41,780 bases of DNA from Rufibacter ruber. Its GTDB lineage: Bacteria > Bacteroidota > Bacteroidia > Cytophagales > Hymenobacteraceae. Each line of letters opens with the position of its first letter. Position 1 is the first letter of the stretch. Below, piece by piece: positions 1 through 41,780 of this stretch. The position numbers and the translations under genes are program-made. The stretch is from contig NZ_LRMM01000041.1 of NCBI RefSeq assembly GCF_001647275.1, positions 1 to 41,780 of the forward strand. The letters run 5' to 3'. Under the pieces are notes generated by a model that worked only from the letters and a program-made list of their open reading frames with translations, was not told the origin of the DNA and did no database searches.

Positions 1-99
1 CCGTGTTCGGTTTTGACAAAAGCCACTTAAATAACAAGGACAAAACAGACTGTGTCCTTAACTTCGGCAGAATCGCAGCATAAACTGTCCGAAGTATTG

Positions 100-122
100 C
101 TGAAAAACAGGCCTAAAACAGG
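100..122. repeat. Half copy of the dispersed palindrome (copy 1)
   Basis: Only the loop and 3' arm are present (CTGAAAAACAGGCCTAAAAC); no matching 5' arm precedes it. It abuts the terminator of the minus-strand amidohydrolase operon, so its T-rich complement would serve as the terminator tail. The first 99 bases hold no gene. They contain two weak hairpins (AAGGAC/GTCCTT near 38-61 and ACTTCGG/CCGAAGT near 60-95). Confidence 0.6.
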
Positions 123-154
123 AAGAGCCACCTGCTTGCAGGTGGCTCTTCCTT
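119..154 (-). terminator. Intrinsic terminator of the amidohydrolase operon
   Basis: A 15-bp perfect stem, GGAAGAGCCACCTGC at 121-135 and its complement at 138-152, lies about 20 bases beyond the stop codon at 175. On the minus strand the stem is followed by CTGTTTT, which belongs to the half palindrome next to it. Confidence 0.8.
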
Positions 155-174
155 AGATAAGGGGTTGCAGGAAA

Positions 175-1506
175 TTACTCCCCTTGGTTGTATTTACCGT
201 TAAACTTCTGATACAGGTACTGCTGCTTATCCGTGAGGTTCAATTGGCGGCCTTGAATAAAGGCGTGGCTCACTTTGTTGGTGCGCATGTCCAGCAGGTC
301 TCCCTCAGACACGACCAAGGTAGCCTCTTTCCCCACTTCTATGGACCCCACTTTGTCCTCAACCCCTAGAATCTTGGCGGCATTATAGCTCACTGAGGCC
401 AGCGCCTGTTCCTTAGGCAGCCCAAAAGCCACGGCGGTTCCGGCAATGAACGGAAGGTTACGGGTCCCGTGCAGGCTGGCGTCATAGTCCAGGCAGAAGA
501 GAATGCCGGCTTGGTGCAGAAGGCCCGGCATCTTGTACGGCAGGTAGACGTCATCTCCGGCACGGGCAGGCAAGGCATGCACACCAGAATAAATCACCGG
601 AATGTTATTCTCCTTCAGGAAGTCAGACACCACCAGCGCATCTGCCCCGCCCACTATCACCATGTTCTTGATGCCTGCCTTCTGGGCGAACCGTACCGCT
701 TCTACCATCTCCTTGCCGTAGTTCACATGAAGGAAGAGTTTTTTGCTGCCGTCAAACAAGCCGGTCAAAGAGGCCAGTTTCAGGTTCTCCTTCTCCCGCG
801 CCTGCTGCTTGTACACAGAGGCATCTGCCAGAAGCGTCTCTAACTCCTGCAACCCTTGCTGCCGGGCCTGCTTGCGTTGTGCCGCCGCGGGGCTTGTATC
901 GCCGCTCTGCAACATGGCCGGCCAGCGCAAATGCAGCCCTCCGTCTGCTTTCACCACGGCGTCTTCCCAGTTCCAGGCATCTAGCTGTACCACAGAAGAA
1001 GAACCAGAGATCAACCCTCCCACCGGGGTCACCTGCGCCAGGAGAACGCCGTTGTTGCGCAACGTAGGAACAATGTCTGAATCTGTGTTATACGCCACTA
1101 CTGACCGCACATTAGGGTTCAGCAGCCCTACCTCCTGCTGGTCTAGGGTAGCCCGCACTGACTCAATCTCTACCAGGCCAATCTGGCTGTTGGGCTGAAT
1201 CAGGCCTGGATAGATATGTTTACCGGCTGCGTTAATGGTTTCATAGGCGGTGCCTGCGGCTTTAAAACCAGACGCCGGGCCGGCGTAGGTGATTTTACCG
1301 TTTTCAAAAGCAACGGTAGCTTTCTCCACCACCTGCCCGTTGCCAACGTGCAGGGTGGCACCGGTTACCGCCACCGCCTTTGTTTGCTTAGCTGCTGGCA
1401 CCGGAACCTGCGCCCAGGCGGTTGCCCCTGTCAGCAGCGCAGCAAAGAGCAGCGCCGCCTTTCTCATTTTATATGTTGTCTCCACGGAGTTGTATATCAA
1501 GTTCAT
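175..1506 (-). CDS. Secreted amidohydrolase-like protein lacking the HxH metal motif
   Basis: Second gene of a two-gene operon, 12 bases after its partner. It has the amidohydrolase (imidazolonepropionase-like) layout: N-terminal beta-sandwich strands, the turn HIYPGLIQPNSQIG near residues 97-110, and the C-terminal NAAKILGVEDKVGSIEVGKEATLVV block that closes the composite domain. In active enzymes the turn reads PGxxDxHxH; here both histidines are missing, so hydrolytic activity is doubtful. The first ATG (1506) has a good Shine-Dalgarno sequence, AAGGAGG, that overlaps the stop codon of the upstream gene. A second ATG at 1467 gives a cleaner signal peptide (MRKAALLFAALLTGATAWAQ), and either start is possible. 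Probably periplasmic. Family membership is clear; substrate and activity are unknown. Confidence 0.85.
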   Translation of the reverse strand: MNLIYNSVETTYKMRKAALLFAALLTGATAWAQVPVPAAKQTKAVAVTGATLHVGNGQVVEKATVAFENGKITYAGPASGFKAAGTAYETINAAGKHIYPGLIQPNSQIGLVEIESVRATLDQQEVGLLNPNVRSVVAYNTDSDIVPTLRNNGVLLAQVTPVGGLISGSSSVVQLDAWNWEDAVVKADGGLHLRWPAMLQSGDTSPAAAQRKQARQQGLQELETLLADASVYKQQAREKENLKLASLTGLFDGSKKLFLHVNYGKEMVEAVRFAQKAGIKNMVIVGGADALVVSDFLKENNIPVIYSGVHALPARAGDDVYLPYKMPGLLHQAGILFCLDYDASLHGTRNLPFIAGTAVAFGLPKEQALASVSYNAAKILGVEDKVGSIEVGKEATLVVSEGDLLDMRTNKVSHAFIQGRQLNLTDKQQYLYQKFNGKYNQGE

Positions 1507-1518
1507 GTGGTTGCCTCC

Positions 1519-4500
1519 TTATTTCTGACCGTACTCAGACTCATACAGTACTTCCTCAGCGCCATTGTCTACATCTTCACAATGCAGTACCTGCCCAAAG
1601 CGGCGGCCGGATGGGGCCGACTGCGTCTTCTCCCCTTTGGCTTTGGCGGCTAGCATCTTGTTGATCAACCGCAGACGCTCCTTCTCCTGTGCCTCCTGCA
1701 AGGCTTTGTCTGTTTCCAGGTCAAAGTAGGCAATGCCGTCTACAAAGGTCTTCTCAGGGCGCGCGTAAATAGAGAGCGGGTGTTCGTTCCAAATCACCAC
1801 ATCAGCGTCTTTGCCGGGTTTCAGGCTGCCTACGCGGTTGTCCAGGTGCAGCAGTTTAGCCGGGTTCAGGGTCACCATTTTCAGGGCGTCCTCTTCAGAA
1901 ACACCGCCGTACTTGATGGTCTTGGCGGCTTCCTGGTTCAGGCGGCGGGCCATCTCAGCGTCATCTGAGTTAATGGCCGTGGTCACACCCACGTTGTGCA
2001 TGATGGCCGCGTTGTACGGAATGGCATCTTTCACCTCCATTTTATAGGCCCACCAGTCAGAGAAGGTAGAAGCGCCTATGTTACGGGCCTTCATCTTGTC
2101 TGCCACTTTGTAGCCTTCCAGAATGTGGGTAAAGGTGTTCACCCTGAACCCCATCTGGTCTGCCACTTTCATGAGCATGTTGATCTCAGACTGCACATAG
2201 GAGTGGCACGTGATGAAGCGCTTGTCATTCAGGATCTCCACCAGCGCCTCCAGCTCCAGATCACGGCGCGGTGCGGCGGTTTTGGCTTTCTTAGATTTGG
2301 AGAGCTGGTGGTAGTCACCCCAGGCTTTCTGGTATTCCTTTGCCCGTTGGAAGGCATCTACCATCACCTGCTCCACGCCCATGCGGGTCTGCGGAAACCG
2401 CACGTTGTACACGGGAGACCGGTTGGAGTGTTTCACGTTTTCGCCCAGGGCGAATTTGATGAACGGGTCTGCGCCCTCAAACATGAGTTTCTCCGGCGCC
2501 TGCCCCCAGCGTAATTTAATAATGGCACTCTGCCCGCCAATAGGGTTGGCTGAACCGTGTAATAACTGCGACGTAGTCACGCCGCCGGCCAACTGGCGGT
2601 AGATGTTCACCTGCTCATGGTTCACCACATCAGCCATGCGCACCTCAGCGGTTACCGCCTGGGTACCTTCGTTCACGCCGTCTAAGGCAATATGGGAGTG
2701 CTCGTCAATGATACCAGGGGTGACATGTTTTCCGGTTCCGTCAATCACCTTGGCCCCGCTGGCGTTCAGGTTCTTCCCCACCTGCGCAATCTTGCCATCG
2801 CGCAGCAACACGTCTGCGTTCTCCAGCTTGCCTTCCTTCTCATTGGTCCAGACGGTGGCATTTTTGATGAGTACGGTTTCTGCTTTGGGCAGAGCTGTGC
2901 GCCCAAAGGCGGCAAATGGGTAGACCATGCTGCCCAGCTGCAACGGGTCACTGGCTTTGGTCCTGGCAGAGTCACGTTTGGCCTGCTGGGTGGCCGCCTC
3001 AGACAAAAGCGCTGTCCATTTCACCATCTGGGCGTCTGGCAGCTGCGCCTCCCCCTGAAAACTCTTACCCGTGTACCAGCCGGTCAGCCGTATGTTTTCT
3101 TTGCTGTTCTTAGCCGGGGCAAATGCAAAGGTGAGCATCTCGCCGCTCATGGTCAGAGAGCCTTTGATGGTGTCTGGGGCTACCACTTTTAAGTCTGGCT
3201 TTTCGGGCGTGCCCGAAATAATCAGTTTCCGGTCTGGCTGGGCCCCAATCTTCAAGGTGTACACGCCCCTGAAATCTGCCGGCGTCTCGCTGATTCTGTA
3301 CTCCTGCCCCTGCACCCAGTTGGTGAGCAGCAAGGTAGCAGGGTCAAACAGGGAACCAGAAGTCACCACAAAGTTTGCCTGCCTGCCTTCCTGCAGCGAG
3401 CCCACATATTTCTCAGCCTTTACCAGCCGTGCCGGGGTCAAGGTCAATGCCTTTAGCGCCTCCGGCTCAGGCAGCCCGTGCTGAACCGCCTTGCGGAGGT
3501 TCGCCAAAAACTTACTTTTATCCCGCAGGTCAGCCGAGGTAAAGGCAATGGTCACGCCTTCTTTGGCCAAAATAGCCGCGTTGGCCGGGGCCATTTCCCA
3601 ATGTTTGAGGTCATCCAGCTCAATGCGGCGGGTTTCATACGGGTCTTCTACATTGTAAGGGTCTGGGAAGTTCAGACTCAGAATGAACGGGGCCTTGGTG
3701 TTCTTGATCTCCGGGAGCATCTGGTACTCATCTCCGTTGCCTTTGAAGATGTACTGGTACCCAAACTCATCACCCACCTTGTCTGCCCTGACCGCATTCA
3801 ACTTGTTGCTCACCTCAAAGATCTGCGGCAGGCGGTTGGCCTCTGTGAATGCTTTGAGGGAAAGGTTCTGCTCCTTGTCTGGGTTCTGCAGATTCCACTG
3901 CGCATCCAGATACGTCTGGCGCAAAAGGGCAATGGCCCCCATCAGGGAGTTAGGGTATTCTTGGGTAGAGGAGCCGCGGTCAAAAGACAGGGCACTGGCG
4001 GCTTTGTCCAGCAGGATCACCTGGTTTTCGCGCTTGTTGGCCAAGGAGACCAAAGCCGCCGTTCCGCGGGCAATTCCGTCCTGGTGCACAGAGAGTACCG
4101 CGCCGTAGCCCAGCTTTCTCAGGTCATCAGCGGCCTTGTTGTCTACCTTGAACAGCTCTACCGCGTTGATTTCTGGCCTAATGGCCTGGTTCCAGTTGTA
4201 GGCTCCCTCTTTCTTAGACTCGGCCTGCGGCGGACTGCCGTAGCTCACCGCCTGACGGCTCACGGCAGGCAGGCCATAATTGCTGTACGGGTCTACAAAG
4301 CCGGGGTAGATGGTTTTGCCTTTCAGGTCAGTGACCATGGCTCCCCTGGGAATAGACACTTTGGTGCCTACAGCCGCCACTTTGCCGTCTTTGATGACCA
4401 GCGTGGCGTTTTCAAGTTTGGTTTGGTAGTCCACATAGATGGTGGCATTGGTGAACGCCCTCAGGCCGGTGCGCTCATCATACACCCCATTGCGCGGGTA

Positions 4501-4569
4501 CGTCTCCTGCGCCCGGCCCTGCAGCGACAGCGCCGCCACCGCCAGTACGGAGAGAACAATTTTCTTCAT
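1519..4569 (-). CDS. Secreted double-domain amidohydrolase family protein
   Basis: About 1016 residues, with a signal peptide (MKKIVLSVLAVAALSLQGRA). It holds two amidohydrolase modules in tandem. The N-terminal module (roughly residues 30-430) carries the turn YPGFVDPYSNYG near residue 90 in place of PGxxDxHxH and looks inactive. The C-terminal module (roughly 575-980) keeps GIIDEHSHIAL near residue 620, a downstream TCHSY, FTHILEGYK and NSDDAEM, so it has plausible metal ligands. The segment between them appears to be a spacer beta domain. It is translated just before a third, degenerate module encoded by the next gene, suggesting one complex or a shared substrate such as peptides or cyclic amides. 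The start at 4569 is chosen for the signal peptide; an in-frame extension to 4629 adds 20 residues without such character. Confidence 0.88.
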   Translation of the reverse strand: MKKIVLSVLAVAALSLQGRAQETYPRNGVYDERTGLRAFTNATIYVDYQTKLENATLVIKDGKVAAVGTKVSIPRGAMVTDLKGKTIYPGFVDPYSNYGLPAVSRQAVSYGSPPQAESKKEGAYNWNQAIRPEINAVELFKVDNKAADDLRKLGYGAVLSVHQDGIARGTAALVSLANKRENQVILLDKAASALSFDRGSSTQEYPNSLMGAIALLRQTYLDAQWNLQNPDKEQNLSLKAFTEANRLPQIFEVSNKLNAVRADKVGDEFGYQYIFKGNGDEYQMLPEIKNTKAPFILSLNFPDPYNVEDPYETRRIELDDLKHWEMAPANAAILAKEGVTIAFTSADLRDKSKFLANLRKAVQHGLPEPEALKALTLTPARLVKAEKYVGSLQEGRQANFVVTSGSLFDPATLLLTNWVQGQEYRISETPADFRGVYTLKIGAQPDRKLIISGTPEKPDLKVVAPDTIKGSLTMSGEMLTFAFAPAKNSKENIRLTGWYTGKSFQGEAQLPDAQMVKWTALLSEAATQQAKRDSARTKASDPLQLGSMVYPFAAFGRTALPKAETVLIKNATVWTNEKEGKLENADVLLRDGKIAQVGKNLNASGAKVIDGTGKHVTPGIIDEHSHIALDGVNEGTQAVTAEVRMADVVNHEQVNIYRQLAGGVTTSQLLHGSANPIGGQSAIIKLRWGQAPEKLMFEGADPFIKFALGENVKHSNRSPVYNVRFPQTRMGVEQVMVDAFQRAKEYQKAWGDYHQLSKSKKAKTAAPRRDLELEALVEILNDKRFITCHSYVQSEINMLMKVADQMGFRVNTFTHILEGYKVADKMKARNIGASTFSDWWAYKMEVKDAIPYNAAIMHNVGVTTAINSDDAEMARRLNQEAAKTIKYGGVSEEDALKMVTLNPAKLLHLDNRVGSLKPGKDADVVIWNEHPLSIYARPEKTFVDGIAYFDLETDKALQEAQEKERLRLINKMLAAKAKGEKTQSAPSGRRFGQVLHCEDVDNGAEEVLYESEYGQK

Positions 4570-4661
4570 GGGTTTAGTAATGTTTGTAGGGTCTGGTGAT
4601 AGTTTGAAGCACGGAAAGTACGAAAGCAACCGCCTAAAAAAAAGACCCTACCCCACAATCT

Positions 4662-4700
4662 CTGTTCTTGCCTGTTTTCAGAAAAACAGGCCAAAAACAG
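4662..4700. repeat. Dispersed palindrome, copy 2
   Basis: CTGTTCTTGCCTGTTTT, loop, then AAAAACAGGCCAAAAACAG. The arms pair with one bulge. It sits between the permease terminator and the start of the amidohydrolase operon. Confidence 0.8.
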
Positions 4701-4715
4701 CCCGGTAGAATGACA

Positions 4716-4751
4716 CAAAAAAAGCCCGCTGCCTTAGGGGCAGCGGGCTTT
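4716..4751 (-). terminator. Intrinsic terminator of the APC permease
   Basis: A 12-bp stem, AAGCCCGCTGCC at 4722-4733 with its complement at 4739-4750, has a 5-base loop. A run of seven T follows on the minus strand. It is 22 bases past the permease stop codon. Confidence 0.9.
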
Positions 4752-4773
4752 CAAATTACAGGTTGAGAAGAAA

Positions 4774-6324
4774 CTACAGGTTGTTTTCCTTCCGGATCAC
4801 GCTGTGCTTCTTGCCATACGTGAAGTAAATCACAACACCAATGGCCATCCAGCCCAGGAGACGGTACCAGGTTTCGGCCGGCAGACCGGCCATCATGCCC
4901 ACACATACCAGAATACCCAAAATAGGCACCAACGGCACCAGCGGGGTTTTGAACGGACGCGGACGGTTAGGCTCTTTTACGCGCAGGTACCAAACCCCGG
5001 CACACACAATCACAAACGCCAGCAGGGTTCCAATAGACACCAGGTGCCCCAGTTCATCTACAGAGAACGCCCCGGCTACAATGGCACAGATGATACCGGT
5101 AAGAATAGTACTTACGTGCGGGGTTTTGAACTTAGGGTGCAGTTTCCCGAAGATAGGAGGAAGCAGGCCGTCATTGGCCATGGTAAAGAAAATACGCGGC
5201 TGGCTCATCAACATCACCAGCATGACAGATGACAGACCGGCAATGGCGCCAATCTTGATCATATCCCGCAAAAAGGTATAGCCAGTTTTCTCAATACCCA
5301 CGGCAATAGGCTCAGCCACGTTCAGTTGGCTGTAGTGCACCATGGCGGTCAGGATACCAGACACCAGAATGTAGAGAATGGTACACACCACCAAAGAACC
5401 CAAAATACCGATAGGCATGTCTTTCTGCGGATTCTTCGCCTCCTGGGCAGTGGTAGAAACGGCATCAAAGCCAATGTAGGCAAAGAAAATCACCCCGGCG
5501 GCTCTGATCACCCCACTCCAGCCATACTCCCCAAAACCACCTTTGTTCTCAGGCAGGAACGGGGTCCAGTTGGCAGAAGCTTCCTCTGGGTGCCCCAGCA
5601 GGTATTTGGCACCCGCCAGAATGAACAGGATCACCACCCCTACCTTAATGATAACGGCAACGTTGTTGAATCTGGCAGATTCACTCATGCCGCGCACCAG
5701 CAAAATGGTTACCAAAGCAATAGCCACTGCCGCTACCAGGTTAAACACACCGGTGGCGTGGGGCAACGTGGCAATGTCAATGCCTTGTTCCAGCAGAGAG
5801 GCAGACAGCTGTTCTGTAATACGCACCCAGGAATTTGTGCCCGGCAGCTGCACCATCTCCACCCCGGCCGCATTTGACCACTCTGGCGGAATGTTAATAT
5901 TTAGGTCCCGAAGGAAGGACACCACGTACCCAGACCACCCCACCGCCACCGTGGCGGCCCCAAAAAGGTATTCCAGAATCAGATCCCAGCCAATGATCCA
6001 GGCAATGAACTCCCCCAGTGTGGCATAGCCGTAGGTGTAGGCAGAGCCGGCAATAGGAATCATAGAGGCAAACTCAGCGTAGCAAAGACCGGCAAACGCA
6101 CAGCCAATACCGGCTAAAATGAACGCCAGAATGATAGCGGGTCCGGTGTATTGGGCGGCGGCGCTACCGGTCAGCACAAAGATTCCCGTCCCAATGATAG
6201 CCCCAATTCCCAGCGCTACCAGGTTCCCGGGGCCAAGTGTGCGTTTAAGGTTATGTTCCCCCTCAAGGAAGGCGTCTGCGCTCAGTTTGTCTATGGACTT
6301 CCTGGCGAAAAGTTGGTTTGCCAT
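4774..6324 (-). CDS. APC-superfamily amino-acid permease (CAT-like)
   Basis: An integral membrane transporter of 516 residues with about 12-14 hydrophobic segments. The N-terminus has the family hallmark GIGAIIGTGIFVLTG near residues 40-54, which forms the unwound first helix contacting the substrate backbone. Further conserved blocks are YAEFASMIPIAGSAYTYGYATLGEFIAWIIGW and the IGFDAVSTTAQEAKNPQKDMPIGI region. Length and motifs fit the cationic amino-acid transporter/YhdG branch, but the sequence does not settle the substrate. Monocistronic, with its own terminator, and divergent from sbcD. Confidence 0.92.
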   Translation of the reverse strand: MANQLFARKSIDKLSADAFLEGEHNLKRTLGPGNLVALGIGAIIGTGIFVLTGSAAAQYTGPAIILAFILAGIGCAFAGLCYAEFASMIPIAGSAYTYGYATLGEFIAWIIGWDLILEYLFGAATVAVGWSGYVVSFLRDLNINIPPEWSNAAGVEMVQLPGTNSWVRITEQLSASLLEQGIDIATLPHATGVFNLVAAVAIALVTILLVRGMSESARFNNVAVIIKVGVVILFILAGAKYLLGHPEEASANWTPFLPENKGGFGEYGWSGVIRAAGVIFFAYIGFDAVSTTAQEAKNPQKDMPIGILGSLVVCTILYILVSGILTAMVHYSQLNVAEPIAVGIEKTGYTFLRDMIKIGAIAGLSSVMLVMLMSQPRIFFTMANDGLLPPIFGKLHPKFKTPHVSTILTGIICAIVAGAFSVDELGHLVSIGTLLAFVIVCAGVWYLRVKEPNRPRPFKTPLVPLVPILGILVCVGMMAGLPAETWYRLLGWMAIGVVIYFTYGKKHSVIRKENNL

Positions 6325-6470
6325 AAATGCGAAAAAGTTAGGGATAGTTTGTTTTTAGTTCGTTTGTAAGAAGGCTTGAAGGGGCTAATATAAGTACTTT
6401 TCGGTAGAAGCCATGCAGGCGGCGGCTTTTGGCCGCTATTTTCTGGCACCTGCCCAACTCCCCCGCCCCC

Positions 6471-6510
6471 CTGTTTTTAACCTGTTATTATAAAAATAAG
6501 CCAAAAACAG
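6471..6510. repeat. Dispersed palindrome, copy 3 (degenerate)
   Basis: CTGTTTTTAACCTGTTATTA pairs imperfectly with TAAAAATAAGCCAAAAACAG. It lies between the divergent permease and sbcD genes, one of the few copies at 5' ends and visibly decayed. Confidence 0.6.
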
Positions 6511-6587
6511 AATTCCGCAGCACGGCCAGGCACCACAATTGGGAGGGCTTTTGTATCTTCGGGGAAACAAACCATGACAGCAGCGGC

Positions 6588-7835
6588 ATGAGGGTATTAC
6601 ACACGGCAGATTGGCATTTGGGGCAGCGGTTGGCCAACCAGGAACGCACCGAGGAGCACCGGCTTTTCCTGAACTGGCTCTGCCAGACCATCTGTGACGA
6701 GAAAATTGACCTGCTGCTCATGGCCGGAGACGTGTTTGACACCGGCTTCCCCTCCAACACCGCCCTCAAGCTCTACTATGATTTCCTGCGCGAGGTCAAA
6801 GACACCTGCTGCCAGGAGGTAGTGATCATTGGGGGCAACCATGACTCTGTCTCTACCCTCAACGCCCCCGCAGACCTGCTGCGCCACTACAAGGTGCACG
6901 TGGTAGGCGGCGCCCCCGCTGACTGCAAAGACCAGGTCATAGCCATTGCTGGGGCAGACGGCCAACCGCAGCTGGTAGTGTGTGCCGTGCCGTTCCTGCG
7001 CGACAAGGATGTGCGGCTCTCGGTGCCGGGTGAAACAGCTGAGGAGCGCGAAGCCCGCCTCAAACAGGGCATCTGCGACCACTACGCCCAGCTGGTGCCG
7101 CTCATACAAGAGTATAAGCAGCAAGGCATTCCTGTCTTAGCCACGGGGCATTTGTTCGCCGCGGGCAGCAGCGCCTCAGACAGTGAGAAGGAGATTCATG
7201 TGGGCAACCTAGGCCAGATTGCGGGAGACCAGTTCCCGGCAGAGTTTGACTATGTGGCCTTGGGGCACCTGCACCGCCCGCAGGTGGTAAACAAGCTGCC
7301 GCACATCCGCTACAGCGGCTCCCCCATCCCATTGAGTTTTTCAGAGGTGACAGATAAGAAGCAGGTGGTGATTCTTGATATTGAAGACGGAAAACTTGCC
7401 CGCCTTCATGAGAAACCCGTTCCCTGCTGGCGTAAACTGGTGCGTTTCAAGGGTACGATTGAAGAAGTATTCCCCAAAATCCTGGCTTTTGACAACAGCG
7501 GCATGGCCTACCCGGCCTGGGCCGAAGTGCAGCTCCAGTATGAACACAACCTGCATGAACAGACGGCCAAGCTGCAGGAGGCGTTTTCCCTGCAACCCAA
7601 CGTGCAGCTGCTCATTCACCGCCCACAGCGTACTATTTCCACCCAAAGCCTTGACCAGCAAATTGCGCCTGAGCAGGATTTGGCTGACCTCAAGCCCAAA
7701 GAGGTTTTCCTGAAGAAATGCGAAGAGGCGCTGGATCTGGAGACGTATCAAGATCTGCTGAGCACCTTTGATGAACTGCTGGAGCTTATGCCGCAGAAAG
7801 AAGAGGAGGAGCCCGTGCGCCATGCGCTTGCCTGA
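6588..7835 (+). CDS. sbcD: Nuclease SbcCD subunit D
   Basis: The phosphoesterase subunit of the SbcCD (Mre11-Rad50 type) nuclease, which opens hairpins and processes DNA ends with SbcC. The calcineurin-like metal motifs appear in order: DWHLGQ (residues 8-13), GDVFD (47-51), GGNHDS (82-87), TGHLFA and GHLHRP. At 415 residues it has the usual length. The ATG at 6588 is chosen because MRVLHTADWH is the standard SbcD opening; an upstream in-frame extension to 6429 has no homology-like character. A TATCTTCG box (6554-6561) lies 26 bases before the start. sbcC is not adjacent but 14 kb away on the same strand, which is atypical. The gene is followed 11 bases later by a dispersed palindrome. Confidence 0.95.
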   Translation: MRVLHTADWHLGQRLANQERTEEHRLFLNWLCQTICDEKIDLLLMAGDVFDTGFPSNTALKLYYDFLREVKDTCCQEVVIIGGNHDSVSTLNAPADLLRHYKVHVVGGAPADCKDQVIAIAGADGQPQLVVCAVPFLRDKDVRLSVPGETAEEREARLKQGICDHYAQLVPLIQEYKQQGIPVLATGHLFAAGSSASDSEKEIHVGNLGQIAGDQFPAEFDYVALGHLHRPQVVNKLPHIRYSGSPIPLSFSEVTDKKQVVILDIEDGKLARLHEKPVPCWRKLVRFKGTIEEVFPKILAFDNSGMAYPAWAEVQLQYEHNLHEQTAKLQEAFSLQPNVQLLIHRPQRTISTQSLDQQIAPEQDLADLKPKEVFLKKCEEALDLETYQDLLSTFDELLELMPQKEEEEPVRHALA

Positions 7836-7846
7836 CACCCTGGATT

Positions 7847-7887
7847 CCTGTTTTCGGGCTGTTTTTCTGAAAACAGGTCAAAAACGG
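7847..7887. repeat. Dispersed palindrome, copy 4
   Basis: CCTGTTTTCGGGCTGTTTTT, loop, then AAAACAGGTCAAAAACGG. The inner stem CTGTTTT/AAAACAG is intact and the middle is mismatched. It follows sbcD directly and is its only obvious terminator candidate. Confidence 0.8.
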
Positions 7888-8056
7888 CTTTCCTCAAGAC
7901 ACCAGAACTTTCCCGTTTACAAGCCCTCTCAGTGTCTTCCAGACCTGGGCGTGCGGCGCCAGTGCGCCATTTGCCAGAGCTCCTGGTAACCTGTTTTATC
8001 CCTCCACTCAGAAGATCATTGTGTGCCCAAACGGAGTACGGGCGCGGTGATTGCCT

Positions 8057-8120
8057 TTCTCTTCTTTTCTGTTTTGGGGCTGTTTTTCTGAAAACAGCCC
8101 CAAAACAGAAAAGAAGAGAA
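8057..8120. repeat. Dispersed palindrome, copy 5 (30-bp perfect stem)
   Basis: The longest perfect copy: 8057-8086 pairs with 8091-8120 without a mismatch around the loop TCTG. The core stem is TTTTGGGGCTGTTTT; the outer TTCTCTTC/GAAGAGAA is specific to this locus. It lies 8 bases beyond the acetyltransferase stop codon. With copy 4 it fills the convergent gap 7836-8128, where no gene is visible. Confidence 0.92.
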
Positions 8121-8128
8121 TAACATGG

Positions 8129-8419
8129 CTATTCTTCCTTCAGCCACACATCTGCATACTCAAAGGCGTGCCGCTGGAAATGCCTTTTTACAAAGGGGCA
8201 AAAGGTGAAGACTTTGAGCTGGTGCTCACGGGCGTGGGCCACCATGGCATCAATGAGGCTGGTTCCCACGCCGCGGCCCTGGGCGCTTTCCAAAACGCCG
8301 GTGTGGTAAACAGACAGCACGCCATTCTTGATATCCACGATCATTTCAGCAATACGCTCACCGTTTTCTTCCAGGGCAAAGGCGTCTTTGTCCTGGGGAA
8401 TGTATGTAATTGAGTTCAT
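8129..8419 (-). CDS. Small GNAT-fold acetyltransferase (YjdJ type)
   Basis: A 96-residue protein of the short GNAT subfamily (Acetyltransf_CG/YjdJ-like). The acetyl-CoA loop appears as VLESAQGRGVGTSLIDAMV around residues 41-60, and the C-terminal CPFVKRHFQRH block is typical of the subfamily. It starts 5 bases after the gabD stop codon and is almost certainly cotranscribed with it. Substrate unknown. Palindrome copy 5 marks its 3' end. Confidence 0.88.
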   Translation of the reverse strand: MNSITYIPQDKDAFALEENGERIAEMIVDIKNGVLSVYHTGVLESAQGRGVGTSLIDAMVAHAREHQLKVFTFCPFVKRHFQRHAFEYADVWLKEE

Positions 8420-8424
8420 TGGCT

Positions 8425-9876
8425 TTATTGTTTAGCTACCCCTCCAAAGCAAAGGTATTTAATTTCCATGAAGTAGTCCATGCCATATTTAGAGCCTTCG
8501 CGCCCAAAACCGCTTTCCTTGATGCCCCCAAACGGGGCCAGCTCAGTAGAGATGAGCCCTTCATTGATGCCCACCATGCCGTATTCCAGGGCTTCGGCCA
8601 CGCGCCAGCACCGGTTCACATCGCGGCTGTAAAAATAGGAGGCCAGTCCGTACTCGGTGTCATTGGCCATCTGGATGGCTTCCTCCTCGGTTTTGAACCG
8701 GAAGATAGGCGCCACCGGCCCAAACACCTCTTCGCGCGCAATGAGCATAGCTGGGGTGGCATTGGCCAGAACGGTGGGCTGGAAGAACAGCCCCTCTATC
8801 TTTTCACCGCCGGTGGTGACGGTGGCCCCTTTTTGAACGGCATCCTGGATGTGCTCCTGCACCTTTTTCAGCGCCTTCTGGTGAATCAGCGGCCCCACCT
8901 GCACCTCTTTGTCTAGCACGTTCCCGGTTTTTAAGCCCCGCACCGCCTGCGTAAACTTCTCCACAAACGCCTCATACACGCCCTCCTGCACCAGAATGCG
9001 GTTCACGCAGACGCAGGTTTGCCCGTTGTGCCGGAACTTAGACACCAGCGCCCCCTGCACCGCCGCCTCCAGGTCAGCATCTTCAAAGACAATAAACGGG
9101 GCATTGCCGCCCAGCTCCAAAGACAGTTTCTTGAGCGAAGAGGCGCTCTGCTCCATCAGGATTTTGCCTACGGGGGTAGAGCCGGTGAACGACAGTTTCC
9201 GCACCTTCTTGTTCTCACACAGCTCCTTGCCCACCTCGCTGCTGTTAGCCGAGGTCACGGTGTTGTACACGCCTTTGGGGAAGCCCGCTTGCTCAGCCAG
9301 GTACGCAATGGCCAAACCGGTCAGGGGGGTTTCTGACGGCACCTTCACCACTACCGGGCTGCCGGCGGCCAGGGCCGGCCCCACCTTTCTGGTGATCATG
9401 GCCAGCGGGAAGTTCCAGGGCGTAATGGCGGCCACCACCCCAATAGATTGTTTGATCACCACCAGGCGGCGGTCTTTGGAGTGGGCCGGAATCACATCGC
9501 CGTAGGCGCGTTTGGCCTCTTCAGAGAACCACTCAATAAAGGAGGCCCCGTACTGTACCTCACCCAGGCTCTCAGTCATCACTTTGCCAGATTCAATGGT
9601 CATCAGGTAGGCCAGTTCCTCCTTGTGCTCTACCATCAAGTCATACCACCGCCGCAGCAGGGCAGCGCGTTCTTTGGCCGTCCGGTCCCGGTAGGCAGGC
9701 CAGGCGGCAGAAGCGGCATCAATGGCTTTTTGAACATCAGAGCGGTCCAGGTCTGGTACCGTGGCAATGACTTCGCCGGTGGCGGGATTGGTGACTTCAA
9801 AAGTTTTCCCGGAGGCGGCACCGGTCCAGATGCCGTTGATGTATGCCTGGTTTTTAAGCAGATTGGTTTCTTTCAT
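8425..9876 (-). CDS. gabD: NAD(P)-dependent succinate-semialdehyde dehydrogenase
   Basis: An aldehyde dehydrogenase of 483 residues. Conserved parts include TPWNFPLAMITRKVGPALAA (cofactor and catalytic Asn), the GSTPVGKIL dinucleotide loop, LELGGNAPFIVFEDADL with the catalytic Glu, and NGQTCVCVNR with the nucleophilic Cys near residue 287. The paired cysteines in GQTCVC are typical of the GabD/succinate-semialdehyde branch, which oxidises succinate semialdehyde to succinate in the GABA shunt. No GABA transaminase is next to it, so the exact substrate remains an inference. First gene of an operon with the small acetyltransferase. Confidence 0.88.
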   Translation of the reverse strand: MKETNLLKNQAYINGIWTGAASGKTFEVTNPATGEVIATVPDLDRSDVQKAIDAASAAWPAYRDRTAKERAALLRRWYDLMVEHKEELAYLMTIESGKVMTESLGEVQYGASFIEWFSEEAKRAYGDVIPAHSKDRRLVVIKQSIGVVAAITPWNFPLAMITRKVGPALAAGSPVVVKVPSETPLTGLAIAYLAEQAGFPKGVYNTVTSANSSEVGKELCENKKVRKLSFTGSTPVGKILMEQSASSLKKLSLELGGNAPFIVFEDADLEAAVQGALVSKFRHNGQTCVCVNRILVQEGVYEAFVEKFTQAVRGLKTGNVLDKEVQVGPLIHQKALKKVQEHIQDAVQKGATVTTGGEKIEGLFFQPTVLANATPAMLIAREEVFGPVAPIFRFKTEEEAIQMANDTEYGLASYFYSRDVNRCWRVAEALEYGMVGINEGLISTELAPFGGIKESGFGREGSKYGMDYFMEIKYLCFGGVAKQ

Positions 9877-9970
9877 AGGTAGGTTGTCATCAAAGTTCCA
9901 GCACTTGCTCCTTTAGGAACTGGAGCGGGTTGGGTCCTAATCTAAACGGTGACAGCTAAAGTAGCGTAAC

Positions 9971-10008
9971 GTTTTAGAGCTATTTTTTAAAAAACAGCCC
10001 CAAAACAG
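9971..10008. repeat. Dispersed palindrome, copy 6 (partial)
   Basis: GTTTTAGAGCTATTTTTTAA pairs imperfectly with AAAACAGCCCCAAAACAG. The 3' arm is canonical and the 5' arm decayed. It lies between divergent gabD and the catalase locus. Confidence 0.6.
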
Positions 10009-10140
10009 TATTACTGGTATAACTCTGAACGTTGAACCGCACCACTTCCCCTCAATTTCCCTTCCCTGCTTTTGCGTTCTACCGTTGTTTCCCCTATCTT
10101 ACCCTAGAAGGTCAGTCTATCAGAATACATTATAGACAAA

Positions 10141-10293
10141 ATGAATAACTATATAATCATTATTGATTTGATTGATAGTAACAAACCCCAGACCTTTGAG
10201 TATAAGAAAGAGCAGCTGGGGCAGCAACGCCCCCCATTCGTCTTTGCCAGAGCCCCCTTTCAGGACACGGCCTTTGGTTTTGCAAATGCTTAA
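10141..10293 (+). CDS. Possible small protein of 50 residues
   Basis: An uninterrupted ATG-to-TAA frame encoding MNNYIIIIDLIDSNKPQTFE followed by a Lys/Gln/Pro-rich part ending in FGFANA. It lies in the 465-base gap between gabD and the catalase gene, on the catalase strand and 48 bases before it. The strongly hydrophobic NYIIIIDLID start and the charged YKKEQLGQQ stretch look protein-like, but no family was recognised. It could be a leader peptide or a chance frame. Confidence 0.4.
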   Translation: MNNYIIIIDLIDSNKPQTFEYKKEQLGQQRPPFVFARAPFQDTAFGFANA

Positions 10294-10341
10294 GTCGCGT
10301 ACGTAAATACACTTTCATTCATCCTCAAACACATCTATTGT

Positions 10342-11957
10342 ATGGTGAACGACAAAAACCAACCTAACAACGGCCAGTCGCAGAACGGCAACGGCGAGGG
10401 AAACAATACCCTTACCACCCGCCAGGGCCACCCGGTAACCGACAACCAGAACATCAGGACCCTGGGGAACCGGGGCCCGGCCACGCTGGAAAACTATTCC
10501 TTCATTGAGAAGATCTCTCATTTTGACCGTGAGCGGATTCCTGAGCGCGTGGTGCACGCCCGCGGGGCCGGGGCACATGGGGTGTTTGAAGCCTACGGGA
10601 AAGTTGGGGATGAGCCTATTGCCAAGTACACCCGCGCCAAACTGTTCCAGGAGAAAGGAAAGCAGACGCCTGTGTTTGTGCGCTTCTCAACAGTTGGCCA
10701 CGGCGGTCACTCCCCTGAAACCCTGCGAGACCCGCGCGGTTTGCGGTGAAATTCTACACCGAAGACGGTAACTGGGACCTGGTAGGGAACAACCTGAAGA
10801 TCTTCTTCATCAGAGACGCCATGAAGTTCCCGGACCTGATCCACTCGCAGAAGCCAGACCCGGTGACCAACATCCAGAGCGGCGAGCGTATCTTTGACTT
10901 CATTGCCAACACGCCAGAGGCCACGCATATGGCCACATTCCTGTTTTCGCCGTGGGGCATTCCGGCCAACTACCGCCAGATGCAGGGTTCAGGCGTGAAC
11001 ACCTATAAATGGTACAACAAAGACGGGGAGTCTGTGCTGGTGAAATACCACTGGGAACCGTTACAGGGTATCAAAAACCTGACCCAGGCAGAGGCTGAGG
11101 CCATTCAGGGCAAAAACTTCAACCACGCCACCCAAGATCTGTTTGAAGCCATCAAGGAAGGAAACTATCCGGAATGGGAACTGTGCGTGCAGATCATGAG
11201 CGATGATGATCACCCTGAACTGGACTTTGACCCGCTGGATGACACCAAACTGTGGCCGGTAGATCAGTTTCCGTTCCTGCCGGTGGGCAAGATGACCCTG
11301 AACCGCAACCCGGTTGACTACTTCAATGAAGTAGAGCAGTCTGCCTTTGGAACCGGCGTTTTAGTTGACGGGCTGGCGTTCTCAGATGACAAAATGCTGC
11401 AGGGCCGTACCTTCTCCTACTCAGACACCCAGCGCTACCGCGTGGGCCCCAACTATCTGCAGTTGCCCATCAACGCGCCTAAAACGCACGTGGCCACCAA
11501 CCAGAGAGGCGGCCAGATGTCGTTTCACACCGACTTCGCCGAAGGCCAAAACCCGCACATCAACTATGAGCCCACTTTCCTGGGCGGTTTGAAAGAGGCC
11601 ACGCCCGCAGGCAAAGACTACGCCCCCCGCTACGAAGCCGCCAATCTGGTGCACCAGAAGATTGACCGCACCAATGACTTCAAGCAGGCCGGTGAAACCT
11701 ACCGCAACTTTGAAGACTGGGAGCGGGATGACCTCATCAACAACCTGGTCAACACCCTGGCTACCGCTGATAAGCGTATTCAGGAGAAGATGATTGAGCA
11801 CTTCACCCTAGCCGATGAGGACTACGGCCGCCGGGTTAGAGAAGGGTTGGCCAAGACCTCCAAGTCTATGGAGGACAAAGGCCCTAGCGGCGCCACCTCC
11901 CCTAAAGAAGGAGTGGAAGACGCCAAAAATAATTCCCACTCTGCGAAACCCTATTAA
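10342..11957 (+). pseudogene. katA: Heme catalase gene broken by a 1-base deletion
   Basis: A monofunctional heme catalase of about 538 residues when read across the break. The first part (10342-10749) has the distal His in [12 protein letters not shown] (His72) and [21 protein letters not shown]; the second (from 10746) continues [15 protein letters not shown] and holds the heme-ligand tyrosine segment [15 protein letters not shown]. At 10740 the DNA reads CGC GGT TTG CGG TGA; one extra T gives CGC GGT TTT GCG GTG, encoding the family consensus RGFAV. So a single T is missing from a T run. The break could be a true mutation or a sequencing error. The upstream stop and a GTG codon overlap as GTGA, so reinitiation is conceivable, but the two pieces would not rebuild a normal enzyme. 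Confidence 0.9.
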
Positions 11958-11975
11958 TTTCTATTGGTTCCCTTC

Positions 11976-12008
11976 AAAAGCCACTCCTCCCGGGGTGGCT
12001 TTTTTTGT
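11976..12008 (+). terminator. Intrinsic terminator of the catalase gene
   Basis: AAAAGCCAC and GTGGCTTTT pair around a C/G-rich loop, followed by seven T, 18 bases after the catalase stop codon. Confidence 0.85.
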
Positions 12009-12053
12009 GAGATAAAGCTGTAAAAAAGAAGCCTCCTTTACATATAATCAAAC

Positions 12054-12097
12054 TTCTGTTTTGGAGCTGTTTTTCTAAAAACAGCTCCAAAACAGAA
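12054..12097. repeat. Dispersed palindrome, copy 7 (20-bp perfect stem)
   Basis: 12054-12073 pairs with 12078-12097 without mismatch around loop TCTA. The variable stem block is GGAGCTG/CAGCTCC. It marks the outer left border of the long inverted repeat, as copy 9 marks the right border. Confidence 0.9.
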
Positions 12098-12952
12098 ACT
12101 GGCGCAGACGTTTGCAGGTCCTCTAGGTGCAACGAGGTCTTTGGAGCAGGCGGTAAAGTAGTAGCCTGTGTCATAGTCAGGCATGCGTAATGGAGCCCAC
12201 CCCAGCCCCTCCAGGGAGGGGAGTGATCTGGCCTGCGCGGAACAGCAGGTGTCAACATCCCCCTTCGCCCCCTTCAAAGGGGGAGTATCGGAGTGAGTCC
12301 TGAGTCTTGAGTCCTGAGTCCTTTCTTTTCGCCCTAGGCACTTTAGTACGAATGAAGCAGCTACGCCTGGTCTCGCCGCCGCGCCGCGAGGGCAGCCAGA
12401 GACCGCCCATCATCAGTAGGCACGAGTCTGGAGACTCACGCCAGCGCGTGAGTATAGAAGGCACGGAAGTATCTTCCGCGCCATAGAGAGGCAGAAGAGA
12501 GAGCTATAGAAGGGCAGAGGTAATGTGAAGCTGCCGCCTCATGGAAGCTGGAAGCTTCCGCTATCATAGGTCCAAGTTGGAAACTTGAACCAGAGAAAGC
12601 GGCAAACAAGCAGCAATAAGCAAACAAGCAGCAATGAAGAATCAACACTTCTGCTCTGACTGATGTGCGCAGCACGGGCTCGTCTCAGGCTAGCGGAACT
12701 ACAGCACTTACATGCAAGCAATCTACATCAAGAAAAGCAATAGAAGGAGAGGAACCTAAACCAGTCCTGGCGGTGAGCGCCTCTGTTAATACGGTGCCGC
12801 TTTAGCGGCAAGGCCGGAGGGCCTAGTTTTAACAGCAGTGCTCACCCCCAGGACGGGGCCCCGCGGCCGTGAGCGCTTACCAGAGGCAATGAAACAGCAA
12901 TGGGATTTCGCTCCGGAGCAAACGCCAAAGCCTGGGGAAACAGCAGACTACG
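12098..12952. repeat. Left arm of a long non-coding inverted repeat
   Basis: Reads the same, with roughly 85-90% identity by eye, as the reverse complement of 15800-16712. Shared landmarks from outside in are: TGGCGCAGACGTTTGC; CCCCTCC/GGGAGGGG; a CCCCCTT..AAGGGGG hairpin; heptads TGAGTCC (12294-12321); TTTCGCCCTAGGCACTTTAG; GGTCTCGCCGCCGCGCCGC; ACTCACGCcagcGCGTGAGT; GGAAGtatCTTCC; GGAAGCTggaAGCTTCC; CAAGTTggaAACTTG; a 91-nt T-shaped fold; and GGATTTCGCTCCGGAGCAAA. No credible coding frame is present. It is either a non-autonomous repeat or a large structured RNA. Two genes lie between the arms. The remaining stretch 12953-13200 has degenerate copies of AACAGCARACYACG and no gene. Confidence 0.85.
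12764..12854. other. 91-nt T-shaped fold, left copy
   Basis: Outer stem GTCCTGG/CCAGGAC, then a C:C mismatch, GGTGAGC/GCTCACC, a 4x4 internal loop, and CTGTTAA/TTAACAG. Inside are two hairpins: TGCCGC-ttta-GCGGCA and AGGCC-ggag-GGCCT. The right copy at 15896-15986 is inverted, has the same length, and differs in the first hairpin's loop and at the single unpaired position of the outer stem. This argues that the fold itself is maintained. It could act as RNA or as extruded DNA, such as a recombinase or transposase site. Confidence 0.8.
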
Positions 12953-13200
12953 GCAGCAGCCCAGCCAAGGGAACAGCAGACCACGTATTCCTAAAATAAC
13001 GGCACTGCAGCAAGCGGCAAAGGCAAGGGAAACAGCAAACCACGCATTCCTACACCTGCTGCAACAACAATAAAACAGAAAAGCTTTAGAAGCCCTGCTT
13101 TCCACCGCACGGCCAAGGCAACAGAGCAAGTTTCCTCCAAGAAAGAAGCTCCTAAAAATGAAGCAAAATCGTTTCCTTTGTACAAGAAACAGCTCCACCC

Positions 13201-14136
13201 ATGCAAAAACAGGACCTCACCGCAACCCACCGCAGAATAAAACCCTACATCCACCGCACCCCGGTACTGACCTCCCGGCTTCTCAATGAGATTGCCGGGG
13301 CAGAACTGTATTTTAAATGTGAGAATTTCCAGCGCATGGGGGCCTTCAAAATGCGGGGAGCCGTAAACGCGGTCCTGCAGCTGTCTGAGGAGCAGAAATC
13401 CCGGGGCGTGGTGACCCATTCCTCAGGGAACTTTGCGCAGGCACTGGCCCTGGCCGCGCAAAGCATTGGCGTGAAAGCTTACATTGTCATGCCTCAGAAT
13501 GCACCGCAGGTGAAAAAAGACGCCGTGCGTAGCTACGGGGGAGAGATTATTGAATGCGCCTCTACCCCCATTGCCCGGGAAGAGCGGGCGGCGCAGGTGG
13601 AACAGGAAAAAGGGGCTTACTTCCTTCATCCGTCAAACGACCGCGAGGTGATTCTGGGGCAGGGAACGGCGGCGCTGGAACTGCTGGAGGAGCAGCCAGA
13701 CCTCGCCTACCTCTTCTCTCCCGTGGGCGGCGGCGGACTCATTGCCGGCACAGCCCTGGCGGCCCATTATTTTGGGAAGGACTGCCAGGTCATTGGGGGT
13801 GAACCCTTCGGCGCTGATGATGCATACCGCTCGCTCCTCAGTGGCCAGCTTGAAACGAACGATACCACTCACACCATAGCTGATGGCCTGCGCACCCAGT
13901 TGGGGGATATTAACTTTCCCGTGATCAAAGAACATGTCACCAGAATCATTCGGGTAGAGGAAGCCGAAATCACCGCTGCCATGCGCCTGCTCTGGGAACG
14001 TCTGAAGGTGATTATTGAACCTTCCAGCGCCGTGGCGTTGGCGGCCCTGCTGCGGGAGAAAGATGAGTTCAAGGGCCAGAAGATAGGCGTGCTGCTCTCC
14101 GGCGGAAATGTAGACCTGAAGAATCTTCCGTTTTGA
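13201..14136 (+). CDS. PLP-dependent threonine/serine dehydratase-like ammonia-lyase
   Basis: A fold-type II PLP enzyme of 311 residues related to serine racemase, threonine dehydratase and threo-3-hydroxyaspartate ammonia-lyase. It has the Schiff-base Lys50 in QRMGAFKMRGA, the substrate loop SSGNFAQALA (most relatives have SSGNHAQ, so His is replaced by Phe), the phosphate cradle PVGGGGLIAGT and the C-terminal LSGGNVDL. There is no ACT regulatory domain, which fits the catabolic or racemase group rather than biosynthetic IlvA. The His-to-Phe change may alter substrate choice. It lies inside the long inverted repeat with an alcohol dehydrogenase gene on the same strand, 300 bases downstream. 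Confidence 0.88.
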   Translation: MQKQDLTATHRRIKPYIHRTPVLTSRLLNEIAGAELYFKCENFQRMGAFKMRGAVNAVLQLSEEQKSRGVVTHSSGNFAQALALAAQSIGVKAYIVMPQNAPQVKKDAVRSYGGEIIECASTPIAREERAAQVEQEKGAYFLHPSNDREVILGQGTAALELLEEQPDLAYLFSPVGGGGLIAGTALAAHYFGKDCQVIGGEPFGADDAYRSLLSGQLETNDTTHTIADGLRTQLGDINFPVIKEHVTRIIRVEEAEITAAMRLLWERLKVIIEPSSAVALAALLREKDEFKGQKIGVLLSGGNVDLKNLPF

Positions 14137-14436
14137 GCCTGATTTCAAAAAAACACTTTTCAGCGCCCGTTTCACTTTTGAGTTTGCGGGCCATACTTAC
14201 CAGCGGGCGGTTCTGGCAAAGAATTTTGGAGCAGAACAGCAGCGCCATGGCGACACAAATAGCAACCACAGGTTCTTCGTCAATTGATTCTGAGTGAAAA
14301 AGACAGCTAACCCCATGCTCAACACAAGACCCCACCCCACTTCACCCACCGCTGTATTTAAACCATTTTTTGCCCTTTAGGAAGGCATCTTTCGTACTAC
14401 TGAATTCAACCTTGATCTAATCTAAAACACAAAACT
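14137..14436. other. Intergenic spacer without recognised content
   Basis: Three hundred bases between the lyase and the alcohol dehydrogenase. No gene, strong hairpin or dispersed palindrome was seen. The last 60 bases before the ATG at 14437 are AT-richer and probably hold the promoter, but no clear TAnnTTTG box is visible. Confidence 0.5.
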
Positions 14437-15495
14437 ATGATAGAAACCAAAGGATACGCCGCTTATGACCCAAACCAGCCGCTGGCTCCCTTTAATTTCA
14501 ACCGCCGCGAAGTAGGGCCGCATGACGTTCTCATTGAGATCCTGTTCTGTGGCGTGTGCCACTCAGACCTGCACACGGCCAAGGCCGAATGGGGCGGTAC
14601 CCAATATCCGGTAGTACCTGGCCACGAGATTGTAGGCCGCATCACCAAAGTGGGGGACCACGTGCAGAAATTCAAAGTGGGCGACCTGGCCGGGGTAGGC
14701 TGCATGGTAGACTCCTGCCAGACCTGCCCCAGCTGCCATGAGGGGCTGGAGCAGTACTGCGAGCAAGGCTTCACCGGCACCTACAACAGCCCAGAGAAAG
14801 GCATGGACACCCCCACCTACGGCGGTTACTCCAACCAGGTGGTGGTTACTGAGAACTTCGTCCTTAAGATAAGGGAAGACCAGGACCTTGCCCGGGTAGC
14901 CCCGCTCCTTTGCGCCGGCATCACCACGTATTCGCCGCTGCGACACTGGAATGTGAGCCAGGGCCACAAAGTAGCCGTGGTAGGCCTGGGCGGACTAGGC
15001 CATATGGCCGTGAAACTGGCGGCCTCTATGGGGGCTGAAGTGACCGTACTCAGCACCTCGCCCGGGAAAGAAGCCGATGCCCAATCTCTGGGAGCCCACA
15101 AATTTGTGGTTACCAAAGACCCGGAGGCTCTGAAGCAGGTGCGCGGCTACTTTGACTTCATCATCAACACCGTCTCAGCTAAAGTGAGCCTGGACATGTA
15201 TGCCAGCCTGTTGCGAAGAGACGGCACCATGATCCTGTTAGGTGTTCCGCCTGAGGCCCCGGAACTGCATGCCGGCACCTTGATCTTCGGGCGGAGAAGC
15301 ATTGCCGGCTCCCTCATTGGCGGCATAGCCGAGACCCAGGAGATGTTGGATTACTGCGCCGAACACGGCATTCTGTCTGATGTAGAAGTCATTGACATGC
15401 ACCAGATCAACACCGCCTATGACCGCATGCTGGCCGGCGATGTGAAATACCGGTTTGTCATTGACATGGCTACCTTGGAGCATGTGAATGCTTAA
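14437..15495 (+). CDS. Zinc-dependent NAD(P) alcohol dehydrogenase (CAD-like)
   Basis: A medium-chain dehydrogenase of 352 residues, close to the cinnamyl-alcohol/YahK type that reduces aldehydes to alcohols. Catalytic zinc ligands are Cys41 (CGVCHSD) and His63 (PGHE). The structural zinc lobe has Cys94, Cys97, Cys100 and Cys108. The Rossmann motif VGLGGLGHMAVKLA follows near residue 180. The enzyme is likely NADPH-dependent by family habit, but this was not read directly. It is bounded by a strong terminator and sits between the long inverted arms with the PLP lyase. Broad aldehyde specificity is usual in this family. Confidence 0.92.
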   Translation: MIETKGYAAYDPNQPLAPFNFNRREVGPHDVLIEILFCGVCHSDLHTAKAEWGGTQYPVVPGHEIVGRITKVGDHVQKFKVGDLAGVGCMVDSCQTCPSCHEGLEQYCEQGFTGTYNSPEKGMDTPTYGGYSNQVVVTENFVLKIREDQDLARVAPLLCAGITTYSPLRHWNVSQGHKVAVVGLGGLGHMAVKLAASMGAEVTVLSTSPGKEADAQSLGAHKFVVTKDPEALKQVRGYFDFIINTVSAKVSLDMYASLLRRDGTMILLGVPPEAPELHAGTLIFGRRSIAGSLIGGIAETQEMLDYCAEHGILSDVEVIDMHQINTAYDRMLAGDVKYRFVIDMATLEHVNA

Positions 15496-15514
15496 TTGAT
15501 CAATTCATTTTTTA

Positions 15515-15556
15515 CAGCAGCGCCTGCTTCATAAAGAAGCAGGCGCTGCTGTTTTT
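15515..15556 (+). terminator. Strong intrinsic terminator of the alcohol dehydrogenase
   Basis: A 16-bp perfect stem, CAGCAGCGCCTGCTTC at 15515-15530 with its complement at 15536-15551, a 5-base loop, then TTTTT. The T tract is also the start of the dispersed palindrome that follows. Confidence 0.93.
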
Positions 15557-15588
15557 GGCCTGTTTTTCAGAAACTAAGCCAAAAACAG
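15549..15588. repeat. Dispersed palindrome, copy 8
   Basis: CTGTTTTTGGCCTGTTTTT, loop CAG, then AAACTAAGCCAAAAACAG. The outer stem is intact and the inner one changed. Its first bases are shared with the terminator's 3' arm and T tract, so the two elements are fused. Confidence 0.85.
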
Positions 15589-15799
15589 GTTAGATTTTTG
15601 GGCATAGTAGCGGAGGTTTTCTAATGGTTGAGCGAGAAGTTTGAATCTGCCGCCGCCGCAGGGGCCATGTGTAGGCTGAAGTTCCCATGGCTTGGTTGAG
15701 GCTGTCATGGCTGTTGCAGAAAGGTGTAGTCTGCTGTTTGCCTTGGCTGAGCTTTTTGATGCTGGGTTTAGTGACTAATTGCTGCTGTTGTGGCAATGC

Positions 15800-16712
15800 G
15801 TAGTCTGCTGCTCCCCTGGCTCTCCCGTTTGCTCCGGAGCGAAATCCCATTGCTGTTGCATTGCCTCCGGTAAGCGCTCACGGCCGCGGGGCCCCGTCCT
15901 GGCGGTGAGCACTGCTGTTAAAACTAGGCCCTCCGGCCTTGCCGCTGGTGCGGCACCGTATTAACAGAGGCGCTCACCCCCAGGACTGGTTTAGGTTCCT
16001 CTCCTGCTACTTCCTTACTTGCTCATTCTGCCTCTGCAGATAACCGCTGCTGTTCCGCTAGCCTGAGGCGAGCCCGTGCTGCGCACATCAGCCAGGGGCA
16101 GAAGTGCTAATTAACCCAGGTGCCACTAGCAGAAGTGTTGATTGTTCATTGTTGTTTGTTTGCTTACTTATTGCTGCTTGCCTGCCGCTTTCTCTGGTTC
16201 AAGTTTCCAACTTGGACCTATAATGGCGGAAGCTTTCAGCTTCCATGAGGCGGCAGCCTCACATTACTTCTGCCCTCTATGGCTTCGCTATGGCGCGGAA
16301 GTTACTTCCGTGCCTTCTAACGCTACCTGATACTCCCGCGCTGGCGTGAGTCTCCAGACGCGTGCCTACTGATGATGGGTGTTCTCAGCCTGCCCTAGCG
16401 GCGCGGCGGCGAGACCAGGCATAGCTTTTTCATTAGTACTAAAGTGCCTAGGGCGAAAAGAAAGGACTCAGAACTCAGGACTCAGGACTCACTTCAATAC
16501 TCCCCCTTTGAATGGGGCGAAGGGGGATGTTGACACCTGCCGGTCCACGCAGGTTAGATCACTCCCCTCCCGGGAGGGGTTGGGGTGGGTCTCACGCATG
16601 GTAAGTTATTTCCCCAACCGAAGCCAAATCTCATGCTTGACTCAGGACTCAAGACTCAGGACAACCTCTAAACCTCCGGAGCGTCCAGAGACCAGCAAAC
16701 GTCTGCGCCAAC
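15800..16712. repeat. Right arm of the long non-coding inverted repeat
   Basis: Inverted partner of 12098-12952, with the same landmarks in reverse order. It ends at GCAAACGTCTGCGCCA next to palindrome copy 9. Slightly longer than the left arm because of small insertions and an extra set of heptads (GACTCAGGACTCAAGACTCA, 16639-16658) besides those at 16463-16491. Hairpins keep their stems while loops differ (GGAAGTaACTTCC versus GGAAGtatCTTCC; loop gaa versus gga in the GGAAGCT hairpin). No coding frame is credible. The stretch 15589-15799 has two more degenerate AGTCTGCTGTT motifs and no gene. Confidence 0.85.
15896..15986. other. 91-nt T-shaped fold, right copy
   Basis: Same fold as 12764-12854, read from the other strand. 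The TGCCGC/GCGGCA hairpin has loop TGGT on this strand (ACCA in the left copy's orientation, versus TTTA there); the remaining paired positions match. The single mismatch in the outer stem sits on the same plus-strand side in both copies (GTCCTGGCGGTGAGC at the 5' side), although everything else is inverted. Confidence 0.8.
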
Positions 16713-16757
16713 TTCTGTTTTCGGGCTACTTTTCCCAAAACAGGTCAAAACCAGAAA
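16713..16757. repeat. Dispersed palindrome, copy 9
   Basis: TTCTGTTTTCGGGCTACTTT, loop, then AAAACAGGTCAAAACCAGAAA. Imperfect. It follows the M28 peptidase stop by 9 bases on the minus strand and forms the outer right border of the long inverted repeat. Confidence 0.75.
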
Positions 16758-16766
16758 CCGCCGACT

Positions 16767-17618
16767 TCAAAAGTTCAACATGGCGGCGTACACGCCTTTC
16801 ACCACTTCCGCCATTCTATTAAAGTCAAGGGTATCAATGGTGTCGGTTTTCTGGTGGTAGTGGGGGTTTCTAAGGAAAGAGGTGTCATTGATCATGACCG
16901 CCTGGTACCCATGCGCCCAGTAGTTGCGGTGGTCAGACAGCGAAACGCCGGGCAAGTCGGGCGGGGCGGCAATAGACTGCACGTCAACGCGTGAATGTTC
17001 TTTCATGAACTGCTGTACCCGCTGCACTGTCTTCTCCTGCCCCTGCCGGCCCACCACCACAATAAAATTACCGGTGGTGGGGTACATTTTTTTCATAGAT
17101 GCATGCTGGAACTCCTGCGAGTTGGGTTTGTCTGTAAAGTACCCTATCATTTCCAGGCACAGCATCAGCCGTACGTCAACCTCGTCCCGCTTCAGGGAAG
17201 CGGCGTGTACGGCACTGCCCATTATCTCGGTGGCAAAATACGGCGGCTCCTCAAAGTTGAAGGCCACAAAGTCAATACGGTGTTTGAGCTCCGGTTGCTC
17301 TTCATGCAACACCCGCGCCAGTTCCAGCAAACCAGCCACCGCGCTGGCATTGTCATCGGCCCCCGGGGTGTCACCGCACACGTCATAATGCGCCCCCACA
17401 ATCACCCGCTCCCCTTTTTCCGGCCCCGCCGAAAGCATGATATTCTCAAAGCCCTGGTGCAGCCCCTGCTTGCTCACCCGCCCACTCAGCTTGCAAAACT
17501 CCTGTTCCACGTAGGCGGCGGCTTTCCTGAGGGAGGCCGGGTGCCCTATGCTGCGGGGCGGGTGCAGGGTGGTGAGGTAGTGCACATCTTGGTACAGGCG
17601 GTCGCGTTGAACAGGCAT
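16767..17618 (-). CDS. M28-family zinc metallopeptidase
   Basis: A co-catalytic zinc aminopeptidase-like protein of 283 residues. Putative metal ligands are His77 in VGAHYDV, the bridging Asp88 in GADDNAS, Glu in FNFEEPPYF (123-124), the acidic residue in CLEMIGY, and His in the late NPHYHQKTDT segment; LSDHRNYWAHGYQAVMINDT also fits the family. No signal peptide is seen with this start, so it may be cytoplasmic. ATG 17618 opens the conserved RDRLYQDVHYLTTLHPPRS block; ATG 17675 is an alternative. A longer in-frame extension to 17990 would overlap the divergent gene and is rejected. Peptide substrates are unknown. Confidence 0.88.
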   Translation of the reverse strand: MPVQRDRLYQDVHYLTTLHPPRSIGHPASLRKAAAYVEQEFCKLSGRVSKQGLHQGFENIMLSAGPEKGERVIVGAHYDVCGDTPGADDNASAVAGLLELARVLHEEQPELKHRIDFVAFNFEEPPYFATEIMGSAVHAASLKRDEVDVRLMLCLEMIGYFTDKPNSQEFQHASMKKMYPTTGNFIVVVGRQGQEKTVQRVQQFMKEHSRVDVQSIAAPPDLPGVSLSDHRNYWAHGYQAVMINDTSFLRNPHYHQKTDTIDTLDFNRMAEVVKGVYAAMLNF

Positions 17619-17798
17619 GGGGGAAGCGAGGTTGGTTACCTTCCTTTTACTGTTTCGCCCTAGCGGGGTTACCATGCCCAGCCACGAATAAATACTCAAT
17701 ATTCTCCGGTTTGCAGTTGGGGAAACAGATGGGAGTACCAACCGGCAATCAACTTCCCGTTTCCCTCCCCGTACCTGAGGGGGAAGACCGTTCCTCCT

Positions 17799-18584
17799 AT
17801 GAAAAAAATCATTCTCCTGGCAGTTCTCTCCACCCTCTTCTCGTTTGGCCCATTTGCGCAGGAAGCAGCCCCCGGCTTTGAAACCGACCGCCCCAACCGC
17901 ACCGAAGCCTCCACTTGGGTCGCCAGAGGCTATCTGCAGCTGGAAACTGGTTATCAATATGAGAAAAAGCGGCAGTCTGGCACGGAGCAAAGGAGTTGGC
18001 TCTACCCGCAGGCGCTCCTGCGGATGGGGCTCCTGAAATCAGCAGAACTCCGGCTGGAGGCCACCTACCGCCAGGAAGACCAACGCATGGCCGAGCAGCC
18101 GGAAGAACAGGAGAAAGGGCTGAGCACCGTACGGGTGGGAACCAAGGTCAATGTGGTAGCGCCAAAGGGGGCTGTCCCTGAAATATCTGTTTTGGCAATG
18201 GCAGAACTGCCTTTGGGGCATGGTTCGTTTAAACCCAGGCATCTGGCACCTGACCTGAAGCTCCTCTTTACCAATGACCTCTCAAAGAAGGTGAAACTCC
18301 AGTACAATACCGGCTTCCGGCGCGAAAAGGAAGAAAACACCATGCTAGACCAATTCCAATACTCGGCCTCCCTGAGCTGGAAGATCAGTGAGAAACTGAG
18401 CGTGTTTGACGAGTTTTTCGGGGACAAAGTACCTGGCCACCACGCCCAAAACTATCTAGACGGAGGGGTGCAATACCTGCTTTTGCCCAGTCTACAAATA
18501 GACGCCCTGGTGGGAACAGACCTCTCTGCACATGCTGCAGAGGTCTTTGTGGGCGGCGGTCTCAGTGTGCGCTTGCCAAAGTAA
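17799..18584 (+). CDS. Outer-membrane beta-barrel (phenol-degradation MetA-like)
   Basis: A 261-residue protein with a signal peptide ending near FGPFAQEAAP. The mature part begins with FETDRPNRTEAS, a hallmark of the Phenol_MetA_deg family of putative outer-membrane transporters, and continues in alternating beta strands (YLQLETGYQYEKK, LRMGLLKSAELRLEATYR). It ends GGGLSVRLPK without the usual terminal Phe. In Bacteroidota these proteins are widespread and their function unproven. Monocistronic, divergent from the M28 peptidase, and followed by a nearly perfect palindrome. Confidence 0.82.
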   Translation: MKKIILLAVLSTLFSFGPFAQEAAPGFETDRPNRTEASTWVARGYLQLETGYQYEKKRQSGTEQRSWLYPQALLRMGLLKSAELRLEATYRQEDQRMAEQPEEQEKGLSTVRVGTKVNVVAPKGAVPEISVLAMAELPLGHGSFKPRHLAPDLKLLFTNDLSKKVKLQYNTGFRREKEENTMLDQFQYSASLSWKISEKLSVFDEFFGDKVPGHHAQNYLDGGVQYLLLPSLQIDALVGTDLSAHAAEVFVGGGLSVRLPK

Positions 18585-18639
18585 AGACTGGCTGCGCCGA
18601 ACCCTAAAAAGTAAGTATGATCTTAGGGAAGCCCTCTTC

Positions 18640-18699
18640 GCATGGGCCGCTGTTTTAGGCCTGTTTTCTGAAAAACAGGCCTAAAACGGCGGCCCATGC
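18640..18699. repeat. Dispersed palindrome, copy 10 (28-bp stem)
   Basis: 18640-18667 pairs with 18672-18699 around loop CTGA, with one T:G wobble. The core block is AGGCCTG/CAGGCCT; the outer GCATGGGCCGC/GCGGCCCATGC is unique to this locus. It follows the barrel gene. Confidence 0.92.
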
Positions 18700-18790
18700 T
18701 CGCACAGTTAAAAGGAATCTTTATATTAGAACTTCCTTAAATGATTTTATAACACGAAATCGTTTCCCTGGCACCTTTGACCCCCACCCT

Positions 18791-19318
18791 ATGCTCCTTG
18801 AACCAATAAGTATGGATGTGCTGCAAACCTCCCGCCTCACGCTTTGCCATCTGAACCCGCAAGATGCCGCGTTCATGTTTGAGCTCATGAATGACCCCTC
18901 CTGGATCAGATACATTGGCGACCGTGGAATCAGAACGGTGGAAGATGCGCGGGCTTACATCCAGAACGGCCCTATGAACAGCTATGAGCAGAAGGGATAC
19001 GGCTTTTACCTGGTGAAACTGACCAAAGAAGACCTGCCCATTGGCATCTGCGGGTTGGTAAAGCGGGAGTTGCTGGAAGATGTAGACCTGGGGTATGCTT
19101 TCCTTCCGGCGCACACGGGCAAAGGATACGCTGTAGAAGCCGCCTCTGCCGTGCTGGAATATGCCATGACCACCCTAAACTTTCAAAGGGTACTGGCCAT
19201 TACCACCCAGGATAACCAGCGGTCTATCCAGCTGTTAGAAAAAATTGGTTTAAAGTATGAAGGCACCGTAACACTGCCTTCTCAGCAGGAGGAGCTAAAG
19301 CTGTTTGGCACCACCTGA
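18791..19318 (+). CDS. GNAT-family N-acetyltransferase (RimJ/RimL-like)
   Basis: A protein of 175 residues with the ribosomal-protein-acetyltransferase type layout: LQTSRLTLCHL start, NDPSWIRYIGDRGIRTVEDA, IGICGLVKRE, DLGYAFLPAHTGKGYAVEAA (acetyl-CoA loop) and NQRSIQLLEKIGLKYEG. ATG 18812 (MDVLQTSRLTL) is an equally good start and closer to the family norm. Substrate cannot be told; many relatives acetylate small molecules or protein N-termini. Confidence 0.88.
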   Translation: MLLEPISMDVLQTSRLTLCHLNPQDAAFMFELMNDPSWIRYIGDRGIRTVEDARAYIQNGPMNSYEQKGYGFYLVKLTKEDLPIGICGLVKRELLEDVDLGYAFLPAHTGKGYAVEAASAVLEYAMTTLNFQRVLAITTQDNQRSIQLLEKIGLKYEGTVTLPSQQEELKLFGTT

Positions 19319-19326
19319 AGGGCCAC

Positions 19327-19373
19327 AAAAAAAGCCCCGGCACCGCTTCTTTCAACGTGGCACCGGGGCTTTG
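19327..19373 (-). terminator. Terminator between acetyltransferase and lipoprotein genes
   Basis: AAAGCCCCGG pairs with CCGGGGCTTT. On the minus strand seven T follow, so it mainly serves the lipoprotein gene ending at 19392; on the plus strand only TTT follows. Confidence 0.8.
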
Positions 19374-19391
19374 GCAAATATGCTCTGAAAT

Positions 19392-19853
19392 TTATCTTAC
19401 CTGCACCGGATGGTCTTCCAGCTGGGCGTAAAAGAGTTTCCAGGCACCTTTGTCGTTCTTTTTCCAGATCAGCACAAAGTTTCCTTCGCCTTCACCGCGG
19501 GGCAGCTGCCGGTCAGTCGGGATCACGTCAACGGTGAACGTACCGCCTTCAAAGGCAATGCTGTCATCTACCCCAGTGGCCACCGGAGAGATTCTCAGGT
19601 TTTCAATAGAGCCCAGGGTTTCACGCACCCATTTCTGAGAAACTTCTGATTTGCCGTTGAAATGAACCTCCCCCTGCACAAAATGCACATCTTCTGCTAA
19701 GAGAGTGTCTAACTGGGCAGAGTTTCGGCTGTTCCAGGCACCAATGAAGGTCTGGTTCAGTTGCTGCACATTTACAGGCTCCTGCTTCTCTGCCGTCTTG
19801 GAACAGGAAGAAAGAAAGGCGACCAAAGCGATTATGATCAAATACGGTTTCAT
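19392..19853 (-). CDS. Lipoprotein with SnoaL/DUF4440-like domain
   Basis: A 153-residue lipoprotein. The signal peptide MKPYLIIIALVAFLSSCSKT has a lipobox LSSC, which fixes the start at 19853. The body resembles NTF2-like SnoaL/DUF4440 proteins: a helix NQTFIGAWNSRNSAQLDTLLAEDVHF followed by strands ending NFVLIWKKNDKGAWKLFYAQ. Such domains are often binding rather than catalytic modules. Located at the periplasmic side of a membrane. Role unknown. Confidence 0.8.
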   Translation of the reverse strand: MKPYLIIIALVAFLSSCSKTAEKQEPVNVQQLNQTFIGAWNSRNSAQLDTLLAEDVHFVQGEVHFNGKSEVSQKWVRETLGSIENLRISPVATGVDDSIAFEGGTFTVDVIPTDRQLPRGEGEGNFVLIWKKNDKGAWKLFYAQLEDHPVQVR

Positions 19854-19907
19854 AGTATAGGTTTTAAGTTTGATACCACTCATACTCCCTTTGAATATTA
19901 GGAGTTT

Positions 19908-19939
19908 CAAATATTATCAGTCTTTTATCAAAAACGCAA
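19908..19939 (-). promoter_or_regulatory. Candidate housekeeping promoter of the lipoprotein gene
   Basis: On the minus strand, TTG (19939-19937) and TAATATTTG (19916-19908) are separated by 20 bases, close to the Bacteroidota TTG-N~20-TAnnTTTG pattern. It lies 55-85 bases before the ATG. Confidence 0.4.
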
Positions 19940-19986
19940 GTTAAGGAGCTTGGGCGTTTTTGACAGGGGTTTGAAGTGAAGCCGGC

Positions 19987-20514
19987 TTACCAGCTTTTTC
20001 TTCTGTACTCCGTGTTGGAATATGGTTTTGAATAGTCACCATAGTCTTCATTGGGCAAGAAGCTCAGGTTGTTCATGCTCATGATCTGCGGCTGACCGGC
20101 GGTATAACCCGTCATCATAGCTGGGGCGGCCGGCGCGGCAGCTTTAGCTGATGAGCTGGCGGCTCTTTTAGCGGTACCGGCAGAACGGTTAGAAGAGCTA
20201 TAGGCGTAGGCTCTGTTGGCCGCCACGGTTCTGTTGAACTCCGCCTGTTCCTCAGCAGCTTTTTTCTTCTGCTTGTTGTCAATGATCTTACCAATACCGT
20301 ACCCGGCACCGGCACCTACCACACCGCCTACAACACCCCCAACGGCACGGTTTCTCTTATTGATAATGGCCCCGGCGGCAGCACCAGTACCGGCACCAAT
20401 CACGGCACCTTTGGCTTGCGGACTCCACTTTTTCTTTTCTTGTGCTTGTACAGAACTGCTTAACACTACTGCAAACATCAGCACCAGGCTTAACATTACA
20501 CTTACCTTTTTCAT
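19987..20514 (-). CDS. Secreted glycine-zipper (YMGG-like) protein
   Basis: A protein of 175 residues with a signal peptide (MKKVSVMLSLVLMFAVVLSSSVQAQ). Residues 35-75 form a glycine-zipper stretch, AKGAVIGAGTGAAAGAI and GGVVGGVVGAGAGYGIGKII, that can pack as membrane-spanning or oligomerising helices. An Ala/Ser-rich linker and an acidic, Tyr-rich tail (NEDYGDYSKPYSNTEYRRKSW) follow. It is a paralogue of the shorter protein at 41327-41629; both share WS(P/R)xAKGA(V/L)IG. Probably envelope-associated. Two sigma-54-like sites lie upstream, suggesting controlled expression, perhaps envelope stress (inference). Confidence 0.85.
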   Translation of the reverse strand: MKKVSVMLSLVLMFAVVLSSSVQAQEKKKWSPQAKGAVIGAGTGAAAGAIINKRNRAVGGVVGGVVGAGAGYGIGKIIDNKQKKKAAEEQAEFNRTVAANRAYAYSSSNRSAGTAKRAASSSAKAAAPAAPAMMTGYTAGQPQIMSMNNLSFLPNEDYGDYSKPYSNTEYRRKSW

Positions 20515-20563
20515 AACAGTTTCTTTATAGTGAGAGAAGTTTTTTACTCTGTTGGGGTACTAA

Positions 20564-20590
20564 ACCCAAGTACCGTGCCAACTTTTAAAT
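20564..20590 (-). promoter_or_regulatory. Sigma-54-like promoter site, proximal
   Basis: Minus strand AAAAGTTGGCACGGTACTTG then GG. It matches the RpoN consensus TTGGCACG-N4-TTGC except that the last C is G. A start would fall about 40 bases before the glycine-zipper ATG. Confidence 0.55.
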
Positions 20591-20628
20591 TTCGTTCCGC
20601 AACCCTTTTAGTCGCTGTAGAGGATATT

Positions 20629-20655
20629 CCAAGTTCCGTGCCAAACTTTCAAGCA
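20629..20655 (-). promoter_or_regulatory. Sigma-54-like promoter site, distal
   Basis: Minus strand GAAAGTTTGGCACGGAACTT then GG. Nearly identical to the proximal site, about 64 bases upstream and in the same direction. A further shared motif GGGTTYAGTACC occurs at 20567-20556 and 20667-20656. Confidence 0.55.
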
Positions 20656-20762
20656 GGTACTGAACCCGGTTTTCAAAGCCTTATACTGTTACTTGTCTAT
20701 TTTAGATGCTTCTTTTACATTAGAGTCTTTAAGATGTTTAGGTAATCAACCCTTTCCCCCTT

Positions 20763-20798
20763 CTTAGAGCTTGTTTAAATTTTGGTTTTGCGAGGAGC
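20763..20798 (+). repeat. TAGAGCTTGTTTAAATTTTG repeat, copy A
   Basis: CTTAGAGCTTGTTTAAATTT then TGGTTTTGC and GAGGAGCG. It is nearly identical to copy B at 26394 and related to copy C at 37684 (reverse). It replaces the N-terminal part of a HigA-like gene and looks like an end of an insertion element, but no transposase is present. Confidence 0.6.
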
Positions 20799-21028
20799 GC
20801 CGTGATAACCTAGAGCGTGAGGCTGAATCTCTAAAAATAGGTTGACTCCTGAAACAGGCCCGCGAAGCCAAGCACCTCACGCAGGAGCAATTGGGAAAAA
20901 TTATTGACAAAAAAAGAACCTACATCTCACGGGTAGAGAACGATGGCAGCAACCTCACCTTGAAAACCCTCTTTGAGATTGTGGAGAAAGGCTTGGGTGG
21001 AAAAGTGAGGATTTCTATTAAAATGTAG
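20792..21028 (+). pseudogene. Remnant of a HigA-like XRE antitoxin gene
   Basis: One frame reads EERRDNLEREAESLKIG, a TGA stop (20843-20845), then LLKQAREAKHLTQEQLGKII, DKKRTYISRVENDGSNLTLK, TLFEIVEKGLGGKVRISIKM and TAG. This is the HTH_3 domain of HigA-type antitoxins with the preceding RDxxE helix. The first ~35 residues are missing and replaced by repeat copy A, and the frame has an internal stop. No toxin gene is adjacent. A CTG just after the stop could in principle start a short HTH peptide, but that is unlikely. Confidence 0.75.
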
Positions 21029-21048
21029 AGCGCATCTATTCTCTGCAA

Positions 21049-21090
21049 CAGAAAGGCCTGCTCTTATAAGGAGCAGGCCTTTCTGTTTTT
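21049..21090 (+). terminator. Intrinsic terminator after the HigA remnant
   Basis: A 15-bp perfect stem, CAGAAAGGCCTGCTC at 21049-21063 with its complement at 21071-21085, followed by TTTTT. The T tract again begins a dispersed palindrome. Confidence 0.92.
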
Positions 21091-21122
21091 GGGCTGTTTT
21101 TAGAAAAGTAGGCCAAAAACGG
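21083..21122. repeat. Dispersed palindrome, copy 11
   Basis: CTGTTTTTGGGCTGTTTTTA pairs with an altered GTAGGCCAAAAACGG arm. It is fused to the preceding terminator and lies 54 bases before the next gene. Confidence 0.8.
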
Positions 21123-21176
21123 AAAAACAGTGTATTTCAGAAAGCAAATTGATTTATCTTTAAATTAAAAACACTT

Positions 21177-22097
21177 GTGAGACTCAGACTTCTATTTCCT
21201 TTTCTTCTTATTACTTTCTTTTCTTTCGGCCAATCAGTTGCAGTTATAGTTCCCGGAACTAAAATCAGCATGGTTCCACCTAAAGGTTATGTTGTTGCGT
21301 CAAATTTTAGTGGGTTTCAAAATAGGGATATAGGAGCTGCAATTATTATTGCTGAATTACCAGATTCTTTTCAAGCTACAAAAGCTACCTTTACCCCTGA
21401 GGGATTTAAAACTCAAGGCATGACTTTGCACAACCAAAAACCTGTGACTATTCAAGGTGGTAGAAGTGCAGAACTCTATAGAGCCAGTCAGAATGAAAAT
21501 GGCACCCAAGTCCAACAACTTCTTTTATTATTTGGTGATGAATCTAAATCTGTACTTTTGAATGCTTCCTTTCTAAATCCTTCAAATGCGACCGAAGAAG
21601 AAATCACAAAAGCTTTACTTACAGCATCTTACAATGATAAACAGAGCCTTAATGCGGAGAAATCTGTAAAATTTAAAATCCGAACTGAAGGAACACCATA
21701 TAAATTCGCATCAATCGTTACTGGCACCTTACTTTATAGTAAAGACGGAAAAGTACCTACTCTATCTCCTGATAAAGCTTTTCTTTTAGTAGGTAACTCT
21801 CTCACTGTAATTAAAATGGAAAACCCTGAACAATACAGCTTAAACAGACTTCGGAAATTTCCAGGTTGTGCTGAGGCATTAATAAAAAATGTTCAACCTG
21901 TTACTATTGACAAATTAAATGGATATGAAATTGTAGCAGAAGCAAAAGGTACAGAAGGCAAGAATGAGCTAAAATATTTGGTAATGTTATTTGACACCAA
22001 TGGAGACTATTTACTTATTCATGGCTCTGTCTCTGCTGATTTTAATAACAATTTGAAGACGTTCAAAAGCATAGCACAAACATTTTCTAAAAAGTAG
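21177..22097 (+). CDS. Secreted protein of unknown function, AT-rich
   Basis: A 306-residue protein from a GTG start, with a signal peptide MRLRLLFPFLLITFFSFGQ. The mature part has two similar halves rich in beta strands (VPPKGYVVASNFSGFQN; later TLSPDKAFLLVGNSLTVIKM). No family was recognised with confidence; the pattern recalls PsbP/DcrB-type envelope proteins. Its codon use is markedly AT-rich (many TTA, AAA, GAA and ATT codons) compared with the GC-rich sbcC that starts 30 bases downstream. With the gene remnant upstream, this suggests acquired DNA. Confidence 0.7.
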   Translation: MRLRLLFPFLLITFFSFGQSVAVIVPGTKISMVPPKGYVVASNFSGFQNRDIGAAIIIAELPDSFQATKATFTPEGFKTQGMTLHNQKPVTIQGGRSAELYRASQNENGTQVQQLLLLFGDESKSVLLNASFLNPSNATEEEITKALLTASYNDKQSLNAEKSVKFKIRTEGTPYKFASIVTGTLLYSKDGKVPTLSPDKAFLLVGNSLTVIKMENPEQYSLNRLRKFPGCAEALIKNVQPVTIDKLNGYEIVAEAKGTEGKNELKYLVMLFDTNGDYLLIHGSVSADFNNNLKTFKSIAQTFSKK

Positions 22098-22127
22098 TAT
22101 AAAGCCACCTCGCAACGCTGACCTCCC

Positions 22128-25100
22128 GTGAAGATAACCTCTGTCCGTTTCTGTAACCTCAACTCGCTGCAGGGCGAGCACTTTATACCGTTCAACCAGC
22201 CGCCGTTGAGCGAGAGCGGGTTGTTTGCCATTACGGGGCCTACGGGCGCGGGCAAAACCACCATTCTGGACGCCATCACGGTGGCGCTGTACGGACAGGT
22301 GCCGCGCCATGGCCGCGATGTGGCCGAGATTATGACGCGCCACACCGGCGAGTGCTGGTCTGAGGTGGAGTTTGAGGCCGAGGGGAAAATGTACCGCGCC
22401 CGCTGGAGCCTTCGGCGCAGCCGCAGCAAAGCCGACGGTAAGCTACAGAGCCCCGTCATGGAACTCATTGACGCCGCCACGCAGGAAGTGCTGGAGAGCC
22501 GCCTCTCTGAGACCCGCCAGCGCATCATTGACCTCTGCGGACTGGATTTCCAGCAGTTTTTGCGGTCTGTGATGCTCAGCCAAGGCGATTTCACCCGTTT
22601 CCTGAAGGCCAGCGAAAGCGAGCGCAGCGAACTCCTGGAGAAACTCACCGACACCCGCATCTACTCCCAGATTTCCATGGCCGCCTATGAAAAGGCCAAG
22701 GCCGAAAAACAGAAACTGCAGGACATTGAGCAGCGGCTGCAACTGGACCAGCTGCTGTCTGAGGAAGACCGCGCCGCCCTGGAGGCAGAAACCCATCGGC
22801 TGAAAGCCGAGGCCCGCCTGGCCCAACAGCAGGTACAGCAGCACCTGCAACAGCAGACCTGGCTGGAGAACCTGCAGAAGCTCACCCAGAAAGAGACGCA
22901 GCTGAGCAGCCAACTCGCGCAGGCACAAACCCAGCAACAGGCCTGGCAACCCAACCGCGAGAAACTTCAACGGCACGAGCAGGCCCAGCCGTTCCAGAGC
23001 GAGCTGGCGAGGCTGCAGGAGGTACAACGCCAAGGCGAAAGCGTGACTCAAGCCATAGTTGCAATGCAGCAACAGGTGCCCGTGCAGGAACAGAAGGTAG
23101 CCGCGAAGACGCAGGCCACCCAGACTGCCCGTACCGCCCACACGCAGGCGCAGCAAACCCTCATAGAGGCCGAACCGCGCCTGGACCAGGTGCTGCAGCA
23201 AGACTCGCATATTAGCGCACAGCAGGCCCAATACACCAAAGACCAGCAAGCCGTAACGCAACTGCAGCAGCAGGTGCAGCAGCTTTCCCAACAACAAACG
23301 CAACAGCAGAATAGCCTCCAACAACTGGTGCAGGAAGGCAAGCAACTGAACGACTGGCTCAAAGAACACGGGCTGGACGAGGAGCTGTCGCAGACCTTGC
23401 ACGAAGGGAAATCAGAATTCAGAAATCTGGCCGAGGTGCAGAAACAGCAGGAGAAGCTCCAGAAAGAGCAGGCTGTTTTACGGCAGACTTCAGAAAACGA
23501 GGCTAAAAACGAAGCCCTCATAAAACAGCAACTGGCAGCCATCGAAGGGCAACTGCAAGTCCAACAACAGCAGCTTTCTACTTTGCAGGAACAAGCCACC
23601 GCTGCCCTGCAAGGCCAGGAGCACGAGGCACTGGAGCAGCTCTGCCAGCGCCTGCCCAGCGTGTGCAGCCAACTGGAGAAGCAGCTGGAGCTGAGCAAAA
23701 CCTATCTACAGCAGGAAGCCCGTCGGCAAGAATTGCAAGCGCAACTGGCCACCACCACGCAGAACCTGCACCAGCACCGCACCCGCCTTGCCCAAACCAA
23801 ATCCGAGCGGGAGCAGGCCCAGGACAAGCTCAAAGACCTGCAGCATATTCTGGATTTGCAGCGGCAGATTCAGAAGTACGAAGACGCGCGCGCCCAGCTG
23901 CAGCCCGAGCAGCCGTGTCCGCTGTGCGGCTCCACGCACCACCCGCTGGTAGAGGCGCACCAGCCGCAGACCTTAAGCGAGGCCGAGCAGAACCTGCAGC
24001 AGCAGCAAACCAAAGTACAGCGCCTGGACGGGCAGGAGCGGGAACTGGCCGCCGCCGTGCATCGCCTGGAACTCGCCGAGCAGCACACGCATGAGCAAAT
24101 AGACCAAATCACCACGCATACCCAACAGCTGCAAACGCAGTTCGCTGCGCTAAATGCTGCCCTGGAGCTGGCCCATGAGATTGCCGTCTCAGACTCCATT
24201 GACCAGTACTGGAACGCCCGCCAAACGGAACTGCAGCAGGCCACCGCCACCTTAGAAAGTTTGCGAGGCCTCCGTACGCAACTGGACCAGGCCCGCGCCA
24301 CTGAGCAGAAAATACTCAACGAGCAACAGCGTTTTCGGCATGAAATGGAAAAAACAGCCCAAAAACGGACGCAGGCCGACACGCAACTAACTCAACTGCA
24401 AGCAGAACTGGAAGATGTAGCCGAACAGGCCAAGGTGATTTCCGAGACCCTGCAAGGCTTCTTCAGCACCTACGGCCTCACCTACACAGGCGCCAACGGC
24501 GCAGAATTGCTGGCGCAGCTTGAGACGCGCAGGCAGACGTATGAGCAGAAAAAGGCGCTGCTGCCGGAGCTACGCGTCAACTACTCTGAGGCCAAAGCCG
24601 CCGCTGATAATGGCAAAGCCACCTTAGAAGAAAAGCAGACCGAACTCACCCAACGGCAGGCGCACCTGCAAACCGCGCAGGAACAACTGCAGGAACTCCG
24701 CACCCAGCGTTATGCGTTGTTACCAGAAGGTGTGCAGCCGCAAGCGGAAAAACAGCGTCTGCAGCAGGCCTTGCAACAGGCGGCACAAGCCCTGCAACAA
24801 TCAGAAGCTGCCCTGCAGCGCGAGCAGGAGCAACTGAACCTGCTCACCCACCAACTGGCCCAGAAGCAGAAAGAACAGCAGGCGAGCCAGCAAGCGCAAC
24901 AGGAACTGGAGGCGGCGCTGCTGCTGAAAATTCAGCTGTTGGGCTATACTTCTCTAGCGGAATTGCAGGCCTTGCTGTTGCCAGAATATGAAGCGCGGCA
25001 GCTACGGCAGGAACAGGAACGCCTGCAGAAAGCGCTGCATGAGCTGGAGCACAGCCTACAGCAGTGCCGCACGGAGTACCAAACGGAGAAAGAGCGCCAC

Positions 25101-25796
25101 CTCACCGAGTTGACATTGGATGAACTACAGCCGCACATTCAAACGCTGGAAGAAGAGAAAAACCAGCACCTCACCCAGATGGCCCGTCTGGAAATGCAGC
25201 TCCAGCAAGACTCTGATTTACGCGAGAAGCACCGCCAACTCACCCAGCAGCTGGACCTGCAGAAAGGCGAAGCAGAACGCTGGGCCCGGCTGGCCAACCT
25301 CATCGGCTCTGCCGACGGCAAGAAGTTCAGCAAGTACGCCCAAAGCCTCACGCTGGCGCGGCTGGTAGAACTGGGCAACCGCCACCTGCACCGCCTCAAC
25401 GACCGCTACCGTATTCTCAAAAGCACAGAGAACGAGCTGGACCTCCAGATTCTGGACACCTACCAAGGCGATGCCGTGCGGTCAGTCAACTCGTTGTCTG
25501 GCGGCGAGAGTTTCTTGGTGAGCCTTGCTTTAGCTTTAGGTTTGTCAGATTTGGCCAGCCACAAGGCCCAGATTCACTCGCTGTTCATTGACGAAGGCTT
25601 CGGTACGCTGGACGCTGATACCTTGGACATTGCCATGGACGCCCTGGAAAGCCTGCAGGCCACCGGCAAGATGATTGGCATTATCTCGCACGTAGAAGCC
25701 CTGAAAGAGCGCATCAGCACGCAGATTGTAGTGGAGAAACTGGCGGGCGGTAGAAGCAGTATCAGGGTGGAGAGTGCCGTGGGAATGGCCGTGTGA
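22128..25796 (+). CDS. sbcC: Nuclease SbcCD subunit C
   Basis: The ATPase subunit of SbcCD, an SMC/Rad50-like protein that tethers DNA and drives the SbcD nuclease against hairpins and blocked ends. 1222 residues from a GTG start that gives the standard opening MKITSVRFCNLNSLQG. Walker A GPTGAGKTT is at 37-45; the two coiled-coil arms are unusually glutamine-rich; the zinc hook CPLC has Cys597 and Cys600; the signature LSGGE is at 1123-1127; Walker B LFIDE is at 1152-1156 followed by GFGTLD. All catalytic parts are intact. It is separated from sbcD (6588-7835), with which it normally forms an operon. It begins 30 bases after the AT-rich secreted gene and is followed at once by a 34-bp hairpin. 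Confidence 0.96.
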   Translation: MKITSVRFCNLNSLQGEHFIPFNQPPLSESGLFAITGPTGAGKTTILDAITVALYGQVPRHGRDVAEIMTRHTGECWSEVEFEAEGKMYRARWSLRRSRSKADGKLQSPVMELIDAATQEVLESRLSETRQRIIDLCGLDFQQFLRSVMLSQGDFTRFLKASESERSELLEKLTDTRIYSQISMAAYEKAKAEKQKLQDIEQRLQLDQLLSEEDRAALEAETHRLKAEARLAQQQVQQHLQQQTWLENLQKLTQKETQLSSQLAQAQTQQQAWQPNREKLQRHEQAQPFQSELARLQEVQRQGESVTQAIVAMQQQVPVQEQKVAAKTQATQTARTAHTQAQQTLIEAEPRLDQVLQQDSHISAQQAQYTKDQQAVTQLQQQVQQLSQQQTQQQNSLQQLVQEGKQLNDWLKEHGLDEELSQTLHEGKSEFRNLAEVQKQQEKLQKEQAVLRQTSENEAKNEALIKQQLAAIEGQLQVQQQQLSTLQEQATAALQGQEHEALEQLCQRLPSVCSQLEKQLELSKTYLQQEARRQELQAQLATTTQNLHQHRTRLAQTKSEREQAQDKLKDLQHILDLQRQIQKYEDARAQLQPEQPCPLCGSTHHPLVEAHQPQTLSEAEQNLQQQQTKVQRLDGQERELAAAVHRLELAEQHTHEQIDQITTHTQQLQTQFAALNAALELAHEIAVSDSIDQYWNARQTELQQATATLESLRGLRTQLDQARATEQKILNEQQRFRHEMEKTAQKRTQADTQLTQLQAELEDVAEQAKVISETLQGFFSTYGLTYTGANGAELLAQLETRRQTYEQKKALLPELRVNYSEAKAAADNGKATLEEKQTELTQRQAHLQTAQEQLQELRTQRYALLPEGVQPQAEKQRLQQALQQAAQALQQSEAALQREQEQLNLLTHQLAQKQKEQQASQQAQQELEAALLLKIQLLGYTSLAELQALLLPEYEARQLRQEQERLQKALHELEHSLQQCRTEYQTEKERHLTELTLDELQPHIQTLEEEKNQHLTQMARLEMQLQQDSDLREKHRQLTQQLDLQKGEAERWARLANLIGSADGKKFSKYAQSLTLARLVELGNRHLHRLNDRYRILKSTENELDLQILDTYQGDAVRSVNSLSGGESFLVSLALALGLSDLASHKAQIHSLFIDEGFGTLDADTLDIAMDALESLQATGKMIGIISHVEALKERISTQIVVEKLAGGRSSIRVESAVGMAV

Positions 25797-25801
25797 TTTT
25801 T

Positions 25802-25883
25802 GACCTCGTAGGGTCCGGAGGACCTGCGAGCGTCTTAAAGCGTTGGCATAGACGCTCGCAGGTCCTCCGGACGCTACGAGGTC
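25802..25883 (+). terminator. 34-bp hairpin directly after sbcC
   Basis: 25802-25835 pairs with 25850-25883 with one mismatch around a 14-base loop; TCTTTT follows. It begins 6 bases after the sbcC stop codon, so it may act as a terminator. The 3' arm (GCAGGTCCTCCGGACGCTAC, then GAGGTCTTT) resembles 12114-12145 and, in reverse, 16665-16690 at the ends of the long inverted repeat, so it is a dispersed module rather than a simple terminator. Confidence 0.8.
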
Positions 25884-25911
25884 TTTTGAGCAGTCGTATT
25901 TTGCGAGAAAT

Positions 25912-25951
25912 CTGTTTTCGGCTTACTTTTCAGAAAACAGGCCAAAAACGG
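25912..25951. repeat. Dispersed palindrome, copy 12
   Basis: CTGTTTTCGGCTTACTTTTC, AG, then AAAACAGGCCAAAAACGG. The outer part pairs and the middle is partly mismatched. It follows the sbcC hairpin. Confidence 0.75.
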
Positions 25952-25990
25952 GAGTCAACCCTAGAGTATAGAGAAGCGAAAGAAGACACT

Positions 25991-26224
25991 ATGAAACCGA
26001 AGTTAAAATTCACCACTTTTCAGGAGCAGGATGATAAATGGGAGTTTTGGCTTGGCAAAAGTTTTGAGGAGCGCTAGGCAGAGGCTTTCAGGTTAAATCA
26101 AAAGGTATACTGGGAGTTTTATTCCCAACCAAACCCACAGATGTCCAAACGCACCAGACTCTTTATAAAACGGGAAGATGAGACGCTAGAGCAATTCTTC
26201 GCCCGTAAGAACGCAGCAAAATAG
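25991..26224 (+). pseudogene. 77-codon gene interrupted by one amber codon
   Basis: One frame reads MKPKLKFTTFQEQDDKWEFW LGKSFEER, then TAG at codon 29, then AEAFRLNQKVYWEFYSQPNP QMSKRTRLFIKREDETLEQF FARKNAAK and a final TAG. The frame is open on both sides of the stop with protein-like composition, so a CAG-to-TAG change is the simplest explanation. Family not recognised. It is followed by the tail of a nucleotidyltransferase-like gene on the same strand, suggesting a decayed two-gene cassette. Confidence 0.65.
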
Positions 26225-26239
26225 CCACGCACTTAGTAA

Positions 26240-26344
26240 ATCATTTCCTTATCTCTTATCCATCTAACTGATTTGAAAAAGTACAAGCAGGCCTCTGCCA
26301 GACCCAAAGATCTAAATGACCTGGAGCACTTCCCAGAGGTTTGA
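26240..26344 (+). pseudogene. C-terminal remnant of a nucleotidyltransferase-like gene
   Basis: The frame IISLSLIHLTDLKKYKQASA RPKDLNDLEHFPEV ends in TGA. The K-x(3-4)-A-x-RPKDLxDLE pattern is how many small bacterial nucleotidyltransferases (MNT-like, often antitoxin-related) end. The rest of the gene is missing: a TAA lies directly upstream in frame. A further short frame at 26490-26600 ending DKWEHALNAYEQNKSKADLV may be another fragment, with low certainty. Confidence 0.55.
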
Positions 26345-26393
26345 TTTTTGTAGCCTATTTATTTAGAACAATAGCTCCCAACTTTTCCCCAAC

Positions 26394-26440
26394 CTTAGAG
26401 CTTGTTTACATTTTGATTTTGCAAGCGAAAACGAGGAGCG
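26394..26440 (+). repeat. TAGAGCTTGTTTAAATTTTG repeat, copy B
   Basis: CTTAGAGCTTGTTTACATTT, TGATTTTGC, an 11-base insertion relative to copy A, and GAGGAGCG. As with copy A it lies beside gene remnants. The rest of 26441-26608 has a small CTATAGC/GCTATAG inverted repeat and no intact gene. Confidence 0.6.
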
Positions 26441-26608
26441 AAAGGTTCTTCTATAGCTTTTTTGAGCAGCATACGCCCCGCTATAGGCGAATCAACCGCG
26501 AAGTCAGGTTCTTTTGATACCCGTTTGCAGCTCCAAAGACAAATGGGAACATGCTCTTAACGCTTACGAACAAAACAAGTCGAAAGCAGACCTTGTATGA
26601 AAAGCTGT

Positions 26609-26647
26609 CTGTTTTCGGCCTGTTTTCCAGAAAACAGGCGAAAAACG
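26609..26647. repeat. Dispersed palindrome, copy 13
   Basis: CTGTTTTCGGCCTGTTTTCC, AG, then AAAACAGGCGAAAAACG. One base is missing in the 3' arm. It touches the stop codon of the ammonium transporter (26648-26650). Confidence 0.85.
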
Positions 26648-27958
26648 CTACATCTTCTCGTCGTGCTGGGACTGGTCAAGGCCCAATTGCTCCTCTTCTA
26701 CTGACACGCGGAGCGGTGAAATCAGGTTGGTCACTTTCAACAGAATCCAGGATCCGCCGAAGGCGAAAATAGACACGCCCACCAGGGCCCCCAGCTGCAC
26801 CAGAAACAATTTGGTTTCGCCAAAGATCAAGCCCTGGTCCGGTATGGCCGGGTTCACGCCTTTACTGGCGAACACACCTGTGAGCAGCATGCCCACCATT
26901 CCGCCCACGCCGTGGCACGGGAACACATCCAGCGTGTCATCAATGCTGGTGCGGGACCTGAAATCTACCAGCAGGTTACTCACCACAGAGGCAATCACGC
27001 CAATGGCGATGGAATGCGGCAAGGTTACAAATCCGGCGGCGGGCGTAATGGCCACCAGACCCACCACGGCACCAATGCAGGTGCCCATGGCTGAGGGCTT
27101 ACGGCCTTTCACGGCGTCAAAGAAAATCCAGGCCAGGGCGGCTGCCGCCGAGGCCGTCATGGTGGTGGCCAGGGCCGTGGCCGCCAACGGATTCGCGCCC
27201 ATGGCTGAGCCCGCGTTAAAGCCAAACCACCCAAACCAAAGCAAGCCCGTACCCAGCAGCACAAAAGTAATGTAGGCCGGGTTGTGGCTCGCCTCGCTGC
27301 GGCGTTTCAGGCAGATGGCAGACGCCAGTGCCGCCCACCCCGCTGACATGTGCACCACCGTTCCGCCCGCAAAATCTAATACCCCAAGCTGGAACAGAAC
27401 ACCCTGCGGGTGCCAGGTGGCGTGGGCTAGCGGGGCGTAAATGAAAAGGAAGAACAGCAGAATGAAAATGGTGTAAGACGTAAACCTGATACGCTCTGCG
27501 AAGGCACCCGTAATCAAGGCCGGCGTAATGATGGCAAACTTCAGCTGGAACATGGCAAACAAGGCCAACGGAATGGTGGGTGCCAGTTCCCAGGCGGGGC
27601 CGTCCAGCACGTTCCGCATCATGAAGAAAGTGGCGGGATTCCCGAAAACACCCCCAATAGAATCGCCAAAGGCCAGGCTAAACCCAAACACCACCCAGAT
27701 CACCGACAGCATAGCCATACAGATGAAACTCTGCAGCATGGTTGAGATCACGTTTTTCCTGCTCACCATGCCCGCGTAAAAAAAGGCCAGCCCGGGCGTC
27801 ATGATCAGCACCAGGGCCGCGGCGGTGAGCATCCAGGCGGTATCTGCCGGGTTGAATTCTCCCTGCGCCACCCCTTTGGGCACAGACGGGAATACAAAGG
27901 TGAGTACAACGGTGATCACCAACAGAAAGAAGGGAATCTTAGAAAGCTTAGTGGTCAT
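26648..27958 (-). CDS. amt: Ammonium transporter
   Basis: An Amt/MEP/Rh channel of 436 residues for ammonium uptake in the inner membrane. It has an N-terminal signal-like helix, then DTAWMLTAAALVLIMTPGLAFFYAGMV, the family-defining start of helix 1. Further conserved blocks are LDFAGGTVVHMSAGWAAL, with the first pore His, and DVFPCHGVGGMVGMLLTGVFA, with the second. About 11 membrane segments. The cytoplasmic tail is short and charged (VEEEQLGLDQSQHDEKM). No glnK/PII gene is adjacent, unlike the usual amtB-glnK pair. The 880-base upstream gap may hold its regulation. Confidence 0.95.
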   Translation of the reverse strand: MTTKLSKIPFFLLVITVVLTFVFPSVPKGVAQGEFNPADTAWMLTAAALVLIMTPGLAFFYAGMVSRKNVISTMLQSFICMAMLSVIWVVFGFSLAFGDSIGGVFGNPATFFMMRNVLDGPAWELAPTIPLALFAMFQLKFAIITPALITGAFAERIRFTSYTIFILLFFLFIYAPLAHATWHPQGVLFQLGVLDFAGGTVVHMSAGWAALASAICLKRRSEASHNPAYITFVLLGTGLLWFGWFGFNAGSAMGANPLAATALATTMTASAAAALAWIFFDAVKGRKPSAMGTCIGAVVGLVAITPAAGFVTLPHSIAIGVIASVVSNLLVDFRSRTSIDDTLDVFPCHGVGGMVGMLLTGVFASKGVNPAIPDQGLIFGETKLFLVQLGALVGVSIFAFGGSWILLKVTNLISPLRVSVEEEQLGLDQSQHDEKM

Positions 27959-28714
27959 GAAAGGTTTTGTTTGTGAGTTTGTAGTTTACAGGTCGATACA
28001 GAAAATTCAGTAAAAATTTAACATCAACAAAAGCATTAACCTAAAATATTTTCAAATAATCCTTATTTCTGCTGTCATTTAATAAATACACATTAAGACT
28101 TTTTTAAAGTGAGCGTCTGTAGCCAACCTGATTTACAACTTTCCATAATTCTGACGGCTAAATTTTAGCAAAGTAGTAACTATCATGCCCTTCAGGGCTT
28201 TAAACCAGGTTCAGCATTCCTTTGCACTGCAGGTGACCTCTCAGGTTTCGGTCTTCGGACATTTGACATTTTTGTAAGGCAGCCAAGCACGTAAGTGCCG
28301 GGCTTTACACTCTATACATTTCTCTCCTCTCTGTCCTCCTGGAAGGATCTTGTGGGCGACTAGATTGTCTCATAAGAAAGCGAACCGCCGCTTGCTACTA
28401 AAATTCTTCCAGAAGGATAAAAGAGGAGAAAGGCATCTGGAGCGAGGTAAACTGTAGAGCGTTCGCTTATACTTTAATTCCGCAGGCGGAAATATAGCGA
28501 AAGGTGCTTCCAAAGCAATTCTAGAGCAGCAACACGGCCCGCCATGGTGCGTGGTCAGGCCCTTTTTAGGTCCGTATGCAGGGCAAAAGACACAGTTAAA
28601 CCTGCTCTAATAAAAACTGCTGCGGCACCGGTTACAAAATCAAAACTGGTTACCCCCCTTAGCCGCAGCAGACTTTGCCATAAAGAAAGAACTTGGATTA
28701 GAGGAAAGTTAAGC
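27959..28714. other. Gene-free, hairpin-rich intergenic block
   Basis: No credible gene. 27960-28130 is AT-rich and must hold the amt promoter. Beyond it are GCCCTTCAGGGC near 28187-28198; an imperfect ~29-bp inverted repeat, 28319-28351 (TCCTcCTGGAAGgATcTT) with 28398-28433; and a stem CTGCTGCGGC/GCCGCAGCAG at 28617-28626/28662-28671 enclosing CCGGTT/AACTGG. The CCCTTCAGGGC type of sequence resembles intergenic repeats common in Bacteroidota (from memory). On the minus strand CTGAGAGGT..TGAACCTG recalls part of a TPP riboswitch, but the remaining consensus is missing. Confidence 0.5.
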
Positions 28715-28758
28715 TTCCTGTTTTCGGGCTGTTTTTCAGAAAACAGCGAAAACAGGAA
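28715..28758. repeat. Dispersed palindrome, copy 14
   Basis: TTCCTGTTTTCGGGCTGTTT, T, loop TCAG, then AAAACAGCGAAAACAGGAA. The 3' arm lacks two bases in the middle. The outer TTCCTG/CAGGAA pairs perfectly. Confidence 0.85.
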
Positions 28759-28801
28759 ATGAAACCAGCAGGTTTGCGGTGGTACTTCATATCATTCCCG
28801 C

Positions 28802-28809
28802 TATTTTTG
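28802..28809 (+). promoter_or_regulatory. TAnnTTTG promoter box of the thermonuclease gene
   Basis: TATTTTTG lies 31 bases before the ATG at 28841. A TTTG at 28773-28776 could be the -33 element, though the 25-base gap is longer than usual. Confidence 0.4.
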
Positions 28810-28840
28810 CCGTATCTCCTGTAATCAAAACTTCTCCCTT

Positions 28841-29581
28841 ATGCGTTCTGGTCAGCTTCTCTTATTAAAATGTTGGGTATGGCTGTTTCTCTTTGTCTCC
28901 TGCCAGCAGGCGCAAAAGCAAGAGCAGCAACCGGAACCGGACCCGCAGACGGGCAACGGCTACAAAGTCATTGCCATCAAAGACGGCGACACCATTGAAC
29001 TGCTGAAAGACGGGAAGCCGCTGCGGGTGAGGCTCTACGGGGTAGACGCCCCTGAGAAGAACCAGGATTTCGGGACCAAGTCCAGAATGTACACCTCAGA
29101 ACTGGCCTTCGGGAAATATGTGCAGCTGGTAGAGCACAACCTGGACCGTTACGGCCGCACCGTGGGGGAAATTATTCTGCCTGACGGCCGAAACCTGAAC
29201 GAGGAACTGGTCAGGAACGGCTTTGCCTGGCATTACGTCGCCTATTCTAAAAGCAAACAGCTGGCCCAGCTGGAAGCAGAGGCAAGAGCAGACAAACGTG
29301 GGCTTTGGGCCGGGCCTTCGCCGCAGGCGCCCTGGGAGTTCAGAAACGGGAAAAGGAAAAAAGCCGCAGCGGGTAAAAAGCAGGAGCAATCAGATATCAA
29401 AGACGCTGCACAGCCGGGCAGCGCGGGCCGTGTCTTTATCTGTGACAGCAAAAGCGCCAGCACGTACCATGTGCTAAAAGGGTGCCGCGCCCTGGCCTCC
29501 TGCAAAAGCCAGGTGCGTACAATCACCTCTGCCCAGGCCGCAGATAAAAACCGCCACCCCTGCAAGGTCTGCGCCCAGTAA
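28841..29581 (+). CDS. Thermonuclease-family lipoprotein with C-terminal Cys motif
   Basis: A 246-residue staphylococcal-nuclease-like (SNc) protein. The signal ends in a lipobox, LFVSC with Cys21, so it is probably anchored outside the inner membrane. SNc residues are present: DGDT (48-51), VRLYGVDAPE (63-72), DRYGR (102-106) and GFAWHYVAYSK. After a Lys-rich linker, residues 200-246 have VFICDSKSASTYHVLKGCRA LASC followed by HPCKVC, a pattern seen in small zinc or Ada-like C-terminal modules of secreted nucleases and competence proteins. Likely a DNA/RNA-degrading envelope enzyme; the second domain may bind metal or DNA. Confidence 0.9.
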   Translation: MRSGQLLLLKCWVWLFLFVSCQQAQKQEQQPEPDPQTGNGYKVIAIKDGDTIELLKDGKPLRVRLYGVDAPEKNQDFGTKSRMYTSELAFGKYVQLVEHNLDRYGRTVGEIILPDGRNLNEELVRNGFAWHYVAYSKSKQLAQLEAEARADKRGLWAGPSPQAPWEFRNGKRKKAAAGKKQEQSDIKDAAQPGSAGRVFICDSKSASTYHVLKGCRALASCKSQVRTITSAQAADKNRHPCKVCAQ

Positions 29582-29637
29582 CACCTGCCAATCACTCCCC
29601 TTTTTGCTGGGGCTGCCCCAATCTCACACTGCACCGT

Positions 29638-29683
29638 TTTCTGTTTTCGGCCTGTTTTTCTGAAAACAGGCCGAAAACAGAAA
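29638..29683. repeat. Dispersed palindrome, copy 15 (21-bp perfect stem)
   Basis: 29638-29658 pairs with 29663-29683 without mismatch around TCTG. The variable block is CGGCCTG/CAGGCCG, a paired alternative to GGGGCTG/CAGCCCC of copy 5. It lies between two convergent genes and could terminate both. Confidence 0.93.
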
Positions 29684-29744
29684 CGTCCCTCCCCCAGCAG
29701 CCAATGCTACCACTTTTATCTGCCAACTGGGGCCACACCTGGAG

Positions 29745-30656
29745 TTATGTATGTTTTGCTTTCAGGGTGATCAGGACTACAGCCAAAACCAGCAAGACAC
29801 CTGCCACTAAGGTTTGGCCGGTAACGGTTTCATTGGCCAAGGCCCAGCCCAGCAACACCGCAATTACGGGGTTCACGTACGCATAGGTAGAAACCTGCGC
29901 CGGCGGGGCCACCCGGGTGAGCCAGCTGTACGCCGTAAAGGCCACTAACGACCCAAAAACCACCAGATAGCCCAGGGCCAACCAGGATTTCAGATGTACC
30001 GCTTCCCAGTGGGTGGTCTGCCATTCGCCTGTGGCAAAACCGGTGAGCAGCAGCAAGCCCCCGCCGCACAGCATTTGCATGCCCGTGGTCAGGATGGCGT
30101 TGGCCGGCAGGGCTGCTTTGGAAGAATACAACGAACCATAGGCCCAGGCGCCGGCGGCGAAGAAAATGGCCGCCCCTCCCAGGAGGTCCACTCCGCCGGT
30201 GATTTCCCAGGGGCTCACCAACACCAGCATGCCTACTATACCCAGCGCCAGCCCCAGCAGCACTCCGCCGCTGGGGCGCTGCCCAGATTTGCCTACCCAC
30301 TGTAGCAATACAACCCACAGCGGCTCAGTGGTAACCAAAAGCGCGGCAATACCAGAAGCCACCCGCTGCTCTGCCCACACCACGGCACCATTTCCAATGA
30401 GCAGCAACAGGGCCCCTATGATAGCGGTGTTACGCCAATGCAGTGCTGTGGGCACCGGCGCGCCACGCCTCCGGGCAAAGGAGAACAAGAGCGCCCCGGC
30501 CAGCAAGAAACGCGCTCCCGCCATCAAAAACGGCGGCAGCGTTTCAATGGCGAAGGCAATGGCCAGGTACGTGGAACCCCAAATAACATAAATCGCGGCA
30601 AAAGCCGCGATTTTAAGCCAACCGGTGGTACCACCGGAAACAGATGTAAAAGGCAT
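29745..30656 (-). CDS. EamA-family DMT exporter (YedA-like)
   Basis: A drug/metabolite transporter of 303 residues with ten membrane helices in two EamA repeats. Typical features are AAIYVIWGSTYLAIAFAIETLPPFLMAGARF at the start, EPLWVVLLQW in the first repeat, and YLVVFGSLVAFTAYSWL with YAYVNPVIAVLLGW in the second. These match the YedA/RhaT-like branch that exports amino acids or other metabolites. The stop lies 6 bases from the start side of nothing else; the tandem stress-protein gene ends 6 bases upstream of its ATG region on the same strand (30663), so the two may be cotranscribed. Confidence 0.92.
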   Translation of the reverse strand: MPFTSVSGGTTGWLKIAAFAAIYVIWGSTYLAIAFAIETLPPFLMAGARFLLAGALLFSFARRRGAPVPTALHWRNTAIIGALLLLIGNGAVVWAEQRVASGIAALLVTTEPLWVVLLQWVGKSGQRPSGGVLLGLALGIVGMLVLVSPWEITGGVDLLGGAAIFFAAGAWAYGSLYSSKAALPANAILTTGMQMLCGGGLLLLTGFATGEWQTTHWEAVHLKSWLALGYLVVFGSLVAFTAYSWLTRVAPPAQVSTYAYVNPVIAVLLGWALANETVTGQTLVAGVLLVLAVVLITLKAKHT

Positions 30657-30662
30657 GTGAAT

Positions 30663-31517
30663 TTATTCAGCGTCAGCGTGCAAAACTAACAAAGGTAATT
30701 TGGTTTGGTAGGTCATTTTTTCGGCCAGGCTCATTCTGAACAGGTCTTTGAAGAAAGACCGGCGCTTTTTGAGAATAGCCAGCATGTTGCTTTTGGTGCT
30801 GCTCAGGTATTCTTTCAGCCCCGTTTCCTCATCTGGGTGCACCACCTCCTGAAAATGCACGTTCAGGTTGCCCAAATCTGTTCTGATGCGCTCAATAAAC
30901 GCTTTGGCCCGGTGAGTAGACTCGGCGTCTGCGCTTTTGCTCACGTGCACCACCTCTACCTCGGCCTGAAACACCGCCCCCAGCGCCAATACCTGGCCCA
31001 GGGCCTGCGAATCTTCGGGCTGGTAATCTGAGGCATACACTATGCGATGAATCTCAGGGAAAGAAGCATTGGAGGGGATGGCCAGTACCGGGCATTTAAC
31101 CTGGGAGATGACGCTCTCAGTGTTGCTGCCAATCATGATTTCCTCCAGGGCGTTGCCGCCGCCAGTAGTCCCCATCACCACAAAATCAAACCCTTCCTCC
31201 TTCACCAGCCGCTCTACGGCATCGGCCAGGAAGGCTTCCTGCACTTTAGAATCCATGACAAAATTGGCCCCGCCCAGTTGCCCGAACAGGCCTTGCAGGT
31301 AAAGGGAGAGGGAGTGCAGCTTGTCACCCGAGGTACGGCGCTGCTCGTCCAGCACCTGGCCCGCCATCATGGCTGACTCAGAGGTATCCATGATAGGGAG
31401 GTGCAGCACGTGCAGCAGGGTCAACGAGGCGCCGGTGCGCTGGGCTATGTGGGCCGCATATTCGGCGGCTTTATTAGACGTCTTGGAGAAGTCAACGGGA
31501 CAGATTATCTTTTTCAT
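30663..31517 (-). CDS. Tandem universal stress protein (UspA family)
   Basis: A cytoplasmic protein of 284 residues with two Usp domains (about 1-145 and 150-280). The first begins MKKIICPVDFSKTSNKAAEYAAHI and has the ATP-binding signature GTTGGGNALEEIMIGSNTESVI; the second (RIVYASDYQPEDSQALGQVL) lacks a clear nucleotide loop. The start at 31517 gives the family-typical opening; an in-frame extension to 31652 is not protein-like. It is upstream of the DMT exporter with a 6-base gap, so they probably form an operon. Confidence 0.9.
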   Translation of the reverse strand: MKKIICPVDFSKTSNKAAEYAAHIAQRTGASLTLLHVLHLPIMDTSESAMMAGQVLDEQRRTSGDKLHSLSLYLQGLFGQLGGANFVMDSKVQEAFLADAVERLVKEEGFDFVVMGTTGGGNALEEIMIGSNTESVISQVKCPVLAIPSNASFPEIHRIVYASDYQPEDSQALGQVLALGAVFQAEVEVVHVSKSADAESTHRAKAFIERIRTDLGNLNVHFQEVVHPDEETGLKEYLSSTKSNMLAILKKRRSFFKDLFRMSLAEKMTYQTKLPLLVLHADAE

Positions 31518-31612
31518 AGTTTCAAGGATAGATGGTTGCCCAAGTATACAGCAACGGAACCATATTAAGAAACGTGCATATTCTGTCTGGGTTCTGTTTG
31601 GGGAATGGCGGG

Positions 31613-32023
31613 CTACTTTCTTTTCTTTTCCTGCACAATTTCCTCCAGCCACGCCTCTGCGTCTGCCACGTTATCAAAGATATTCAGGGGGATTTTACTT
31701 TCCTGGGCCATATCAATGGCATAATCACTCCCGGATTCGTTGAGCCGGTGAACTTCGGCCACATGAGCCAGACCGGCGTTCAAGGTTTTGCGTTGTGCCT
31801 CCAGGTGCAGCCATCTCACCTCAGGCGAATGCTCTTTGGCCTCCCTGATGTCAGATAAAATGGTAAACCCAGGCTGCACCAGCCTTAACGCCAGATCCCA
31901 ATGCTCCAGGTATTGAGAAACTTCGGTTTCACCTCCCCAGCCACCACAAATGTTTAATAAAATCCTATTCTTCCCCTCGTCTACCTTTATGGTGTAGTAC
32001 GGGTTTTGTGCAATTTTTACCAT
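31613..32023 (-). CDS. Small cytoplasmic protein, possibly STAS/SpoIIAA-like
   Basis: A 136-residue protein without signal peptide or membrane segment. The order of elements (strands YYTIKVDEGKNRILLNICG, helix VSQYLEHWDLALRLV, strand FTILSDIRE, strand AHVAEVHRLN, strand IPLNIFDNVADAEAWLEEI) resembles the SpoIIAA-like/STAS fold found in Bacteroidota proteins of unknown role. This is a fold-level guess. ATG 32023 (MVKIAQNPYYTI) is preferred over an upstream ATG at 32050. Confidence 0.65.
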   Translation of the reverse strand: MVKIAQNPYYTIKVDEGKNRILLNICGGWGGETEVSQYLEHWDLALRLVQPGFTILSDIREAKEHSPEVRWLHLEAQRKTLNAGLAHVAEVHRLNESGSDYAIDMAQESKIPLNIFDNVADAEAWLEEIVQEKKRK

Positions 32024-32152
32024 AACAGAAACAGTCTTCTGCAGATGCACTATCCTGTAGGTGGGGGGAACCGTAGAAATGCAAACTATTTTATATTGAA
32101 TTTATTGCATAAAGTTATGCACCAATTGCACGCACTACAAGACACGCAACCA

Positions 32153-33223
32153 TTATTTTTTTGTACTATTGAGGTTATACTCCCTTACTTCGGCCCAAGT
32201 CCAATACTTTTTGGGCTTTACCTCTCTAAAAACCTCTTCTAAAAAGGCAGAAACCTCCCGTACCATTTGCGCTGGTGTCAAAGATGAAGAATAGACAGGC
32301 CGCTCCTGCGGATTGCCGTACCGCTGGGCTTTGCTTAACTCCTGCCCCAGCAGCCTCAACAGTGGCCCGGTGTCTGTGGGACCGTCAGCGGCCCAGCTTC
32401 GGCCAGATGTTTCCAGGGAGTTCAGGTGCCGGGCCAGTGGCCTCAGGTCTGGCCTGGGCAAGGTGGGCCGGCTGGCAATATCTACCCAGGTGGTGTATTT
32501 GCACTCCACCTCATACCGCTGGTCTTGATAACACGCCAGTACTATGTCAAACCCAGCGGTACGGCTGAACAGAGCATAATAATGCACCGGCTCAGGGGTC
32601 TCCAGCACTACCAGACCTAAGGCGGGCAAGGCTGTCAGGTTTGTTTCTGGACCGTGTATTTGTGCGTGCCCTTGCATTACCTGCTCAAACTCCGGTTGCC
32701 AGAGGGTGCGGTATTCTTGAGGGTGCAATAGCACCTCTGTAAACGCCTGCAGAAAGAACTCAAATTTGGGAATTGACGCCACCACCTCATTCTCCTCCAG
32801 CTCATAGGCGCCAAAGGGTGGGTAAAAGCGGCTTTTTTCCTCGGCATTGATCCAGCAGACCAACTGAAGGGCCTCCTCAGCATGAGGCGCTGACAGGTTC
32901 AGTTCCCTGAAATCTCCAATAATGGCCACTTGCCGCAGCAGCTCTTCATGCTGCCCTGCTAAGACTGGGTTCAACAAGGCCCAAACCCCCACCAGGGCAT
33001 CTATGTCAAAGTGGTTGGCGGTGGCGCGGTGGTATTTTTTTAGTTCCGGCCAGTCCTGCTTAAGGGCCTGGAGCACCATACCGGCGCTGGTATCTTCCCT
33101 CAACTCATCAGGGACGGGCGCACCCCGCCAGTGTGACAACACCAGACCGTTAGGGTGAAAACTATCAACCACCACCGCGGGGGTCTTCTTAAGTTCTGGA
33201 AAGGGAAGATAGGAATAGGCCAT
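32153..33223 (-). CDS. Uncharacterised cytoplasmic protein (DUF6687-like)
   Basis: A protein of 356 residues with no signal peptide. It begins MAYSYLPFPELKKTPAVVVDSFHPNG and has a conserved-looking ATANHFDIDALVGVWALLNP near residue 70, which recalls the DxD/DHH metal sites of phosphoesterases. I believe it belongs to the Bacteroidota family DUF6687, from memory. The start at 33223 is chosen because an upstream extension to 33304 would translate palindrome copy 16. A TATTTTTG promoter box ends 3 bases before this ATG (33234-33227), which predicts a leaderless mRNA. Confidence 0.7.
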   Translation of the reverse strand: MAYSYLPFPELKKTPAVVVDSFHPNGLVLSHWRGAPVPDELREDTSAGMVLQALKQDWPELKKYHRATANHFDIDALVGVWALLNPVLAGQHEELLRQVAIIGDFRELNLSAPHAEEALQLVCWINAEEKSRFYPPFGAYELEENEVVASIPKFEFFLQAFTEVLLHPQEYRTLWQPEFEQVMQGHAQIHGPETNLTALPALGLVVLETPEPVHYYALFSRTAGFDIVLACYQDQRYEVECKYTTWVDIASRPTLPRPDLRPLARHLNSLETSGRSWAADGPTDTGPLLRLLGQELSKAQRYGNPQERPVYSSSLTPAQMVREVSAFLEEVFREVKPKKYWTWAEVREYNLNSTKK

Positions 33224-33241
33224 GCGCAAAAATAAGTACGT

Positions 33242-33287
33242 TTTCTGTTTTCGGCCTGTTTTCCTGAAAATAAGCCAAAAACAGAAA
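33242..33287. repeat. Dispersed palindrome, copy 16
   Basis: TTTCTGTTTTCGGCCTGTTT, T, loop, then AAAATAAGCCAAAAACAGAAA. The outer stem pairs and the inner arm is changed. It lies between divergent genes, directly upstream of a promoter box. The rest of 33288-33498 shows no further feature. Confidence 0.8.
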
Positions 33288-33498
33288 CTAAGAATATTGG
33301 TCACGAACCCTTACGAAGCAAATGACTGGTATTTCCAACAGAGCTCCCCTTTCTAAAGCTGGTACTATTGAAGGCCTACCGTCTCTCTGAAAATTTTTTC
33401 TCAATATCTCACATGCCGTTGAACTCCTTCCCTTTATTCTTGGTTCGCCCTTCAACTCACTCCCTCAGCTATCTATCTAATCATTAATACTTTAGTTT

Positions 33499-36400
33499 AT
33501 GGCAGCTAATGTTTACAAAGCCAAAACCCTGACCGCCTTTCAAGTCTGGATGCTGGTGTGGGCGTTCTCCATCTTCTGGAACTCTGCGGCTGTTGCCCAA
33601 ACGACACCATCTTTCCAAGCCGGCGATTACCGCACCACAACCGCAGGAAACATCAGCCAGACATCTGGCACGGCCCAACTGGAGCAGCTCTCTGTAGACG
33701 GAACATGGCAGCCTGCCGCCTACCCCCTCCCGGTGACCTCCACCCTGTATGCCCCACATGCGTTGCAGATTGCAGGGCCCCTTGAGGTAGCCAACCTGGT
33801 GGTAACCGCCGCAGCCCCCGTGACCGTGCTTGCCAATGCCCACCTCCGCACTACCGGCAGATTAACAGTTTCCCCTTCCGCCCGTCTGGTGCTGCAGGGC
33901 GAAGTAGACAACCGCGGAACGCTCCAACTCCAGGCAAACAGCACGCTCCTGATCCAGTCCCACAATTACCAAGCCACCTCTTCCCTTTGGGCGGGCATTG
34001 AAGAAATAGACGCCACTTCTGAGGTTAGAATTGAAAACGCCAACGCCAGCGCCCTCCTGCTCTCTGGCAGCCACCTCACCACGCAACCCCACGGTTTTTG
34101 GTTCGGGAAACTGACTATAGCACCCGCCTCTGCTGTAAACTGGCAGTTAACAAACACCAGCGGCTCTATCACGGCCCAGACGGCAACCGTAGTATTACCA
34201 ACCGGCTCCACCCTTACCCTGGCGGCCGGGATCTCCCTTTCCCTGCAGTTTGGGCAAGGCCTCTCTCTCACCGGCGGCACATATTTTGTCCAAAACCAGG
34301 CTAGTGGAACAGCCAATCTTTCCCTGGCCGGAGACCTCGCTCTGAGCAACGCCAGCCTTACCCTGAACCAAACGGCCAGCTCCGGCGCCACCACGTTGGT
34401 AGACCTCAAAGGCCATCTCACCCAGGACGCCGGCTCCACTATCAACAACAGCAGCACGGTTACCACCAGCTCCAGCGCAATCAGCTTTACCGGCACCAGC
34501 TGGCAGGAAATTGCCGCCGCGGGGTCTGTTAACCATGTTACACTGGGGGTGAAGCCTGGGGCGCAGGTGCGGCTCAAGCAGCATTTAAAACTCAACCCTT
34601 CTAACTCTGTTTATGCGGGCACGTTGACCGTAGAGAATGGCGGCACCTTAGATTTTGGCACAGACGCGAACGGAAACGGTTATTCAGTTCAGGGCCAGGG
34701 TTATTTCAGGTTAGAGCAGGGCGGGACACTGTTGATCACCAGTGCCCAGGGAATCAATGCCACTGGTTTGGCCGGCAACGTGCAGGTTACTGACAGCCGT
34801 CGCACCTTTAACCAGCTGGCCACGTTTGTCTATAGCGGCACCGTGCCCCAGCAAACGGGGAATGCCTTTACCACCACGGCCAATGGCAAAATCCTCATCA
34901 TAGACAACCCCACGTCTGTCACTCTTACCCAAAGCACCGGTATTTCCAGCAACACCACCCTTTCCGCCGGTGGCGGAAAATTGGAGATCAGACAAGGGGT
35001 GTTGATTGCCACCCCCACGGCAGACATTACCAGCTCCGGTAAATTGGTTATGACGGGCGGCACGTACCGTATTGCCATGACTGGCACCACCGTTCCGCTA
35101 TTATCAGGGGCTTACGAGCTAACGGGTGGCAGCATTGAGCTGGCGGGGAACGGCGATCAGACACTTAGGGGGAAAACTTACCACCAGCTCATCATCAGTG
35201 GCAGCAACACTGCCGGCGTCAATGCCAAAACCATTTCCACCACCACTACCGTCAACCAGAAGCTAACTATTCTGCCCCATGCCCTCTTTGATATTGGAAA
35301 CAAAACTTTGAAAGGTGACGGCGGTTTAACCATGACAGGCGGTTTGCTGCGCTTAGGCAAAAGCAGCGGCACCTTGCCAGAACTTGCGGGCAGAAATGAG
35401 CCTTATCAGCTGACCGGCGGCACCATTGAGTTTTACGGCACCACCAACGGCCAGAGCCAATCGCTCAGGGGAACGTATGGCAGCTCCCAAAAGATCACGT
35501 ACCATCATGTAACCTTGACCGCCACTGAGGCCAATACGCTCAATGAAAATGGCAACCAGCTGCTCAGCGGCAACCTAGATGTCACAGGTACGCTCACGGT
35601 CAAGGCCCCGGCGGTTTTACAGATTGCCAGCAACCGTGCCATTGGAGGGTCAGGCAGTTTTGTGTTGGAGACCGGCGCAACCTTGCTTTATGGCTCGCCT
35701 CAGGGCATTAAACAAACGGGTACCACCACTTCAGACGGCAATATTAGGGTAAGTGGCCCCAGAAGTTATTCTACCCAGGCTAGCTACGGATTTGTGGGGA
35801 ACTCAGAAATGGTCTCAGGAGACGGCCTTCCGGCAACTGTAGCCAATTTACTTGTGGCTAAAACCGGGTACGGCGTTACGTTGACCAATTCAGTGGCGGT
35901 GAGCGGGGTATTTACCATGAAGAGCAGCCTCTTTAAGACTGGGGCCAATGAGCTTGCCATTAACAGCACGGCCCCTGCCGCAATAGAGTTGGCAGATCCT
36001 GCCTTTTACATTCTGGGCAACCTGAGACGGGCCATGGGCAGCAGCGGGACGTACAGCTTTCCGGTGGGCACGCTTAACGGCAAACGCCAGCTGGATATTC
36101 AGACCAATGCCTTGGGCGGAAACGGGTTTCAAAGCCTGCTGGTAAGTTTTCAACCCCTCACCCATCACCAGGACGCTGATCTGCAGGTGACAGAAGCCGG
36201 CGCCACCTACACGCGCATAGAGCCAGAAGGGGTTTGGGTAGTAGAACCCAATACCCAGCCCACCAGCGGAAGTTACACCGCCTTTGCGTACCTGAACGGG
36301 TTTAGCGGCCTCATAGACAATGCCTTTGCTCTGCTGTTACGCCCGCTTACGTCTACCAGTGGCAAAGATTGGAATACCGGCGGCGGCACCTTAGACGCCC

Positions 36401-37041
36401 CCAACAAAGAAGGCCGAACCTTGGCCAGCGGCTATGCCAAGCGCAACTTTATAAATCAGTTTGGGCAGCTGGCCATAGGCAACCTGGAATCTACCCTGCC
36501 TGTTTCCTGGCTGCACGTGAAAGCACAGCGGCAGCAACAGCACGTGCTCCTCACCTGGGCCACCGCCACTGAGACCAACAATGACCGCTTTGAAATAGAA
36601 TACTCCCTTGACGGAAGGCAGTTTACCCAAGTGGGGGCTTTGCCTGGGAGCGGCCACTCCACCACAATTCAACGGTACCAGTTCCTGCACCCCAACAAAG
36701 ACCATCACGTGGGTTATTACCGCATCAAGCAAGTTGACTATGACGGGCAGTTTGAGTTCAGTAAGGTGGTCTCAGCAGAGGCTGGTGCGGCACCCAGCGT
36801 TTCCGGGCTCCAGCTTTACCCCAACCCCAGTCAGGAAGTCCTGTACATCTCAGGTGTAGACCTGGCTCCAGACGCAGAGATTGAGATCATAGACCTCAGC
36901 GGAAGAACCGTACAGCGCGTGATTCCCGTGTTGGGAGGAACCGTGGCAACCATTCAGGTAAAGCACCTACCGGCCGGCACGTATCTCCTTCAGCTACGGC
37001 AGGAGAAGCAGGTTCAACGGCAGCGGTTTGTGAAGCAGTAA
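33499..37041 (+). CDS. Large T9SS-secreted beta-helix-like surface protein
   Basis: 1180 residues. The signal peptide (VWMLVWAFSIFWNSAAVAQ) directs it to the periplasm. The C-terminal ~80 residues (GLQLYPNPSQEVLYISGVD, IEIIDLSGRTVQ, LPAGTYLLQLR) form a type A sorting domain of the type IX secretion system, so it is exported across the outer membrane and likely attached or released. Residues ~60-900 are Ser/Thr/Gly-rich with recurring TGG turns (SLTGGTYFV, VMTGGTYRI, ELTGGSIEL, TMTGGLLRL, QLTGGTIEF), which suggests a beta-helix or stacked-strand adhesin. Residues ~995-1085 (LPVSWLHVKAQRQQQHVLLTWATATETNNDRFEIEYSLDG) are a common pre-sorting module. No catalytic motif is seen. Confidence 0.9.
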   Translation: MAANVYKAKTLTAFQVWMLVWAFSIFWNSAAVAQTTPSFQAGDYRTTTAGNISQTSGTAQLEQLSVDGTWQPAAYPLPVTSTLYAPHALQIAGPLEVANLVVTAAAPVTVLANAHLRTTGRLTVSPSARLVLQGEVDNRGTLQLQANSTLLIQSHNYQATSSLWAGIEEIDATSEVRIENANASALLLSGSHLTTQPHGFWFGKLTIAPASAVNWQLTNTSGSITAQTATVVLPTGSTLTLAAGISLSLQFGQGLSLTGGTYFVQNQASGTANLSLAGDLALSNASLTLNQTASSGATTLVDLKGHLTQDAGSTINNSSTVTTSSSAISFTGTSWQEIAAAGSVNHVTLGVKPGAQVRLKQHLKLNPSNSVYAGTLTVENGGTLDFGTDANGNGYSVQGQGYFRLEQGGTLLITSAQGINATGLAGNVQVTDSRRTFNQLATFVYSGTVPQQTGNAFTTTANGKILIIDNPTSVTLTQSTGISSNTTLSAGGGKLEIRQGVLIATPTADITSSGKLVMTGGTYRIAMTGTTVPLLSGAYELTGGSIELAGNGDQTLRGKTYHQLIISGSNTAGVNAKTISTTTTVNQKLTILPHALFDIGNKTLKGDGGLTMTGGLLRLGKSSGTLPELAGRNEPYQLTGGTIEFYGTTNGQSQSLRGTYGSSQKITYHHVTLTATEANTLNENGNQLLSGNLDVTGTLTVKAPAVLQIASNRAIGGSGSFVLETGATLLYGSPQGIKQTGTTTSDGNIRVSGPRSYSTQASYGFVGNSEMVSGDGLPATVANLLVAKTGYGVTLTNSVAVSGVFTMKSSLFKTGANELAINSTAPAAIELADPAFYILGNLRRAMGSSGTYSFPVGTLNGKRQLDIQTNALGGNGFQSLLVSFQPLTHHQDADLQVTEAGATYTRIEPEGVWVVEPNTQPTSGSYTAFAYLNGFSGLIDNAFALLLRPLTSTSGKDWNTGGGTLDAPNKEGRTLASGYAKRNFINQFGQLAIGNLESTLPVSWLHVKAQRQQQHVLLTWATATETNNDRFEIEYSLDGRQFTQVGALPGSGHSTTIQRYQFLHPNKDHHVGYYRIKQVDYDGQFEFSKVVSAEAGAAPSVSGLQLYPNPSQEVLYISGVDLAPDAEIEIIDLSGRTVQRVIPVLGGTVATIQVKHLPAGTYLLQLRQEKQVQRQRFVKQ

Positions 37042-37044
37042 CCC

Positions 37045-37081
37045 GTTTATGGGCTGTTTTTCTGAAAACAGGCCCAAAATG
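37045..37081. repeat. Dispersed palindrome, copy 17
   Basis: GTTTATGGGCTGTTTT, loop TCTG, then AAAACAGGCCCAAAATG, with one extra base in the 3' arm. It starts 4 bases after the stop codon of the T9SS protein and precedes the terminator, the reverse of the usual order. Confidence 0.85.
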
Positions 37082-37085
37082 AACC

Positions 37086-37122
37086 AGCCCCCATGAGTTC
37101 CAACAACCCATGGGGGCTTTTA
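37086..37122 (+). terminator. Intrinsic terminator of the T9SS protein gene
   Basis: AGCCCCCATG (37086-37095) pairs with CATGGGGGCT (37109-37118), then TTTT. Confidence 0.8.
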
Positions 37123-37356
37123 CTGGCTTCTGCAATGGCTGTGGTAACGTTGACCAGCGACACATAATGCCCCGGCCAGCCCTTCAAAATCGCCCATGCC
37201 GTCTCTGTTGCTGTCTTTTAAGGGGTAAACCTCCGGGCTGTAGAGCACACTGTTCTTATACCAAAGTTCCTCGTTACAATCATGAGCGGTGTTCTGGGCA
37301 AAAGCTGAGGGACCCAGGAGAAATAGGCTGAAAAGGTAACTAACCGTAAAGTCTTT
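37120..37356 (-). pseudogene. 5' remnant of a secreted GH13 (alpha-amylase family) gene
   Basis: On the minus strand one frame reads KDFTVSYLFSLFLLGPSAFA QNTAHDCNEELWYKNSVLYS PEVYPLKDSNRDGMGDFEGL AG, then unrelated residues and TAA. LWYKNSVLY and FKDSNxDGxGDFxGL are the conserved start of GH13 amylase/trehalose-synthase type enzymes, preceded by a signal peptide. The start codon is missing (TGA lies in its place at 37359-37357) and the catalytic barrel after GDFEGLAG is absent. It is a dead gene fragment of about 70 codons. Confidence 0.7.
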
Positions 37357-37462
37357 TCAGGGCAAATTGCTTTTGTATCCTTTCGCATTCACCTTGGAAG
37401 AAGGTTGGGCCTACCCGTTAGAACTGAATATATCACTACCCAATCTGCCTCCACTGCCTGCC

Positions 37463-37496
37463 TTTTGGGGCTGTTTTTCAGAAAACAGCCCCAAAA
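37463..37496. repeat. Dispersed palindrome, copy 18 (15-bp perfect stem)
   Basis: TTTTGGGGCTGTTTT pairs exactly with its complement around TCAG. The outer arms do not match here. The next stem-loop (37499-37535) abuts it. Confidence 0.88.
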
Positions 37497-37498
37497 CG

Positions 37499-37535
37499 CA
37501 AAAAGGGAGCACTGTTAACCAGCGCTCCCTTTTAT
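37499..37535 (-). terminator. Stem-loop terminator downstream of purF
   Basis: AAAAGGGAGC (37501-37510) pairs with GCTCCCTTTT (37524-37533). On the minus strand TTTTT follows, then palindrome copy 18. It lies 200 bases beyond the purF stop codon, the nearest minus-strand gene. Confidence 0.7.
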
Positions 37536-37599
37536 ATCTTAGCAGGGTGTTAAAATCAATAGAGGTTATATAGTATAAGGAGTTATAGCTACTCAAGTA

Positions 37600-37636
37600 C
37601 GTCATTCCGAGCGTAGCCAAGGAAACTAACGTCTCC
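37600..37636. repeat. Single GTCATTCCGAGC-type intergenic repeat
   Basis: CGTCATTCCGAGCGTAGCCA then AGGAAACTAACGTCTCC. From memory, very similar GTCATTCCGAGCGxAGxCGAGGAATCT sequences are scattered between genes in many Bacteroidota; only one copy is present here. Confidence 0.5.
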
Positions 37637-37683
37637 AACTTGTGCTTTAGACTCGGTTGGGAAACTGCTTCAGCTCAAGTTCT

Positions 37684-37718
37684 TCTCCTTTAAAACCTTA
37701 TTTTATACAAGCTCTAGT
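37684..37718 (-). repeat. TAGAGCTTGTTTAAATTTTG repeat, copy C (diverged)
   Basis: On the minus strand CTAGAGCTTGTATAAAATAA then GGTTTTAAAGGAG aligns with copy A at about 27 of 35 positions. It lies just beyond the 3' end of purF. Confidence 0.45.
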
Positions 37719-37737
37719 CTCTTACAAAAGTTGCACC

Positions 37738-39630
37738 TTAATACGCTCTCCCCGCTTTGTTCTCCATGAAGTTCACAAAAGCACGGTTTACCACTTTCAT
37801 ACCGCCTGGAGTGGGGTAATCTCCGGTGAAATACCAGTCGCCTAAGTGGTTGGGGCAGGCTTCATGCAGACCTTCAATGGTCTGGAAAATCACCTGCACC
37901 TCCGCTTTCACATCGGCGGCTTTCACGATCTCGGCCACTTTGGCGCTCACTTCCTCAGGGGTGAACTGCTGGTAGAGTTCCTGCACAAAGTTTTGCTCTC
38001 TGGCGGTGCCGGAAGCCAGGCCTGCCACACACTTCTGATATACCTCTTCGGCCAGGCCTTCTTTGCCTTTGTCTTTCAGGAGGCCCATCATGGCCCTGAA
38101 CGCCACAAACTCCTTCATCTTAGACATGTCAATGCCGTAGCAGTCTGGGTATCTGATCTGCGGGGCGCAGGAAACCACAATGATTTTCTTCGGCTCCAGC
38201 CGGTCCAGCATTCTGATAATGCTTTTCTCAAGGGTGGTGCCGCGTACAATGGAGTCATCTATCACCACCACCGTGTCAATGCCTTTTTTCACCACGCCAT
38301 AGGTGGTGTCATACACGTGGGCGACCAGGTCATCACGGGAGTTGTCATCTGTGATGAAGGTGCGCAGTTTGGCATCTTTGATCACCAGTTTCTCAACCCG
38401 GGGCTTAAACGAGTAGATCTTGTCCAGTTTTTCTTCATCAACCCCGGCCTCAGCAATGGCTTTGCGGCGGTAGCTGCGCAGGTAGTCTTCCATCCCGTCC
38501 ATCATACCCAGGAACGACGTCTCAGCGGTGTTGGGGATATAGGAGAAGACGGTGTTCTCCAGGTCGTATTTCACGGCCTCCAGCACAGTGGGGCACAGCA
38601 GTTTCCCCAGCGCCTTCCGCTCGCGGTAGATCTCAGGGTCATTGCCGCGGGAGAAGTAGATGCGCTCAAAGCTGCAGGATTTTTTCTCCAGGGCGGGCAG
38701 CACCTCTTTTTCGCTGGCTTCACCGCTTTTGGTCACAATGAGGGCACAGCCGGGAGACACCTCCTTGATCTGGTCATACTCTACCCCGAAGGCGGTTTTG
38801 ATGGCCGGTTTCTCTGAGGCCACCACCACCACCTCCTCATCTACATAATAATACGCCGGCCTAATGCCAGACGGGTCGCGCACTACAAAGGCGGCACCGT
38901 AGCCCGTGAGCCCGGCCATGGAATACCCCCCGTCAAAGTCTTTGCAGGCCCGGCGCAGCACGCGCTGCAGGTCCAGGTTGTCTTCTATGAGGCGGGTGAT
39001 CTCCTGGTTGTTGTTGTCTGGCTTGTAGTAGTCAAACAGACGCTGGTTCTCCTCATCCAGAAAGTGGCCAATCTTCTCCAGAACCGTCACCGTATCAATC
39101 TTCTGGCGCGGGTGCTGGCCCAGGTCAGTCAGCACGTTGAAGAGCTCGTCAACGTTGGTCATGTTGAAGTTACCGGCCACGGCCAGGCTTCTGTTGCGCC
39201 AGTTGTTCTCCCTGATCATGGGGTGGCAGTTGTCTACGCTGTTCTCACCGTGGGTCCCATAACGCAAATGGCCCAGGTACACATCGCCTAAAAACGGCAA
39301 TTGCTCCCGGAGCCATTCAATGTTTTGAGAATCTTTGGGGTTGCGGCGGCGGCACTTGTTGTACTTGATGCTGATCTTCCCGAAGATGGCGTCAATGGCC
39401 TTGGTCTTCACGGAGCGGTAGCGGGCAATGTACTCGGTGCCGGGCTTGGCGTTGATGTTGATGCTGGCAAAACCGGCGCCGTCCTGGCCGCGGTTGTGCT
39501 GCTTCTCCATGAGCAGGTACATTTTCTGTACGCCGTAGAGGGCAGTGCCGTATTTTTCAACGTAGTATTCTAAAGGCTTTCTGAGGCGGACCAAAGCTAT
39601 TCCGCACTCATGCTTTATGGCATCACTCAT
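37738..39630 (-). CDS. purF: Amidophosphoribosyltransferase, long Bacteroidota form
   Basis: Catalyses the first step of purine synthesis, PRPP plus glutamine to phosphoribosylamine. 630 residues. An N-terminal class II glutaminase domain begins MSDAIKHE-Cys9-GIALVRL; Cys9 would become the N-terminal nucleophile after cleavage of a short propeptide. RYGTHGENSVDNCHP and AVAGNFNMTN follow. The C-terminal phosphoribosyltransferase domain has the PRPP loop VVVIDDSIVRGTTLEKS, Asp458-Asp459. It is longer than the usual ~500 residues, as is common for a Bacteroidota subgroup, so it may be the second, specialised paralogue. The start at 39630 puts Cys close to the N-terminus. Confidence 0.85.
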   Translation of the reverse strand: MSDAIKHECGIALVRLRKPLEYYVEKYGTALYGVQKMYLLMEKQHNRGQDGAGFASININAKPGTEYIARYRSVKTKAIDAIFGKISIKYNKCRRRNPKDSQNIEWLREQLPFLGDVYLGHLRYGTHGENSVDNCHPMIRENNWRNRSLAVAGNFNMTNVDELFNVLTDLGQHPRQKIDTVTVLEKIGHFLDEENQRLFDYYKPDNNNQEITRLIEDNLDLQRVLRRACKDFDGGYSMAGLTGYGAAFVVRDPSGIRPAYYYVDEEVVVVASEKPAIKTAFGVEYDQIKEVSPGCALIVTKSGEASEKEVLPALEKKSCSFERIYFSRGNDPEIYRERKALGKLLCPTVLEAVKYDLENTVFSYIPNTAETSFLGMMDGMEDYLRSYRRKAIAEAGVDEEKLDKIYSFKPRVEKLVIKDAKLRTFITDDNSRDDLVAHVYDTTYGVVKKGIDTVVVIDDSIVRGTTLEKSIIRMLDRLEPKKIIVVSCAPQIRYPDCYGIDMSKMKEFVAFRAMMGLLKDKGKEGLAEEVYQKCVAGLASGTAREQNFVQELYQQFTPEEVSAKVAEIVKAADVKAEVQVIFQTIEGLHEACPNHLGDWYFTGDYPTPGGMKVVNRAFVNFMENKAGRAY

Positions 39631-39709
39631 TCTACAGATGGTTAAGAAGGGGGAAAACACGGGTTCAGTGGTTTCCGCGGCCATTCTGCCCTCAAGGCAG
39701 AACGGAGAT

Positions 39710-39742
39710 GCAAAGTAAGCCTAAAAACACGTACCCTTCCAA
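39710..39742 (-). promoter_or_regulatory. Candidate purF promoter
   Basis: On the minus strand TTG (39742-39740) and TACTTTGC (39717-39710) are separated by 22 bases, close to the Bacteroidota consensus. The predicted leader is about 75 bases. Confidence 0.4.
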
Positions 39743-39833
39743 GGGAAAAACTAATTTATGTGCGGTTTCATTCCCTGTAGGCGAAAGAAAGTCAGCCGCG
39801 GCCGGCAAACACCTGCCCCACCGTTTCTGGCTT

Positions 39834-39873
39834 CTGTTTTTGGCCTGCTTTCCTGAAAGTAACCCAAAAACAG
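39834..39873. repeat. Dispersed palindrome, copy 19 (degenerate)
   Basis: TTCTGTTTTTGGCCTGCTTT, CCTG, then AAAGTAACCCAAAAACAG. Several mismatches. It lies between divergent purF and a DMT exporter gene. Confidence 0.7.
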
Positions 39874-39906
39874 CGCGGTTTCTGGAAAGTGCGCGCGCCT
39901 GTTGCC

Positions 39907-39914
39907 TACCTTTG
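39907..39914 (+). promoter_or_regulatory. TACCTTTG promoter box, predicted leaderless
   Basis: TACCTTTG fits TAnnTTTG exactly and ends 5 bases before the ATG at 39920. A start 4-7 bases downstream would fall on or next to the ATG, so the mRNA would have almost no leader. No clear TTG element lies at the usual distance. Confidence 0.5.
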
Positions 39915-39919
39915 CCGCC

Positions 39920-40807
39920 ATGAGCCAAAAAGTGAAGGTACACGCGGCGCTGTTTCTGGTGGCGCTGATTTACGGGGCCAACTACAGCATTGCCAAAGAA
40001 GTCATGCCGGCCTATGTGCAGCCGTTCGGGCTGATTGTGATCAGGGTGGTGAGTGCGGTGCTGGTGTTTGGGGCCATCTCTGCGTTTGTGGTGAAAGAGA
40101 AGATTCAGAGCCGGCAGGACTGGGGGCGGCTGGCGCTCTGCGGCTTGCTGGGGATCACACTGAACCAGCTGTCTTTCTTTGCGGGGCTGAACCTGACCTC
40201 GCCTATCAATGCCTCCCTCATCCAGACGGTGTCACCGGTGGTAGTGGTGCTGCTGTCTGCGTATCTGCTCAGGGAACGGCTGCAGGCGTACAGGATGGTG
40301 GGCATTCTGCTGGCCGGCCTGGGGGCCATGCTGCTCATCTCAGGCAAGGCGGGCAACACCCAGGGGCACGTGCTGGGTGATTTGCTTATTCTTTTCAATG
40401 CCGTCTGCTTTGGCGCTTTTCTGGTGCTGGTGAAGCCCTTGATGCAGCGGTACAATCCCATTACAGTGGTTAGCCGTATATTTCTCATTGGCGCGGTGGG
40501 CGTGCTTCCGTTTGGGTGGCAGCAGGTGCTGGAGCCGGCGTATGCCGCATTCCCGGCCAGTATCTGGGCGGCCATTGCGTTTGTGGTGATCTGCATGACC
40601 ATTCTGGCGTACCTGCTCAACGTGTGGGCCATGAAATACGCCAGCCCGGCGCTGGTGGGCGTGTACATTTACCTGCAGCCGGTGTTTGCCATCTTCATTG
40701 CGGTGGGGCTGGGCAAAGACGTTTTCACCTGGCAGAAGGCGCTTTACGCCGCCATGATTTTTGGCGGGGTGTATTTGGTGAGTAAGCCCAAAAAAGCGGT
40801 GGCGTAA
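39920..40807 (+). CDS. EamA-family DMT exporter
   Basis: 295 residues, ten membrane helices in two EamA repeats. Start MSQKVKVHAALFLVALIYGANYSIAKEVMP; the first repeat contains SPINASLIQTVSPVVVVLLSAYLLRERL, and the second ASPALVGVYIYLQPVFAIFIAVGLGKDVFTWQKALYAAMIFGGVYLV. Distantly related to the exporter at 29745-30656 but clearly a separate gene. Substrate unknown. The ATG at 39920 is used because the TTG further upstream lies within the promoter box. Confidence 0.92.
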   Translation: MSQKVKVHAALFLVALIYGANYSIAKEVMPAYVQPFGLIVIRVVSAVLVFGAISAFVVKEKIQSRQDWGRLALCGLLGITLNQLSFFAGLNLTSPINASLIQTVSPVVVVLLSAYLLRERLQAYRMVGILLAGLGAMLLISGKAGNTQGHVLGDLLILFNAVCFGAFLVLVKPLMQRYNPITVVSRIFLIGAVGVLPFGWQQVLEPAYAAFPASIWAAIAFVVICMTILAYLLNVWAMKYASPALVGVYIYLQPVFAIFIAVGLGKDVFTWQKALYAAMIFGGVYLVSKPKKAVA

Positions 40808-40892
40808 GCGGGAATGGGTACAGATTTTGTTGTTTCGTTTGCACCAAGTTGCCCAAACGGGTGTTCTTGGCTAAACCTGAACTAAGGAGATT

Positions 40893-41156
40893 ATGCTGGA
40901 AGAAACGGCACCGTTTGATGCAGATGCGCTGCATCACCTTTTTCTGCAAGTAGAGGCGAAAGACGCCACTTGCATGCTGAACGTGGCGGGGCACCCGCTG
41001 CGCATCAGGGAAGTGATTTTCCAGATGGTGGAGAACGGGTGCCGCGTCTGCAAGGTTACCGCTGACCAATACAACACCTTTATCTATGACAAGGAGGTAA
41101 CAGAGATATATGACTACCTCACCACCATCATCAAAGTAAAGACACTGGTGGGGTGA
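40893..41156 (+). CDS. Small conserved-looking hypothetical protein
   Basis: 87 residues with no signal peptide and no recognised family. AAGGAGA 4-9 bases before the ATG supports the start. It has three cysteines (DATCMLNVAG; ENGCRVCKVT) and a mixed alpha/beta pattern, with an acidic, Tyr-rich helix near the end (DKEVTEIYDYLTTIIKVKTL). The stop codon lies inside the first arm of palindrome copy 20. Confidence 0.7.
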   Translation: MLEETAPFDADALHHLFLQVEAKDATCMLNVAGHPLRIREVIFQMVENGCRVCKVTADQYNTFIYDKEVTEIYDYLTTIIKVKTLVG

Positions 41157-41207
41157 TGTCTGTTTTGGGGCTGTTTTTCAGAAAACAGCCCTAAAACAGA
41201 CATCACC
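41152..41207. repeat. Dispersed palindrome, copy 20 (26-bp stem)
   Basis: 41152-41177 pairs with 41182-41207 around TCAG, with one G:T wobble. The outer GGTGATGT/ACATCACC contains the stop codon of the preceding gene (41154-41156), so the palindrome arm includes coding sequence. Confidence 0.93.
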
Positions 41208-41326
41208 GCGGCCTGCTGACCAGCAGTTTTACCTTTCTCGCCTCCAGTACCATTACAATCTTTCTTTAAACCAGTTTTCCCGCTGTTTACCTTCGTAAAC
41301 TACAACTTCAACAACTGGTAAAGACC

Positions 41327-41629
41327 ATGAAAGATCTGAAGATAACGTTGATCATGCTGTGTTCTGTTTTCGTGCTGGGCGGGAGCGTGGCAGACGTACA
41401 GGCACAGGACACCAAGAAAAAAGAGAAGAAAGGCTGGAGCCGTAAAGCCAAAGGCGCACTGATTGGAGGGGCCGGCGGGGCCGCCGCCGGCGCAGCGGTT
41501 GGCGGCGGCAAAGGTGCCGTGGTAGGCGCTGCCGTGGGTACCGTGACCGGGGGCGCCATAGGCCGAAAGAAAGACAAACAGAAGGACCCTAAGCGCTACA
41601 AGCAGTACAGCAAAAAAGACAATGACTAA
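41327..41629 (+). CDS. Small secreted glycine-zipper (YMGG-like) protein
   Basis: 100 residues: signal peptide MKDLKITLIMLCSVFVLGGS to AQ, Lys-rich KKKEKKGWSRKAKGALIG, a glycine zipper (GGAGGAAAGAAVGGGKGAVV, GAAVGTVTGGAIG), and a very basic tail. A shorter paralogue of 19987-20514. A TACCTTCG box (41288-41295) about 30 bases upstream may be its promoter. Probably envelope-associated; function unknown. Confidence 0.85.
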   Translation: MKDLKITLIMLCSVFVLGGSVADVQAQDTKKKEKKGWSRKAKGALIGGAGGAAAGAAVGGGKGAVVGAAVGTVTGGAIGRKKDKQKDPKRYKQYSKKDND

Positions 41630-41647
41630 TGATTTGCTGCATGAAAT

Positions 41648-41693
41648 AGAGAAGCCCGTTCCCTTAAAAGGAACGGGCTTCTCTATTTTTTCT
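41648..41693 (+). terminator. Intrinsic terminator of the glycine-zipper gene
   Basis: AGAGAAGCCCGTTCC and GGAACGGGCTTCTCT pair around a 7-base loop, followed by ATTTTTTCT. A dispersed palindrome follows. Confidence 0.93.
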
Positions 41694-41696
41694 ATT

Positions 41697-41753
41697 AAGG
41701 TTTTCTGTTTTGGGGCTGTTTTTTTGAAATCAAGCCCCAAACCAAGAAACCTT
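41697..41753. repeat. Dispersed palindrome, copy 21
   Basis: TTTTGGGGCTG..AAGCCCCAAA core with a changed inner stem. The outer AAGGTTT/AAACCTT pair is locus-specific. It follows the last terminator in the window. Confidence 0.8.
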
Positions 41754-41780
41754 TTTTAAATTACTGGCCAGCGCCTTCTC

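Follow-up and report, generated by a model that had tools for sequence, protein, structure and literature searches.

A 40-base mirror-symmetric palindrome recurs between the genes of Rufibacter ruber and throughout its genus. We followed it up from a contig of 41,780 nucleotides, hereafter the window. The element is abundant, restricted to one genus in the set of genomes searched, rigid in its central spacing and mirrored in its arms; its positions and its T/A tracts are conserved between species, it carries no RNA-strand signature, and it is not associated with RAYT genes. We tentatively favour reading it as a site in duplex DNA, strand-symmetric and placed at the boundaries of transcription units, where a putative protein would probably bind. 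"Boundary" is used loosely, as the element also occurs in divergent gaps.

Structure and copies of the element

The element consists of four half-sites, approximately CTGTTTT, CTGTTTT, AAAACAG and AAAACAG, with starts 11 bp apart. A heptamer-plus-pairing scan of the window gave 22 sites at scores of at least 25, of which 20 were clear at 27.5 or above, and no match in the reversed window or in three first-order Markov sequences. Two weak matches, at 23473 and 24329, fall within an SbcC-like gene. A preliminary description had counted at least 21 copies; its observation is confirmed and proves larger than it claimed. The cores that it quoted at 8057, 12054, 18640, 29638 and 37463 are present (the last listed as 37459). 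Enrichment outside the window, which it had also expected, is overwhelming: the core geometry GTTT-N9-TTT-N4-AAA-N9-AAAC occurs 1,561 times in the source genome and 0 times in controls, and 283 copies have all four heptamers intact. Together with 193 copies per 420 kb, in a sample that is not random (C1, C2, 20 kb of C24 and the window), this makes its guess of thousands per genome about right.

When spacer lengths of 0-11 were scanned separately, the central spacer was 4 nt in 191 of 211 matches; the spacing within each arm was set by the model. The two arms mirror each other when each is tallied on its own, and copies with an asymmetry lie in either orientation without bias (77:71). The flanks are near uniform past three bases, and a one-sided GTAG or CGTC tag was not seen; the species weight matrices used below are symmetric by construction and so uninformative on such a tag. 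Long unique outer stems (6 or more extra outer pairs, with 15 or more of the 18 arm pairs) were found in 7 of 192 copies, hinting at insertion into terminator loops. Apart from these, outward pairing falls to near chance within a few bases, indicating that such insertion is not general. In size (20-40 bp), extragenic location and high copy number the palindrome resembles REPs. Neighbours lie less than 200 nt apart in 17 of 193 cases, with a median spacing of 1,521 nt, so that the copies do not form BIME arrays. No Rfam family matched within the window at gathering scores.

By our own gene calls, the 20 clear window copies, listed unstranded, comprise nine in convergent gaps, five in codirectional gaps or at the end of the window and six in divergent gaps. 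The convergent copies are those at 7848..7887 (12 nt past a stop codon), 8069..8108 (perfect 18-bp arms, with a stem 12 bp longer outward), 15549..15588, 16715..16754 (12 nt from the stop of minus gene 16767-17699), 25912..25951, 26609..26648 (adjoining the stop of an ammonium transporter gene), 29641..29680 (perfect arms), 37043..37082 (1 nt past the stop of gene 33499-37041) and, in the same gap, 37460..37499. The 37043 site was scored in 12 of 12 species with an intact junction; in the other four the element was recognised by eye, degenerate in G011 and G015. The 37460 copy adjoins an ordinary intrinsic-terminator hairpin at 37501..37533 (A-run, stem, T-run), which is not the element and has a comparable counterpart within this gap in most relatives. 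Among the remaining copies are 4661..4700 in a codirectional gap (degenerate left arm), 12056..12095 (perfect arms) and 18650..18689 (stem 10 bp longer), both 3' of a plus-strand gene, 41160..41199, 3 nt past the stop of 40893-41156, and 41705..41745 (degenerate right arm). Divergent gaps hold 6471..6510 (degenerate), 9969..10008 (degenerate left arm), 21083..21122, 28718..28755 (2 nt shorter than the other copies), 33245..33284 and 39834..39873. The last lies 28 nt from a start codon and is retained 26-48 nt from the same start in eight other species; it was not found in G008. Four divergent copies had been named before; those at 21083 and 28718 raise the number to six.

Spread, spelling and position across the genus

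All 16 Rufibacter genomes searched carry the core geometry, with 186-1,561 copies each; in 134 further genomes of the family and 295 elsewhere in the phylum, matches stayed at chance level (0-4). A genus-wide covariance-model search gave at least 107 matches in each of the 16 genomes, with at most 150 candidates scored per genome, and these figures are not copy numbers; a model search over 27 loci served to show that matches occur and not to count them. The strict pattern found 1-57 copies in 11 of 15 Rufibacter relatives, none in four and none in 43 genomes outside the genus. The near-absence that it suggests for some species is misleading, since their own consensus is different or looser. 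Species weight matrices, each scanning its own training data and controlled with reversed sequence, revealed a species-specific consensus, for example a CTGTTTT type and a CTCATTT type. Loop spelling is species-specific too, with CCAG in 48 of 108 copies in G012; our division of species into tight and loose was drawn after the data had been seen. The preliminary description had foreseen neither the confinement to a single genus in the set searched, nor the species-specific consensus, nor the genus-wide conservation of position.

The element keeps its place. Among 326 orthologous pairs with one element per junction in each species, the median offset difference was 3 nt, and 58.6% lay within 5 nt compared with 6.7% under random placement (orthologues are one-way best hits, and species pairs and cells are not independent). 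Where G004, taken as reference, has an element, it recurs in 76/91 codirectional, 37/41 convergent and 21/29 divergent comparisons; with the source genome as reference the values are 36/47, 26/28 and 13/21. Divergent sites are therefore conserved as well. Where the reference has none, an element was found in 0/91 (G004) and 0/62 (source genome) codirectional comparisons, counts that leave out overlapping genes and become 154 and 73 with them. This lack of new positions carries a caveat, since codirectional junctions free of the element are seldom roomy enough: gains were 0/23 and 0/24 where both species had a gap of 60 nt or more, and 0/3 and 0/4 at 80 nt or more. Positions are not perfectly fixed, as other species have an element in 8/9 convergent and 8/24 divergent comparisons at gaps without one in G004.

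Constraint was also seen within the element. Tract positions differ at 0.03-0.13 in seven of eight species pairs, compared with 0.36-0.48 at fourfold sites, with 3-15 elements per species pair; the exception, at 0.28, is a pair with 3 elements. The element as a whole diverges faster than alignable intergenic DNA in four of six pairs (0.243 versus 0.172 for G003-G014).

It is possible, though less likely than not, that these patterns reflect genus-specific chromosome marking. Symmetric DNA sites numbering one or a few thousand, present at most convergent junctions and at roughly half the other roomy ones, would be bound by a putative lineage-specific architectural or insulating protein and would be re-spelled in place as its recognition drifts by species, without shifting position. 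Under the duplex-site reading the site would be read as duplex DNA, not RNA, and a genus-specific DNA-binding protein (nucleoid-organising, insulating or supercoiling-related) would bind it as a symmetric assembly. Drift in the specificity of this putative protein would drive the species-specific consensus.

A close rival, itself quite possible, holds that the ancestor of Rufibacter underwent an ancient burst, REP-like or MITE-like, through a putative mobiliser using DNA hairpins, followed by vertical inheritance; tight species would have renewed or converted old copies in place, with function acquired later or not at all. Genus-wide presence with chance-level matches in the rest of the family, species-specific loops and the excess of perfect palindromes described below are in keeping with it. 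So is the resemblance among copies, which exceeds what shuffled columns allow strongly in three of five species and weakly in two (nearest-neighbour distance 4.11 versus 5.28 shuffled in the source genome). At one shared site G012 matches its own consensus perfectly, and G004 comes close to a perfect match with its own. Of 108 G012 copies sampled from 240 kb (about 5% of the genome), 7 are the exact consensus 40-mer, which extrapolates to perhaps 140 per genome and falls in the REP range, 37-427 perfect copies per genome being given for Stenotrophomonas in PMC2817692. By contrast, identical copies are few in the source-genome sample (4/198, with the commonest 40-mer seen 2 times among the 198 copies from 420 kb), the element holds its offsets from species to species, tract positions are constrained and RAYT genes are not associated. 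Two large secondary contigs, G012:C2 (80 of its 155 kb covered) and G008:C2 (60 of its 235 kb), which were judged plasmid-like on size alone, are also poor in copies; the three in G012:C2 do not follow the G012 consensus. Whole-element divergence, copy resemblance and the 7 identical G012 copies were counted against the duplex-site reading, the last two leaving room for copying.

Pairing, transcripts and transposases

The preliminary description held that pairing, not sequence, is kept. This is not supported: heptamer deviations are one-sided in 466 cases, with 60 both-sided matching changes compared with 48.3 expected from independent halves, and the sense strand has no preference for G.U over A.C mismatches (461:454). 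Terminators of the same genomes, our positive control, gave 42:3. Pairing does not seem to be what evolution mainly keeps. The covariation on which that claim had been based is above shuffled background in part. Identical N4 halves occur in both arms of 46 of 198 source-genome copies, compared with 15.6 after shuffling (maximum of 300 shuffles, 26), and agreement is concentrated at position 7 (92 versus 60, z 5.0); at positions 8, 9 and 10 it stays close to background (141/140, 133/126 and 106/93). As spacers of the best copies agree beyond chance, part of the covariation is real, and some copies arise or are mended as perfect palindromes. Among 29 ungapped orthologous pairs (of 67 listed) there were 14 paired-to-paired double changes, about 7 being expected by rough arithmetic, and 61 paired-to-unpaired changes.

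Duplex binding does not explain the identical-N4 excess or the position-7 covariation, so our preferred reading needs an additional step, in which replication template switching would sometimes rewrite one arm from the other and produce the excess of perfect palindromes. We also considered whether such switching between quasi-palindrome arms at A/T-tract-rich DNA mainly upholds the palindromes, with no dedicated function. It would account for the identical halves, and PMC8604942 and PMC8794818 describe template switching as homogenising inverted-repeat arms and as creating and maintaining hairpins. It leaves the rigid central spacing, the species-wide consensus shifts and the restriction to one genus unexplained, and is unlikely.

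An RNA 3'-end element, whether a terminator helper, an mRNA stabiliser or a stop-codon-proximal REP stalling ribosomes, is suggested by placement. Elements occupy 169 of 213 convergent junctions, and 82 of 429 copies lie within 10 nt of the upstream stop where 27.8 were expected; the earlier picture of abundant intergenic palindromes, commonest at convergent junctions and near stops in a REP-like distribution, thus holds. Copies close to a stop favour G.U slightly (249:221, p 0.21). This is not significant, though terminators do show an excess. Nor is the association with terminators significant (p 0.12 in codirectional and 0.19 in convergent gaps, with genes from our own simple hexamer caller and terminators from our own hairpin-plus-T-run rule); in codirectional gaps with both, the element lies past the terminator in 34 of 44. 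The element is carried by 92 of 205 divergent gaps as well, and divergent sites, too, are conserved. An RNA hairpin or terminator role is accordingly disfavoured, and we regard it as improbable.

Mobilisation as a REP family by RAYT transposases, a link raised in the preliminary description, found little footing. Three RAYT genes of the source genome pass the NCBIfam cut-off, and two of them have a family copy on either side. Flanking on both sides was found at 4 of 28 Y1_Tnp loci, compared with 12% of 135 ordinary genes; the 28 were drawn from 45 genus matches, 3 IS200-like ones being left out and 14 not included. All three source-genome RAYT genes are flanked by repeated palindromes of other kinds, as are 8 of 27 loci in relatives (strict finder). 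The G006 genome has no Y1_Tnp match yet carries 41 elements per 100 kb. With flanking at background and an element-rich genome without a Y1_Tnp match, RAYT was rejected as the mobiliser, and this explanation is very improbable.

Implications and relation to known systems

If the element is a bound DNA site, it would be a genome-wide boundary element of one genus, re-spelled in place in each species, and the coevolution of an architectural protein with a thousand sites would be directly measurable. If it descends from an old repeat burst, it would exemplify fixed-position renewal of a REP-like family without a RAYT. In either case, arm-to-arm agreement in a palindrome is by itself no proof of selection on an RNA hairpin, and comparing G.U with A.C on the sense strand, with terminators as control, offers a simple test for such selection.

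Like REP/RAYT systems, the element is a short intergenic palindrome in high copy, near stops and at convergent junctions, with spelling that varies between species. It differs in its mirrored arms, its mostly single occurrence, its genus-wide kept positions, the lack of RAYT association and of any one-sided tag seen; the REP tag, at one end, is GTAG or CGTC according to PMC3733652. The gyrase-targeted REPs of E. coli, also treated in PMC3733652, resemble it in a possible DNA-level role between transcription units, whereas its sequence is unrelated and it is not in arrays. Bidirectional intrinsic terminators are likewise inverted repeats past stop codons. The element has the opposite polarity, with T-tracts in the left arm, and no G.U excess, and true terminators adjoin it in places. 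HIP1 of cyanobacteria and DNA uptake sequences are short clade-typical DNA-level motifs present many times, also within genes. The element is similarly numerous, short, DNA-level and typical of one clade; unlike them, it is a 40-bp composite, with 45 of its 802 located copies inside predicted genes.

Structure and genus restriction of the element

The element is a 40-base palindrome arranged as heptamer-N4-heptamer-N4-heptamer-N4-heptamer, with CTGTTTT heptamers on the left and AAAACAG heptamers on the right. The abundant family reported in the preliminary description was confirmed, as the window contains 20 clear copies and 2 doubtful ones (the doubtful pair within a gene), and none was found in the reversed window or in Markov control sequences. 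The window sits in a draft genome of 5.5 Mb holding 283 copies with four perfect heptamers (control pattern 0), and a 420-kb sample of this genome yielded 193 copies, one per 2.2 kb, compared with 0 in reversed sequence; the enrichment outside the window that had been proposed for checking was thus found. When lengths of 0-11 were each scanned separately, the spacer between inner heptamers was 4 nt in 191 of 211 matches. A few copies (window 8057-8120, 18640-18699 and 41152-41207) carry long unique outer stems that lengthen the palindrome by 8-12 bp, and outward pairing of the other copies was near chance past the first few bases.

We searched for the core geometry GTTT-N9-TTT-N4-AAA-N9-AAAC. 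Each of 16 Rufibacter genomes contained it 186 to 1,561 times. In 134 further genomes of the family the count was 0-3 (the control pattern gave 0-2 across that whole search), and in 295 other genomes of the phylum it was 0-4 (control 0-5), 2 genomes being common to the family search. Neither this geometry nor the R. ruber matrix matched in 77 non-Rufibacter loci (978 kb). With a matrix trained for each species, all 16 genomes showed densities of 21-52 elements per 100 kb, for a total of 815 in about 1,976 kb; reversed sequence scanned at an equal threshold gave 0. The consensus left arm is CTGTTTTnGGcCTGTTTT in R. ruber, CCGTTTTcGGgCTCATTT in G012, gCGTTTAGGGGCTgTTTT in G004 and tCGTTTTTGGCCTGTTTT in G006 (G numbers denote Rufibacter species genomes). 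Two large secondary contigs are element-poor: three elements on 80 kb (L247-L250) of the 155-kb contig C2 of G012, none of them with the CTCATTT spelling found on the G012 chromosome, and one in 60 kb of contig C2 of G008; the 7.5-kb contig C3 of G008 holds three weak elements.

Placement between genes and conservation of sites

Within the 420-kb R. ruber sample, convergent junctions carried a copy most often (36 of 41), compared with 82 of 202 codirectional and 18 of 41 divergent ones. No copy fell in the 61 codirectional gaps shorter than 60 nt, and 4 of 193 copies lay within genes. Sampling of 16 species gave 169/213, 335/900 and 92/205 junctions, respectively, with 45 of 802 copies within predicted genes. 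Within codirectional gaps, 82 of 429 copies lay at most 10 nt past the upstream stop codon, compared with 27.8 under uniform placement. This excess and the convergent frequency agree with the earlier claim that copies favour 3' ends and convergent gaps.

At the junction past the 33499-37041 gene, a scored element lies 0-5 nt from the stop codon in 12 of 12 species with an intact gene pair; in the other four species it was seen by eye at the same site, degenerate in G011 and G015. A separate intrinsic terminator also occupies this gap in most species. We compared 47 junctions with G004 as reference and used R. ruber as a second reference. Where G004 has an element, others share it in 76/91 codirectional, 37/41 convergent and 21/29 divergent comparisons; the figures for R. 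ruber are 36/47, 26/28 and 13/21. Codirectional gaps without an element in G004 had one elsewhere in 0 of 91 comparisons, but most such gaps are too short, so that the fair figure is the 0 of 23 at gaps of at least 60 nt (0 of 24 from R. ruber). Where G004 lacks an element, others have one in 8/9 convergent and 8/24 divergent comparisons. For junctions holding one element in both species compared (326 pairs), the distance to the nearer gene had a median difference of 3 nt; it agreed within 5 nt in 58.6% of pairs, compared with 6.7% under random placement. One junction carries the perfect own consensus in G012, a near-perfect own version in G004 and looser versions in others.

With only 3-15 elements per species pair, and species recurring across pairs, tract positions (the T and A runs within heptamers) differed at 0.03-0.13 in 7 of 8 pairs (the eighth, represented by 3 elements, at 0.28), fourfold codon sites differing at 0.36-0.48. 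Other element positions differed at 0.20-0.43, below fourfold sites in 8/8 pairs and, in 7/8, above the 0.18-0.24 of alignable intergenic DNA; the whole element changed faster than such DNA in 4/6 pairs. Low tract rates and the rigid spacer therefore indicate that the tracts are preserved as a skeleton with constant spacing, the remainder being nearly free.

Pairing of the arms and the strand test

The preliminary description had held that pairing, not sequence, is kept, and had called for a covariation test. We scored copies by heptamers alone, leaving pairing unused, and then examined the spacers. Among 198 R. ruber copies, spacer positions 7, 8, 9 and 10 were paired in 92, 141, 133 and 106, compared with shuffled means of 60, 140, 126 and 93; covariation was thus evident at position 7, positions 8 to 10 lying near the shuffled means. 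At position 10, C-C (39) and G-G (42) were nearly as frequent as C-G (55) and G-C (51). Position 7 was also clearly above shuffles in G009 (z 5.1), G006 (z 3.3) and G012 (z 3.0). Whole spacers covaried as well, being identical between arms in 46 of 198 R. ruber copies (15.6 shuffled) and in 170 of 697 copies from 16 species (90 shuffled), an excess found mainly in better copies and absent from the worst quarter in both species tested. By contrast, heptamer deviations were one-sided in 466 cases in R. ruber, and both-sided and matching in 60 (48.3 expected with independent halves); G012 gave 195 and 24 (15.9 expected). The pairing claim was thus supported in part for spacers, mainly in the better copies, and was not supported for heptamers. 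In the 29 ungapped of 67 orthologous pairs, 14 positions stayed paired through two changes and 61 lost pairing; with a chance level of about 7 by rough estimate, the former may be a weak excess. Because heptamers deviate mostly on one side yet the better copies have arm-identical spacers more often than expected, we conclude that some copies arise or are repaired as perfect palindromes and later decay one side at a time.

A hairpin acting in RNA should tolerate G.U over A.C on the sense strand. The 429 codirectional copies showed 461 G.U and 454 A.C, and the 233 copies within 60 nt of a stop codon 249 and 221 (p 0.21). Intrinsic terminators from the same sequences served as a positive control: the 83 non-convergent ones gave 42 G.U and 3 A.C (p 9e-10), and the 82 convergent ones 23 and 20, in keeping with use in both directions. 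Asymmetric copies showed no orientation bias (77 versus 71). Terminator-like hairpins were found in 44/328 codirectional gaps with an element and 51/282 without (p 0.12), in 83/162 and 13/34 convergent gaps (p 0.19), and in 2/92 and 11/108 divergent gaps (p 0.02). Where a codirectional gap held both, the element lay past the terminator in 34 of 44. The G.U/A.C balance set against the terminator control, the absence of orientation bias and the terminator distribution argue for a role at the level of duplex DNA.

Relation to REP and RAYT systems

We tentatively read the element as a symmetric DNA site at the boundaries of transcription units, bound by a putative genus-specific protein; template switching would homogenise the arms as a side process. 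Identical 40-mers are rare in the R. ruber sample (4/198) and less so in G012 (15/108), where the commonest recurs 7 times within roughly 5% of the genome. Either copying or convergence towards a consensus could explain this. Nearest-neighbour mismatches in R. ruber were 4.11, compared with 5.28 after column shuffling, and copies were likewise closer to each other than shuffled ones clearly in G012 and G004 and weakly in G005 and G006; this is compatible with copying or with unequal decay. An old REP-like burst followed by vertical inheritance and in-place renewal is an almost equally likely account, ranking just below the DNA-site reading.

The RAYT (REP-associated tyrosine transposase) genes for which a search had been suggested are present: R. 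ruber has 3 above the NCBIfam cut-off, flanked by other repeated palindromes, and 1 IS200-like gene. Of 45 Y1_Tnp matches in the genus, 3 IS200-like ones were excluded and 28 of the others were examined. Family copies lay within 300 nt on both sides of 4 of these 28 loci, two of them in R. ruber, compared with 12% of 135 similar-sized ordinary genes, and G006 has 41 elements per 100 kb with no Y1_Tnp match. An association with RAYT genes was rejected on these grounds. The literature covered on REP/RAYT, palindromic repeats in Bacteroidetes, Pontibacter and Hymenobacter, Rufibacter genomes and quasipalindromes, a partial set mostly without subscription papers, yielded no description of the element, nor did the consulted passages of PMC12306157, PMC2817692 and PMC3733652.

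An SbcC/RAD50-like gene (Pfam) occupies window positions 22128-25796. SbcCD cuts DNA hairpins, and such a gene may be relevant in a palindrome-rich genome. Directly past it, at 25802-25883, lies an inverted repeat of 34 bp, 97% complementary around a 14-nt loop and with GTAGGGTCCGGAGGACC-like arms. It resembles a paired REP of the RAYT type, with no relation to the CTGTTTT family. Several classes of RAYT-side palindrome exist in Rufibacter: at loci L017, L018 and L019 and relatives among L102-L126, several RAYT-like genes adjoin their own short palindromes, for example of CTTCCGGATTT-AATCCGGAAG and GTTCGGGATT types. G012 also carries composite paired palindromes of GGCGCGGAAGTTACTTCC type (locus L045, 987-1059, and locus L089 from 19150), apparently RAYT-type pairs.
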